From Asterias amurensis (Eukaryota > Echinodermata > Asteroidea > Forcipulatida > Asteriidae), in contig NC_092667.1 in assembly GCF_032118995.1 (NCBI RefSeq), positions 8,160,857 through 8,224,856 on the forward strand: a stretch of 64,000 nucleotides of DNA, in the 5' to 3' direction. The notes below the pieces were generated by a model, which worked only from the letters and a program-made list of their open reading frames with translations, did no database searches and was not told where the DNA came from. A program made the position numbers and the translations under genes. Of the stretch, positions 1 through 64,000 are shown piece by piece (the first letter of the stretch is position 1; every line of letters begins with the position of its first letter).

Positions 1-960
1 CAATATATGACGAATGCTTACCAATGCTTGACAATGCTAGACAATGACTTACGAATAGGCACCAAACGTTGGGCACGTCGCGACTGAGCTTACCAACAAT
101 TTCAAAAAAATGAAGCGATTGCTAGCGAATGTTACGAATGCTTGCGAATGCTTACAAAAGGGCTTACAAACGTTAATAATGCACTTAGGAATAGAATGTT
201 AATAATAATAATACAAAACATTTATAGGGCGCTATACAAAGAACAGAGCGCCTAACATTAACAAAGGGAGGGCAACATAAAAACAAAAACAAAACCAGAC
301 CAACGACAGGCTAATAGAGAAACAAAAGGAGGAGCAAATTAGGATGGTTCTGGAAATAAAAATGTCTTGAGGGGGCGTTTAAACACAGCCAACGACGCAG
401 CTTCTCTCAGACTTGGTGGTAGCGCATTCCACAAGCGCGGTGCAGGAACTGCAAAGGCTGTGTCCCCGGCTTTCCTTTTGGATCTAGGAATGGAGAGCCG
501 GGTCAAGTCTGATGAGGAGCGGAGTTGATGACTGTGTGCATCAGAAATACCATATTGTAAGTGAACCAAATTAACAAGATACGAGGGAGCTTGAGCATGG
601 AGAATTTTGTAAATCATTGTTACGAATGTCTTACCATCGTTGCCAATGTCTTCCCATTTTCTGACTAATTTCCGAACAATGGATTACGCGGCCGCGATTG
701 CTATAAATACCGGGGCGAATCTCGCTCTGGCCCTTGTTTGTTTGACAAACGGCAACACCACATTTTGTAAGAAAGAGGACCCGCGAATGTTACAAACGCC
801 TTACTGGTGCCTTTACGAACGTTGCCAACGCTTACGCATGCTTTACAGACGTTACAATGGCTTACCAATGCTAACGAATGTCGAGGCGAATGACCGTCTT
901 TGCAACATTTGCTGAAATTAACAAACCGGTTTGTAAATTGACCGATCTTTGTAAGGAGAT
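1..960. repeat. Degenerate decamer tract with LINE 3' end
   Basis: Positions 1-190 and 600-960 are built from variants of CTTACGAATG, CTTACCAATG and CTTGCGAATG. The right part (about 890-960), with CAAACCGGTTTGTAAATTGA, recurs inverted near 27590-27660. A LINE tail sits between the two halves. No gene A exon was recognised here, so the rest of gene A lies further left. Confidence 0.6.
185..617 (-). mobile_element. LINE 3' end (reverse transcriptase C-terminus and tail)
   Basis: The minus strand encodes about 90 residues including PSYLVNLV, SSSDLTRLSIPRSKRKAGD and APRLWNALPPSLREAASLAV, the standard C-terminal end of CR1/L2-type LINE polymerases. It is followed by a 3' region ending in GCGCCCTATAAATG and TATTATTATTATTA. 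It is 5'-truncated, the usual outcome of LINE insertion. Confidence 0.75.
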
Positions 961-971
961 GGGGCGTGACG

Positions 972-1143
972 GGTAAAGCCCGGTTCATACTTCCTGCAAA
1001 TGCGAATGCGAAGCGAATTTGACGTGAATGTGACGTCACACCCGTCTTTCGCAGCAATTATTCGCAAGGGTGTAGAGCAGAGTTCAAGTTCACGTCAAAT
1101 TCGCTTCGCATTTGCATTCGCAGGAAGTATAAACCGGGCTTTA
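972..1143. repeat. Inverted-repeat MITE, AAAGCCCGGTT family, copy 1
   Basis: Ends are inverted copies (TAAAGCCCGGTTCATACTTC and GAAGTATAAACCGGGCTTTA), followed inward by GCGAATGCGAAGCGAATTTG type sequence. A second copy lies at 54929-55118. Confidence 0.7.
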
Positions 1144-1568
1144 CGCAGTATAGCAGGTATACCACATTTTGTATACGTTTGCATGCGGGAACACAATGTC
1201 GTGGTTATGTAACAATGATCCGCCGGGCGAACTCCAACTCTTTTGCATGTTCCCTATGTTGATAGGAGGGTGCGGTTTGAACCCTTCGTTTTCAGTGGGT
1301 CAATGTGAGACAAACTTTGAGGCGGTCCGACAGTGATCGTTTCATACAGTTATAACTCACATTAAATTGCTCTAAAAGTTGTAGTGTTCAATCAAAAATG
1401 TGTAGGCTTTTATCACCAGCTGTAATGTGCATAAGCCCAAGTATGCACAATCGTATTAAAATACTAACAAGGCTTAAAACAAGTGACATTTTCCACCAAC
1501 TGATTTAAAATTAAAACCTGTGATCCAAATGTGTATATAACGCTAAAGGGTGAAAAATAATAACTTAC

Positions 1569-1889
1569 CTGTGGTCAAACCACCTTGTCCAACCAGTTTC
1601 GGGGTAAATTGCTGTTCATTTTCGCTTATCTTTGTTGTGAGTGTTAGCATTGTAGTCCCATACTTGCTGTCCTTTGTTCCCGTTTTCTCAGTTGTAAGTG
1701 TTAACATTGTAGTGTCATACACCATCTCTTCTTGTTCTGTAATTCCTAGTGTTAATGTGGTCCTAATGGATTCCAACTTCATCATAACTGTTGTCGGATC
1801 CTGTGAAGTGGCAGCTTTGGTCGGTGTTATTCCCTGCACCGTCGTCCTGGTCGGAACATTCACTTCAACGTCTTCAGTGGGTACTACCT
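1569..1889 (-). CDS. Gene A exon 6: Thr-rich stalk
   Basis: 107 codons, phase 1 at both ends (TTTCAG acceptor, GTAAG donor). The peptide is rich in Thr, with an internal duplication (two copies of TTMLTLTT about 25 residues apart) and no cysteine. It looks like an O-glycosylated membrane-proximal stalk and takes the place of gene B's 22-codon linker. Confidence 0.78.
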
Positions 1890-4800
1890 CTGAAATTTCA
1901 AGATAGAATTAGTTGTATTTTTCCATAAGTTAAACAGTGCTTGAAAGGCTAGATACTACATGTACAAGGTTTTTCCAAGAGATTAAAATTTGGCAGGACT
2001 AGCAACTTTAAACAAGTCAATGAATTAGATGTTTGATAAGTCATCACTTTTAAGTTATTAATTGTAATTTGTAGTTCCATGTGATACAGTGTTTGAGGTG
2101 CAGACGGAGTACCTGAGGTGCAGACAGAGTACCTGTTTTGTGTTGGGTTACACCCAGGCTATGTTCCGACACCCTTTTTTCTAACCCTAAACCGAATCTT
2201 AACCCTAACCTATTAGCCCAACCATAGTGTGTAAATCATCAGGGGTTTTCTGAACATAGAGTTGCCGGAAAATATCGAGCAGTCAGAAAGTAATGCACTG
2301 CACTTAACTTCTGTCATTGAGCTAGACACTTCACCATTGGTTGGATTTGACATCTAAAGCATGTGGACAACAAGTTACATCGGTCATTGTCAAAGACCAA
2401 TTTATCCCGAACATCACAAGCACCTACTGTGCCATTGTCACTATTTTGGGAGAGCTTGTCTTTCTGGGAACCGTCATTGAATATTCTGCCACCGAGGAGT
2501 TAAGATAGATTGTATAGTTTCGCAAAATTCCCTCCCTCCCTCCCTGGGGTTAATGGAAGGGTCAGGGTATTACGGAATACGTGGTACAGATTGAGTTGAC
2601 TGATAATCTTACAACTTACACTTAAAGCGGTAAGTTTAGGTTGTTCCTATAAACAAGACGCTAATAGGCATTGTAGCCTGTGAGGAAGTGGTAAATTAAT
2701 TTATGTGAATTGATATGGATAAATGGTGGTAATAAAATGATGTGATTGTATATAAAGAAGTAGATTAATTTGGTACCTTCTTGGCAACTCGCTGGAAGTG
2801 GGAACCTCATTGACCCGGAGTTTTCTCCAGTCAATGAGTGCATTTATATTTATAATAATTGTAATTAGTCTGGTACCTTCTTTGGCAAATCGCCGAGAAG
2901 TGGGAACCTTTGCGGATTGGAAATTTACAGTTCGCAAAGTGAGGAATTGGGACCCTTTGCGAATTGGTCGCAAAGTGTATTATAATAATAATAATAATAA
3001 CCTTACTTATAAAGCGCTTTTTACAAAAGCGATACAAAGCGCTAACGAAATACAATGGCAACAAAAACAAAAGATAAACTACACGCTTTACAGACAAAAC
3101 AATGCAATTAACAATGATACAATCTAGAGTAACTTAGGATAGAGGTGGGTTTTTAATTGGGATTTGAAGGAACTCAGGGAATTGGCTAAACGAACAGATT
3201 GAGGGAGACGATTCCAGCATTTTGGCCCAGTTGCAGCAAAGGCTTTAGATCCTACATTGGGAACTGGTATACTTCTTTATGAGTGGATATCACTGGATGG
3301 AATTAAATAAAGGGAAATCCCTTATATTATTATGAACTGGCGTTTTACCACGGAATTCAGAGTACGGAATAAATTAACTCTTGGCAGAGTTCACTACAAC
3401 AACAAATCCTTGTGTCTGTGTATATTTATCAGGTGGTAAAGACCGGCTTTGGAAAATAGCGAATAAGTGGCCACTAAATCAGCATACATTGTGTAAACCT
3501 TGCGCGTTGCACTGTATCGCACGCTTATTTATATCCCTGTAGTTTCATTGCAACTTCGCGCACTTACGCGTACGCGCGCTGAAAATGTATCAACTTTGAG
3601 TGCGCGCGTGTAACATGTGCGCGTTTTAATGCACAAGGAACAGCTATCGTCCAATAGACTGTGCAAGTCTCGCGCAGATTTGAACTTCCGGGACCACTGT
3701 GGTCCCAACCTTATGGAGTTTTACGTTGGGGAGATTTTGTTTCGTCCATTACTTTAGTTCAATATAGTTTATGACCATAAAAATGACATATGTTGTTAAA
3801 AATGTAATACTAATTAACAACATATATAAAGTAAAAATAAAGTCAACATAATAACGAAGAAAAACCGATATTTAAACTTGACCTCAGGTCAGGTTACTTG
3901 TACAAAATTAAGAATTTGTGCCCATCTCCGATCACGAAACTTACGCAGACGCTTGTTTTGGCCGCGCCAGGTGGAAAGCCTTTTTATTGGTCGCTTAGGC
4001 GTCGGCTTCCTCTTTAAAATGCGTCACGCGTTTATCTAACGCCATTGCGACCATCGTGCGTCCGCGTATAAACCAGCTTTCAGTAGTTTCACATTCGGGC
4101 GTAGATTTACAAAAGGGGTTTCAAAACATTTAAGATCAAACAAACATCCTTGTCCCAGAGTTTTACTTTTGTCTATACATAGACTTTAACCGATAATTGT
4201 GTATTTGTTTAAAAAGCTAAAACTAATTTAAACAAGCTCTTATGGGTATTTTTGTTGTTCAGATTCGGCATTAAGAACAAATTAAAGCAAAGATTTGATT
4301 CATAAAAAAATTAAGTTCTTCAGTTGTCGTGTTTTCTCGCTCCGGCGCGCGCGAGACTTGCACAGTCTATAGACCCTTCCCATGAAATATGTAAATTGCA
4401 CAAAGCGCGTGCGCACTAACGTTTTGGTTGGCATTAATGAGGAACATCGCGCTGTTTTGTACACGGCTAATGGGTGCGTGACGCAGACGCGGGTGCGTGA
4501 CGCAGACGCGATTGCGCGTCTGCTTAATGCACAACTCTATGGCGTTTGCAAACCAACAGGGTCTGTACGCATGCGTGAATGTAATTAGCATATTTCATGG
4601 GAAGGGTCCATTATTTGCCTCCTTTGACCCCAGTGAAGGCGCTGAACCATAGAGTTATATATAAGAACTAGAGGGCGCACTGGCCTATAGACCTTTCTTT
4701 TGCAACGTCACAGCCCGAGTTTTTGCCAACCCAGATTGGAAAACTATGGAAAGCCATAAGTGCAAATCAAGAAAAGATCGCTATTTTTGGTAACAATGTT

Positions 4801-7800
4801 ACCAAGTTTGTTAATTTTGTTCAAAAACAAAACAACTAATTATGAGAGGTATTTTATTTAATTGAAAGTTTGCAGAAAATGTTGAATTTTGTTGAAACAT
4901 CTGTTTTTACGATTGAGTGTTTTACTAACATTCGGCCGACCATGCCAACCAAGGCGGTTTGTTTATCAACAAGAAAAGGTCTATATACGCGCTCCGGCAT
5001 GCGCGCAGGCGGCCATTTTCTAAGTTGACAAACAAAACTGGCATCTCACAGCGTGTGTTTGTGCGGCCATTTTGTAAGTTGAACAAACAGCATCGCGTGA
5101 GCGTTCAATAAAAAAAAACCTCAAACGTGTATTGCATATTCAACGTGTATTGCATATTCAGAATGACGCGCTTGTCATTTTGCGGTCCCGTGGCGTTTGT
5201 GCACGAAGCCAGAGCCGTATATTGGGAGAGTTGCGACAACTTGCGATTAGAAACATCACTCGTGCGCCCTCTAGTTCTTTTCTATAACTCTATGCACTGA
5301 ACAGATCATTATTTAAGAGTCACTGGTCTCAAAGATCAGTAATGTGATTAACGCACGAAAGAGATGGGAACCATCAAAAGCTCAAATATGGCCACTGAAC
5401 ATGTCTGGAAGTACTGCCGAGAGAAAAGTAAAAAAAAAGGAAAATTGTGGCCGTTTAATTCGCTAAAAAGGGTATTCATTAATGGGAATAACAGTGTTCG
5501 TACCCGGTCTTCACTGCGTGGTCCGTTAACAGCGCCAGTCACCAACCCGGTCATTACCACGCAGCGAAGACCTGGTACTCGCACTGTTATTCCCTAAATA
5601 CAATACAAACTCAAGCATGTGAAAGTTTAAGCTGAGTCAGGCATCGTAGTCACAGGGAAATAGTAATTATTGCCAAAGGCTTTTACTGTTTTCAAACGTA
5701 GTTTGGGGCTCGCATGATAGTTGGTTTAATTATTTTATACATAAGTGAAAATCAACTGGGGTGGAAATATTTTAAGGAGGGTTGTCCACGATGAACGTAT
5801 ACCATAAGTACTGCGCAATTGGTTTGTTTTCACTCTTTACCAATGTTGTGCAGCTCCTAGTCTTATGTCATGTGACAGAGAAGGGGTGACTGCAATTTCC
5901 ACCCCATCATTCTGTATCGTTAGGCTCATTTTAGAAAACAGAATACATTATTAAAGTAAGAATGAAATTTCAAATGTTTTAAAACTTTTCAATTAGCTGA
6001 ATACCAACCTGTGCAGTTTGGCGGTGACTCTGTCCATATTGCTTGATTTGCTGTGTTATCAAATAGACATTGTATAGAGTGTGCACCAACCAACTCAAAA
6101 CCTTCACCACAAGCGAACTGCACCAAAACTCCATAACGATATGATGTTTCTGTCGCGGTTGTTCTGTGACTGTTAGCTGACACCCCTGGATCCGGGCAAA
6201 ACCCAAGGTGAACTGTTGATAATCAAGAAGGGAAAGAGCATCATCCCATGGAAAGCTTTAAGTAATTAACTGAATGTAAAATTGCTATAGTTTCGGTATG
6301 TTTAATTGAATTGAATATACTCTATTATTTTCAAATTAGCCAACTATTAATAGAGAGCATTCCTGTATGATATAAACGAATTAGGTGTCACTCAAAGTCT
6401 ACAATCGTATCATTTAAAGAACTCACACATTACTATAGGATTTCAAACTTTGCATGGTGGGAGTAATCAGGTGAGCTTTGCGGTATGCACCACCCCTGAA
6501 TACTGTATCAGAATATCGGTTTATCTTATTGTATATATGGTGCCGTACTGCAAACCTCACCTATCCACGTAACTCACGGTTACTAAAAACATTTTCACGC
6601 TACTTTGAAGAAACTTGATTTGGGGATTTGGTAAGCTAAAACAAAACATAATAGTGAACACCCAGAAATATTATAGGAATCTATAGCTCACGTGGCTCAG
6701 GGCCACCCATTCCCCCTCTTTAACTTTTGGTGTTTGGGTGCTTGCCGGGGGCACTTACCATCGTATACTGACACATTGGATTTGTCTCCACACACCTCAT
6801 CTGAATCTCCTTTACAAGGCACCTTGCAATCACTGTCTTTCTTCTGGGATCTTAAAGAAATTGTCTCATCACCACAAAAGCACTGTTTTCCTTTGCCTAG
6901 ACCAGCCTTTATCATGCCCTCAATACTTCGACAATAATTGAGACATAATGTGATGGTCATTTTGTCGTCAGTGAAGGCAACCTCACGGAATATGCTGTTT
7001 TTCTTGTTACTGTAGCATCCATGGAAATCTGGTTCTTTTGATAATAAATAATAACCAAGTATAAAACAGTACATCATTTTTGCACTGATTGTATTTCCAT
7101 GGTGAGCATTATACACAAACGAGACAATGTACTGGGATCTAATCAGGCACGTTTTTATTACTAGTCTCCCCTTTGTTGGTGACCAAAGTTTATTCCATTA
7201 TTTGCGTCATTGTTCTAACATTATTTAGCTATGTGAAATTCCATTTTAAATTTGTAAGTTTGATGCAATTCCTGATGTGCTTCAGTTAAATACTTGCTTA
7301 AAATAATTCATTGAACAATGGTTGTGACAGTGACCACACTATTCAACGTGTTCAAACTTGATCGTGACGTGCTGTCACAACCAATTACTTCTAAAAATTA
7401 AAGCTAGTGAAGTAATCTTTTACATTTTATTTGTTTTAATTGATAGAAAAGTTTAATAAGAAAAGTCTCAATAAATCAAAGCACTGTTTATCATGCACTG
7501 CGTGTGATGGTGCACGGTTTAAGTATCAGGCTTGCACACAATGTGCGCCTTTCCGTACCGTGGTGTGAAGTTACATCGCCTTTGATTTGACAAAGGTTTT
7601 GAGGTGTTCACTGTTTTCATCTGTCCGACGAAAATAAATTCAACCAATCACAGCGAAGATGATACACAGGGTAGAAGAATAATTTTAGCGGAAAATGGTG
7701 GAAACCCCACCTACCCAGGTTATTTCAGTAAACGAATGAGGGCGTATCACAATCGGTGTGCAGAGTTGGTTTTTGGAAGTGCGCCGTGGAGGCCACACAA

Positions 7801-10800
7801 TATTTATCTCACAAATGCTGCGTTTTGGGTTCTTTTGAAAAACATTTTGCTTGACCGTCCGACGAGTTCCTGTGATCATTTAAAATAAAACCACAATGAT
7901 TTTAAAGACAAATAAATATAAATAGGAATGCCGAGCAACCCGTTCTTGGACGTCTTTTAAATTTTTCGTGGCCAAACATTCTGCGTCGAGATACTGATTT
8001 TCAGATCGAGCGCAACGAGACTACTTTTCCATAATACTTGTTCAGTAATCGACTCTTTACTCACTTGTACAAATAAGACCTGCTCCATTTCTTACACCAC
8101 ACCCAGTAGGCGATACTTCATAATCACACTCTGCAAGATTGTTGTTTTCTGTATACACGCAAATAAACAGACAAATCAACGAACAAAATAACAAAAGTAC
8201 CAAGTTGACCACTCACGAGTTTGTCAATGTCAGGGCCAGTGGTCATAGTTATAACTCCTGCACTACTGACATTATAATTATTACCATTCTAAATAGTGGT
8301 TTGCAAATCACACATTTTTACCAATTGGGGACAAAGCTGGATGTGGGTTCAAAATGGTCAGATAGAATGTGACTCAAGCCTTTTGACATGGTGAATAAGT
8401 TGTAAAATACACAGCACATGTGCTGCTGTACAAATAACCCTTTATAGGTTAAAAGTATTGGTCTCACAATTTAACCCAAACACACAAACATGCGTCAGGA
8501 ACTCGCACCAACAGTTTTACTTGTATCTTCTCCTAGATACATGTTTGCAATGTTCTTGTAAGGGCCTACACGAACATCCATCGGCGTCGTCTTATTATGA
8601 CCGTGTGTAATACGAACAGTTATTGGTCTGTCTGCTGTCGAGGTTGTTGCACTGATTTGTCGATGTCAGTTACATCAATAGAACGCAAAACTTACAGAAA
8701 TTTGTTTACCAGAAATCATAATGCAATATTTGCAGTTAAGTATAGCTGTTCCGTATCGTCGATAAAAAGGGTCACGATCGATGCCGGATTCTGCACGGGT
8801 TGCATCAATGCCTGAAAAGCATTATTTGTCCAAACAATTGCGACCCTTAAACAAATTACCCATAGCTAAGTAGTCGAACTTGCATCTCATATTCGTGACG
8901 TAACGTAACATTACGTAACGTAACGTAACGCAACGTAGCGTGATAACTCAACAAGGCCCGCTTTTCTTCTAGATTTTATTTCAGTTGACAACTGTGGTTG
9001 TAGTAAGAACAAAACTTAAACAAAGCTAGCATGCTGCCTATGGTAGCGAGGCTGGGAGATAATCCATGCGTAGGTTTGGGTTGCTCACTAAAAATGATTA
9101 ATTTCATTTAGATAACAACTTCCATTAACACACAAATCATTTTTTTTTACGTAAAAGAGTAGTAAAGACAATGCAGCTACATGGTTGAAAACAATGATAA
9201 AAAGAACAAAACCCTTTCTGCATCTGAATCGGTTGACTGATCCTGGACCAGCTGTTTCTTCGCCATAGTAAGAGTCTATCCTGGTTTGTGAATAGCCCGT
9301 GTATCCTAGCTGACGGCAAGCTATAACACCATCTTCACTATTCCAGTCTCCATCACCACATACAGGAAGCCAGGCTTCACCGTCTATTTGGACTTCAACA
9401 CGGCCTGAGTTAGGACTGCTGATTGGTCCACCGATGAGACGAATATCGGTTATTTCTAACCAAATGGAAACAAACATAGACAGGTTTTGGAACTTTAAAT
9501 GTACATGCTGCAAAATTGTACCTTTCTACTTGAAATAAAAATAAACAAGTGTAACTAAACTGGAAAGACATGTGCAACAATGGTCAGTCACTATTTCGTA
9601 TTACTGGGGGAGGGGGCGTTGTTTTCATAAAGGGCAATGCATACTTCTGTTACGCTCGTTTGTTTCCACACTACTTTAAACATACGATAAACTAGCATGT
9701 GAATAGTTCTATTGACTTTTGGGACACCCACTTTCTAATTGTCCAGCAAATGTAGACTAATTGGTTGGATTATTAGCAACCAGGACTACTCGTTATATCG
9801 CTGTAGTCAAAGTAGTTCAAAACTCACCCACATATGAACATTACACATTATTTAAGTTTAACGAGTTTCTTTTATTTAAAAAAACATGGTATCAGATGAA
9901 AATGGGCCCACGGCTAATGGCCACCCACTGTTGAAAACATACGACATAAACAACAAACTTTGTACATCACGACAGTGTAATATTTGTTCCATTTAAAGAC
10001 AGTGGACACCATTTGTAATGTTCAAAGACTATAGTCTTCTCTCACGGTGTATCTCAATGCATGCAGGAAATAATAATCCTGTGAAAATTTGAGATCAATC
10101 GGTCGTCGAAGTTGCGAAATAATAATGAAAGAAAAAACCAATTGTCACACGAAGATGTGTGTGCTTTCAGATGCTCGATTTCGAGTCCTCAATTTTAAAT
10201 CAGAGGTCTCGAAATCAACAGCTCCCCATTACTCGTTACCAAGTAAGGTTTTATGCTAATAATTATTTTGAGTAATTACCAATAGTGTCCACTGCCTTTA
10301 ATGGTACCTTTTATATTGTGTTAGACACTGGGAACTATTGGTAATTGTGAAAGACCAGTCTTCTCACGTGGTGTATCTCAACATATGCATAAAATCAAAC
10401 CTGTGAAAATTTGAATTCAATTAAAATTTGAATTCAATTGGTCGTCGGAGTTTCGAAATAACAGTGGAAAAACACCCATGTCACACAAAGTTGGGTGTTA
10501 TCAGATGCTAAATCTAATTCGTGGACAATTATTTTTTTCTCGAACACTAAATTACATCAGAGGGAGCCGTTTCTCACAATGTTTTATACTATCAACCTCT
10601 CCCCATTACTTGTTACCAAGTAAGGTTTTATGCTATACCGTGTGTCTCAAAAATATCTATACACTTTTGAAATGGCTGCGAAATGAAAAGTATATGATTC
10701 TGGAGGAAAAGGTTTAGGTGTATGGATACCTTATGGTCTCAACTTTCACATGACACTGTGAAGGGTTGAAAATAAGGCTGCGCAGGAATTAGCCTTCCCT

Positions 10801-11756
10801 TTGTGAGAGGTAAGTCCTTTGTAGCTTACACAATTCAATCCAAGATTTCGGCTACTCCAGGTCAATGGGTAAACTGAAGAATAAGTAGCCAACATCTTTG
10901 ACATTCCTGTTTTCAAAAAACCGTATCATTGAACAATCTTTGTACATAATCCCCATCTGATTATTAAGAAAAACCAATGAAATGTTCAACTCATCTTACA
11001 ATTACTGAAATGCGGGATGAAGGTTTTTATTAAAAGTCACAGATGTTAAAAAACAAACACAGTTTGTGGAGTTTGTAACATGGAAATTGCTACATGTACC
11101 ATCACACCATCGCGACTCACATGAAGACACCACCGAGTCTACCAGGGAAAGTTACAATGCTACAAGAACAAAAATGCATTTCCTGTTTACTTATGAATGT
11201 AAAAAAAACATGGTTTAATAAACCATAAACTTCACTCAGCAAACCAAAACTTATCGTATTTGAGCATGAATTGATTACATCACCCTCAATTTTGTAAGCT
11301 CTCAAATTGGAAGGCTAATTCCTGCGCAGCCTTATTTTAAACACTTCACAAAAGTGAGCAGTGCTCACCCAGCCATGAATTATTTTCGGAATTTTTGGTG
11401 TCATATGAAAGTTGAGACCATAAGCTATCCATAAACAAAAATCTTTTTCCCCAGAATCTTTTATTTTTTATTCGGCAGCCATTTCAAAAGTGAATAGGTT
11501 TTTTGAGACACCCTGTATATTTACTGATAGTTGTCCACTGCCTTTAAATAATAATGGAAATTACACCACAAGACAATGAATACAAAACGAAGGATGGTAC
11601 ATAGATCTGATAATGCGTTTGCATAGGCATATCTTTATGATTGTTTTATTCACAAACGATGAATTTGTACTTACCTGATCTTACAGATACAACTCCATGT
11701 AGGACAATGCACACAAATATGAGCAGCATGCCTGTATGAGACCTCGCTTTGGCCAT
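1569..11756 (-). CDS. Gene A: SRCR-WSC-CCP receptor, 3' part beyond the window
   Basis: Partial gene assembled from six exons: 11756-11675, 9455-9213, 8148-8065, 7034-6759, 6212-6009 and 1889-1569 (403 codons plus one base). All five joins are phase 1 and keep one open frame. The product starts with a signal peptide, then an SRCR domain (residues about 30-137), a WSC domain (138-229), a CCP/sushi domain (229-297) and a Thr-rich stalk (297-404). The last exon ends in a GTAAG donor, so more exons, presumably a membrane helix and tail as in gene B, lie left of position 1. The start ATG has A at -3 and G at +4 and opens the hydrophobic leader. Two donors, after the first SRCR exon and after the CCP exon, are non-consensus (GTTTTG, GTTGGT). 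SRCR, WSC and CCP are extracellular protein- or glycan-binding modules; an immune or adhesion role is inferred. It lies about 1.8 kb downstream of its paralogue, gene B. Confidence 0.85.
2975..3265 (-). mobile_element. LINE 3' end, second fragment
   Basis: The minus strand reads KAFAATGPKCWNRLPQSVRL, then SFKSQLKTHLYPKLL and a stop, the LINE polymerase C-terminus again. It is followed by a short 3' region ending in AAGCGCTTTATAAGTAAGG and (TTA)n. The ORF is cut short upstream. Confidence 0.72.
3655..4369. mobile_element. Inverted-repeat element, TAGACTGTGCAAGTCTCGC ends
   Basis: Left end TAGACTGTGCAAGTCTCGCG; right end is its inverse. About 715 bp with no long ORF, so non-autonomous. A single end of the same family sits near 12885. 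Confidence 0.65.
4373..4608. mobile_element. Inverted-repeat MITE, GACCCTTCCCATG ends
   Basis: GACCCTTCCCATGAAATATG at the left and its inverse at the right, 236 bp. The interior has the direct repeat GGGTGCGTGACGCAGACGCG. It abuts the element at 3655-4369. Confidence 0.65.
4648..5294. mobile_element. Inverted-repeat element with a second element inside
   Basis: Outer ends CATAGAGTTATA and AACTAGAGGGCGCAC, inverted at 5260-5294. Inside the left end lies another inverted pair, ATAGACCTTTCTTTTG (from 4686) and AAGAAAAGGTCTATA (to 4985). No coding capacity. Confidence 0.6.
5473..5595. mobile_element. Palindromic MITE, GGGAATAACAGTG ends
   Basis: 123 bp near-palindrome: GGGAATAACAGTG then GGTCTTCACTGCGTGGT, mirrored on the right, flanked by T/TA. 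Confidence 0.65.
6009..6212 (-). CDS. Gene A exon 5: CCP/sushi domain
   Basis: Encodes VHLGFCPDPG, VQFACGEGFELVG, SIQC and AIWTESPPNC: the four cysteines and the Trp of a complement control protein domain. 204 bp, phase 1 at both ends. The donor (GTTGGT) is non-consensus but is the only one that keeps phase and stops right after the last cysteine. Confidence 0.85.
6759..7034 (-). CDS. Gene A exon 4: WSC domain
   Basis: Encodes a complete WSC module with eight cysteines: GCYSN at the start, TLCLNYC, KQCFCGDE, SDCKVPC and DEVCG, ending SVYD. WSC domains occur in fungal wall sensors, Kremen and polycystin-1 and are thought to bind carbohydrate. 276 bp, phase 1 at both ends, GTAAGT donor. Confidence 0.88.
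7323..7383. repeat. Short hairpin in gene A intron 3
   Basis: GGTTGTGACAG at the left and CTGTCACAACC at the right form an 11 bp stem about 60 bp across. The rest of intron 3 (7035-8064) shows nothing recognisable. Confidence 0.4.
8065..8148 (-). CDS. Gene A exon 3: SRCR domain, C-terminal part
   Basis: Completes the SRCR domain: LAECDYEVSPTGCGVRNGAG then LICT, with the last three cysteines. 84 bp, symmetric phase 1, GTGAGT donor. It is too short to appear as a long ORF and was found by looking for the missing SRCR half. Confidence 0.85.
8896..8942. repeat. CGTAA short tandem repeat
   Basis: GACGTAACGTAACATTACG and further CGTAA/CGCAACGTAG units, about nine in all, in gene A intron 2. The rest of that intron shows no other feature. 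Confidence 0.7.
9213..9455 (-). CDS. Gene A exon 2: SRCR domain, N-terminal part
   Basis: Reads IRLIGGP, then GRVEVQIDGEAWLPVC and VIACRQLGYTG, the signature start of an SRCR domain. It holds three of the six cysteines of a group A SRCR. 243 bp, phase 1 at both ends; the acceptor is TTAG and the donor a weak GTTTTG. Confidence 0.88.
9997..10297 (+). mobile_element. MITE-2 copy (TTAA-flanked)
   Basis: Complete copy: TTAA, then AGACAGTGGACACC to GTGTCCACTGCCT, then TTAA. The interior has the family landmarks ACCAGTCTTCTCAC, GTGTATCTCAA, TCGGTCGTCGAAGTTGCG and GAGGTCTCGAAATC. Lies in gene A intron 1. Confidence 0.75.
10320..11543 (+). mobile_element. MITE-2 copy split by a TA-flanked element
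   Basis: The left part (10320-10637) runs to TTTTATGCTATA and the right part (11516-11543) resumes with TATTTACTGATAGTTGTCCACTGCCT before TTAA. The interruption is the element at 10638-11515. The left end is degraded and lacks TTAA. Confidence 0.72.
10638..11515. mobile_element. TA-flanked foldback element inside MITE-2
   Basis: 878 bp between two TA dinucleotides. Ends CCGTGTGTCTCAAAAA and TTTTTTGAGACACCCTG. The arms are inverted copies for more than 150 bp (for example AAGGCTGCGCAGGAATTAGC and its inverse). TA target and CAGGGTGTCTC ends suggest a Tc1/mariner-like non-autonomous element. No transposase frame. Confidence 0.68.
11675..11756 (-). CDS. Gene A exon 1: signal peptide
   Basis: Encodes a short basic N-terminus (MAKARSHTG) followed by a hydrophobic core (MLLIFVCIVL), typical of a secretory signal peptide. 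It ends phase 1 at a GTAAGT donor. Cleavage near residues 25-27 is an estimate. Confidence 0.85.
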
Positions 11757-11934
11757 TTCTAGATTATTTGAAAACACAACGTCGTCAAAATAAAGCTAAT
11801 CAACCAAACGGTGTACATTTACACACGCACACAGTATAATAACCAAGCTTCATATAGGATCAAACCAAACCAGCAGGAACAAGACATCCGGTAGAAGTGC
11901 GTATCAGGATGTTCCTGAATAGACCTGCTGCTTC

Positions 11935-11943
11935 TATTTATAT
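11935..11943 (-). promoter_or_regulatory. Candidate TATA box of gene A
   Basis: On the minus strand GATATAAATAGAAG lies about 180 bp upstream of the gene A start codon. It matches TATAAATA well and would place transcription start near 11905. Inferred from sequence only. Confidence 0.5.
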
Positions 11944-12203
11944 CCACAGGATCAGCAAGTTGCAAAATAACTGACTATTATTTAGGAAGGTCTCGTTCTC
12001 AGTTCGCTGTAGGTTGGAGTTCAGCCTCCTAAATTACCTTTTGAGTCAACTTACGAGATAAATTACGAATTGAACATTGGCCTATAGATAGGCCACTTGT
12101 ACGCTAATGCCGGCCACTCAAACGCACATGTTACTAGTGGACTAGTAGCAACTTGCGTTTGAATGGCTGGCGTTGGTGATTATTTAACGTCAGATTTCCT
12201 TAA

Positions 12204-12585
12204 AGGAACACGTTGCCTTGGATCGGACGAGTTGGTCAAACCAAAAGCATTTGTAACCGTTTTTTATAAAATGCATATGGTTGGAAAGATGTTTTAAAAG
12301 TAGAATACAATGATCCACACAAGTTTGCCTCGAAATTGCGTGGTTTTCCTTCTACTGTGCGAACTAACATGGTCGGCCATTTATGGGAGTCAAAATTTTG
12401 ACCCCCATAAATGGCCGACATGTTAGTCGACGAGGTAAAAGGAAAACCACGCAATTTCGAGGCATGTTTGTGTGGATCATTGTATTCTACTTTCACAACA
12501 TCTTTCTACCCATATGCATTTTATAAAAAACGGTTACAAACGCTTTTCAAAGACCAACTCGACCGATCCAAGGCAACGTGTTCCT
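12204..12585. mobile_element. MITE-1 copy a: near-complete palindrome, TTAA-flanked
   Basis: 382 bp between TTAA repeats (12200-12203 and 12586-12589). It begins AGGAACACGTTGCCTTGGAT and ends with the inverse. The two halves are complementary almost to the centre (CATTTATGGGAGTCAAAATT / AATTTTGACCCCCATAAATG), so a transcript would fold into a long hairpin. Confidence 0.8.
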
Positions 12586-13344
12586 TTAATGACAACATGA
12601 AAGTTTTCGGACAAAACCAAATTTTGACGTGTCCCACGAACGGCTATAAATGCACATAATTTTTCCAAAATCCCCCAAAGTATCACATTTAAAGAAAAAG
12701 CCCCACTATAAAAATACTTCACTAAACTTAACAAAAAGCATATCTCTCCCCTCGTTCCCCCTCTCTCTCTCTCTCCCTCTTGAGTCCTTTATGGCATAAT
12801 CCCTATTGCTAAACCATTGTTACGAACAAGTCAATCGAGTACATGTATACCTTTTATGAAACTTGTATTACATGTACTCCTAATAGACTGTGCAAGTCTC
12901 GCACGTAGCGAAAACGAGAACTTAATTCGAAAAAAAGTATATTTTTGTACAAACCAAATTGTATTGAAATTGTTATTTGTTAAAATATTCTTAAAGATTA
13001 TTATTTTTAACGTACTTTTTGTATAATTATTATTTTAATTCGTGTACATAATAATTGTTTTGTTTAAATTAACGTAAAAATTATACATTTACCGGGACGA
13101 GGATCGCTGTTTGACATCGACCGGGATGGTTTTTCTAATACACCCCGTTTGTGAATCACGTCCAATTGGTGCGATCATCACATAGTTTCAGCGATAATGG
13201 GAACGTCAATTGGGTAATATTCTTAACTGTTTAGAGTAAACCGGAAACTGGAGGTCAAGTTTTTTTCTTTAGTTTTCTTCGTTAATTTGTTGAATTGATT
13301 TTACTTTTCTGTTTTTAATTACTTATTTTTACATTCCCAAGAAG

Positions 13345-13546
13345 TTTAGAACTTGAGGTCTCGAAATCAAGCATCAGAAAGCACACAACTTTGTGTGACA
13401 AGGGTGTGTTTTTCTTTCATTAATATCTCGCAACTTCTACAACCGATTGAGCTAAAATTTTCACAGGTTTGTTATTTTATGCATAAGTTGAGATACACCA
13501 AGTGAGAAGACTGGCCTTTGACAAATGCCAATAGTGTCCACTGTCT
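13345..13546 (-). mobile_element. MITE-2, inverted partial copy
   Basis: Inverse of the MITE-2 left part, ending GTGTCCACTGTCT then TTAA at 13547-13550. The other half is missing. It lies just beyond the gene B stop and probably within its 3' UTR. Confidence 0.65.
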
Positions 13547-13596
13547 TTAACTCAAGTCTACATCAAACCTTTTAACAATTAACAAATTCAAAGTCA

Positions 13597-14155
13597 TTAA
13601 TGTGCATCAGGAGGTAAACTGTAATATACATTCTCCATTTCTGAATTATCTTTAGCTGGTTCCGTGGTGTCTTGTTTACAAGCTTCTTTCATGTATTGGT
13701 TACCAGCGTTATTTGTGTTGCAATCCCCTATGAACTGTGGTGGTGCTACATATGAGTACTCATTGTCTTCACTTGAGCGTCCAGCTCGAGTGAGTTGTTG
13801 CTTATTGTTCTTGACAGTAGAAGGTTTGTGAGTATATTCATCAAGTGTAGAGTACTCAGCCTCTTCATCTGCAGCATTGTCTGTATTATCTCTCGGTGAG
13901 GGTTCGTCATAGAGTTCCAGATACTCCGGTACATCACTTGGTGATGGGTCGTTTGTCTGTAGGGCTGTGTAGGGTTTCTCATGAGCATCAAGAGTTGTGA
14001 AAGGGTCAAGGTCTTGGTATTCAGTGGCACCCTGTCTAGAAGGAGTGGCACTCTGTCTAGAAGGTGTGGCTTGGTATCGGGGATTAATCGGTTCAGAGTA
14101 CGTTGTGTGTTGTATCTCAGGCGACCTGGAGCTGGCACTATTTCCTGCTCTTCTC
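13597..14155 (-). CDS. Gene B exon 8: cytoplasmic tail with tyrosine motifs, stop codon
   Basis: Last coding exon, 185 residues and a TAA. Hydrophilic, acidic and Ser/Thr/Pro-rich. Tyrosine contexts in order: YSEP, YQAT, YQDL, YTAL, YLEL, YDEP, YSTL, YTHK, YSYV (overlapping YVAP), YMKE, and a final YYSL overlapping YSLP. YQDL and YTAL are 12 residues apart, which meets the ITAM spacing. YSEP, YDEP, YVAP and YSLP fit YxxP, the Crk/Nck type of SH2 site. A short SRQ repeat (TPSRQSATPSRQ) precedes them. No catalytic domain is seen. Confidence 0.85.
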
Positions 14156-17100
14156 CTGGTTGTAAATAATAACATGGCATTAGTTTGTTTGTAGGGTGTC
14201 GTTGCCAAATAGATAAGAACAGCATCGAACTCAAGCTCTGGTGTTTCTGTTCATCAGAGTGTGGGTTCGAATCCCGGTCATGACACTTGTGTCCCTGAGC
14301 AAGACACTTAACTATAATTGAGCCTCTCCACCCAGGGGTAAATGGGTACCTGTGAGGGCAGAGATGGTTATTGTGATTGATTTAACCGAGTATCGCATTA
14401 TGTTGCACAAGCTGTATACTCCCCAGGGAGCTGAGATGGTTTAAGATTTAAGAGTCAGTTCAGGTAAATAATTGACATAGTTGCTCACGGTCAAAAATGA
14501 TTTTTTTTATACTTTGTGGGTGGAAGGACCTTGGGGTGCAAGTAAACAAAATTGCATTTTCAATTCTATATAAAGCCCGTTGCCATGGTTACGGCTCATT
14601 TTGTTTTTTGGCCATTTTAGGCCGATTTTGGGGCCCTCAAAATTTCATTTTTTCAGTGGTCTCAGAATATTTTCCTTTAAGTTTTGATCAGGGCCAAAAT
14701 TTGTCTTTTTATTTCTGGTAAGAAAAACTCGGGCAATTGTATCATGATGTAACAGACCCTTTTCCCCGAAAGCACAGAGAAATGCATTTTGAAATATTTG
14801 CTTCATTTTGAATTTATAACATTAAGAAGTTAGTAATAATTCCATCAATCTGGCAGCTTTTCATAAGCACTCTGTAGGCTTAGTGCATTACCAAACATTG
14901 ATCAGGACTTGTTGATGACCTAAATCTTAGAATTTGCCCCGCTCCGGCCCCACCCCGCCCCACCCCGGCCCCGGCCCAATCATATTTCTTGACATTGCAT
15001 AAAATAAAAAAAAGTCTTGTGAACAGCGCCTCTTTTTTGAAAGTCACATTTTTTAATTCCCCTTGCACATCAAGAAAGTTGTACTGTCTTAATTTTTTAT
15101 TGGTTCTCAGAATATTTCCCTTTTGGTTGTGATTGGGCTATCATTATGGTTTGCATGTCTGCTGGGGAGAAACACTTTGGTTTATTGTATCCTGTTGTGA
15201 CACTTCTGCCTCAAACATGGTAATTTTTCCAAAAACAACAAAAATGCATTTTGAAGTTATCCCTTAGTTTGAATTGATAAAAAAACAAAAACGAGCATGC
15301 TTGTTAAACAAATATGGCACTGTTTCCATGCTCTTTAAGTAACAAATAAAAAGTTTATAACCATGCTTTGCCATTGAGAGTTCTTGTTTTGTCATGACTA
15401 CTTTACCTAGTTGTACAGGTATGATTCACATTGCAAGAAGAGAAGTAGTGCAATGAGCATTCTTTACTATTCTTGTCTATACATGGCCTTATAACAGTCT
15501 TCTTGGTCCCCTGCCCGCTACCAAACTAAACATTTTCATCCCTATCAGAACAAAGAGGCTCTAAAAGTGAGCAAGTACTGTATCCAAAGTATCTAAATGG
15601 CCAGATCACCTGCTTTGGCCTTCTGTAAGCAGTTCCCCCATCCATGGTGGGGCTCCTTTCAATAAATTGTACTGTTGCAAACAATAAAAGAGTTAGTTTA
15701 TTTAACGTGATAAACAATCCAGCAGGTAATGTTTGACAATGTTTTTTGTTGATCGTTCTCAGAGACATATATAATAATTATGAATTAGTAAGATAGTGAA
15801 TGGAAAAAATAATCAAACTGAATAAACTTTTGTCACTGCAAATGCATCTTACTTATTTATGTTGAGCAGGTGCAAGTATTTACAACTTCTTTCAATGTTG
15901 TTTCATTAAAGGAACACGTTGCCTTGGATCGGTCGAGTTGGTCTTTGAAAAGCGTTTGTAAACGTTTATTACAAAATGCATATGATTAGAAAGATATTTT
16001 AAAAGTAGAATATAATGATCCACACAAAATTAGTATCACTCAAAAACATCTTTCTAACCATGCATTTTATAACAAACGGTTACAAATGCATTTCAAAGAC
16101 CAACTTGACCGATCCCAGGCAACGTGTTCCTTTTAAATGATCTCTTACGCTCATCTTGCAAATCGTTAGTATCATTTTTTTTAACAAGTACTTGGCAAAC
16201 TTTTCCAACACTTTTAAGCGGGCTTTTTAATTTCCCACATTTGTGTTGGACATGATTGGATGCTCCAAACCATCTGCCTCAAGCACAGAAACTACATTGT
16301 TTATGATCTCTATCTCTATGAAAAGTTTTACGTTTGGTATAGCAGGCAGGGACCAAGGAGAGTAGGCCCTGTATTAAAGACAACTTGTAAAGAATGCTCA
16401 TCGCACTCTACTTGCAATGGGAATCATACCTGTACAATAGGTAAAGTAGCCAACTCAAGAACTCTCAGTGGCAAAGCATTGGTTATGGTGTTGGATACCA
16501 TTATGTTTAAATAAAAACTTTGTATTCATTACTCAAAGGGCATGGAAACAGTGCCAAATTTTTTAACAAGCATGCATTGTTTTTGGAAAAATTACTATAC
16601 TTAAGGCATGATCAGTCACAACAGGATACAATAAACACAGTATTTCTACCCAGAAGACATGAAAACACCAATAACAACCGAAAGGGAACACTTTCAAAAA
16701 AAGAGGCGCTATTCACAAAACATTGTTTTATGCAATGTCAATAAATATGATTGGGGCTGGGCCGGACAAATTCTAAAATTAAGGTCATCAACAGTTCCTG
16801 ATCAATGTTGGGTAATCCACTAAGCCTATAGAGTGCTTAGGAAAAGCTGCCAGATTGATAGAATTATTACTTTTTAATGTTAGAAATTCAATATGAAGAA
16901 AAAACAATTCAAAATGCATTTTTCTGTTTGGGGAAAAAAGTCTATTTTTGAGACAGTACTGTTAACATCAGATTACACTTGCCCAAGTTTTTCTTACGAG
17001 AAATAAAAAGACAAATTTTGGCCCTTATCAAAACCGAAAGGAAAATATTCTGAGACCACTGAAAAAATGAAATTTTGAGGGCAAAAAATATGGTAAAAAT

Positions 17101-20100
17101 TTTGATTTTGCAAGTTCTAAAAACATACTCAATGCACGTTCTAAAAATAGCACAAGGGGGAAATATATAGCAATATTTGTTTGTCTCAAGTAAAGCCAAG
17201 GATGATACTTTGTAGTGATGTAAAAGGTTTTATGAAATATTTTTGTTTTTTGGTGGGGTGGAGTTGTAACTATTAATTAAAAAAAACAGTTTTTCAGAGC
17301 CCAAAATCGGCCTAAAGTGGCCTAAACACAAATGAACTGTTACCATGGCAACGTGTTATATTATGATTTGAAATGTAAATGTTGTTTATTTGGACCCCAA
17401 GATGATACTTTAAAGTGATATAAAAGTTTTTTTGAAATAATGTTGCATTTTGGTGGGGTGGAGTTGTAAATATGAGCTAAAAACCAGTTTTTCAGACCCC
17501 AAAATCGGCCTAAAATGGCCAAAAAACAAAATGAGCCGTAACCATGGCAACAGGCTTTATATAGAATTAAAAATGCAATTTTGTTTACTTGCACCCCAAG
17601 GCCCTTCCACCCACAAAGTATAAAAAAAAAATCATTTTTTTGACCATGAGCAACTATGTCAATTATTTACCTGAACTGACTCTTAAGGCCAAGTGACCTG
17701 CAGTCGATTTAACAAAGAGTTAGGACTCGTCTTATTTCGAGTTAGGACGAGTAACTCGTCCTAACTTAGGATTAATCTTAAGGTCTGCATGCTATACATT
17801 GGAGGGTTTGGACTCGTTCTAAGTCCAAAGATTAGTCTTTTAAGTTAGGAAGAGTTTTGTGAAATCGACGGCTGGGGGTAACAAAGTGAAGCGCTTTGGG
17901 ACACCCTTCGGGCGTTAAAAGCGCTCTATAAAAACTAAACTATCATTATTATTATTATAGTAGGGTGGAAAAGACCAACGACCACACCCATCCCTCACGT
18001 GACATAGTCTCAGTTAAGTTAAATTGACTTGAATGGACTTTTTTTAGTCGATAATATTTCTCATTCATGACAAAACGATGCAATCTGATATCACGCTGTG
18101 ATTGCATCCACATGTACATAGACAATTATGTACACTAGGCCATAAGATACAAATTGCATTGTTTCAAGTTGTTAGTAAACTCACTGCAAGTGCTAATGAT
18201 AATAATGGGGGCCAAATATTAATAACAACCCCCCAAACAAACAAATAAACAAACACACACAAAACAAATCAATGTTTCCAAAACACACACTTACCGTTTA
18301 CGTCTCACAACTATTACCATAAGGCCGAGGAAAGAAAACACCACCAAGCATGCAACGACTATTCCAGCTATTGTCCCTGCAATAAAAGAAATAGTCGAAT
18401 TGAGAACAGTGTTTGTACACTAAAACCAAAATAGTGCAAACTAGAACAGCGAAGCTGCCATGGCGAGCTGTCAATCACCAGATAGAACCAATGGCTGACA
18501 GAAAAAGAAAAGAAAAAAGGATTTGGTCAACTGATTGTCAAAGGGGTAGGGACATTGACAAGTATTACTACACTTCAGGTTTTCATTGTTTTTGCTATTT
18601 TTAACAAGTAAGCAGCAAGACTTGTTTAAAGTTTTAACAGAATAGTTACATATTAAAGCAATCGCACAACATCGGTAAACAGTATTGTCCAAAAGCCCAC
18701 ACTTCGTGTATCACAAATTATACATAAAATAACAAACATGTGAAAGTTAAGGTTCAATCGGTCATCGGAGTCTGGAGAAAATAACGGGAAAACCCCCACT
18801 TGTTTCCAGACGTTTCGCCGTGTCACAACATGTGTTAAATATAAATCCGTATTCTCGATATCGAGATTTGATAGTTGTTTTCTCAAAAAGTAAAGCATTT
18901 CATGGAATTATATTTCAAGGGGAGTCTTTCACCATTGCCTTCTGTAAACACTGTAAAGTTATTTGTAAATCTGTGAACTTTTAATTTCTGTTCTCTGCAG
19001 AAAGTGTCCACTGGCTTTAAACAAATTTATTTCACAATTTTTCTATTTTAATTTTTAGATTGATTCTTTAAAATCCAGAGGTCAATGTTTTAGCCCGAAA
19101 AAATTATGACATTTTGATTATTCCAAAAACTTTAACATATTTTTTATTCCAAAAACTTCCAATATTATTGGAAATCATAGCTGAAAATTACCAACAAAAT
19201 GACTCGCAATTACATGTAAAATTTTTACTTGGGCTTGTACAACTCAACTCAAAGACTGAAACTTAACAAAATCTGAACACGGACGGACAGACGGACGGAC
19301 AACGCCAGACGGAAATTGGTATTAGATAGGCTCGCACTGCTTCGCAGCTCGCCAAAAACACAGATAGTTCAAACGCCCCAGTTCCACTGTTTTTCAAGTA
19401 TTTTCAATAGTACTTACCATGTACAATGTAATAATTATTGTTTTCTGCACAAACTACGGAGGCACTAAAGGGACATGTTCAACATAGAAATTACCCGGCA
19501 CAATTCTTTTACGGATGCGAAGTATTTGTAAAGTTTTACATAAATATTTTAATGCGACCGCTATTTTCATAATGTAGCAAACTGTACCTGATATTGAGGC
19601 GCTGTTATTTCCATAGTCCTCTCTGGGGTCTTGTGTGGTTAAGGACACCATCGCTGTTAATTAATACAAAATAATAAAACAATTGTTGTATTGGTCCTTG
19701 CTAATTGCTCATAGCGAAGTATAATAAACACACTTTAAAAGCTCAAGGGTCAGATTTTTGACCTGGCCTTTGGTTAATTTTTTTTTACCCTTTCCAGGTC
19801 AACACTTTTGTTGGGACATCAAAAATTACCCTTTTCCGGGCCATATTCTGACCCGGAACTCCAGGTCACGTCAACCCGGAATTGGTCAGGCCCCTCGTAA
19901 CTCGGAATCCTGGTCAGATCTGACCCTTTCTAGGTCAGATCTGACCAGGGTGTGTTTAGAGTGTATTGCACTGGCGGTCATAACTGACATAATCTGGACT
20001 TACATTGACAGTATGGCGTTGGATTATCCCACTGTGTTGTCTGTAGGGTATCTCCAAGAACACATCTCAGCAAATCTTCTCCAAAAAGCTCAAATCCCTC

Positions 20101-23100
20101 ATAACAGTAAAAGCTAATGTTAGATGCATAACGAAACGGCCCAACACCAGGTGAACGTCCTCCATTTATCGGACTCAATAGATCCTCACATAGGCCAAGC
20201 GTCACTGAGGATGATTGAGAGTTTGAAATTAAAGTGACTTTCAATATTTCCGGAGAGAAGAAAAACCGGAGGGGCCGGTTTGTAGGACATTTGGGTCTGA
20301 CAAAATAGTTTGCAGGACATAATAGTCGAACGTATTGGCTCATCGGACACAATGGTATGGACACACTGAGTTGTAATGGGTCGGGTATCATGGTTCAAAT
20401 ATTAATTTGTTTGATATAATAAGCTAAAGTATTACGTCTCCTGCGCCCAGGATTTAAATGCTGGAAATATAAAATAAAATAACCAGTAAGCAGTAAGCAG
20501 TAAGCAGTAATTTAAAACTGTTTTGTTAATACAAGCATGTGACAGCTGAAGCTCACAGGTGTTAAAGACAATGGACACTATTGGTAAATGGTAATTGTCG
20601 AAGACCAGTCTTTTCACTTGGTGTATCTCAACATATGCATAAAAATAACAAACCTGTGAAAATGTTGACTCAAGTTGTGAGATAATAATATTGAATATAA
20701 AACACCGTTGCTACACGAAGTTGTGTGCTTTCAGATACTTGATTTCGGGACCTCAAAATCTAATTCTGAGGTCTCAAAATCAAATTCAAATATTTTAGGG
20801 AAAATTACTTCTTTCTCGAAAACTACGTCACTTCAGAGGGAGCCGTTTCTCACAATAAGTTATACTATCAACAGCTCTCAATTGCTTGCTACCAAGTATG
20901 TTTTTATGCTAACAATTACTTTGAGTAATTACCAATAGTGTCCACAGCATTTAAACATTATGGTGCAATCGAACTAATCTTTTTGTTTCCAATGACGCAT
21001 GTATGTATCTTTAAAATGTAATGCACTTACAGTTATAGACAGATAGTGTTGCCCTGCCTCCACACACCTCATCATTGTTTCCAGAGCACTCCACATTACA
21101 GTCTCTGTCACGTTTTTGACTTCTTTGATTGATGTTGATTTCATCGGTCCCACAATAACATTGATTTCCACGTGTTAGCCCAGCAAACTTCATTTGTTGT
21201 TGCTGGCAGTGGTCTAGGCACAACCCAACGGTCATGTTCATGGCTGTTAGGGCGTTGTCATCATTAAATACTGGAGTGTTTGAAGGATTATTGTAGCATC
21301 CTATAAAACCAGGAACTGTTTAAACAGAAAACACAGAAACTGTTAAAACAGCTGAAAACGCTTTCAGTGATGCGTAACGTCCTGGTAAATGTTGTCGCCC
21401 ATTAATTATGTATATGCAACTAGAACCACAGTTATTCAAAGGTTACTATCAAAACAATTTTATCAAGAAAATAAATTTGCAGTTCCCCTTGCATTTTTAA
21501 TTTTTTTTTTAGCATTAACATACACATTTTTATTTATTAAAACCTTTATTTACACAAAATTTGTAGTTAAGCTTGTTTTAATTTATGAAAACGATATCAC
21601 TGGATCATGCATTAAAATATTTTTTTTTTTTTTTTTTTTTGGGGGGGGGGGGCGACAACGAAGACAACGAAGTATAACAGCACAGTTACAGTGATATCAT
21701 ACTTCGTTGTATATTCTGTGCGTTTTCCAGCACAAAAGTAGCGTTAGGAAACATTCAAACTTTACCTTTAAAGATAATCCAAAATAGGTGAGAATGCAAC
21801 CAATGTTGATCCTCATAATAATCCTTATTTATTGAGGCCCATGGTGCAGGTTTTCAAGTTTTCTCTGACTTGTATTAAGGTTGGTAAAAAGAGAGGAAAT
21901 ATCCACAATCAACCCGAAAAAACAGCCATACCCAGAGAATGAACCAATGAGCATTGTTATCCTGGAAGATATTCACAGGGTTCATGATAAGATGGTGTTC
22001 AAGATGCATAATGGGTATTTGTATATTATACACGTAGTTTCATGTTTGTGATTTTTTTAAATAACAATTTATTGAATGAATGAATGAATTTTTTTGAGAT
22101 TTTTGAATTTGAAACAATTAACTGTAATTCCCATTGCGCCGTCTGCAGTTTTAGGAATAAGTGAATTAAATGACATATAGGTTGGTTGTATCTTACCAGT
22201 GCAAATGAGTCCAGCCACACCAATCATACCAACACACCTAGATGGTTGTTCAACGGGCCCGTTATTACATTGTCCGAGATTGGGTTCATCTTTAATAAAA
22301 CAAAGCAAAAACCATAAAAACACAAAAATTGATTGGTCATCATAGCAATCAAAACATACATTGTACATAAACACGGCATTTCATAAATTTAGTTATTTCA
22401 TAAACAATCAAATTATTCCCCAAAATTCATGATTTTGCGTAATTCGTAAAATCTGTGTGCCTTCAGAAGAAATTGATCCCCAATTTGGAAAACAACAAAT
22501 CCTGTATTTTCCCTGGAATGTTTACTTACTCCCACGGCAACCAATCTCTCCAAGTGATCCATTATTAACTGCTTCACCGAAGTAGGAGCCTCTCCGAGCT
22601 CTTGCGAGACCGGGGAAACCAAGCTGTCTGCAAGCTACCATCGCGTCGTTTGCTCCCCAGAAATCGTTATCACACACATCCAACCATGTGCCATTCGGCT
22701 GCTGTACTTCCACGTTGCCGGAGTTTGGTGCACTTGCCGGGCCACCGAGTAGCCGTATGTTAATGAAATCTGTCACAGTCATACAAATGCAATAAACCAT
22801 TAAAAAAGTTCAGTTGTTTAAGCATTTTTATATAAAATTTACTAATCAGAACGATTGTAATGTTTGTTATGTTATGTTTTAGTACTGATATAGAAAGCAT
22901 TCAAACGGCATGGTTTTCCTTTGATTTACAGTACTATCATCTCTTTTATAAATGGAGTGTAGGCCCATGGTTGTGCAATCCACGCCCCTTCCATCAATTG
23001 AGTCAGGATCAGCCTAGCGTATCGCCCGCTTACTGCGTACAAGGAAAACTCCGATCCGTCACTTTGATTGGCAAGAATCGAGCAATGCATTGTGGGAACG

Positions 23101-25652
23101 AAAAGAAAATGGTGCTGCAAGAACGTACATCACTGGGAACGAGGTTGATACATGGTGTCCTGGTGTGGACTTAATGGGTGCGTTCGTTTAGCTTCCCTGG
23201 GTCAACCCCGGTGTGTGGTGTTTTTTCCACAGGACGAACCTGGGAAATTATCTGCACACGTTCGTCCTGGTAAAAAAAAACCGCCACACACCGGGGTCTC
23301 CCAGGGAAGCTAAACGAACGCACCCAATAGTAAAAGGGACTTCCGCCACTGACCAATGGGGTCTTGCATAAAAGTCATGATCCTGGCTAGCTCATAACAA
23401 AACCGTCAAGGCGTTGGTTCAGAGCGTCTCACACCACGCACGCATACAAACAACTAGCGCATTTTGTAAACATAGACTCACATAGCTCGGGTTGGTAGCG
23501 AAATAACGTATGCAAAGCAAAGAAAAAACAAGCTAAAAAACAAAACAAATTATAAATAACTGAAAATGAAACTCAAACGCTTTGGCCAAGGCCACCATAC
23601 TCATCTGTTCAAGAAGATCAGCCATGCAAGGAATTTTTTTTAACAACAATGCATGACTAGTTTGTACTTCGAAACCCTGTTCAACTTAAAATACCGTTTG
23701 GTGTCACATTCTGAGAAAAGCAAAAGTTATATTCAAGAACATAACATTAAATCTGATGCCATTTTCTGTATTCCCTGAATGCGCATGTTGTAGAATGTGT
23801 TTTAATTTGCAAATGTTGAATGAATTGATAAGAAGGATATTGTGCGAAATCTTACTATATAAACACACGTCATGGGTCGCAGAGTAACTTGTGTTTCCTG
23901 CATAGACAAACAAAATGACCCTCAACATCCGGGTAGTATTTCCCTAAATGTAAGGTACTGATGCAATGAACGTTATGAGACAGGTGCATTTTAAAAACTG
24001 CAGTTCTTATCTATAATACACAGCTTTTGTAAAAAAAAAAAACTTGTATTATCAGGTTGTGTTTTTCTTGTCCATTAAAGGGACACGTTGCCTTGGATTG
24101 GGCGAGTTGGTCTATGCAAAGCGTTTGAAACTGTTTGTTATAAAGGTTATGAAGATGTCCTAAAAGTATAAAAAATGTTCCAAACAATAATATGCATCGT
24201 AACATGCATTCACCACATCAACATCTAGAACGCGATCAGGTCTTGATGTAAAAGCAAGTCTAGCGTTGAACTATGACGAGTTTGTTCCTTCACCAGTTGA
24301 TGTAGACTATTTGAATCACTGATATGTTGTAAATCAGCAAACAGCTTAGAATTGTTCTTTTCAAAATTCCAATCTATATTAAAGTCACTGATGATTCTAT
24401 GGCCAGAGAAGCTTTCCAACGGCAAGCTCCAGAGTAATTCATCAAATTTCTCAATGAAGTTGGAACCAGTTGGTGGTCAATAAACCGTACCTACAAGCCA
24501 GCTTTCTGCACTAATGTTACATGTCATCCATACACTTTCAAGTTGAGTACTCACAGCAACATCATTGTTTAAAGGAACACGTTGCCTTGGATCGGACGAG
24601 TTGGTCAAAACAAAAGCGTTTGTAACCGTTTTTTATAAAATGCATATGGTTGGAAAGATGTTTTGAAAGTAGAATACAATGATCCACACAAGTTTGTCTC
24701 CAAATTGCGTGGTTTTCCTTCTACTGTGCGAACTAACATGGTCGGCCATTTATGAGAGTCAAAATTTTGACCCCCATAAATTAATGGCCGACGTGTTAGT
24801 CGACGAGGTAAAAGGAAAACCACGCAATTTCGAGGCATGTTTGTGTGAATCATTGTATTCTACTTTTACAACATCTTTCTACCCATATGCATTTTATAAA
24901 AAACGGTTACAAACGCTTTTCAAAGACCAACTCGACCGAGGATCAAGTTCAGGTTTCATGGCAAGGAGCACACCCCCTCCCCCGGAGCCGCGATCTTTGC
25001 GAGCAATGACAAACTCCTGAAGGATTGCAGAGTTCGGAACATCATGTGTCAGCCATGTTTCAGTTATTCCAATAACATCGATGTTCTGGGAGGTGACTAC
25101 CCCTTGAAGTTCTATCAGTTTATTTTTAATATGATATCTATAATTTGTTGACATGGTTGAGAAATCTTATGGGGGTATATTATCACCCAAGATCATCTCT
25201 AGGTCATCAAATTCAAAGTCGAAATAGAGGTTAAAAAAAGGCTATCAAACCTAAACATATTCATCCAAATAAGCACGGACAAACTTGGAAAGCTTCAATT
25301 TCCTTTCCAAAGACACCAATTTCAAACAATTTGACCCAATGGTTATCGATGTATGGTCGTTTGAATATTGGCGGTCGCATGCGCATTTTTGACCATCAAC
25401 GAGAAAGAGCATGCCGTAGGGCGAAAACCATTTGCATTGGATGGAGCTAAAATTCGAAATTGAAGCATGCAATTGAGCCAAGATTACCCCATAAAATTTG
25501 AGCAAATTTGAAAAGGGTAATTGACAGGAATGACCCAATTTAAAAAAAATTCACTTTCATATTTTCAAGGATAAACGCTCACCTTTACGTTCCTGTGCCA
25601 ATACAAACGCCACCATGCAATACACAACACCTACGATGTAGGCTGGCACCAT
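13597..25652 (-). CDS. Gene B: SRCR-WSC-CCP type I membrane receptor with multi-tyrosine tail
   Basis: Complete gene of eight coding exons: 25652-25583, 22769-22530, 22289-22197, 21315-21031, 20204-20004, 19653-19588, 18376-18295 and 14155-13597. The lengths sum to 1596 bp, 531 residues plus stop, with every phase consistent. Layout: signal peptide (1-20), SRCR (29-134), WSC (135-229), CCP (230-297), short linker (297-319), transmembrane helix (320-342), RRKRRR stop-transfer, then a cytoplasmic tail to 531. The tail has 13 tyrosines, many in YxxL/V or YxxP contexts, suggesting phosphotyrosine signalling through SH2 adaptors. The ATG has A at -3 and G at +4. It is paralogous to gene A downstream, with matching domain order, exon borders and phases. 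I know of no named vertebrate gene with this exact architecture. An innate-immune or scavenger role is inferred. Confidence 0.88.
14452..17682. mobile_element. Foldback element 1, 3.2 kb, TTAA-flanked
   Basis: TTAA flanks (14448-14451 and 17683-17686). Ends GAGTCAGTTCAGGTAAATAA and the inverse. The arms stay complementary for over 1 kb, for example TTGCCATGGTTACGGCTCAT at left and its inverse near 17545. The right arm carries an extra tandem copy (17090-17400 resembles 17400-17600). The centre holds MITE-1 copy b. No transposase frame. Confidence 0.7.
15910..16132. mobile_element. MITE-1 copy b, internally deleted
   Basis: Both ends present (AGGAACACGTTGCCTTGGAT and inverse) next to TTAA; the central half of the palindrome is missing, leaving 223 bp. 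Inserted in the centre of foldback element 1, so younger than it. Confidence 0.72.
17700..17876. mobile_element. Inverted-repeat MITE, TCGATTT..CAAAGAGTTAGGAC family, copy 1
   Basis: CAGTCGATTTAACAAAGAGT on the left and TTTTGTGAAATCGACGGCTG on the right, with palindromic AGTTAGGACGAGTAACTCGT in the middle. A second copy is at 44264-44418. Confidence 0.62.
18295..18376 (-). CDS. Gene B exon 7: transmembrane helix
   Basis: Encodes TIAGIVVACLVVF then SFLGLMVIVV, 23 uncharged residues, followed by RRKR. It enters in phase 1 and leaves in phase 2 at a GTAAGT donor, the only phase change in the gene. Confidence 0.87.
18657..19016 (-). mobile_element. MITE-3 copy, inverted (TTAA-flanked)
   Basis: TTAA on both sides (18653-18656, 19017-19020). 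Contains CTCGATATCGAGATTTG, CGGTCATCGGAGTC and ACGTTTCGCCGTGTC, matching the copies in genes C and D in reverse. Lies in gene B intron 6. Confidence 0.7.
19278..19303. repeat. GACGGACG microsatellite
   Basis: CACGGACGGACAGACGGACG and one more unit. Confidence 0.5.
19588..19653 (-). CDS. Gene B exon 6: membrane-proximal linker
   Basis: 22 codons encoding MVSLTTQDPREDYGNNSAS and a few more residues, with one N-glycosylation sequon (NNS). Phase 1 at both ends. It joins the CCP exon to the membrane helix. Confidence 0.78.
19745..19952. repeat. GGTCAGATCTGACC palindromic repeat cluster
   Basis: Repeated GACCTGG/CCAGGTCA and GGTCAGATCTGACC units in both orientations, between the CCP and linker exons of gene B. 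Looks like a degenerate MITE. Confidence 0.45.
20004..20204 (-). CDS. Gene B exon 5: CCP/sushi domain
   Basis: Encodes VTLGLCEDL, ISFYCYEGFELFG, LLRC and TQWDNPTPYC: four CCP cysteines and the conserved Trp. It begins like its gene A counterpart (VTLGLC against VHLGFC). 201 bp, phase 1 at both ends, GTAAGT donor. Confidence 0.88.
20566..20950 (+). mobile_element. MITE-2 copy (TTAA-flanked)
   Basis: TTAA at 20562-20565 and 20951-20954. Ends AGACAATGGACACTATTGG and ACCAATAGTGTCCACAGCAT, with the full set of internal landmarks. Lies in gene B intron 4. Confidence 0.75.
21031..21315 (-). CDS. Gene B exon 4: WSC domain
   Basis: Encodes FIGCYNN, VGLCLDHC, NQCYCGTDE, DCNVEC and NDEVCGG, ending LSVYN: eight cysteines in WSC spacing. 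285 bp, phase 1 at both ends, GTAAGT donor. Confidence 0.9.
21620..21652. repeat. Poly-T followed by poly-G
   Basis: A run of about 21 T directly followed by about 12 G in gene B intron 3. Homopolymer length is uncertain in any assembly. Confidence 0.6.
22197..22289 (-). CDS. Gene B exon 3: SRCR domain, C-terminal part
   Basis: Encodes EPNLGQCNNGPVEQPSRC and GVAGLICT, completing the six-cysteine SRCR. 93 bp, phase 1 at both ends. The split matches gene A; in vertebrates, splitting over two exons is the mark of group A SRCR domains. Confidence 0.87.
22530..22769 (-). CDS. Gene B exon 2: SRCR domain, N-terminal part
   Basis: Encodes IRLLGGPASAPNSGNVEV, GTWLDVC and AMVACRQLGFPG, the diagnostic SRCR start, with three cysteines. 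240 bp, phase 1 at both ends, GTAAGT donor. Confidence 0.9.
23175..23326. mobile_element. Hairpin MITE, TGGGTGCGTTCGTTTAGC ends, copy 1
   Basis: 152 bp. TGGGTGCGTTCGTTTAGCTT then CCGGTGTGTGG, mirrored on the right; a small inner hairpin around GGACGAAC. A second copy is at 52936-53087. Confidence 0.72.
24079..24190 (+). mobile_element. MITE-1 copy g, left end only
   Basis: TTAA then AGGGACACGTTGCCTTGGAT and GGCGAGTTGGTCTATGCAAA; the right part is lost. Confidence 0.6.
24227..25240 (-). mobile_element. LINE endonuclease fragment, split by MITE-1
   Basis: The minus strand encodes MSTNYRYHIKNKLIELQG, IDVIGITETWLTHDVPNSA and GSGGGGVLLAM. After a MITE-1 insertion it continues with ESVWMTCNIS, SDFNIDW and STLDLLL. 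This is the APE-type endonuclease of a CR1/L2-like LINE. It has stops (one interrupts VGTVY-PP) and no reverse transcriptase, so it is dead. Confidence 0.7.
24573..24937. mobile_element. MITE-1 copy c, right end truncated
   Basis: Left TTAA (24569-24572) and AGGAACACGTTGCCTTGGAT; the palindrome is kept until CAACTCGACCGA, where it stops short of its usual end and LINE sequence resumes. Inserted in the LINE endonuclease. Confidence 0.7.
25583..25652 (-). CDS. Gene B exon 1: signal peptide
   Basis: Encodes MVPAYIVGVVYCMVAFVLAQ then ERK, a classic signal peptide with likely cleavage after the Ala-rich end. Phase 1 GTGAGC donor. No upstream in-frame methionine is needed. Confidence 0.85.
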
Positions 25653-25734
25653 TGTGATCGTTAATAGTCTTCCAGTTGCCGCATTTATTTCCTGCCCTCT
25701 TGGCAGATGTTGTAGGCTACTGCTGTTGGCGACT

Positions 25735-25748
25735 GCTATATTTAAACG
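25735..25748 (-). promoter_or_regulatory. Candidate TATA-like box of gene B
   Basis: The minus strand reads TTTAAATATAG about 85 bp upstream of the gene B ATG. It is a moderate TATA match only; there is no independent support. Confidence 0.3.
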
Positions 25749-26245
25749 GGTCACCCCTATGTTCAACAACCCGTGTTCCGAAATCCCAGTGATTTACTCG
25801 CTCGATGGGGTAAGGGTGTGTCCATGGTGTGTCAGGGCACAAGGGTGTTGGAACACAAGGGTGTCTCTCTCCTCCTGGATAAAAAGAGATAAAGGGTCAA
25901 TTCAATCATTACATAAAATGGCGAAGTCCTCGCTATTGTTCATCAAGAAGTGTTGTATATGATGTCAATTCACGTCGTGCATAATATCCAGTGTTTGTTC
26001 ATCCATTGCTCGTCCGAGAACCATTCAATACAGTTTGTATACGACGGCACTTGAGAGGACCCACATACCGGTACAGTGTTGCTCCTGCGAAGTGTAACAC
26101 ACCCAGGTGACCTGTCTGCGTGTATCACTGACGTTGCTGTTTACTTGTAATCGATTGACATGTACTTTACGAGCGTATAATACTACTTGTTGTATTCAGT
26201 GTATTCGCTGGTTAACAGCTCATTTGGTGATGGGTGGGTTAGTTC

Positions 26246-26884
26246 TATCATGGAGGAAGGAATAGAAGGAGCTCGAACGACTGGACATCAAAAGTCGCAC
26301 GTGCGGTACCGCGGTCGTTTAACAACACCTCGTAATCACCCACATACCTTATACAGACAATGGGCGACCTGGCGTATGTGAGTTTGCGCGTGCGCACTTG
26401 GTTCTTCACTCAACCATGGTGTCGTATGTCGTATGGATATAATACAGAAAAACAACTTTTTTGAGACCTGATAAAAATTGTGTACACTTGTGCTCACCAA
26501 ATCGAAAAACACAATTGAATACTAACTACCCTCGTGTGCTTATACCAAAATTTTGAACCACCGCTAGTGACCGAAAAGTTACAAAAAATGAAAAAATATG
26601 CCATGATGTTTCAGTGAAACACCACAAATGGTAAATGAAAACGTGTGTATTCACAATTCTTGTCTCCAATGATTCAACTTTACATAAAGGCAACGGTGCA
26701 GAGCGGCAGTACCGCACGTTCTGTACAAAGAAATCGAATCCTGCTCGTTAATCGGCCGTCCAGCTGGAGGTCTCCTATCTTTTTCCACTGGTTAGACGGG
26801 GGCATTGTCAGGGTATTCTTTTGTTACTCTGCGGTTCTGTGGGTCATTCGAGCTCCTTCTATTCCTTCCTCCATGGTTCTATAT
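26246..26884. mobile_element. Inverted-repeat unit, GGAAGGAATAGAAGGAGCTC ends
   Basis: ATGGAGGAAGGAATAGAAGG with AGCTCGAA at left, inverse at 26847-26880; an inner pair (CACGTGCGGTACCGC near 26298, CAGTACCGCACGTT near 26707) keeps the mirror order. No coding capacity. Confidence 0.5.
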
Positions 26885-27399
26885 GGCTGTTTGTACTCAG
26901 CTGTAAACTGCAGAAACGATGTGGAAGTAGACTTGGTTACAAGTCTGCGGTCGTGGCTCTTAGTCTATCCGACAGCCAACACATTATTGCCAAAAAAAGC
27001 ACCCTTACCTCCGTCATTGGCATAAGATCACATGGGATTGCGAGTTAGAAAGCGTGTTATAGCAAATCTGCGCAGGGGGAAATTATGCCTGGCTGATGCA
27101 GAGAAATAACCGCAGACTCAGACTTGAATTCAAGTCTAGTGTGGAAGCAGAACTGAAGCAGGAAGACATGCATAAAATCGTGTGTGTACCATGTACATAA
27201 CCTATTCAACCCTTCGGTGCTAATCTGTTGAACTCTTTTGTTAACAAAAGCACCAATAGATCCTTTCACACTGAGTCTGCACAATTATGCAGTGGAAACC
27301 AAGCGTGTCAGTAACGGACGTCGCCTACAGGAGGGATTATTTTGTAGAGAGTATTATATTTCTCACATAACTGTAGTTTTAAATATCCTTTTAAACTTA

Positions 27400-28170
27400 A
27401 AGTGCTCAAACTTCGCCACATTATCCACCTCCTTACGAAGATCGGTCACTTTATGCTTCTCTTACACGGCAAATATGCCAGCGAATATGCTATCGGAAGG
27501 AAATATTTGACAATCGCTCAAGCCGTTCGCCGTGTCTTCGTAAGCGTTGGTAACAAAACTCGGAAACTTCACAAATTATTCCCCACATCCTTACGAAGAT
27601 CGCTCAATTTACAAACCGGTTTGTAAACTTCAGCGAATGTTGCAAAGACGGTCATTCGGCGTGATTTCGTAAGCATTGGTAACGTTGGTAAAGTGTGCGT
27701 AAGCGTTTGCAACGTACGTAAAGGCATTGACAAGCGTTGGTAAAGCATTCGTAATATATTGGTAAGATATTGGTAAGAAGAGGGCCGACCGAGGACGATC
27801 GAGGGGTGAGACCCGATTCAAATAGTCACTATCCAACCGCCATTTTGGACGAATTCAACGCGAAATTCAAATACTCATGTTCGCAAGAACATTCGCCACT
27901 CTGTTAGAGGGGCAAACGAAGCGCTTCCGTACATTCAGCGAATGTTGTGAAGACGGTAATTCGCCATCGATTTGCGTAAGCATTTGGTAAGCCATTGGTG
28001 AGCAATTGGTACTGTTGGTAAAGCGTACGTATTATGCATAAGATATTGGTAAGGAGAGGTTTAAGGATGACCGAGAACATATTCACTACAAGTAGCAACT
28101 TTTGGGCGAATTCATCGCGAATTTCAAACATTCATATTCGCAAGATATTCACCCAAGTGTGAGAGTAGCA
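27400..28170. repeat. Degenerate decamer tract, inverted relative of 600-960
   Basis: Repeated GTAAGCATTGGTAACG-like words. The part around 27590-27670, with TTTACAAACCGGTTTGTAAA and CAACATTCGC-type neighbours, is the inverse of the tract at the left edge of the window. Confidence 0.55.
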
Positions 28171-28529
28171 TTACAGTTCCCCACTTGGCCGCCTACCATG
28201 GCAAGATCGGGTTGTTTGAGCACATGAACTCATGTAACTCATGATTTACTTTTTATGAACTCTGGGGACATCCCGTGAACTCATGATTTAGTTTTATGTA
28301 TTCATGTGTGAATAAACATGTAGAAGTTTATGTGTCAAACAAATGATAAAATGGTTTTGATTTGTTCTTATTGTGACCCACTCTCTGGCGTCACCGTCTG
28401 ACTATTCTTCGCTCCTCCTCTCCTCTTCCTCTCTGGCCATCTCATCTTCCGCGGCCCGTTATTCTGTGTCTTCTTCGGCATCTTGGAGATGAAATGATGG
28501 CACTCGTCCGTCGTTTTTTTTTTATACTG

Positions 28530-29520
28530 AAGAAATCAGTGCGCACAACGTACGTACGTTGCAAGTGCGAAGCACGTGTGGAGCACGTGCTTACTCGGTG
28601 CGGTCCACGTGAGTTCTGCGTGCTCATTGGACAGCTGAACTGGGGAAGTGCCGAGTAAGCACGGACTACGCACTAATGACGTGCGTAGCACGCACGTGTT
28701 AAAGTGCGCCGTCCGTGGAGCAAGTGACCGTTGGAAACATTAAAAGGACTCACGGAGTCAGTGCGTTGTGCGCTCGTTGGCTGTAGAGGGCACGCGCGTC
28801 ACCCGTACGTCACCCGTACTGGGGGTGAATCCGTACGGGTGACACAGAGAAAGTTCCTCATGCACTAAAAGTGCTACGTCGTGTCTGCTTGCTCCCAAAT
28901 CCGTACTGAGGCGGTACTCACCACGTACGGATCCCAAAATCTTGCCCACGTTTTTGCAAGTAGACAGCACGCACTTGCACGTACGGCGGGTTGGGACCGC
29001 CGCTGTAAAGCCAGGCGTGGCGTGCGGGCCACGTACTTACACCTTGCGCAGACCGTGCGAGTGACGTGCGTTGACGTACTTCATCCCTGCTCTTGCCACT
29101 CCCTCCCCACGTTTTCAGAAAAACGTGGCGGCCGTGACCTCCTCAAAACACGTACTGACAAAAAACACGCACGGTGGGTTGTGACCGAGGCTTAAGTGAC
29201 CAGCACGTGTAATAAGTACGGCCGCCTCCGTACGATAACGTGGCAATCACAAGATTATCGTACTTTGTAAGCATGTTGTAAGCATATACAACTCACTTAC
29301 AACGTGCGCAACGTACGATGCCCGTAACCGCTCGCGGCCAGGCATGTTGTGCGGGCCACGGACTTGCGCAAACCGTACGAATGACGTGAGTTGACGTACT
29401 CGATCCTCCCTGCTCTTGCCACTCCAGAAAAACGTGGCGGCCGTGGCGTCCCCCCAAAACGCACGGCCAAAAAACTACGCACGATGGGTTGTGACCGAGG
29501 CTTAAAGGAATAAATAAATG
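28530..29520. repeat. CpG-rich block with many ACGTACGG/CACGTACG words and an internal duplication
   Basis: Unusually GC- and CpG-rich for this window. CCACGTACTTACACCTTGCG through GTTGTGACCGAGGCTTAA (29030-29195) recurs at 29355-29505 in altered form. ACGT and CACGTG words are very frequent. Confidence 0.55.
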
Positions 29521-29589
29521 ACGTCAAGTGAGAACAGCTCCACTACTAAACTATTATTTAGCTGAGTTGTTCAAAATTGTTAGGGAATT

Positions 29590-30995
29590 AAATCTTAAAG
29601 TCAGAGATACATGATTTCAGTAAAGGATAACGCCCGAGGTTACACGAGGGCGAAGCCCATGGTAATTCGTACCCACGATCCGAATGGCGAGTTCATCGAG
29701 AGCATTGTGCAACTTAACCCACACCTGAAACGTCATGCTATTCTTAAATGCTCACATATTTTGCACGAATGGCGCGATATTGTTTAATTTTAAACACAAT
29801 TTGTTCACTCCAGTGAACACCACTCAAAGTAAATTCAAGTGATAGAAAGTGACTACCTCGATGTGACTACCTGACCTACCGTACCAGCCGATAATTTTTA
29901 GACATTTCGGACATAACCTTGAATAACACATTAATTAAGCTAACATAATGACCAACCATCAGTTAAATTTATGTTATTATATAATGACAGTGAAAGAAGT
30001 GTCTTTGCAAACTTGTTTTTGAGGGAGTTTACTCACTTACCGTGTTTGTTTAGGTTAAATTAAGCATTTGAATTACTTTTATAAAGTATACTGGATAAAA
30101 CGAAAATAACTGACTTTCAGACCTGCTCAAATAACTGTTGTAGTTAACTAACACGTTTAAACATCTCAGCTAAATAATTTAATAATGTAGTTGTCCACTT
30201 CTGGAAAGTCTTTACGATCATAAAACATGCTTGACTCCAACATGTGTCAAATACAAAATAACGGTATATGTCGTCATTTGCGTCATTGACGTCATATGTT
30301 TTTTTTTCCTAATTTCTATTATTTTGCACGACTGATGCTATGTGGACAGTTTGACCTGTTTGCACGATGGGTGAATAGTTTTTCCCATCGCGCCATTCGT
30401 GCAAAATAATGGAGCGATTAAACAACAGCATGACGTCATAGGTGTGGGTTAAATATGCTTAATTTATAATACAGACAAACACAAACGGTCAATATATTAT
30501 CAGAAATTTAACTGAAATGGTTGGTCAACCCAAATAGTTAAGTAAACTTTGTTAATTAAAGTTATGTCCGAAATTTATGAAACAACCAACTGGTAGGTCA
30601 CTTCTTTTATCTTGAATCGTCACATTTGTTTTATTGTGTAGACCGAGCAATTCGGCTACAACATCATCCGTGTCATAATCACTTTTTATATACCTCATGT
30701 ATAGAATCCTCTAATTTGATTGGTTTAAAATTGAGTCATGGAAATAGCCATGCTTCCTCTTTTTATATCAAGATGACGTCATAGCCCGGGGCACAGTCAA
30801 TCGACTATGCCCGCCCCGAAAATCACGGTCGCAAATAGGTTGTTCGTGTGAACTGAATGATGTACATGTACGACTAGCGTTCCGTGTCATCTTCGCAGAC
30901 AACCTTTCCCCGTAGTCAGGGTTGTTGATTAGAGGAAAATTTATTCAGTATATAAAAGACTAGCTTCGGGCATACTCATGGTTTTGACATCACCT
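29590..30995. repeat. Long dispersed repeat, copy 1
   Basis: Shares with 53150-54045 the order TTACTCACTTACC, CATCGCGCCATTCGTGCAAA, AACA-GCATGACGTCA, GTACGACTAGC, CGTAGTCAG and CATGGTTTTGACATCACCT. No coding capacity seen. Confidence 0.5.
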
Positions 30996-31772
30996 TGGGC
31001 CATAAACACCCAAGTTTAACATATCAAAAGTCCTCCAAAATCCAAGTGGCGGAAAGTCGTCAAATTTGCATAATTATGTTAATTAGTTTCCGCCATTAGC
31101 TGAAAATGAAAAAACATGTATATCTTTACAACAAAGAGGGCTAGCATGCTCAAAATGGTGTCTATACCCATGTTTTCATGATCAAGGAGTCCAATGAAGA
31201 GAGGAATAACCTTTAAAAAGTGACGAAAAGTCTTCAAATTTGCATAATTGTGTTAATTAGTTTCCGCCGTTAGCTGAAAATGAAAAACCATGCATATCTT
31301 GACAACAAAGAGGGCTAGCATGCTCAAAATGGTGTCTATATCCATGTTTTCACGGTTAAGGAGTCCAATGAAGAAATAAATCAACTTTCAAAAGTGTCGT
31401 AAAGCCTTCAAATTTGCATAATTATGTTAATTAGTTTCTGCAATTAGTGGCAAAACATGCATATCTTGGTAACAAAGAGGGCTAGCTTGCTCAAAATGGT
31501 GTCTATACCCAGGTTTTCATGGACAAGGAGTAACGTGAAGAAATAAATAACCTTTCAAAAGTGTCAAAAAGCTTTCAAATTTGCATAATTATGTTAATTA
31601 GTTTTTGTCATTAGTGGCAAAACATGCATTCTTGACAACAAAGGGGGCTAGCATGCTCAAAATAGTGTACATGATACATACCCGTGTTTTCATGATCAAG
31701 GAGTCCAGTGAAGAAAGAAATAACGTTTCAAAAGTGTCGAAATGCCTACAAATTAATTTGCTAATATTTATG

Positions 31773-32650
31773 TTAATGAGTTTCGGTCATTAGCTGAAAG
31801 TGTAAAAACATATCTTTTAAACATAGATGGCCAGCATGTTCAAAATGGTGTTTATTGATCAGTTTCTTGATTTCACTTAAGAGGAATGCAAGGGCCGTTT
31901 TACAAGCATGGATGATGTCCTCTTTCTTTGCGCTTTCAATCATGACAGTATCAGCCACTTTTGACAATTCATTGGTACGGATGTTGGGGACAGGCCTACT
32001 TGCTTTCCAATGCCATACAGCCTTGGTGTCGTGTCACACCCCAAAAGTGCTTGAGCACACAGAAGGGCCCAGCCCCTCCTTCCGGATGTTCCACATGCGA
32101 TTTTTATTTTGTGTCGGCTTTGGCATGAAGAATAAGGATCTGTCTTATAGTATATGGACAGTGAATAGTAGGCACTAACAGGTCCGTGCCATCCCAACAA
32201 GCACAGTGTCATTGGACAAGGAATGCTGCAATGGCTTCTTGGACATTTTGTAGAAGCACCCATATATTAACAAATACTTCCTGGAAGGGTGTTGTTCGTC
32301 GCATGGATGGCTGTTGGGCATGACTGTCAAAAGTGGCTGATACTTTCATGGTGGAAAGCCTAAAGGAAGATCATACATGCTGCCGAAAAGGCACTGCATT
32401 TCTCTACAGGGGAGATCAAAACACCGTTCTTAATAAACAGCGATTGAAGAACTTCAGTGACGAGACTTTAACAGACTGACAGAGCTCGAAATATGTTGAG
32501 GCTAGCAATTGGGCACCTACTGTGAGGCACCTGCAATGTTCCACAGTACATGTATGCAAAGTTACTACCAAATTCAAGAATGGGGGGGGGGACACGATGA
32601 CTTCAATCGACTGGATTGTGGTTGGGCACACGAGCTACTCATGATGTCCC
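31773..32650. pseudogene. Unidentified repeat-encoded protein fragments
   Basis: On the minus strand (32263-31773) LLGCDTTPRLYGIGK is followed by VADTVMIESAKKEDIIHACK; on the plus strand (32500-32640) FHSTCMQSYYQIQEWGGG and LDCGWAHE. These resemble parts of a protein I associate with invertebrate mobile elements (GCDTTS...GIGK, FHSLRVYYQIQ...WGW), but I cannot name the family. The two parts face opposite ways and are broken. Confidence 0.35.
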
Positions 32651-33960
32651 ACTGGAACAAAGAAAACAAGTTGGGAGATCTACCCACGATGAGTTGGTTT
32701 TAACTTTTGACATCATACCACTACCCAAATCGGGCCACCTCTCTACACCAGATAACTATACCGGGGATCATTCTGTCTTATCTTGTCATGAAGACATACA
32801 ACTGTCTGATTCTGACTCAGACAGTTTCCGTCCAAAGAGAACCACAACTGGGCAGATCCTTGCCCTGAGGCAAACACTGGTCGGAGTCAGTGACAAGAAC
32901 ATGTCAGGTGTCATTACCTTCACCGACTTCAAGAAAGCCAATGACACTGTACACCGATTCAAGCTCATTGAGATCATTCGAGTATGGTGTCCAGAAAAGG
33001 CAATCACTGCAAGCTACAATAATTTGTGGGCTAAGGTGGTCACCCCAGATGGTACCACATACCTCTTTGAAACCACGGCTGGAGCTCTGCAGGGGAACAC
33101 ACTAGCATTATTCGTGCTCGAGGTCGTCATGGATTGCTTTTAGGTCAACTATCAATGGCAGGGAGGAAGAGCTAGGATTTACGCTTGCCAAGCGCCGGAG
33201 AAGGAGAGTGCCAGCTGTAGTGATCACAGGCCTTGACTATGCCGACGACATCTCTCCTCTCAGACACAGTGGATGAGGCACAAAAACTGCTTGCAGCTGG
33301 TTAGCTCTAGTGCAGCCGAGTTGGCCTGCTGCTCAACTCGAAGAAGACAACGATATTGGCGGTCTGCCCACTGAGTTGATAAATCAACTCAGTGGGCAGA
33401 CCCTAGAGCTCCCCTAGAGGTCATTGAAGAGCTTTTAAAAATACCTGGGCGTCCTCATATGATCAACTGAGAGTGAGAAAGAGTGAGGAGAGCTTTGGCA
33501 CGGAAGGCCCTTCCTGGCAAGAGCATCTGTGGAGAGCTGGTCTCAACGATATCATCAAGAGTCGCTGTTCGTTGCTACAGTTGAGTCTGTACTTCTGTAT
33601 CGAGTCAAGACATGAACTCTGATAGCCAATCAAGAAAGAGCACTAGACGGCGTCTAAACAAGAATGGTATAAAATATTGATGTGCACTATATTTAAGAGG
33701 ACCGTATGCCCAACTCCAAGCCCTACGATGCCCTACCAAGGGCATCGTCAATCATCTGTCAATCAGGGAACGAAGGATGAGGCTGACTGGCCACTCTGTC
33801 CGCCATCCAGAGCTAGCTGTGGGCACCCTTATTCTTTGGGAACACATGGATGGAAACAACAGCAAGGGCAGGAGGAGACTAACATTCGCAGATCAGCTGA
33901 CGAATGGTGCAACACGATCACCAGAGTTTCCCGAGAGTGCGTCGGCTGAAGACAACCTCT
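32650..33960 (+). mobile_element. LINE reverse transcriptase debris
   Basis: Readable pieces: IIPLPKSGHLSTPDNYTGDH, TTTGQILALRQTLVGV, VITFTDFKKANDTVHRFKLI, TTAGALQGNTLALFVLEVV, then LDYADDIS (about 33230) with the catalytic YADD, and RRMRLTGHSVRHPELA further on. A segment between the PDNY and RPKRTTTGQ parts is missing and the frame shifts repeatedly, so it is a dead non-LTR copy. Confidence 0.7.
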
Positions 33961-34813
33961 CGCTCAACTGAATTGGCAATGGTCAAACAGAACCTGTTGC
34001 CAGTGAAAACTGACTGTCACCTGCACCTAATGAAAGATATGCATGTTTTCCACCAATGGAAGAAACTAATTAACATAACTCTGCAAATTTGAAGGCTTTC
34101 CAACACTTTTGAAAGGTTATTCATTTTTTTCATTGACACCATTTTAAGCATGTTAGCCTTCTTTGTTTAAAAGGTATGCCTTTTTCTTAATTTTCAGCTA
34201 ATTAATAGCGGAAACTAATTAACATAATTTTGGAAATTTTAAGCTTTCCAGCACTTTTAAAATGTTATTCCTTTCTTCATTGCACTTCTTGACCATGAAA
34301 ATATGGGTATAATTATAGACACCATTTTGAGCATGCTAGCCCTCTTTGTTTCAAAGATGATGCATGTTTTGCACTATTGGCAGAAACTAATAAACATAAT
34401 TATGCAAATTTTACGCTTTCCAGCACTTTATAAAGGTTATTCCTTTCTTTATTGGACTCCTTGACCGTGAAAACATGGGTGTAGACACCATTTTGAGCAT
34501 GCTAGCCCTCTTTGTTGTCAAGATATGCATGGTTTTTCATTTTCAGCTAATGGCGGAAACTAGTTAACACAATATGCAAATTTGAAGACTTTTCGTCACT
34601 TTTTAAAGGTTATTCTTTTCTTCATTGGACTCCTTGACCATGAAAACATGGGTATAGACACCATTTTAAGCATGCTAGCCCTCTTTGTTGTCAAGATATG
34701 CATGTTTTTTCATTTTCAGCTAATGGCGGAAACTAATTAACATAATTATGCAAATTTGACGGCTTTCCGCCTCTTGGATTTTGGAGGACTTTTGATATGT
34801 TAAACTTGGGTGT

Positions 34814-35423
34814 CTATAGACCCCATAACAGTTGAAATAAATTCTGTTGCAATTTTTTCCAGGTCCAGCTGCAGTATGACTGGACTATTCCCAGTACCTT
34901 TATGAAGTCAACTTCGTAGTTTTAATAAGTCGTTTGGGTGAATAGGATATGAAGTCGACTCTAAGTTTCAGGAAGTCATGTTTGGCGAGATAATTTATCA
35001 GGATAAGTGGACTTCTTAGTCGTAAGGCACTCGTGTAGCTTAGTACATTCCTCCCGCTACTCACATATACACTCAAATTGCAAGAGATATCCCGATCAGC
35101 GAACTAGAAGATAGGACCCGAATTCTGTTTGGCTCACTTATCACCAAATCAAAGCATTTGTAGGTCAAGTTTATATCGTTTATTTACATTGCGGGCAATG
35201 TCGTTTTTCTATAAGGAGTCAATTGTACATTTGACACTTGAAGCAATTACTGTTATCATGCGTGAAGTTCAATTTTCACCTGAACATTGGCCCAAATCAG
35301 TGCACAGATAAGTGAGTAAAAATGATGTGTAATACATGACAAAAAGGATAAACCGGTTTCGCCAGACAACAGCTCATCGCTCAGTCGTTTATTCTTCCTG
35401 GCTCAGTAATTACAATCGCTACT
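34814..35423. other. Upstream region of gene C
   Basis: About 600 bp between foldback element 2 and the gene C start. The gene C promoter should be here, but I see no convincing TATA box or other motif. Confidence 0.4.
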
Positions 35424-38400
35424 ATGGACGGTCATTACCCTGGTGATGTGGGCAGTTTTGAGGTTTGGGATTATGTAGTCTTTGGTGGGATGCTTAGTGT
35501 GTCTCTTGGCATTGGGTTTTATCATGGATGTACGGGAGGAAAACAAAAGACAACCCAAGAGTTCCTGCTAGCAGACCGAAGCATGAACCCCATCCCAGTG
35601 GCGATGTCTCTGGTAGCAAGCTTTATCTCTGCAATCACGGTACTCGGCACACCAGCTGAGGTTTACATCAACGGGGCAGCGTTCTGGTTGTTCGCCATTT
35701 CCTACCCTATTGTGGCCATTTTGGTGTCCAGACTCTTCATTCCGGTCTTTTTCAGGCTAAACGTAACGAGTGCAAATGAGGTACGATTTGATTTAGGATT
35801 ATTTAAGTTTTTCGCCTATAATGCCATGAATCGTTTATTGTTTCCTTTGACAATTTTAGAAAAAGACTTTAGATCCAATCTACTTTAACTTATGAATGCA
35901 TGTTTCTATCGCTGTGTGGCTTATTTTGATGAACCGGGCAATCTCAGGCGTCAAGTTGGTATGACAATGCACTAAAATTACAAAGGTCGTTGGATTCGAA
36001 TCCCACCCGAGTAATATGCCTGTGATTTTGTTCACAGAATTCGGGTAAGTACTGAGTATACAGTGCTAACACACATCGGTGTATATGGGTAAAAACAAAA
36101 ATTAATAACATTTAAATAAATAACAAAAAACTGGATGACAACACTTTTAAAGCATGATATGCCTCCCACCACACTCAACACAAACCTTCTAGTAAATTCC
36201 ATGGTTTTCTTTGTTGACTGCATTTCTTTTAGTTTTTAAATTACGGTGCACGACTGCCTTCCCTTTTTGTCCTATTTTTTTTTCTTCAAAATGTCATCGA
36301 CAGGTACACTATAACCCCACCCGTGTTCAAATTTTGTTTGCATTTAAACCCTAATTATTGCAATCAATTCGGATAGCAGCAAGAGGTGTTATCTGATTGG
36401 CATTCATATTTGATGGTTGATACTGAATATTGCAGTAGTAATCAAGACAGAGGTTACCGATAACATTGTTGCTTTGAATTCAACAGTTATTGTATGTTTA
36501 ATCTTTGAGTGGAGTATACGGACCTTGAAGCATCAGACGAGGTGCTGGATACAATTACTGATACCAATGATATGATGCACATAATACAGTCTGGCGCTGG
36601 TCTATTCAGAGAATAATTGATGCCTATTAAAGTGCTTGTGGTAGGTTGTTTTCGACAGTGGGGAACTTGTTGGGTAGACCAGCCTTCAGTAATTGTGTCA
36701 TGTGCAAGTTGTTTAAAGGATCGATTAAAGTTATGGTGGTGAAGTCATCGGAGTGTGGGTTCGAATCCCAGTCGTGACACGTGTGTCCAATATTCTTTAC
36801 TTTCATTGCTTCTCTTCACCCAGGGGTATAAATGGGTACATGTGAGGGTGGAGGTTGATACTAAGTATTAAAAACCCCTTGGAGCGCTACGGTTGCCCAG
36901 GTTGTATACTCCCCAGCAATATGAGGAAGGATTTTATCCATGGCACCAGGATGGCACTTATAAGCGCATCGAGACGGTCATTGTGAAATGCACTATACAT
37001 GAATACGAACCTGTTGTTCTTATTAATTACATTTTGTTTCCTGGCACAGAACTATTAAGCACTATTGACAGAATCTTCAGAATAGGTTATATCTAGTTTC
37101 CTTTGAAACTTGAGCATATCCAACCCAATGCCTAAATTCCAGAAACAGGATTGATAAGCCAATGTGTTGAGGTAATTTTATCTACAGATCTTCGAGGTAG
37201 AAATTAGTGTATGCTATTTACTAATCCGTAATGTTTTAAAGCCATTATACACTTTCGGTACAGAAAAAAAAAAGTTAACAACTTTACAAATAACTTACAG
37301 GGTTTACAGAAGGTAATGGTGAAAGACTTCTCTTGAAATATTATTCCATGAAATGCTTTACTTTTTGAGAAAACATTAAAACAATATCAATTCTCGATAG
37401 CGAGAATTACGGATTTGTTTTAAACACATGTCATGACACGGCGAAACGTGCGGAAACAAGGTTGGGTTTTCCCGTTATTTCCTCCCGACTCCGATGACCG
37501 ATTGAGCCTACATTTTCACAGGGTTGTTATTTTATATATAAGTTGTGATACACGAAGTGTGGGACTTGGACAATACTGTTTACCGAAAGTGTATAATGGC
37601 TTTAAAGTGTTAATTACAACTGACCGTCAACAAATATTTTAATGATATTGTCATATGTCCTTATTTCAGTATCTGGAGAAACGTTTCAATAAAGCTGCGA
37701 GGGTATCGGGTACAATTACATTTTTCATCAATATGGTAAGTTTGCTATTGCTATTGTTTAGCTTTTGTATTCTTTTTCTTTTCCTTCTTTTTGTGGCATT
37801 ACACTTTGCTAGTGATATGGCGAACAGTACGATTCCCTTAATTGTTGTATTTTCCTTATTCGGTGGTCACAATTTGTCAATGGATTTTTTATTTAACACT
37901 TCTTATTATGCCTATGCGTCTTTAGAAAATAGCATGCTGTAGTTGCTTCGTGTATAATACATGTATAGTTACTCGGTTGCTAATGTTGTAGTTACTCGGT
38001 TGCTACTGGTCTAGTTGCCGGGTTACTTCTGGTGTAGTCTGCTACACAGGAGTAGCTTCAATTGAGATCACAATATGAAAGACCCCTGTCATATAGGCCG
38101 TAAATGAACACGTTACCTTGTATCGGACGAGTTGGTATTTGAAATGCGTTTGAAACCGTTTGTTATGTCATGCATTAATAGTTAGATTGATAATTTAAAT
38201 GTAAGAATAAAATGATCCACACAAACATGCTTCTCGAAATTGCACGGTTGTCCTCTTATTTCGCGAAGAAACCCGGTCGGCCATTTTGTGGAGTAAAAAT
38301 GGCCGACCGTGTTAGTTCGCGACGTAAACAGAAAACCTTGCAATTTCGTGTGATACTTGTGGGGATCATTATATTCTACTTTTAAAATATCTTTCTATCA

Positions 38401-41400
38401 GTATACACAAAAAATACAAAAAACGGTTTCCATCGCTTTTCAAATACCAACTCGTCCGATTCAAGACACGTGTTCCTTTAATAAATATTCTCACCAATTT
38501 TTGTTTGTCGGTATTTGTTTCTTTCTTTATTTCTCATACAGGTTTTGTATTTGGGAATTGTCATCTATACCCCTGCCTTGGCCCTCAATGCAGGTTTGTG
38601 CCGTGATTGTTTATTAACTGTTGCTAGTGGGACGCTACCATCTGATCTGTTTTGGCTTGTAGAGCTCAGATGATAGAGTGGGGCATGGTTAATCCGGAGA
38701 CCGAAGACTTTATCCAGCTATGGGTTTTTTCTTTGTTTATTCCAAACTTATTTAAAATTTACATATAGTCAGTATCTCATTCGGTTTATTGGTTATTTAT
38801 TGTGTGGGTTGAGCCCAACAATTGTCGCGCCCGAAAGCACAATATGTTTTAAGCAGTACCATTATGTGCGTTTAGCATTTCTGTGCTTATGAAATTAATT
38901 TGGACCTCGTGTGTAATAAATAATATGCCAGTTTGTGAAGACAACGGCCCTCACTGCATGGTTTTAAATTATCTGTTTTTACTTGTACTTTATAGTTACC
39001 CACATCAGTTTATGGGGATCTGTTCTAGCAACAGGACTTGTATGCGCGATCTACACAACTGTGGTAAGAGTAACAAACAGACTTTAGTGTGTCACTTTAT
39101 ATATAGAAAATAATAAATGGCAAACAATATAAACATCGTAATAGTTGAAAATAAAACCATGCAAAGCTTACACTCTTCAACTCTTCAACTCTAAATGTAC
39201 CAAGGGTATTACGGCTTTCAAAGTAGACATCTACCCACATTAAAACCTAAATGGGTGTCTATGAGATTGAGTTGAAATTTACATTAAGTGCGGGTTATGT
39301 TTGTGAATGATTGAGGTTACGGCTATAGATTGGAAATGAAATAATCCCCAACATGTAACCCGTACCCAATGTAGCTCCAAACCCCAAGGTTTGCGTAACA
39401 TGTAACATTACATGTTTTACAAATCTTGAGGTTGTGGCTACATTGGGTGCGGGTTACATGTTGGGAACGATTGAGGCTAGGGCTATATATTGGGTACGGG
39501 TTACATGTTTGGGAACGACTGAGGTTAAGGCTATATATTGGGTGCGGGTTACATGTTTCGCAAACCTTGGGGTTTTGGGCTTCATTGGGTTCGGGTTTCA
39601 TGTTGGTGAATGATTGAGGTTAGGGCTATAGATTGGGTGCGGGTTACATAATGGGGAACGATTGAGGTTAGGGCTATAAGTTGGGTGCCTGTTACATGTT
39701 TCGCACACCTTGAGGTTGTGGCTACATTTGGTTTGGGTTACATGTTCGGGAAACTTTGAGGTTGAGGCTATACATTGGATGCGGGTTACATGTTTGGAAA
39801 ACCTTGAGGCTGGGGCAACATTGGGTATGGGTTACATAGTTTGGGAGCGATTGATGTTGAGGCTATATATTGGGTGCGGGTTACATGTTTCGTAAACGTT
39901 GAGGTTTGGGCCACATTTGGGTACGGATTACATGTTTGGGAACGATTGAGGTTGGGGCTACATATTGGGTGCGGGTTACATGTTTCGCATTTTTCTTTTT
40001 AGGTTGGGCTACATTTGCATACGGATAACATGTTTGGGAACGATTTAGGTCTGGTCTATATATTGGGTGCCGGTTACATGTCTCGCAAACCTTGAGGTTG
40101 GGGCTACAGTATGTATGGATATCTGTCTCGCAAACCTTGAGGTTGGGGCTACAGTATGTATGGATATTATAACTGTCTCGCAAACCTTGAGGTTGGGGCT
40201 ACAGTATGTATGGATATTATAACTGTCTCGCAAACCTTGAGGTTGGGGCTACAGTATGTATGGATATTATAACTGTCTCGCAAACCTTGAGGTTGGGGCT
40301 ACAGTATGTATGGATATTATAACTGTCTCGCAAACCTTGAGGTTGGGGCTACAGTATGTATGGATATTATAACTGTTTCGCAAACCTTGAGGTTGGGGCT
40401 GATACATTATTAATGTAATTCGTTTAAAACAAGTTTCACATTTGTTATGGCAATGTAACCGGTATGAATAGCACCCCGTCTAAAATAGACTGCATTCGTC
40501 CATGTAGCATTTACGTCACTTTTTGTCTCATGTAAATCATGCTCATTTTTATTCAGCTTATACCCTGTTGGCGGCGTTGTTTTGCCGTCATTTACATTCT
40601 GGTAGAAGACAATGCAAAGTTGTTTGAAAATATCAACAAGATTTAGTAGGTTTTATGAGCGTGAGCGTAGTGATTAAAAACCCACATTGATTTATGTAGC
40701 TAATTTCATGAGATCTTCATAAACCAAAATGAGTTGAACGTCTTGAGAGACTGTCACAGTTGAAATAAACGCTTTGTATGGTGCCGTGGCCGAGTGGTTA
40801 AGAACATTGAATTTCAAGTTCTAGTGGTTATAATTCATGGTTGTGTGTGGTTTCGAATCCTGGTCACTTCTGTTTATTGAGCACAACACTTAACTATAAG
40901 TGCTTATCCCCAGTCATGGTATAAATGGGTATTTACGAGGGTAGATGTTGTTAGTTTGCATTAACAGGCCTTTGGAGTGATTACGGTTGCCCAGGTTGTA
41001 TACTCCCCAGGGAGCTGAGAGAGATTAAAGGGTTGTGATTGTCCCAATGACCAGGGTACATAATGTGAAGCGCATTAACACAGGTGTTGTGGAATGCGAT
41101 ATGGTAAGAACTAGTTATTTTTTATATAAGTATTACTATGCAGTATTTCTATATTGTTATTTGTATGGATGCATTAATGTTTATCAAAGGGTGGTATGAA
41201 GGCAGTGCTATGGACAGACGTCTTCCAAACCTGCGTCATGATGGCAGGTTTTCTAGCTATCATCATAGAAGGTTCCTCAAGACTTGGTGGTTTTGGAAGA
41301 GTCTGGACGATTGCAGAAGAAGGGGGAAGGATCGACATTTGGAAGTTAGTATTCTTTGTAATCTTTTCTAAAAACAGACCGTTTCTATCGCACTAATAAT

Positions 41401-44400
41401 GTGCCCACTTAGCAAACATACTGAGGTGTATGCTATTCAAAATAAACACAAATAACAAAGTAAGGTGGGGCCTATAACAAGTTTACTAGGTTTTTTTTCA
41501 AGTGTTTAGTTAAAACTTTCCTATTCATTTTGAGACCGAGTGATCAAATTGTAGAGAAAATCAGAAATATTCTAGATCGGACCACTTATACAAGCAACGC
41601 TAGATGGAAAAATACTGTGACGGTACACAGGGCCTTGTGTAGATTGCTATATATATATTTTTAACAGAGACAGCTTGGTTAAATACTTCGGGTATTTTTC
41701 AAATTAATAAAGTCCGTAACATTCTCCCCTTACTGCTTTCGAGTAAAGTGATGGACAAGATATTTCTCTTTTACAGCGACTCTGAAAGCCCATATTTTTC
41801 CCCTTTTCGCAGTTTCAATTTCGATCCAAGTATTCGTCATACATTTTGGTCGATTGTCATTGGAGGAACTTTCAGTTGGTTAACGACTTATGGGGTCAAC
41901 CAGTCTCAAGTTCAACGCTACATAACAACAGGATCCGTCAAAAGAGCTAGAATGTAAGCACGGATACAGTACAATACATGTACGGCTACCTGTATAATGA
42001 CCTGTTAAAAACCTAGCCAGATAAAAATACACACTCAGCAGAACGATTCTAACCAAAACCCAAACAACAATTATTTCAGTTTTTGTCAAAATGTAAAGTC
42101 TGCTTTGCAAAGTAAGTGGACATAGTTGGAATCGAGTGCTCTAATCCAACAACCGAACACTCCAAACAACCCCACCAGAGGCCAAGTCTAGGCCGAGTCA
42201 AATAACCCTATGGATGAGTATTTGTCTGAAGTACCGAGTAGGCCTACGCGTACATAGGCCGAGCCTGGGTCAGAGTCAAGCCAGAGTGTACAACACAACC
42301 CCTATCGCTAGGGTGATCAATCTCGCTTCGCCACTTTTTTCACAGCATGCTTTGCTCTCCCATAACACATGCATACATGTATACAGGCGCATTCTGTACA
42401 GTTAATAATAATAATAATAATATACCGTTTTTATATAGCGCTTTTCACGCCGGAGGGCGTCTCAAAGCGCTTCCGACAATATTACCCCTGGTCACCGGGC
42501 CTTAAATCATTCTTTAAATCATCTCAGCTCCCTGGGGAGAATACAGCCTGTGCGACAAATACATGCGCTACTCGGCTTAACCAATCACAAGAACCACCTC
42601 TGCCCTCACAGGTACCCATTTACCCCTGGGTGGAGAGAAGCAATTATAGTTAAAGCCATTGGACCCTTTCGGTACAGAAAAAAAAAAAAAAAGTTCACAG
42701 ATTTACAAATAATTTACAGGGTTTACAGAAGGTAATGGTGAAAGACTTCTCTTGAAATATTAGTCCATGAAATGCTTTACTTTTTGAGAAAACGGTAAAA
42801 CAATATAAATTCTCGTTAACGAGAATTACGGATTTGTTATAAACACATGTCATGACACGGCGAAACGCGCGAAAACAGGAGTGGGTTTTCCCGTTATTTT
42901 CTCCCGACTCCGATGTCCGATTGAGCCTAAATTTCCACAGGATTGTTATTTTATATATAAGTTGTGATACACGAAGTGTGGGACTTGGACAATACTGTTT
43001 ACCGAAAGTGTATAATGGCTTTAAGTGTCTTGCTCAGGGACACAAGTGTCACGACCGGGATTCGAACCCACACTCTGCTGAACAGAAGCATCAGAGCTTG
43101 AGTTCGGTGCTCTTATCCACTCGGCCACGACACCCGACAGTTATACGACTCTTACATTCAAAGAAAAAATGGAAAAAGGAATACTCTTTTGACTTGATGC
43201 ATCTTTTGCGTGTCACCATACTTGAGCGTGTGCGTAGAGTGGATCAGCCACAGGCCTAGTTAAAATAATGAACGTGGGTATGAGCGAGCAAGGCTTGATT
43301 TGAAGAAGACAAAAAATGGCGCAGCGCGATCGATCACCCCTGGGAACGATGTTGGGTTATACATATCACAATATCAAAAATGGCTTCCAGCAACCAAGTG
43401 ACTACAGAAAACTAAACTCAATATACAGCTCGGTGAATTCTAAAATATTAGTTACTCAATTCCACAGATCGATATTTCTGGCAGCTTTTGGGATGATCGT
43501 CGTTGTTTCCACGTCCTGTTTCTCCGGCCTAGTGATGTATTCTTACTATGCTGATAAACAATGCGATCCCTATTCAAGTAACAAGGTTTCTGAAACAGAC
43601 CAGGTAAACTGCAAAGTTAAACAACACAAGTACAAACATTCTGATTTTTAACCTTCACTCTGAAGTCCGACTATGTTTCATCCCTTTAATAATTAAAACC
43701 CAGTTGTAAGCATACCACACAGCATATTTATTTAAAAATTGTGGTGGCTGAAACTTGATCCAAAGTTCTACCTCAAAAAAGCAATTTGCACACACAAGTA
43801 TTTAAACCATCTTCATAAACAGGTTCTACTGTGTGGGTTCGAATCCAACCCGAGTGATATGCCTGTGATATTTTGTTCACATAGCTCTTTTGTTTATACA
43901 GTGCTAACACCCGTCGGTGTAAGGGTAAAACCAAAATTAAGGTTCAATATTGTAAACAATTTTGAAAACTAAAAAACATCATTATAAGGTTTGATGCACA
44001 CAGTGTTTCTACGGACTGGGATTATTTGAAGAATAGATTTCACGGAAAAAAACCTTTCTTAGTCATTATCAAGAACATGTCCAACATTACTTCAAATATC
44101 ACCTCTATAATGACCTCTCGCAGCTTGTTCCTTTCTTCATGTTGGATTTGTTTGGCTCCATCCCCGGTCTTCCTGGTCTTTTCACTTCAGCAGTATTCAG
44201 TGCTGCACTCAGGTAAGACCAGTTTCATTATTGTATGATGTGTTACTGAACTTAAATGCACTGGGGTGGATTTCACAAAGAGTTAAGACTATAGTCTTAT
44301 CTCTAGTTAGGACGAGTTACTCGTCCTAACTTAGGACTAGCCATACGTTTTTAAATATCTCTTAGGACTATGTCCTAAGTTAGGACTAGTTCTTACTCTT

Positions 44401-47400
44401 TGTGAAATCGACCCCTGGACACTATTGGTAATTAATCAAAATAATTGTTACCTTAGAAACTCACTTGGTAACGAGCAATGGAGAGCTGTTGATAGTATAA
44501 AACATTGTGAGAAGCAGCTCCCTCTGAAGAATTTTTTGAGAAAGAAGTAATTTCTCAGTAAAATATTTGATTTTATTCCGATACCTCACGTGTGAGGTCT
44601 CGAAATCAAGCATCTGAAAGCACACAACTTCGTGAAGACGTATCTATCTCGCAACTTCGACGACAAATTGAGTTCAATTTTTCACAGGTTCGTTATTTTG
44701 TACATTATGTTGAAATACACCAGTTGAGAAGACTAGGTCTGCGACGATTACCAAAGGTGTCCAATGTCTTTAGAATTTAATGGTTGTATACGTACTCTTT
44801 TTTTATTTGCTCACGAAACATTGTTGGTGTCTTAGCACGGTATCCTCTGGATTGAACGCACTGGCTGCAGTAACAGCTGAAGATCTGGTCAAGCCATGCT
44901 TTCCTCGAATGAGTCAAGAAAGATATACACTAGTAACCAAAGGAATTGGTGAGTACCTGTACCTAATGGTATTGGAGAACGACGCCAATGTTTAGATGCC
45001 CCTATATTCCAACATCCGCGTGTTCCGAAACAAACTTGACGCCCTACACGCAAGTGAAGGTTGGGTTAGGGAATGGATTTAGGGGTGACAAAACATAGGG
45101 ATGTTGGAACAAAGATGTGAAAACATGGTATAACCAAAACTTGAAATATCTGGAGGCAAATCAACCGTACCCAAACCAATGGAAGATGTATAATAATCGT
45201 ACCGTACCCAAACCAATGGAAGATGTATAATAATCGTACCGTACCCAAACCAATGGAAGATGTATAATAATCGTACCGTACCCAAACCAATGGAAGATGT
45301 ATAATAATCGTACCGTACCCAAACCAATGGAAGATGTATAATAATCGTACCGTACCCAAACCAATGGAAGATGTAATAATCGTACCGTACCCAAACCAAT
45401 GGAAGATGTATAATAATCGTACCGTACCCAAACCAATGGAAGATGTATAATAATCATACCGTACCCAAACCAATGGAAGATGTATAATAATCGTACCGTA
45501 CCCAAACCAATGGAAGATGTATAATAATCGTACCGTACCCAAACCAATGGAAGATGTATAATAATCGTACCGTACCCAAACCAATGGAAGATGTAATAAT
45601 CGTACCGTACCCAAACCAATGGAAGACGTATAATAATCGGACCGTACCCAAACCAATGGAAGATGTATAATAATCGGACCATACCCAAACCAATGTAAGA
45701 TGTATAATAATCGTATTATTTTTGATAACACTGACCCTTCTTCTAATGAACAGCTCTTGGGTTCGGAGTGTTGTCAATCTTCGCTGCATTCGTCACTTCA
45801 TTTCTTAAACAAGGAGTGTTAGAGGTAAGAATGTAATGCTGGTGAGCAAGTAGATATCGCACTGCGAATTGCCTTGTGTGGTTCATACCACGTTATATAA
45901 TAGACGTATTTTCACTGTCAGCCAATGGTATCCATACAATTTTTCTTTGATTCATGCCAATGGAAGAAAAAATGAATTGCTCGTTGCATCTAACCCAGTG
46001 GTAAGGATACGCTTTTGTATGTGTAATATTGAAGTATTTTATGGCGCACGTATCTGCCAGCAAGGAACTCAAGGCGCTTAGTATACATTTATACGTTTAC
46101 ACAGAAATATACAGGTTATTGAAGTTATGAGTTATGAGACCTAAAATTGATGTAGCACGTTACAAGGGTTTACGAGGTGCTACAGCGCATTCCCCAGCCA
46201 CACCAATGATCACCGGGCGAACCCCTTTTCTTTTTGATAAGCGCACTGGGTTATTTTTACATGCGTTTTACAACACATGGGACCAATGGCTTAACGCCCC
46301 ATCCGAAGGACGAAGCAATGGTGAATGTCTTGCATGTGGACACGAGTGTCTTGGCTGGGGGATTCGAACCCACACTCCCACGACACTTCCATCAGGCTTC
46401 TCAACATTTTCAAGAAAATTCCGAAAAATGAATCGTTTTAAAGCCATTGTTCACTTTCTGAACAGAACAATAATTTAAAGTTCACAGATTTTACAGGGTT
46501 TACAGAAGGTAATGGTGAATGACTTCCCTTGAAATATTGTTCCATGAAATGCTTTACTTTTTGAGATAACATTAAAACCATTATCAATTCTTGATATCGA
46601 GAAGAACTGATTTATTTTAAACACATGTCATGACACGGCGAAACGTGCAGAAACAAGGATGGGTTTCCCGTTAATTTATCCCGACTCCGATGACCGATTG
46701 AGCCTAAATTTTCACAGGTTTGTTATTTTATATATAAGTTGTGACACACGAAGTGTGGGCCTTTGGACATACTGTTTACCGATGTTGTGCGATTGCTTTA
46801 AAATTTAACAAAACCGTCCGTCCTCAGAAAACACAATGCCAAGGGGAACGCGGCAATTATACATTAAATGATGTAAGAAAAACGGGTAGTTATATGCAAA
46901 ACAAAATTATATATATTTTTATTATCGGAAATAATATGTTACAGTGGATGATTTGGACGGCGGATTAAAAAACCATGTACTATTTTAATATGCTTCTGAA
47001 CCACACATGGAAATGAAGTTAATGATTTCAGAAACATATTTTCAAAATATATAAAGTACTCATTTGTTTTCTTGTAGATAGCCATCAGCTTGTCCAGTGT
47101 TACAGGAGGTCCTCTACTGGGACTGTTTAGTCTGGGTCTCTTCTTTCCATGGAGCAATTCAAAGGTTAGTTCTCACTCATTCTACTGAACAATCACATTA
47201 TAATCTTTAACGATAACTTGAAAACCTGACTCTGATAAAACCCTGCAGTGAGGGTCATTTTCATTAACATGCTGTTACCAGTCAGCTCATACGCCATGAT
47301 ATTAACATCTGGACCATGCCACAAATCCTAGATATGGTTTCAGACAACTAGGGTCAGCGATTTAGTCAAGGACAAAACTCACATCCTATGTATACAACAA

Positions 47401-50400
47401 TTGGTATACGACAATTGTCAATTGTAACGCAAATCAACTTGAAAACATTAATTGGTTCGTGAAATATCCATTCCAACAAAACGTCGGTCAAAGTTCTAAA
47501 CATGACCGTGACACTAGGCGGCATTGTCAGATCAGGTACTGCACATTCGAAACAAGTGTAGGTTTACCATCGGGCCGACCCTGGTTCACTCATGCGACTC
47601 AGTGTCTTAATTGGCAACGCTGTGTTTTTATTAGTCACCGTAGAGGGCGCAACATTAACTGGTTTGAAGGCTGACCCGAGGGACAGGGCAAGTGTAAAAT
47701 GAATCTGTCTCGATTTTAGAAACACCTATCCACCTGTTTAAGTTCATTAAAGCCTGTTCTCGAAGTCCACTTTAAGTCAAACTAAATAATCGAAGCAAGT
47801 CCTTTTTTGACAGTTTTGTGCCCAGACAAAAACCCTCAGGTTACCACATGGGTTGTTTTCAAGGCAACCAGCTATTTTAGAAAGAGGTGTTAAGTCGCAG
47901 TTTGCAAAGATCAAAATCAGGAAGAAAGACTCTCAAGAATTAGCGAAATCGAATAATATGCTTGGTTCATTAGAGTAACATTTAACGAGGAGCTCAAAAC
48001 TTCAAAGTTCCGTTTTGTTATGCAATCAATTTTCAATAAATTATGCAGAGTTCTTATATAAGTTCTACGAACTAAATTATGTTGTTCTATTATTTTGATA
48101 TAGACGAAATGATTTGAGGGCAATGTAACACAGTTTTGAGGGATCGAAATATAATTCCGATGAATGTTAATGTTATGTTGATGAAATGGCGCACCATTTG
48201 GAGGGGGGAAATAACAAAATCGAGAAAACGAAACCATTTTAATAATATTTAAACAGCTACGGAATTAATGTTTTTATGGGCCTATTTGTTTTCTTTTCAT
48301 ATGATCGTTGAGATCAAACGAGCCTAACTGGCATTTAGTCATAAAACTACATGATATTTCTTTGATATATTTAGGGTGCCGTTGTAGGGTTGATCTGTGG
48401 GTGTTCATTCGGCTTCTGGGTCTCCATTGGGTCTATTTTCTACCCACCCTATTCATACAAGCCCCCGCTGATAACAAGTGGATGTAATATTACCATGACT
48501 ACACCACTGACATCACCTTTTATGACAACAGCCGAGGCAGATCCAGCTGACAGGTATGTGCATTATTATTATTGTATCCAGCTGAAGGTAGTGACTTCGA
48601 GTATCTCTTGACAAGTATTATATGAAGGTCTAAAACAATAACATGCCAAAACCGGCTTATAGCACGATCTTCGAAGGATACTAAAAATTTGATAATTAGA
48701 GATTACAATAAATGGATGATGCGGGGTCAAAGACCAGTTTTCCCACTTGGTGTATCTTAATATTTATGCATAAACCAACAAATCTGTGAAATTTTGAACT
48801 TAATTGGTCATCGAAGTTGCGAGAGAGTAATGTAAAAAAAAAAAAAAAAAACAATTTTTACACAAACTTGTGTGCTTTCAGATGTCTAAAATAGGCTTCA
48901 GGCCTGGAGTCTTTTAATATTTTCTGAAGAAATTAATTATTTATTAATTTTGTTACACTACGTTAATACTTCGGAAGCTAGCCGTTTCTCAGAATGTTTT
49001 CAATATGAATATTTACAACAGCTCTCCATAGATCGTTACTAAGTTAGTTTTTACGTTAGCAAGTAGTTTGAGTAGTTACCAATACACGTATTATTTTGTT
49101 CGGACGCATTAATCTAATTCGTACCCTCCAAAAATTTCGTTCCCATAAATCATTCCGATAAAGGGAATTATTGTGTTGTTTTCTTGAAATTGTTTAACTA
49201 CTACGGATCCTCTGATAAGCCATTTCTCTAATCGCAGTATAATCATTATTCCGTGGTTTCCATATTAATGAACGCTTATATAATGGCATATCAGGGGCTC
49301 CGTATAGCAGATGAATTATTTGTTTTCACTCGATTTGATTTATCATGACGTCACACGAATTTGTTTGTTACTCTCAAACTGCTTATCATTTTGCAGACCC
49401 TTAATTACTGAACTTTACACGCTGTCATACACGTGGTATGCCTGCACCTTCTGGCTGGTAACCGTCACAGTGGGCCTAGTTGTTAGTTTCATTACAGGTA
49501 AGAGTTAAACGTATGAGTTGTTTCATAACAGTAATGTTGCGTTTTACAATCTGCCGTGTCGTAAGAGCAGATTCCAAAGCCGTCCTGAGTGCGACCTTGC
49601 GTCAACAAAAAACAGTCGGCGACTGACTTTTCAGGATCACACTGCGCTTGAGCTAAGACCATCGGGAACTTTCCAGTCGGCGAGTATTTGAGACCTGAGC
49701 GTAACTGCGATGATTTGAAGACAATCTGAAACAGTCGCCGCTCTAAAAAAGTAACAGTCGCAAGAGTAGATGCACGAAAGTCGTAGGTCGACCTGCGGCC
49801 GACTTAAACAAACGCGTTTGGATCGGACGAGTTGATCTATGAAAAGCGTTTGTAACCCTTTTTAAAAAAATGCATATGGTTGGAAAGATGTTTTAAAACT
49901 AGAATGCAATGATCCACATAAGTTTGCCTCGAAATTGCGTGGTTTTCCTTTTACTGTGCGAACTAACACGGTCGGCCATCTATGGGAGTCAAAAATTTGA
50001 CTTCCATAAATGGCCGACCGTGTTAGTCGACGAAGTATAAAGGAAAACCGTGCAATTTCGAGGCAAACTTGTGTGGATCATTGCATTCTACTTTTACAAC
50101 ATCTTTCTACCCATATGCATTTTATAAAAAACGGTTACAAACGCTTTTCAAAGACCAACTCGACCGATCCAAGGCAACGTGTTCCTTTAAGGACTCATCA
50201 TAGACAATTCGTATGATGGAAGTTTACGTTGTGACAAGTTGAATTACAAGTGTGCAAAAAATCTCCTAATTTATTATTTCATTAAGACTAGAGACAACGT
50301 GCCTTGTGTGGTGTTGGCTAAACATATTTTGTAACCCCCCTTCGTATATTTACTGCCTCTGCCAGGTCCCACTAAAAGGAAAGATATTGATCCCGTTTTG

Positions 50401-50927
50401 AGGTCACACTGTGTGGATGGCCTGTATTGCTTTCTACCTGAAGCGATCAAGAAACCTTTACGATGCGGGGATGACAAGTTGGTATGTATTATACTTACTA
50501 ATTGTTATGATTATTAGTGTGTTAATAGTACACAAACTGACCGTTTTCTATAATTTGTTGGTTAAATAACATATAATTTATTTGATCCGGCGCGATACCC
50601 ATTTATGCCCATTGAAAAGAAAGTCCACAAATACTAATTGCGTACCAATACTTCAGTTCAATATGTATTTCACATCACCTCAAGAGAATAGATTCCATTT
50701 TCTCGTCCCGTTTTTAATTTCATTCTTGAATTCGAACAATCGAGTATACTTCTCATCTAACGGGATTGCTTACATAATAATATATAATAGACATACTTTG
50801 CTCCAGACTGCATTTTTGTCATTTGATTTAATACTCAAAGGTCTATTACGAAGAAGATGAAGACAAAGACGAAGACGTGTTTAAAGTGACTGAAGATAAA
50901 GACGTGATGACAAGTACCGCCATGTGA
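35424..50927 (+). CDS. SLC5A8-like: Gene C: SLC5A8/SLC5A12-like sodium-coupled monocarboxylate transporter
   Basis: Complete 15-exon gene: 35424-35780, 37670-37735, 38542-38593, 38996-39063, 41190-41344, 41813-41953, 43468-43603, 44124-44212, 44836-44948, 45754-45824, 47078-47164, 48375-48553, 49397-49497, 50366-50481, 50841-50927. The sum is 1818 bp, 605 residues, close to the 610 of human SLC5A8, and every phase agrees. The family imports lactate, pyruvate, short-chain fatty acids and nicotinate with sodium at the plasma membrane. Diagnostic stretches: [20 protein letters not shown] (exon 1), [15 protein letters not shown] (2), [14 protein letters not shown] and [12 protein letters not shown] (6), [18 protein letters not shown] (9), [17 protein letters not shown] (11). 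Exon 12 carries an NIT sequon in the expected extracellular loop. The C-terminus is acidic and ends STAM, a class I PDZ ligand. The ATG has A at -3 and G at +4. SLC5A12, or SLC5A6-related, remains possible. Confidence 0.9.
35985..36105 (+). mobile_element. tRNA-like SINE-B fragment, copy 1
   Basis: GGATTCGAATCCCACCCGAG (box B) followed by ATATGCCTGTGATTTTGTTC and CAGTGCTAACAC. Shares this order with 43830-43965. In gene C intron 1. Confidence 0.55.
36733..36925 (+). mobile_element. SINE-A copy 2, partial
   Basis: GTGTGGGTTCGAATCCCAGT, CACCCAGGGGTATAAATGGG and GTTGTATACTCCCCAG of SINE-A; head box A and tail are missing. In gene C intron 1. Confidence 0.65.
37240..37601 (+). mobile_element. 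MITE-3 copy (TTAA-flanked)
   Basis: TTAA, AGCCATTATACACTTTCGG ... CCGAAAGTGTATAATGGCT, TTAA. Complete, about 362 bp, ending 68 bp before exon 2 of gene C. Confidence 0.75.
38104..38477. mobile_element. MITE-1 copy d, divergent
   Basis: TGAACACGTTACCTTGTATC to GACACGTGTTCCT with right TTAA (38478-38481); the left TTAA has decayed to GTAA. It ends about 60 bp before exon 3 of gene C. Confidence 0.68.
39300..40085. repeat. Degenerate tandem array, about 50-60 bp units
   Basis: Repeats of GATTGAGGTTAGGGCTATA, TTGGGTGCGGGTTACATGTT and TTCGCAAACCTTGAGG in gene C intron 4, merging into the regular array that follows. Confidence 0.7.
40080..40400. repeat. 50-bp minisatellite, about seven copies
   Basis: Unit CTGTCTCGCAAACCTTGAGG then TTGGGGCTACAGTATGTATG and GATATTATAA. 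GGTTGGGGCT recurs at 40141, 40191, 40241, 40291, 40341 and 40391, exactly 50 bp apart; the first unit is 5 bp shorter. Confidence 0.85.
40779..41090 (+). mobile_element. SINE-A copy 3
   Basis: GGTGCCGTGGCCGAGTGGTT (box A) and GGTTTCGAATCCTGG (box B) at the tRNA-like head, then the body to CTCCCCAGGGAGCTGAGA and AATGTGAAGCGC. In gene C intron 4. The head is too degraded to be a working tRNA. Confidence 0.7.
42402..43137 (-). mobile_element. SINE-A copy 4, split by MITE-3
   Basis: Inverted copy, tail at left: (ATA)n, then AAAGCGCTTCCGACAATATT and CATCTCAGCTCCCTGGGGAG; head at right: GGGATTCGAACCCACACTCT to CACTCGGCCACGACACC. Interrupted at a TTAA by MITE-3 (42654-43020). The most complete SINE-A here. 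In gene C intron 6. Confidence 0.78.
42654..43020 (+). mobile_element. MITE-3 copy inserted in SINE-A
   Basis: TTAA at 42650-42653 and 43021-43024. The SINE reads GCAATTATAG-TTAA before and TTAA-GTGTCTTGCTC after; the SINE copy at 14195 has this sequence uninterrupted with a single TTAA. Confidence 0.82.
43830..43965 (+). mobile_element. tRNA-like SINE-B fragment, copy 2
   Basis: TGGGTTCGAATCCAACCCGA, then TGATATGCCTGTGATATTTT and CAGTGCTAACACCCGTCGG, as at 35985. In gene C intron 7. Confidence 0.55.
44264..44418. mobile_element. Inverted-repeat MITE, TCGATTTCACAAAGAGTTA family, copy 2
   Basis: GGGGTGGATTTCACAAAGAG and CTCTTTGTGAAATCGACCCC at the ends, AGTTAGGACGAGTTACTCGT in the middle. 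In gene C intron 8. Confidence 0.68.
44419..44772 (-). mobile_element. MITE-2 copy, inverted
   Basis: ACACTATTGGTAATTAATCA, GAGGTCTCGAAATCAAGCAT, CGCAACTTCGACGAC and ACCAAAGGTGTCCAATGTCT. It fills the rest of gene C intron 8, ending some 60 bp before exon 9. Confidence 0.68.
45006..45109. repeat. Short inverted repeat, TTCCAACATCC
   Basis: TATTCCAACATCCGCGTGTT at left and GGGATGTTGGAAC at right, about 104 bp, in gene C intron 9. Confidence 0.45.
45165..45715. repeat. 37-bp minisatellite, about 15 copies
   Basis: Unit CGTACCGTACCCAAACCAAT then GGAAGATGTATAATAAT, nearly identical in all copies; two copies lack TA. It fills gene C intron 9 to within about 40 bp of exon 10. Open in all three minus-strand frames because the unit has no stop in that strand. 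Confidence 0.88.
46135..46425 (-). mobile_element. tRNA-like SINE, inverted
   Basis: GGGGGATTCGAACCCACACT (inverse of box B) and GGACACGAGTGTCTTGGCTG; the body runs left through CACCAATGATCACCGGGCGA. Not the same family as SINE-A. In gene C intron 10. Confidence 0.5.
46442..46797 (+). mobile_element. MITE-3 copy (TTAA-flanked)
   Basis: TTAA (46438-46441), AGCCATTGTTCACTTTCTG to GATTGCT, TTAA (46798-46801). The right end resembles the 18657 copy. In gene C intron 10. Confidence 0.72.
48727..49082 (+). mobile_element. MITE-2 copy, degraded
   Basis: AAAGACCAGTTTTCCCACTT, GTGTATCTTAATATT and TTGAGTAGTTACCAATAC; ends eroded. In gene C intron 12. Confidence 0.6.
49812..50186. mobile_element. MITE-1 copy e, left end lost
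   Basis: Begins inside the left end (GTTTGGATCGGACGAGTTG) and keeps the whole right end to AACGTGTTCCT, TTAA (50187-50190). In gene C intron 13. Confidence 0.7.
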
Positions 50928-51197
50928 AATAGTAGCGTGGTAAAACAGATATGCCGGGACAGACTGGCAAATTCAGGTAAAGAAGACTTCGGTCGCTTTT
51001 TCGATAGGAATCTTCTCGATTATGTACTGTGGATAGATTTAATCAAAGCATTTAAAGGTAATTGTTTGCTGAGCTTTGAAGAAAATAGTTCAGAAATATT
51101 GTATAAAAGTGTGAGATAATTATTTACTTTCGGGACATTTGCGTCATAGAGCAGAGTAAATTGTTTAATAACAACCGACAGCTGCGCAGTTTATTAA

Positions 51198-51562
51198 AGG
51201 GATACGTTGCCTTGGATCGGGCGAGTTGGTCCATGAAAAGTGTTTAAAAATCGTTTGCTACAAAATGTATGTGGTTTGACAGATGTTTTAAAAGTAGAAA
51301 TTGCATGGTTTTGCTGATACGTCGTGAACTAACACGGATTGCCATTTTCGGGAGTCAAGTTTTTGACTCCATAGAATGGCCGACCTTGTAGCTCGCAAAG
51401 TATAAGGAAAACCACGCAATTTCGCAGCATATTTGTGTGAATCGTTTATGCAACTTTTAAAACATCTTTCTAACCATAGACTACGTGTATGCATTTTATA
51501 ATAAACGGTATCAAAGGCTTTTCATAGACCAACTCGACCGATCCAATGCAACGTGTCCCTCC
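51198..51562. mobile_element. MITE-1 copy f
   Basis: TTAA (51194-51197) then AGGGATACGTTGCCTTGGAT; right end CAATGCAACGTGTCCCT with TTAA lost. 270 bp after the gene C stop. Confidence 0.7.
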
Positions 51563-51912
51563 AAAGGAAGTTCTCCGATGGGAACGCTAGGAACATTCGG
51601 ACATGTCTTGTCTGCTAAAGACCTAACAAGTTCTGATATTTGTGCTAAATATATATACCGGTTGAAGTGTCCAGTCTAAGATACACTTCTAGTATCGTTG
51701 TGTTCGCTTTGTTTCAATGAAAATGACTGTGAACTTGTTACATTTTGCCACCATTTAACCATCAATGTATAAAGTGCCAATGGGGTTTATGTCTATGGGT
51801 TTACCAATGTCGCTAATCAATCGTCATCGCCATGTGGGGTATGCCGTATATAGTCAGGACAGCATTTTAAAATTGGCACTGAAACCATATAGCTATTTGA
51901 TCGAACATCAAT

Positions 51913-52122
51913 AAAGGCACTGGACACGATTGGTAATTACTCAAAACAATTGTTGAAATAACAACTAACTTGGTAACGAGCAATGGAGTGCTGTTGTCAG
52001 TATGAAACATTGTTAAGAAATGGCTCCCTCTGGAGTAACCTCTTTATAGTGCATCTGAAAGCACACAAAGCTGTGCAACATTATTCTCTTCCAGCTTCGA
52101 TGACCAACTGAGTCAATTTTTT
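51913..52122 (+). mobile_element. MITE-2, partial copy
   Basis: AAGGCACTGGACACGATTGG, ACAACTAACTTGGTAACGAG and ATCTGAAAGCACACAAAGC; the right end is missing. Confidence 0.6.
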
Positions 52123-52195
52123 TTTTTACCAAGATGACATCATAGTGACTATGCCCGGGGCATAGTCAAAATAACGCAACTATGATATGTATAAT

Positions 52196-52935
52196 CATAG
52201 AGAAAGGACCACGGAAGGAGTTCGAACTTCCTTACTTCAGAGGAAACACGTTCGTTGCCGCTAATTCGTTCCAGTCTTATGTTAATCCTATTGTGACTGC
52301 TGGCACAAACCTCCAGTCTGCGGTCAGGCAATTGTCCATAGTGGAGAAGAGCACCGTCTTGTGGGTAACCGGCGTGCGCAGAACCCCAGTAACGAATGGA
52401 AGAGTGGCAGGAAAAGTATATTTCTCTATGCTTATACCATGGAGAAATGACCAAAGTCTTTGTTTAACGTTGGGGAACATCATGGCATACATCACGGAAG
52501 AGCTCATTTCATGACGAAGAAAACGCACTATTTCTTAGCAAGCGAGGTCCTGCAATTCCCTAAAATATCATATTTTAATAATTGATACATTTTTCATGAT
52601 TTTGGTAAAAATTCATGAATTTCGGTTGTTTTTGAACAACAAAACATTGACATTACAATCTTTGCAATTGCGTGGGTCTTTATGAATGAGGGTGAACTGT
52701 ACTCAACTGTGCATGCGATGAAGTCTTATTTTAAGATATATTTCTACTCCATTATTGTGGAATATCTTGCAGCGAAATGACGTCAGAAAATAGTCACGGC
52801 AATCTTCAGCGCATTCCTCAAAATGAGCTGTAGTTTACCATTGAAGATGCGGCGACGTACCTCGCGCACAAAGGCCCATTGCTTTATATTGTTACTGCAC
52901 GGGAAGTTCGAACTCCTTCCGTGGTCCTTTCTCTA
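52196..52935. mobile_element. Inverted-repeat unit, AGAGAAAGGACCACGGAAGG ends
   Basis: TAGAGAAAGGACCACGGAAG with GAGTTCGAACTTCC at left; the inverse ends at 52935. 740 bp. The 110-residue plus frame inside (52182-52514) has no family signature. Confidence 0.6.
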
Positions 52936-53087
52936 TGGGTGCGTTCGTTTAGTTTCCCTGGGTCGACCCCGGTGTGTGGCAGTTTATTTTTCCAGGACGA
53001 ACGTGGGTTATTATCTGCACACGTTCGTCCTTGGAAATAAAAAACCGCCACACACCGGGGTCGACCCTGGGAAGCTAAACGAACGCA
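52936..53087. mobile_element. Hairpin MITE, TGGGTGCGTTCGTTTAG ends, copy 2
   Basis: Same structure and length as 23175-23326, right end slightly altered (ACGCAGC). It directly abuts the preceding inverted-repeat unit. Confidence 0.7.
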
Positions 53088-53149
53088 GCAGATTAGTGAT
53101 TTGGTTTCTTGACTTTAAGTAAATTTATACAAGTTAGTGATAGAAACAG

Positions 53150-54045
53150 ACTATCAGATGATGTTGTAGCCGACTTTCTCGGTCTACAAAAAAACCAAAA
53201 GGTGAAGATAAAAGAATTGACCTACCCGCGTACAAGCCTGTAGTTTCAGATTTGTTTTTAATAAACAAATTTAAGCTACCTTTATGATCAACAATTTCAG
53301 TTGAATTCCTGTTATTTTATGATGATATTGAAAAAAGTTTCTTTGCAATCTTAAATTTTAGGGACTTTACTCACTTACCATGTTTGTGTATGATAAATAA
53401 GGCATTATGAATTAATAAAAACAAAAACAAAAATACTGGTTAAAATGAAATTGATTGATCTGACTTTAAGACCTGCTTAAATTACTGTTATAGTTCTATA
53501 ATTATTTTTTAACATCTCAGCTAAATAATAATTTAATAATGTAGCTGTTCACATGTGGAAAGTGTTAACGATCATTTTGCAATACATGTGTAGCTCTATT
53601 AACCTCTGTTAAAAACCATTAAAAACAAAATAATATGTGGTCCATGGCGTCATTGACTTCATTAACTTTATTCCCTAACTCTTTTATGCACAGTGGGTGA
53701 ATAGATGTACCCATCGCGCCATTCGTGCAAAATAATGGAGCGATTTAACAATAGCATGACGTCACAGGTGTGGGTTAACATGGTATAATGTACGACTAGC
53801 TTCCGTGTCACGGCGCGACCTTTCTTCGCAGATGATCTTTCACCGTATAGTCAGAGTGTTCTTGATTAGAAGAATCTTTATTCGGTATATAAAATAAATA
53901 TTGGCTGCTTAATAATCGGGGAACAGTTAAAATAATAGGCCCTCGGTGACGTCAAAGCCATGGCTATGCCCTTAGCTTCGCTTCGGGCATAGTCATGGTT
54001 TTGACATCACCTCGGGCCTATAATTTTAACTGCATGCCCCTCATA
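53150..54045. repeat. Long dispersed repeat, copy 2
   Basis: Colinear with 29590-30995: TTACTCACTTACC, CATCGCGCCATTCGTGCAAA, GCATGACGTCACAGGTGTGG, TACGACTAGC, CATGGTTTTGACATCACCTC. Confidence 0.5.
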
Positions 54046-54120
54046 GCAGTCAATATTTCCATGTTAAATCTGTTTCCAGCAATTTGCCATTAAATAATAA
54101 CCTTTTTTTTTTGCAATTCA

Positions 54121-54818
54121 AAGACACTGGACACTATTGGTTATTGCCAAAGACCAGTCTTCTCTTTTGGTGTAATTCAACAAATGTATCATAATAACAA
54201 ACCTTTGCAAAATTTAGCTCAATTGGTCGTCAAAGCTGCGAGATAATAGAATTAAAAAAAAAACACCCTTGCTACAAGAAGTTGTGTGCTTTCAGATGCT
54301 TGATTTCGGGACCTCAAAATTGAGTTATGAGGTCTCGAAATCAAGTTTGTGAAAAATAAATTCTTTCTCGAAATCTACAGAGGGAGCCGTTTCCCACAAT
54401 GTTTTAAAATATCAACCTCTCCCAATTACTCAATAATAAGTAAGGTTTTATGCTAAGGCCAAGTAAAAAAAAGGAACATGTTTAGCGTCCCCGCCCGCTT
54501 CCTTTTTAGAGGCCGCCTCCTTTATTATTATTTTTTTTTTTAATGAAAAAAGGTTATTTTAAACGATCTCAGCTAAAACAATCTGAATGTCTTGTCTCAT
54601 TGTCTTGACCAAAATGTTTCATTTATGTATTGTGTGTTTGAGCAGTAGAAAAAAACAATGGATATTTGACATTTTAAAAAGAATGGCGGCCATCTTGAAA
54701 TAAAAAATAAAAAGCCCCTCCTCCTTCTTTTTTTGAGAAACCCGTACACTAAACATGTTTCTTTTTTTTACTGGACCTAATATTTATTTTGAGTAATTAC
54801 CAAAAGTGTCCACCGCCT
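54121..54818 (+). mobile_element. MITE-2 copy split by a TA-flanked element
   Basis: AAGACACTGGACACTATTGG to TTTTATGCTA, then, after the insertion at 54456-54777, TAATATTTATTTTGAGTAAT to GTGTCCACCGCCT and TTAA (54819-54822). Confidence 0.7.
54456..54777. mobile_element. TA-flanked element inside MITE-2
   Basis: Between two TA dinucleotides; ends AGGCCAAGTAAAAAAAAGGA and its imperfect inverse (TTTTTTTACTGGACC). ACATGTTTAG and CTAAACATGT follow inward. 322 bp, non-coding. Confidence 0.62.
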
Positions 54819-54928
54819 TTAAAAAGGCTGCTGAATTTATTTTCAAATCTTGCATCATTAATCACATTAATTTGTGAGGATATTATGAATGAAACGTTAA
54901 AACGTGCCGACAAAAACAATATGCAGAC

Positions 54929-55118
54929 TTAAGCCCGGTTCATACTCCATGCGAATGCGAAGCGAGTTTAACGTGAACGGGACGTCACAACCCTCCTTTC
55001 GCAGCAATATTCGCAAGTGAGTCGAAGAGAGTTCAGGGCAACTGCTGCGAATTATTCGTTGTGAATTTATGACGTCAACATTCGCTTCGCATTCGCAGGA
55101 AGTAGGAACCGGGCTTTA
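54929..55118. repeat. Inverted-repeat MITE, AAAGCCCGGTT family, copy 2
   Basis: TTAAGCCCGGTTCATACTCC and GGAAGTAGGAACCGGGCTTT; interior GCGAATGCGAAGCGAG as at 972-1143. Confidence 0.68.
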
Positions 55119-55440
55119 CAACTTTATTATGGAAGCGTTAAGACTGAAAAATATATTACTGACAAGTCTTTGTTTACCAAAAATGTACCATAACCCCCGG
55201 GGAAACTAACTAATTGGGTTCAACAATGGAAACAATGGCCGCAGAGAAGGATTTGAGCCAAACTTCGCAGGTTAGCATGTTGTTTGCCGTCTCCCTAATG
55301 TTGTCATTGAGCAGGGGTGCCAGTCATCACAAGCCTTTATTGCCGCAATCAAGCTCAAATTTATCATAAAACAGCGGAAGGAGGAGATCAGCTTACGAGG
55401 ATATGACTTTTTATTTCAACATGAAGACGCAGGCTAACAA

Positions 55441-55530
55441 AGAATAACAATTACCAGAGCGGGATTAGAATCAAGGGACTTCCAGATTAACGTGCCCGCG
55501 CTCTACCAAATTAGCTATCCATGCATTCAT
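55441..55530 (-). mobile_element. tRNA-derived fragment
   Basis: The minus strand reads TAGCTAATTTGGTAGAGCGC (box A) and TTGATTCTAATCCCGCTCTG (box B). The boxes are degenerate and I could not pair a full cloverleaf, so it is more likely a SINE head than a working tRNA. Confidence 0.45.
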
Positions 55531-56173
55531 AAAGTTTGTGGTATCCATGTTTTGTCGTTTTGTTGTTCCGGGTGCAAGTCATAACTGTCTGACTGTGTGC
55601 AAAGGGGGGGGGGGGCACACCGTATCAGCTGCCACACAGGTAAGCTAACCCATAGGTGGCAGGTTCAAATCACGCTCTATATTCAATTTTTCTTTTGTTC
55701 AACAGCAGAAATGAATTGTCCCGTTGTAACATAATGCTACACGAAGACATAGTAAATTTACAGAAGCTCGATAGTGAAGTTATTTTACTCTAAATTTACT
55801 GTTCAGCGACCGGACTCCGTTTATGTTGAATAAATATACCTGTAGTTTCCCAGAATATTTGCTTCTCTTAATCGTTTTTTACACAGTTACAACCTTGCAT
55901 TCTTATTTATATAATAAGCCAAACAAAAATAGTGTTTACTCTTCAGCAAATCGACTAACGATTAATCTGTTATGAATACACATTCTTATCAAAATTCCTC
56001 ATGTGCTAGTTTCTATCTGTTTGTAGAACTCAACTATTATAATGAATATTCATTTAACGTCTGTTATCAGAGCGATTTATGGTTAAGCTGTAAGTTTGTA
56101 GAACAGAGTGTGTTAATAACGCCATGCCATAATTCATTATTCAAGCTTTGCAAGCTAGAGAAGTGAGCGAAAC

Positions 56174-59100
56174 ATGTCGGAGGCTGAAGAGTTTAGCACT
56201 TTTGGGGTGTGGGATTACGTAGTTTTTGGTGGGATGCTTTGTATTTCTCTCGCCATTGGTTTCTACCATGGATGTACTGGTAAAAAGCAAAGCACTACGG
56301 AGGAATTCCTGCTAGCAGACCGGAACATGAATCCCATCCCAGTAGCGATGTCTCTGGTAGCAAGCTTTATCTCTGCAATCACGGTACTGGGTACTCCAGC
56401 TGAGGTTTACATCTATGGCTCCATGTTCTGGTTGTTTAGTTTTACTTACGTCATTGTTGCCATTTTCGTAGCGAGGCTCTTCATTCCTATGTTTTTCCGA
56501 CTGAATGTGACGAGTGCTAATGAGGTAGGTGGCAGTAGGTTCAACTAATGACGAATATTCAAAATTCAAAGTTTTTACTTTTAAATATTGCGATTAATGG
56601 GTATGTATTCATTTTTTTCCAGTCTTTGGGGTGGGGGGGGGGGGTAGGGGTGAGGGGGTTAACAAAATAGATGTTCACTTGGTTGTTATCCCTTTATGGG
56701 TTACTTATTAGTTGAATATCCATCAGTTTGCCTTGGTTTTGAAGCAATATTCGGAAGTGCAAGCTACCGTGCATTGAAAGGCGCTCAAACGTGTTATGAA
56801 TCGTAGGGATACTTTCAGTTGGCTCAAAATAATATTAGAAAGTAACCACAAAATCTTGTAAAATGTAGACTTTTTGTAAACAAGCCGAATTATTCGTTTT
56901 CAGTATCTGGAGAAGCGCTTTAACAAGGTGGTACGAATCTGTGGCACATTGACTTTCTTTCTTAATATGGTAAGTATCCATTTGAGTTTGACATTGTTTG
57001 CGAATTTGCCGAGACACGTTTAATTTTGCAGTTTGTGTTTCGGCATTCAACAAGTCATAAGAAAAACAGCAACAGCAAAGACCAGTGAGACCGGATCAGT
57101 TTGATATGAGTTCAAGCTAATTCGAACATGGGTATTGATATACTATTTAATGCAAGAGTTGTCGGTTTGTATGAACTTTCTTAGTTTCTGAGTTTTGTTT
57201 TAATATGGTTTTTGATGCATAGCATTGTGAAGTATCAGTTTATATTTGGTTTGCGGTAACACCACAATGTGTTAAAGTACTTGCCAGGTAGAGTTTGTTT
57301 GATAGAGAACTTTTTTGCCAGATTATATTCTTCTAACACGGAGTAGATTTTTCGGGAGACTTCTCAGTACTGAAAAGAACTGTCCTTTTTAAACTATAAA
57401 CTTCCTGGGCGGAAGGTAAACAATCGGCTGGGACTTTTACTTTAGCTTATAGGATCGTTATTAACTGCAACACCACGGAGTCACTTCATGGTATCAAGTA
57501 TTTTGTATGTTTTCTTGCAGGTAGTGTACATGGGAATTGTCATCTACGCCCCCGCTTTAGCACTCAATGCAGGTGTGTTTAACTTATTAGTAATAACATG
57601 AAGTTCAAGCTTGACTTGTAAGTGTCAGCAGGTTTGAATAATTGAAGACCAAAATGTGAATGAGAGTTGTTTTCATTCTATTTGATAGCATGAACTATTT
57701 TCGTTTGCCCTACCTGGTCTGCTCTTCCACACAAGTGGGCAAGGGTGAATACAAAATATAAAGTCGAGAGCATATTGCAAAGTTTGAACACTTTTTGTAG
57801 TTTCACCGCACTCCAAGATTCATTGAAACTTTCACTTTTCGAGGGTATATTGGGAACATTATTATGTTTGTGTTGGGCTTTTGAATTCAATTTGACCTTG
57901 CAATTCTGTTTGAGGTTACATCGTACCATGTACAGTAACTGTTTAGTTGCCAATTATTTTCTTTGTTTAGTGACTGGTTTAAGTTTGTGGGGCGCAGTTC
58001 TGGCAACTGGGTTGGTTTGCACAGTATACACTACGGTGGTAAGTAGGCCTATGATCACCTTTTTGCAAAAATTAATGTGCGTAATTAGTAGTTCATTAGT
58101 ATGCATAACATATTTTATCACATTAAGCCGGTCTCAGGTCGACCTACGATATTTATTGCGCCAAAAAACAAACCGTCGACAATGCGCAGACAAAAATTAA
58201 TATGCTCAGGTCACAACTGAGAAATCGTGCGCCGACTGTTTTTGTTGTTGACGCAAGGTCCACCTGAGGCCGACTTTACGTATAGCGATTAGCGACGCTT
58301 ATGGTGTGTCTTAACCTAGCGGTTAAGAGCACCGGATTCGATCTCTGCTGTTTGATCAGTTAGTGTGGGTTCGAGTCCCTGTCGTGATACTTGTGTCCTT
58401 AAACAAGCCACATAACCACGATTGTTTCGTTATGTTTGGGAGGTAGTGGTTTCTGCTCTACCAGCCAGGCTTTCTGATGGATGATACCCAAGCCTACATC
58501 CGTATGGACTGTAAAGGGGGTTACCCTGTTTCAGCCCCAGGAGTAGGTGGCAACGGCCCCTGGACAAAAAGTTGATTATAGCTCCCATATTGAACTAGCC
58601 TTCAAGCCTTGTGTGTCTGGCGACTTGCGAAAAAAACAAACATGATTAATTATTTGTTCTGTTTTCATGTTTGTTTATGTTTGTACACAATTTATTCTGT
58701 TTGCCATACAACAATTGTTTCAATTTCCAGGGAGGTATGAAGGCAGTGTTATGGACAGACGTCTTCCAAACCTGCGTCATGATGGCAGGTTTTCTAGCTA
58801 TCATCATAGAAGGTTCCTCAAGACTTGGTGGTGTTGGAAGAGTCTGGACGATTGCAGAAGAAGGGGGAAGGATCGACTTTTGGAAGTTATTTTTTTTTTA
58901 TTTTCTTTTTTTTTATTGAAAATTTTTCAACATTATAGCGGGGTCCAAAAAGTTTACGCAGGTGAAAAACAATAACCTAGGACAAGGAACAAAGGACTGC
59001 CAATCATTATGCTGAGCATTTGTATTATTTTTGTGTGCTCATTTGGGAGAATCAATAAAGGAAAATTCAGTTAAAGTTATGTATATGCGGTAAGACAATA

Positions 59101-62100
59101 TGAAAATCTCTAAATGAGTTGGAGTGGTTCTGAAAAGCACCGTTTGTTTCAACTTGAATTGCTAAATGATGCAGAGATTTCGAAAAAGAAATTCTAAACT
59201 ATTAGTTTTAATATTCCACAAAATATCTTAATATGGGCTCCGACAGCAAAACAAAGTTCTGCTCCCTGAAAACCCCCTTTTGAGATTTGTGTCTCGTTAA
59301 TAAATGTTTTTATTTATTCTCGCAGTTTTAATTTTGACCCGACTATTCGTCATACGTTTTGGTCCATTGTGATTGGAGGATCCTTCACGTGGTGTACTAC
59401 CTACGGGGTTAACCAGTCTCAAGTTCAGCGCTACATGTCAACAGGATCCTCCACAAAAGCAACCATGTGAGTATAGAACATCCCAAAGTCCCAAATATAT
59501 TGTTTAAATGCACTGTACACAATTGGTAATTACTCAAAACAATTGTTAGCATTATAAGAAGCAATTTTCCACTAAAATATTTGAATTTGATTTCGAGACC
59601 TCATAATTATATTTTTGAGTTTCCGAAATCAAGCATCTGAAATCACACAACCTCGTGTGACAAGGGTGTTTTTTTCTTCCATTATTATCTCGCAACTTCG
59701 ACAACCAATTGAGTTCAATTTTTCACAGGTTCGTTATTTTATGCATATGTTGAATTACACAAAGTGAGAAGACTGGTATTTGACAATTACTAGTAGAAGA
59801 GCTATAGCCCCTAAAGGAAAAGGGTACAGATAAAATTGAAAAGGTAAACATTTGTTTACTAACAAAACACGTTTATGAGGCTCTCGTCGCAATGCTTTCC
59901 ACATGGGAATGTTAGCTGCAAAAGCGGCCACCTTCTAACAAATAAGAGTAGCGTTCAAAAGTAAAATCCACATTCGGATTTGTAAGAATCCACAGTAGAC
60001 CAAGCGTGTCTTTCTCATTACACGGGACATATCAACTCCTTTAGAATCAGCCAATCCCGAAACTGAAGATAGCCCGAAATTGAGGCTTGGCAAAAACGCT
60101 AAGAAGGGGATATGGTTAAAATATCCTAGCGGCACTTCACCACGCACCCCTCTAAAGACGCAATCTTAAAAAAATCGTCAAAATCACCCTCTTTTGTATT
60201 TGCTCACCAGTGCTCCTCTGTCACACTGACAATGACAAACATTGTGAGTGTCGATAAACTTTAGCACTCACGATATATACTATACATTTCGATCATCTGC
60301 CCGGAGTTATTTGAGAAAAAAAAAAACAGCTGATAAAAGAATGGAATGATGTTTGATGTAGAAGAATATTGTGAGAAACGGCTCCCTCTCAAGTAAAGTG
60401 TAAAAGAACGAGGCAATTTCTTTACTCAATTTTAAAATACGCTAGGCCTGAAGTCTTACTGGCATTTAAAAGCACATGATTTTTTGCAATAAGAGTATTT
60501 TTTAAAATTTCTTCTTCATTATTCTTTGGCAACTTCGATGACCAATTTAGTCCACACTTTCGTTCTGGTTTTTGACAATGGGAAACTTTACACTATCTGC
60601 CATTCACCAAGAGAGGGCGCTCTTCACCAGGTAATGTCAACAACTTAGGAATAGGAGAAGCATGAGTGATGGTCACTGACAGCAAATACCTTGTGTTTTG
60701 CGTATTTTTGATTTTGTATTTAGATTTAGCCAAACTGTATTTTTGTTTTTCATAACACAATGCCAGCATAAACCAAACTGTTCTGGAACAGGACGTACTG
60801 GACACGAGTTCCCCTATGAAAGCAAGCGGTGTGCATGAGGTTTTGGGAGTGTTTCTTCTGGGGTAATTAGCAAAAATTCCAAAATGGTGACCTACCAAAA
60901 AATGAGAAGAAATCTGAAGTTTAGTTGTATGACAATGTATCTGATTTAATTTTCAAGAGGCTGAGAGACTTCTAAATATTTTTTGAGTATTTTTGAATGT
61001 TTAGCATTTACCATTGTTTGCTATAGGAGTTGTGCACCCTTACCTGGTAGGTCTGCTGCCCTCTAGTGGCAGAGCTTTCAAAAAGTCTCCCATTAGTGTA
61101 CATTGCCTTCAAGACGAACTAACGGAGATCAGAAGACCCTCTTAAAAATCTGCAACCAATCATCGACTTGCTCTGAGATGTTTTTTTTTATATTAACTAT
61201 GAAGTCCTTTCATTTGTGCTTACTAGAGCCTTGTTTATGGCGGCATTTGGAATGGTACTTGTTGTTTCTTCAGCCTGTTTCTCTGGCCTAGTGATGTATT
61301 CTTTCTATGCTGATAAACAATGCGATCCTTACTCAAGTAACAAGGTGGACCAAACAGATCAGGTAAATCATTCAGATTCAAGTCAGCTTATTCATACCTA
61401 CATTAGGTTGTCCATCGTTAAACATTAACCGAACCTCGGCCTTAACGTTTACTTGAAACTGACCACCACACTTTAATATGTTTGCGGTCATTCGCACACC
61501 AACAAGTCTAACATTCATAATTTATAACAAACCTGGCCTCTGATAATTAAAGCGCTCATTTCCGTCACTCGGTGAATTATAAAACATTCATCATTTTCCT
61601 GCAAGATATTGGACTACGTTTTACATAGTGTAGTGCACTCTGTAATGGTTTACAAGGTGCTGTGGCGCAATATGCAACCAACTAAAAAAGGGAACATCGA
61701 GAAGTGCACTGATATCTGATTCGATAAGCCAAAAGTAAAAAGAACTACGATGTTGACATAAATAGTTAACATTTTGTGTATATGTAAACAACAAATTTAA
61801 CGATCAGAAAGTGAAGCATGAGTCGGCACGATTTCTGACAATCTTTGTAGGCCTACACATGAAGAAAAAGGTAGTATTTAAAGGGAAGGTACACGTTTGG
61901 TAAATATTCAAAACAAATATTAACTTAACAACTGACTTGGTAACGAGCACTAGAAAGCTATTGATAGTATGAAACATTGTGGGAAACGACTCCCTCTGAA
62001 GTAACGTAGTGTTTGAGAAAGAAGTAGTTTCTTACTTAAATAATATTTTTTGTAAAGACCTCTAGCTAGAAGTCTTGTATTCCTATCTGAAAGCACACAA

Positions 62101-63458
62101 ATTCGTCAAGCAAGGGTGTTTTTTTCTTAACAATTTTCTCACAACTTTTGCACACCAAATTTTCACAGGTTTGTTATGTTATGCCTATGTTGCGAACACT
62201 GGTCTATGACAATTACCGAAAGTCGTGTACAGTGTCTTTAAGTAATTCTTTACAAAGTGTGCCGCTGTCAAATACTGTCAAATTATTATTGTTGCTGTGG
62301 TTCACAAAATACAATGCTTTGTTTTGAATTCAGTTATGGTAACATGATTTTTCTGGACCACTTTCCATTTACTAAACTCCTAGCTGATTCCCTACTTCAT
62401 GTTGGAGTTATTTGGATCCATCCCAGGTTTGCCTGGTCTCTTCACGTCAGCAGTCTTCAGTGCAGCTCTCAGGTAATGTACAACACTGTAACTGACCGAA
62501 GAGCTACTTTGTCTGATAAGAGTTATTTGCTGTGAGACATACAATCGTTAGGTTTTTGAATCATTTTGGATGTGTTATGGATAATTAATTGGATGTATAA
62601 ATGTACAAAATGTACGTTTTAACCACATTTTTTTTTGAATACGGTAACAATTTATATTATTCAAAATGTACCTGTTGCTTTGCTCAAGATAAACCTATTT
62701 GCAGTTGCAAGTCGTGTAAGAAGTTATAAAACAGTAAAATCTGGCTTTGATTTTATTTGTTTGCGTTTCACTCTATTGCAGCACCGTGTCATCTGGATTG
62801 AATTCATTGGCTGCAGTAACAGCTGAAGATATGGTCAAGCCATGCTTTCCTCGTATGAGCCAATCAATGTACACACTAACGACCAAACTCATCGGTGAGT
62901 GTCAGCTAAGCAATGATGAATGAAGAGCACACACACCTACATGTTCTATGGATTGGTTAAAGTTTTAAGCTGGTAACCGTATTTATTGGCTGGCGAGACC
63001 AAGGATAGCTGGAAAATATGACGTCACACTTCGAGGCTCGTGCATTCTAATTTAATGTAGACTTGAATTTTGTTTTATCAAACCTGGCGAAGTGATCTTT
63101 TGTTTCAGGCTTACCTTAACATACAGTGCAAGGCCACAATTAAACATTATTGACAATGTTCGACATGTCATGCACACTTTTGAACCTAGTCGAGGGCACC
63201 TCGTGCTCGACCTACAGAAGCCTCTTCCTTGCCACTATGAAACAAAGTACACAAATACATTCTAGGTGAGACATTACACTATGACGCAAATAGTGTTCTT
63301 GTTTACAGACGTAACTCTTCTATCCTATACTGATACCACATTGTCCAACCTTTTTTAAATAATTAAATAACCCTTTGTCGTTCTTAGGATTGGGGTTTGG
63401 TTTGCTGTGCATCCTTATGGCTTATGTTACTTCTCTTCTCAATCAGGGTGTTTTGCAG
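56174..63458 (+). CDS. SLC5A8-like: Gene D: second SLC5A8/SLC5A12-like transporter, 3' part beyond the window
   Basis: Ten exons: 56174-56524, 56904-56969, 57521-57572, 57971-58038, 58731-58885, 59326-59466, 61227-61362, 62384-62472, 62782-62894 and 63388-63458, 414 codons in all. The first exon is two codons shorter than in gene C; the other nine have identical lengths and phases, so five more exons are expected right of 64000. Recognisable parts: [71 protein letters not shown] and [18 protein letters not shown]. The N-terminus ([20 protein letters not shown]) aligns with gene C after the first few residues. The exon 5 donor (GTTATT) is weak. A tandem duplicate of gene C; transport of monocarboxylates is inferred from family. 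Confidence 0.88.
58305..58625 (+). mobile_element. tRNA-like SINE-C
   Basis: CCTAGCGGTTAAGAGCACCG (box A), GTGGGTTCGAGTCCCTGTCG (box B), then a body (TGATACTTGTGTCC, CCAGCCAGGCTTTCTGATGG) unlike SINE-A. In gene D intron 4. Confidence 0.6.
59508..59790 (-). mobile_element. MITE-2 copy, inverted
   Basis: TTAA (59504-59507), ATGCACTGTACACAATTGG, then the inverted landmarks (CGAGACCTCA, CTCGCAACTTCGACAACCAA, GAGAAGACTGG). The far end is eroded. In gene D intron 6. Confidence 0.65.
59791..61226. other. Rest of gene D intron 6
   Basis: Contains an eroded MITE-2-like piece near 60340-60560 (TGTGAGAAACGGCTCCCTCT). Otherwise nothing recognisable, and no exon is missing here because exon 6 and exon 7 phases match. 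Confidence 0.45.
61882..62237 (-). mobile_element. MITE-2 copy, inverted (TTAA-flanked)
   Basis: TTAA (61878-61881), AGGGAAGGTACACGTTTGG ... GTGTACAGTGTCT, TTAA (62238-62241). In gene D intron 7. Confidence 0.7.
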
Positions 63459-63633
63459 GTATGTCAAATACATAGATTGTAAGTTTTTATTTTGGTTTGT
63501 TGGTTTATTAAAAACAATTATTTTATATATAATATTAAGAGAAGATTGTTCTCTTAACTTACAAGAGTTAAACTAATTGTAATGCCATAGGCAGCGGAGG
63601 TGTAGCTTTAGCTCTCACTATTCAGAACATTAA

Positions 63634-63994
63634 ATGCACTGGACACCTAACCTTTGGCAATTCAAGGACCAGTATTCTCACTTGGTGTATCCCAACATGC
63701 ATAAAATAACAAACCTGTGAATATGTTGACTCAATTTGTCGGCGAAGTTGCAAGAGAATAACAAATTGGAAAAAACACACTTGTCGGAATACTTTGTGAG
63801 CTTTCATATGCATAATCAAAGGTTTCAGCTGAAGATTTGTATTATCTGAAAGAAAAATTACCTCTTAAAAAAAAAAAACGTTACTCTCGAGGGAGCCGTT
63901 TCTCACAATGTTTACACTACCAACAGATTGCTCGTTACCAAGTACTTTATATATATATTTTATATATAGATTTCCAGAATTGTCAACAGTGTCT
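63634..63994 (+). mobile_element. MITE-2 copy (TTAA-flanked)
   Basis: TTAA (63630-63633), ATGCACTGGACACC ... CAACAGTGTCT, TTAA (63995-63998). In gene D intron 10 at the right edge. Confidence 0.7.
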
Positions 63995-64000
63995 TTAAAC

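Follow-up and report, generated by a model that had tools for sequence, protein, structure and literature searches.

The closest described counterparts of the locus reported here are Patiria miniata PMI_006935, which appears as a scavenger receptor/WSC/Sushi protein in a skeletal-proteome table, and its sea urchin counterpart, S. purpuratus XP_003729128.1 (PMC5460417, available in part). These proteins, from another sea star and a sea urchin, carry the same three modules as the two genes analysed below; they differ in that, in the available part of that paper, they are table rows without a described helix, tail, family or function, so that the comparison is one of listed domains. The initial annotation of the locus had proposed an undescribed system, which is too strong, as the architecture is already in print in these two entries. 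No further SRCR-WSC-CCP example is found in the available parts of PMC6767649, PMC8242945, PMC3927612 and PMC9024836, and it is fair to call SRCR-WSC-CCP genes functionally uncharacterised within the openly licensed PMC literature searched. Echinoderm germline SRCR sets are expanded, and the surveys mainly give domain content (PMC10855680, available in part). In S. purpuratus, 253 of 359 SRCR-superfamily genes lie in tandem clusters, and 36 WSC and 38 Sushi domains were counted in SRCR-superfamily proteins, but the available sections describe no SRCR-WSC-CCP receptor with a tail (PMC10855680).

Three further systems are instructive. Amphioxus BbLcLRR combines LRR and WSC domains in a membrane protein; Lck phosphorylates its tail tyrosines, and the protein binds SH2 phosphatases (PMC8211107, available in part). 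It resembles the genes described here in being a deuterostome membrane WSC protein, with functional, ITIM/ITSM-like tail tyrosines, but it contains neither SRCR nor CCP, and its inhibitory role was tested in Jurkat cells, according to the same source. CD6, CD5 and WC1 of vertebrate lymphocytes, in the descriptions available in part, share with the genes described here an SRCR ectodomain, a membrane helix and tail tyrosines, which in these receptors can be phosphorylated. Kremen combines kringle, WSC and CUB domains (PMC3927609, available in part).

Within a 64,000-nucleotide stretch of the Asterias amurensis genome (hereafter the window; NC_092667.1, positions 8,160,857 to 8,224,856), we find two genes arranged head-to-tail on the minus strand. 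Judged from sequence, their products are best read as pattern-recognition or scavenger receptors whose tail tyrosines would serve in signalling or internalisation, a reading to which we give about even odds. The genome itself looks like that of a sea star, and a sea urchin origin was rejected: the mitochondrial COX1 reads well under the echinoderm code, an inverted ND1 frame lies upstream of COX1 next to a cluster of tRNAs, which is an asteroid arrangement, and the 23 contigs agree with 22 chromosomes and a mitochondrion. The initial annotation had described two neighbouring minus-strand genes with a shared SRCR, WSC and CCP order, and this is upheld. Both genes have the order signal peptide, split SRCR, WSC and CCP, and Pfam scores for SRCR, WSC and Sushi are 60.4, 64.2 and 21.9 bits in gene 1 and 62.0, 61.2 and 28.2 bits in gene 2, all above the respective cut-offs of 26.1 (PF00530), 27.8 and 20.7 bits, although the CCP of gene 1 is barely so. 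When joined by predicted splicing, all three domains fall in one protein in each gene, and every ectodomain join in both predicted gene models is in phase 1. A single gene is ruled out: a stop closes gene 1, and gene 2 opens with a signal-peptide exon of its own.

Gene 1 (25652-13597, minus strand) runs in frame from an ATG at 25652 to a TAA at 13597 through six GT-AG introns and is predicted to splice to 509 residues, which replaces the 531-residue protein given previously. Specifically, exon 1 (25583-25652; donor 6.6, exit phase 1, where this and all other splice-site scores come from textbook matrices and are rough) carries the start codon and a signal peptide identified by reading (MVPAYIVGVVYCMVAFVLAQERK). 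The SRCR domain is divided between a first exon at 22530-22769 (phase 1-1) and a second at 22197-22289, with the Pfam match extending across both. These are followed by the WSC exon (21031-21315; AlphaFold mean pLDDT 89.7), the CCP exon (20004-20204; phase 1-1) and a transmembrane exon (18295-18376; TIAGIVVACLVVFSFLGLMVIVVRRK) that is entered in phase 1 and left in phase 2, with an acceptor of 9.7, a donor of 6.2 and a hydropathy of 3.18. The final exon (13597-14155) continues in frame and contains the cytoplasmic tail and the stop. The predicted product appears to be a type I membrane protein with a tyrosine-rich tail of 185 residues, including 13 tyrosines.

Gene 2, also on the minus strand, begins with an exon at 11675-11756 (donor 8.7, exit phase 1) that contains the start codon and a signal peptide identified by reading. 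The SRCR exons lie at 9213-9455, where the donor scores only −6.0 and the boundary is doubtful, and at 8065-8148 (acceptor 3.7, donor 5.1, phase 1), and the Pfam match again spans both. The WSC exon (6759-7034), the CCP exon (6009-6212) and a Thr-rich stalk exon (1569-1889; acceptor 3.6, donor 8.7) follow. A membrane helix and a tail had earlier been assigned to one gene; gene 1 does have them, but they are not limited to one gene, as gene 2 has a helix exon (−1078 to −1156 in window coordinates, phase 1 in and 2 out) and a Tyr-rich final frame of 255 codons (−1710 to a stop near −2477) to the left of the window. A secreted gene 2 product was set aside on account of these exons, doubtful as the helix-to-tail join is. 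The helix exon exits in phase 2 and the tail frame is in phase 1, so that they do not join directly, and a search of the interval between them for a bridging exon returned poor candidates only, with no convincing in-frame route. Because of this and of the very poor SRCR donor, gene 2 may have a small exon that was not found, or may be decaying. Decay of gene 2, leaving gene 1 as the sole functional copy, is unlikely but deserves to be taken seriously: the SRCR donor and the unjoined frames point that way, while the domain exons and the 255-codon tail frame, with its YxxPhi motifs, are open, and the splice scores are approximate. Such decay would be compatible with gene 1 being a receptor of the kind proposed here.

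The two tails do not align with each other (local score of 42 versus a shuffled mean of 41.6), and the gene 1 tail, searched genome-wide at E up to 0.1, finds only itself. The tails are unalignable while the SRCR, WSC and CCP domains of the two genes are 45%, 48% and 31% identical, and therefore motif density has been kept between gene 1 and gene 2, but sequence has not. YxxPhi motifs number six in the gene 1 tail, five of them YxxL, versus 1.30 in shuffles (0 of 2000 shuffles had as many), and nine in the gene 2 tail versus 2.86 (P 0.0005); YxxL/I motifs number five and six, respectively. The ITAM consensus is YxxL/I x6-8 YxxL/I in the tail. Gene 1 has no YxxL/I pair at this canonical spacing of 6-8, but has two ITAM-like pairs at spacing 12 (two or more pairs at spacings of 6-12 occur in 1 of 5000 shuffles). 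Gene 2 has one pair at the canonical x6 spacing, in a tail that is not joined in frame to the helix (137 of 5000 shuffles match at 6-8, and 60 of 5000 with an upstream acid). For the ITIM consensus [SIVL]xYxx[ILV] and the ITSM consensus TxYxx[VI], the gene 1 tail has no match, and the gene 2 tail has two ITIM-type matches (P 0.14) and two ITSM-type TxYxxV/I matches (P 0.004; 16 of 5000 shuffles). The gene 1 tail also contains four YxxP sites (P 0.021), and Grb2-type YxN sites are at chance (7 versus 6.2 across nine tails taken together).

Among scavenger receptors, SRCR proteins are a classic example, and YxxPhi, unlike YxN, is in excess in both tails, consistent with endocytic receptors that do not signal, in which YxxPhi would act as AP-2 sorting signals and the number of tyrosines would only raise uptake. 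We consider this unlikely, as a single sorting motif is enough for uptake, and the canonical-spacing pair and the two TxYxxV/I sites of gene 2, as well as the spacing-12 pairs and the YxxP sites of gene 1, resemble SH2 ligands more. For signalling through tail tyrosines, BbLcLRR offers a precedent (PMC8211107, available in part).

An alternative of similarly low probability is that the two proteins belong to the skeleton or the extracellular matrix, with the ectodomain binding matrix glycans or mineral-associated proteins, the tail anchoring the protein or signalling adhesion, and immunity not being the main role. The skeletal origin of PMI_006935 also fits a matrix or adhesion role for SRCR-WSC-CCP proteins, and XP_003729128.1 is marked Test in one table row and Test/Spine in a second (PMC5460417, available in part). 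However, the same source places many scavenger-receptor proteins in the P. miniata skeleton, so that presence there is unspecific; PMI_006935 is likened to genes 1 and 2 by listed domains rather than by sequence; and long tails with an excess of YxxPhi would be needless in a matrix protein.

The ectodomains themselves were compared with known classes. SRCR domains of group A have six cysteines and are spread over two exons, whereas those of group B have eight cysteines and a single exon; CD6, CD5 and WC1 belong to group B and are not known to have WSC or CCP. The SRCR domains of genes 1 and 2, which exceed the family cut-off, have six cysteines each (by reading) and are split over two exons, with the very poor donor noted for gene 2, are predicted to be of the group A type. 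Against SRCR_2 (PF15494, cut-off 27), gene 1 scores 17.1 and gene 2 scores 28.6, just above the cut-off, both far below the PF00530 scores. Group B repeats of the CD5/CD6/WC1 type were rejected, each gene having one six-Cys SRCR and PF15494 scoring far below PF00530. The closest solved structure of the gene 1 WSC exon is Kremen-1 (E 3.7e-24 by profile; TM-score 0.90 from the predicted fold), and the predicted fold also matches yeast Wsc1; the WSC domain may bind glycans, as was initially presumed. A role as Kremen-like Wnt/Dickkopf co-receptors, to which this structural match points, is scarcely credible, since Kremen-1 shares the WSC fold but lacks SRCR and CCP, neither kringle nor CUB is found beside WSC in either protein with Pfam at E up to 1, and the lead arises partly from the small number of solved WSC structures, four of the six PDB sequences matched by the WSC profile being Kremen-1.

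The two candidate receptor genes have relatives on the same chromosome. Among 35 WSC matches in the genome, 19 lie on chromosome C20, which makes up 3.1% of the genome. The initial proposal of a small receptor family pairing WSC with SRCR and CCP is thus borne out as to a family with this pairing, but "small" does not hold, since one chromosome alone carries 19 or more WSC loci. In the 18 C20 loci examined, which leave out the WSC locus at 11.307 Mb, an SRCR match lies upstream in nine, seven of which have a CCP match too. For the other nine, SRCR was not found in the available sequence (none within 8.8 kb upstream of the WSC at 11.108 Mb), which counts against the mechanism proposed below. 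The genome SRCR search scored 150 of 454 candidates, and no counts are drawn from it.

Besides genes 1 and 2, a further 12 loci have a phase 1-to-2 helix exon, in a scan open to all three exit phases, every listed helix exon exiting in phase 2. Tyr-rich frames read as tails lie downstream of nine of these 12: of 19 downstream frames, reading identified nine as tails, and the ten discarded comprised WSC exons, a duplicate entry, other frames and, at 10.478 Mb, a frame of 47 residues. For the relatives, motifs were counted on manually trimmed tails, leaving out those at 5.499 and 5.518 Mb, which are near copies of others. Tested one by one, three of the seven tails from relatives have more YxxPhi motifs than their shuffles (P<0.05), in a set whose search had asked for such motifs. 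The pooled YxxPhi count over nine tails, 35 versus 12.4, is not used as evidence because the seven relatives' tails were chosen by such motifs. Five of the relatives' tails were tested for ITAM-like pairs, and all five lack one. In tandem relatives dN/dS is near 1, which can also mean relaxed constraint.

The domains, their order, the intron phases, the helix, the motif excess in the gene 1 and gene 2 tails and the relatives on one chromosome are all predictions from sequence, and the following mechanism is built on them. Genes 1 and 2 would be old tandem duplicates, and the sea-star family to which they belong would consist of type I membrane receptors. Their ectodomain, consisting of a group A type SRCR, a WSC of Kremen/Wsc1 fold and one CCP, would bind a surface ligand, with glycans or polyanions of microbial or altered-self origin as the likeliest candidates, and with the CCP, and in gene 2 also the Thr-rich stalk, serving as a spacer. 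Receptor clustering would then lead Src-family kinases to phosphorylate the tail tyrosines and thereby recruit SH2 proteins, and in addition, or instead, these tyrosines would act as YxxPhi signals for clathrin uptake. The outcome would be that phagocytosis or cell activation is triggered or tuned, plausibly in a coelomocyte.

The SRCR-WSC-CCP architecture by itself is ordinary for echinoderms. A set of such genes on one chromosome, including two whose tails are dense in tyrosines, provides concrete genes for testing phosphotyrosine receptor signalling in echinoderms, for which amphioxus BbLcLRR and the lymphocyte SRCR receptors offer a comparison. More speculatively, and with a low probability in our estimation, the chromosome may hold a large, fast-changing family with modular SRCR/WSC/CCP ectodomains and with tails that bear tyrosines but are unlike one another, those of genes 1 and 2 at least being dense in ITAM-like motifs (and in gene 2 also ITSM-like motifs). 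Such a family would parallel, in echinoderms, the paired immune receptors that vertebrates carry in clusters. If this is true, related ectodomains would be wired to different outputs, as in those vertebrate receptors.

Gene 1 extends on the minus strand from an ATG at 25652 to a TAA at 13597 and comprises seven predicted exons, encoding in order a signal peptide, SRCR (split over two exons), WSC, CCP, a helix (small exon, 18376–18295, minus strand) and a tail (long exon, 14155–13597, minus strand). With predicted splicing, the frame stays open across every join and ends at the stop after 509 residues, all six introns are GT-AG, and the joins within the ectodomain are all phase 1. Gene 2, which starts at 11756 on the minus strand, has the same domain order plus a Thr-rich stalk exon (1889–1569, minus strand). 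The joins in both genes are predictions, scored with typed textbook matrices that are rough. Sushi, WSC and SRCR all exceed Pfam cut-offs in both proteins, the gene 1 CCP only barely (21.9 versus 20.7 bits for Sushi), bearing out the order of signal peptide, SRCR, WSC and CCP read in both genes by the initial annotation. Frames in intron 1 of gene 1 (24225–25166, minus strand) resemble retroelement fragments by eye; a Pfam search with two pieces of them, at E up to 0.01, found nothing.

The initial annotation assigned a helix and tail to one gene only. This holds for gene 1, but gene 2 also has both exons, hidden from that reading because they fall to the left of the window, in the flanking stretch L012: a helix exon at −1078 to −1156 and a tyrosine-rich final frame of 255 codons from −1710. 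The donor after the first SRCR exon of gene 2 scores −6.0, and the helix exon exits in phase 2, which does not fit the phase 1 required by the tail frame; joining exons sought in the helix-to-tail interval were only poor candidates. The poor donor and the phase clash thus indicate either that a small exon was missed or that gene 2 is decaying. Adjoining the receptor pair are apparently tandem transporter genes, seen as two similar sodium:solute symporter frames (35352–35888 and 56159–56548, plus strand; Pfam SSF 40.1 and 43.8 bits). Frames at 45066–45773 (minus strand) consist of many copies of one short peptide repeat, and hence represent not a gene but a minisatellite-like array.

We modelled the gene 1 WSC exon together with 18 relatives found in this genome, obtaining a mean pLDDT of 89.7 for gene 1. 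Seven of its 43 PDB matches have E <0.001, all of them to Kremen-1 (TM-score 0.90), a glyoxal oxidase of fungal origin (0.87) or yeast Wsc1 (0.75–0.76), the last a PAN/apple fold said to mediate protein and carbohydrate contacts (PMC9024836). These matches to a predicted model support the WSC fold, not any ligand.

Scoring all 46 first-look candidates in the 491.5-Mb, 23-contig genome yielded at least 35 WSC matches, 19 of them on C20, the chromosome on which the window spans 8160857-8224856 and which holds 3.1% of bases. We surveyed 18 of these 19 loci using profiles built from the family's own exons, members having first been gathered by tblastn; a missing partner is one missing within the sequence examined, which at the outermost loci reaches roughly 5 to 9 kb upstream. 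SRCR lies upstream of WSC in nine of the 18, namely genes 1 and 2 and the loci at 6.00, 9.511, 9.521, 10.399, 10.424, 10.482 and 14.02 Mb, with only partial matches at 10.399 (E 3.8e-7), 10.424 (5.8e-9) and 10.482 Mb (5.2e-11). The profiles also match CCP downstream in seven of the nine, and found none at 10.424 and 10.482 Mb. At 11.108, 12.637 and 12.669 Mb, WSC stands without a clear partner, CCP candidates being absent or weak (E 0.0048, 0.96). Small helix exons, entering in phase 1 and leaving in phase 2, occur at 12 further loci, six in a cluster at 5.48–5.52 Mb and one on contig C13; a second, weaker candidate lies at 6.00 Mb. The 9.511 Mb gene and the loci at 10.395, 10.42, 12.63 and 12.66 Mb yielded no such exon. 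By reading, we identified Tyr-rich tail frames downstream of the helix exon at nine of the 12; in the 1.2 to 3.1 kb examined downstream at the other three, no frame was listed at 6.005 Mb and on C13, and 10.478 Mb showed a single frame of 47 residues, excluded from the count.

Genes 1 and 2 are 45%, 48% and 31% identical in SRCR, WSC and CCP, respectively, and gene 2 has the nearest WSC to gene 1 among 18 aligned sequences (the next is 38%), which suggests that the pair arose by an old tandem duplication. The 5.48–5.52 Mb cluster (G000:C20:5483000-5526500, L013–L017) contains six WSC-CCP-helix genes arranged head-to-tail, with no SRCR detected. Only three sites separate its WSC exons at 5.490 and 5.504 Mb, indicating that some duplication is recent. 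In four of the six, WSC dN/dS is 0.72–1.17 in five pairs, the sixth having no synonymous change; in three of them, CCP dN/dS is 0.66 in two pairs, the third having no change. Such ratios are compatible with either weak constraint or diversification.

Two full-length COX1 matches on a nuclear contig (C5:658874-660214 and C5:675294-676634; L010, L011), with 12 TGA codons each, are either mitochondrial DNA copied into the nucleus, probably recently, or an assembly artefact. COX1 on C23 translates well with the echinoderm mitochondrial code; upstream, on the opposite strand, an ND1 frame adjoins a tRNA cluster, which we take to be the asteroid arrangement. Twenty-two chromosomes and a mitochondrion also fit a sea star, and we read the genome as one.

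Of the 185 residues in the gene 1 tail, 13 are Tyr; the tail carries six YxxPhi motifs, five of them YxxL, versus a shuffle mean of 1.30 (0 of 2000 composition shuffles reach six). The gene 2 tail has nine YxxPhi motifs (2.86 in shuffles, P 0.0005), and it also carries the TxYxxV/I motif twice (P 0.004). These values, and those for ITAM-like pairs, are per motif, several types having been tried. The gene 1 tail lacks an ITAM-like pair at the canonical spacing of 6–8 and has two at spacing 12 (at least two at 6–12 in 1 of 5000 shuffles), while the gene 2 tail has one at spacing 6, YQDL-x6-YTTL (at least one at 6–8 in 137 of 5000). The two tails do not align (local score 42 versus 41.6 on average for shuffled sequences), and a genome-wide search with the gene 1 tail, at E up to 0.1, recovers that tail alone. 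Three results run against a general tail-motif rule: three of seven relatives' tails, although chosen by such motifs, singly show YxxPhi excess at P <0.05; none of five relatives tested has an ITAM-like pair; and YxN sites, pooled over nine tails, are at chance level against shuffles.

From the predicted receptor anatomy, we propose that SRCR and WSC would recognise repetitive surface ligands, of which microbial or altered-self glycans or polyanions are the likeliest, with CCP and stalk keeping them away from the membrane. Clustering would then put the tail tyrosines within reach of Src-family kinases and of SH2 adaptors or phosphatases, and/or of AP-2 for uptake; ligand, tail phosphorylation and cell type are what we infer. 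Lymphocyte SRCR receptors are one precedent for the tail-tyrosine mechanism. Amphioxus BbLcLRR is another: this WSC-bearing receptor has a tail phosphorylated by Lck, and in stimulated T cells it bound SHIP1, SHP1 and SHP2 (PMC8211107).

The architecture, initially taken as undescribed, is already in print: a table entry for Patiria miniata PMI_006935 gives scavenger receptor, WSC and Sushi domains, alongside S. purpuratus XP_003729128.1 (PMC5460417). Sea urchin SRCR proteins have been surveyed as well, with 36 WSC and 38 Sushi domains counted among them (PMC10855680). Among matches listed in openly licensed papers, we recognised no functional study of such a receptor. Because PMI_006935 came from skeleton (PMC5460417), a skeletal or matrix role for genes 1 and 2 is a real rival to recognition. 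The interest of the receptor pair lies in its tail motifs and in the family on one chromosome.
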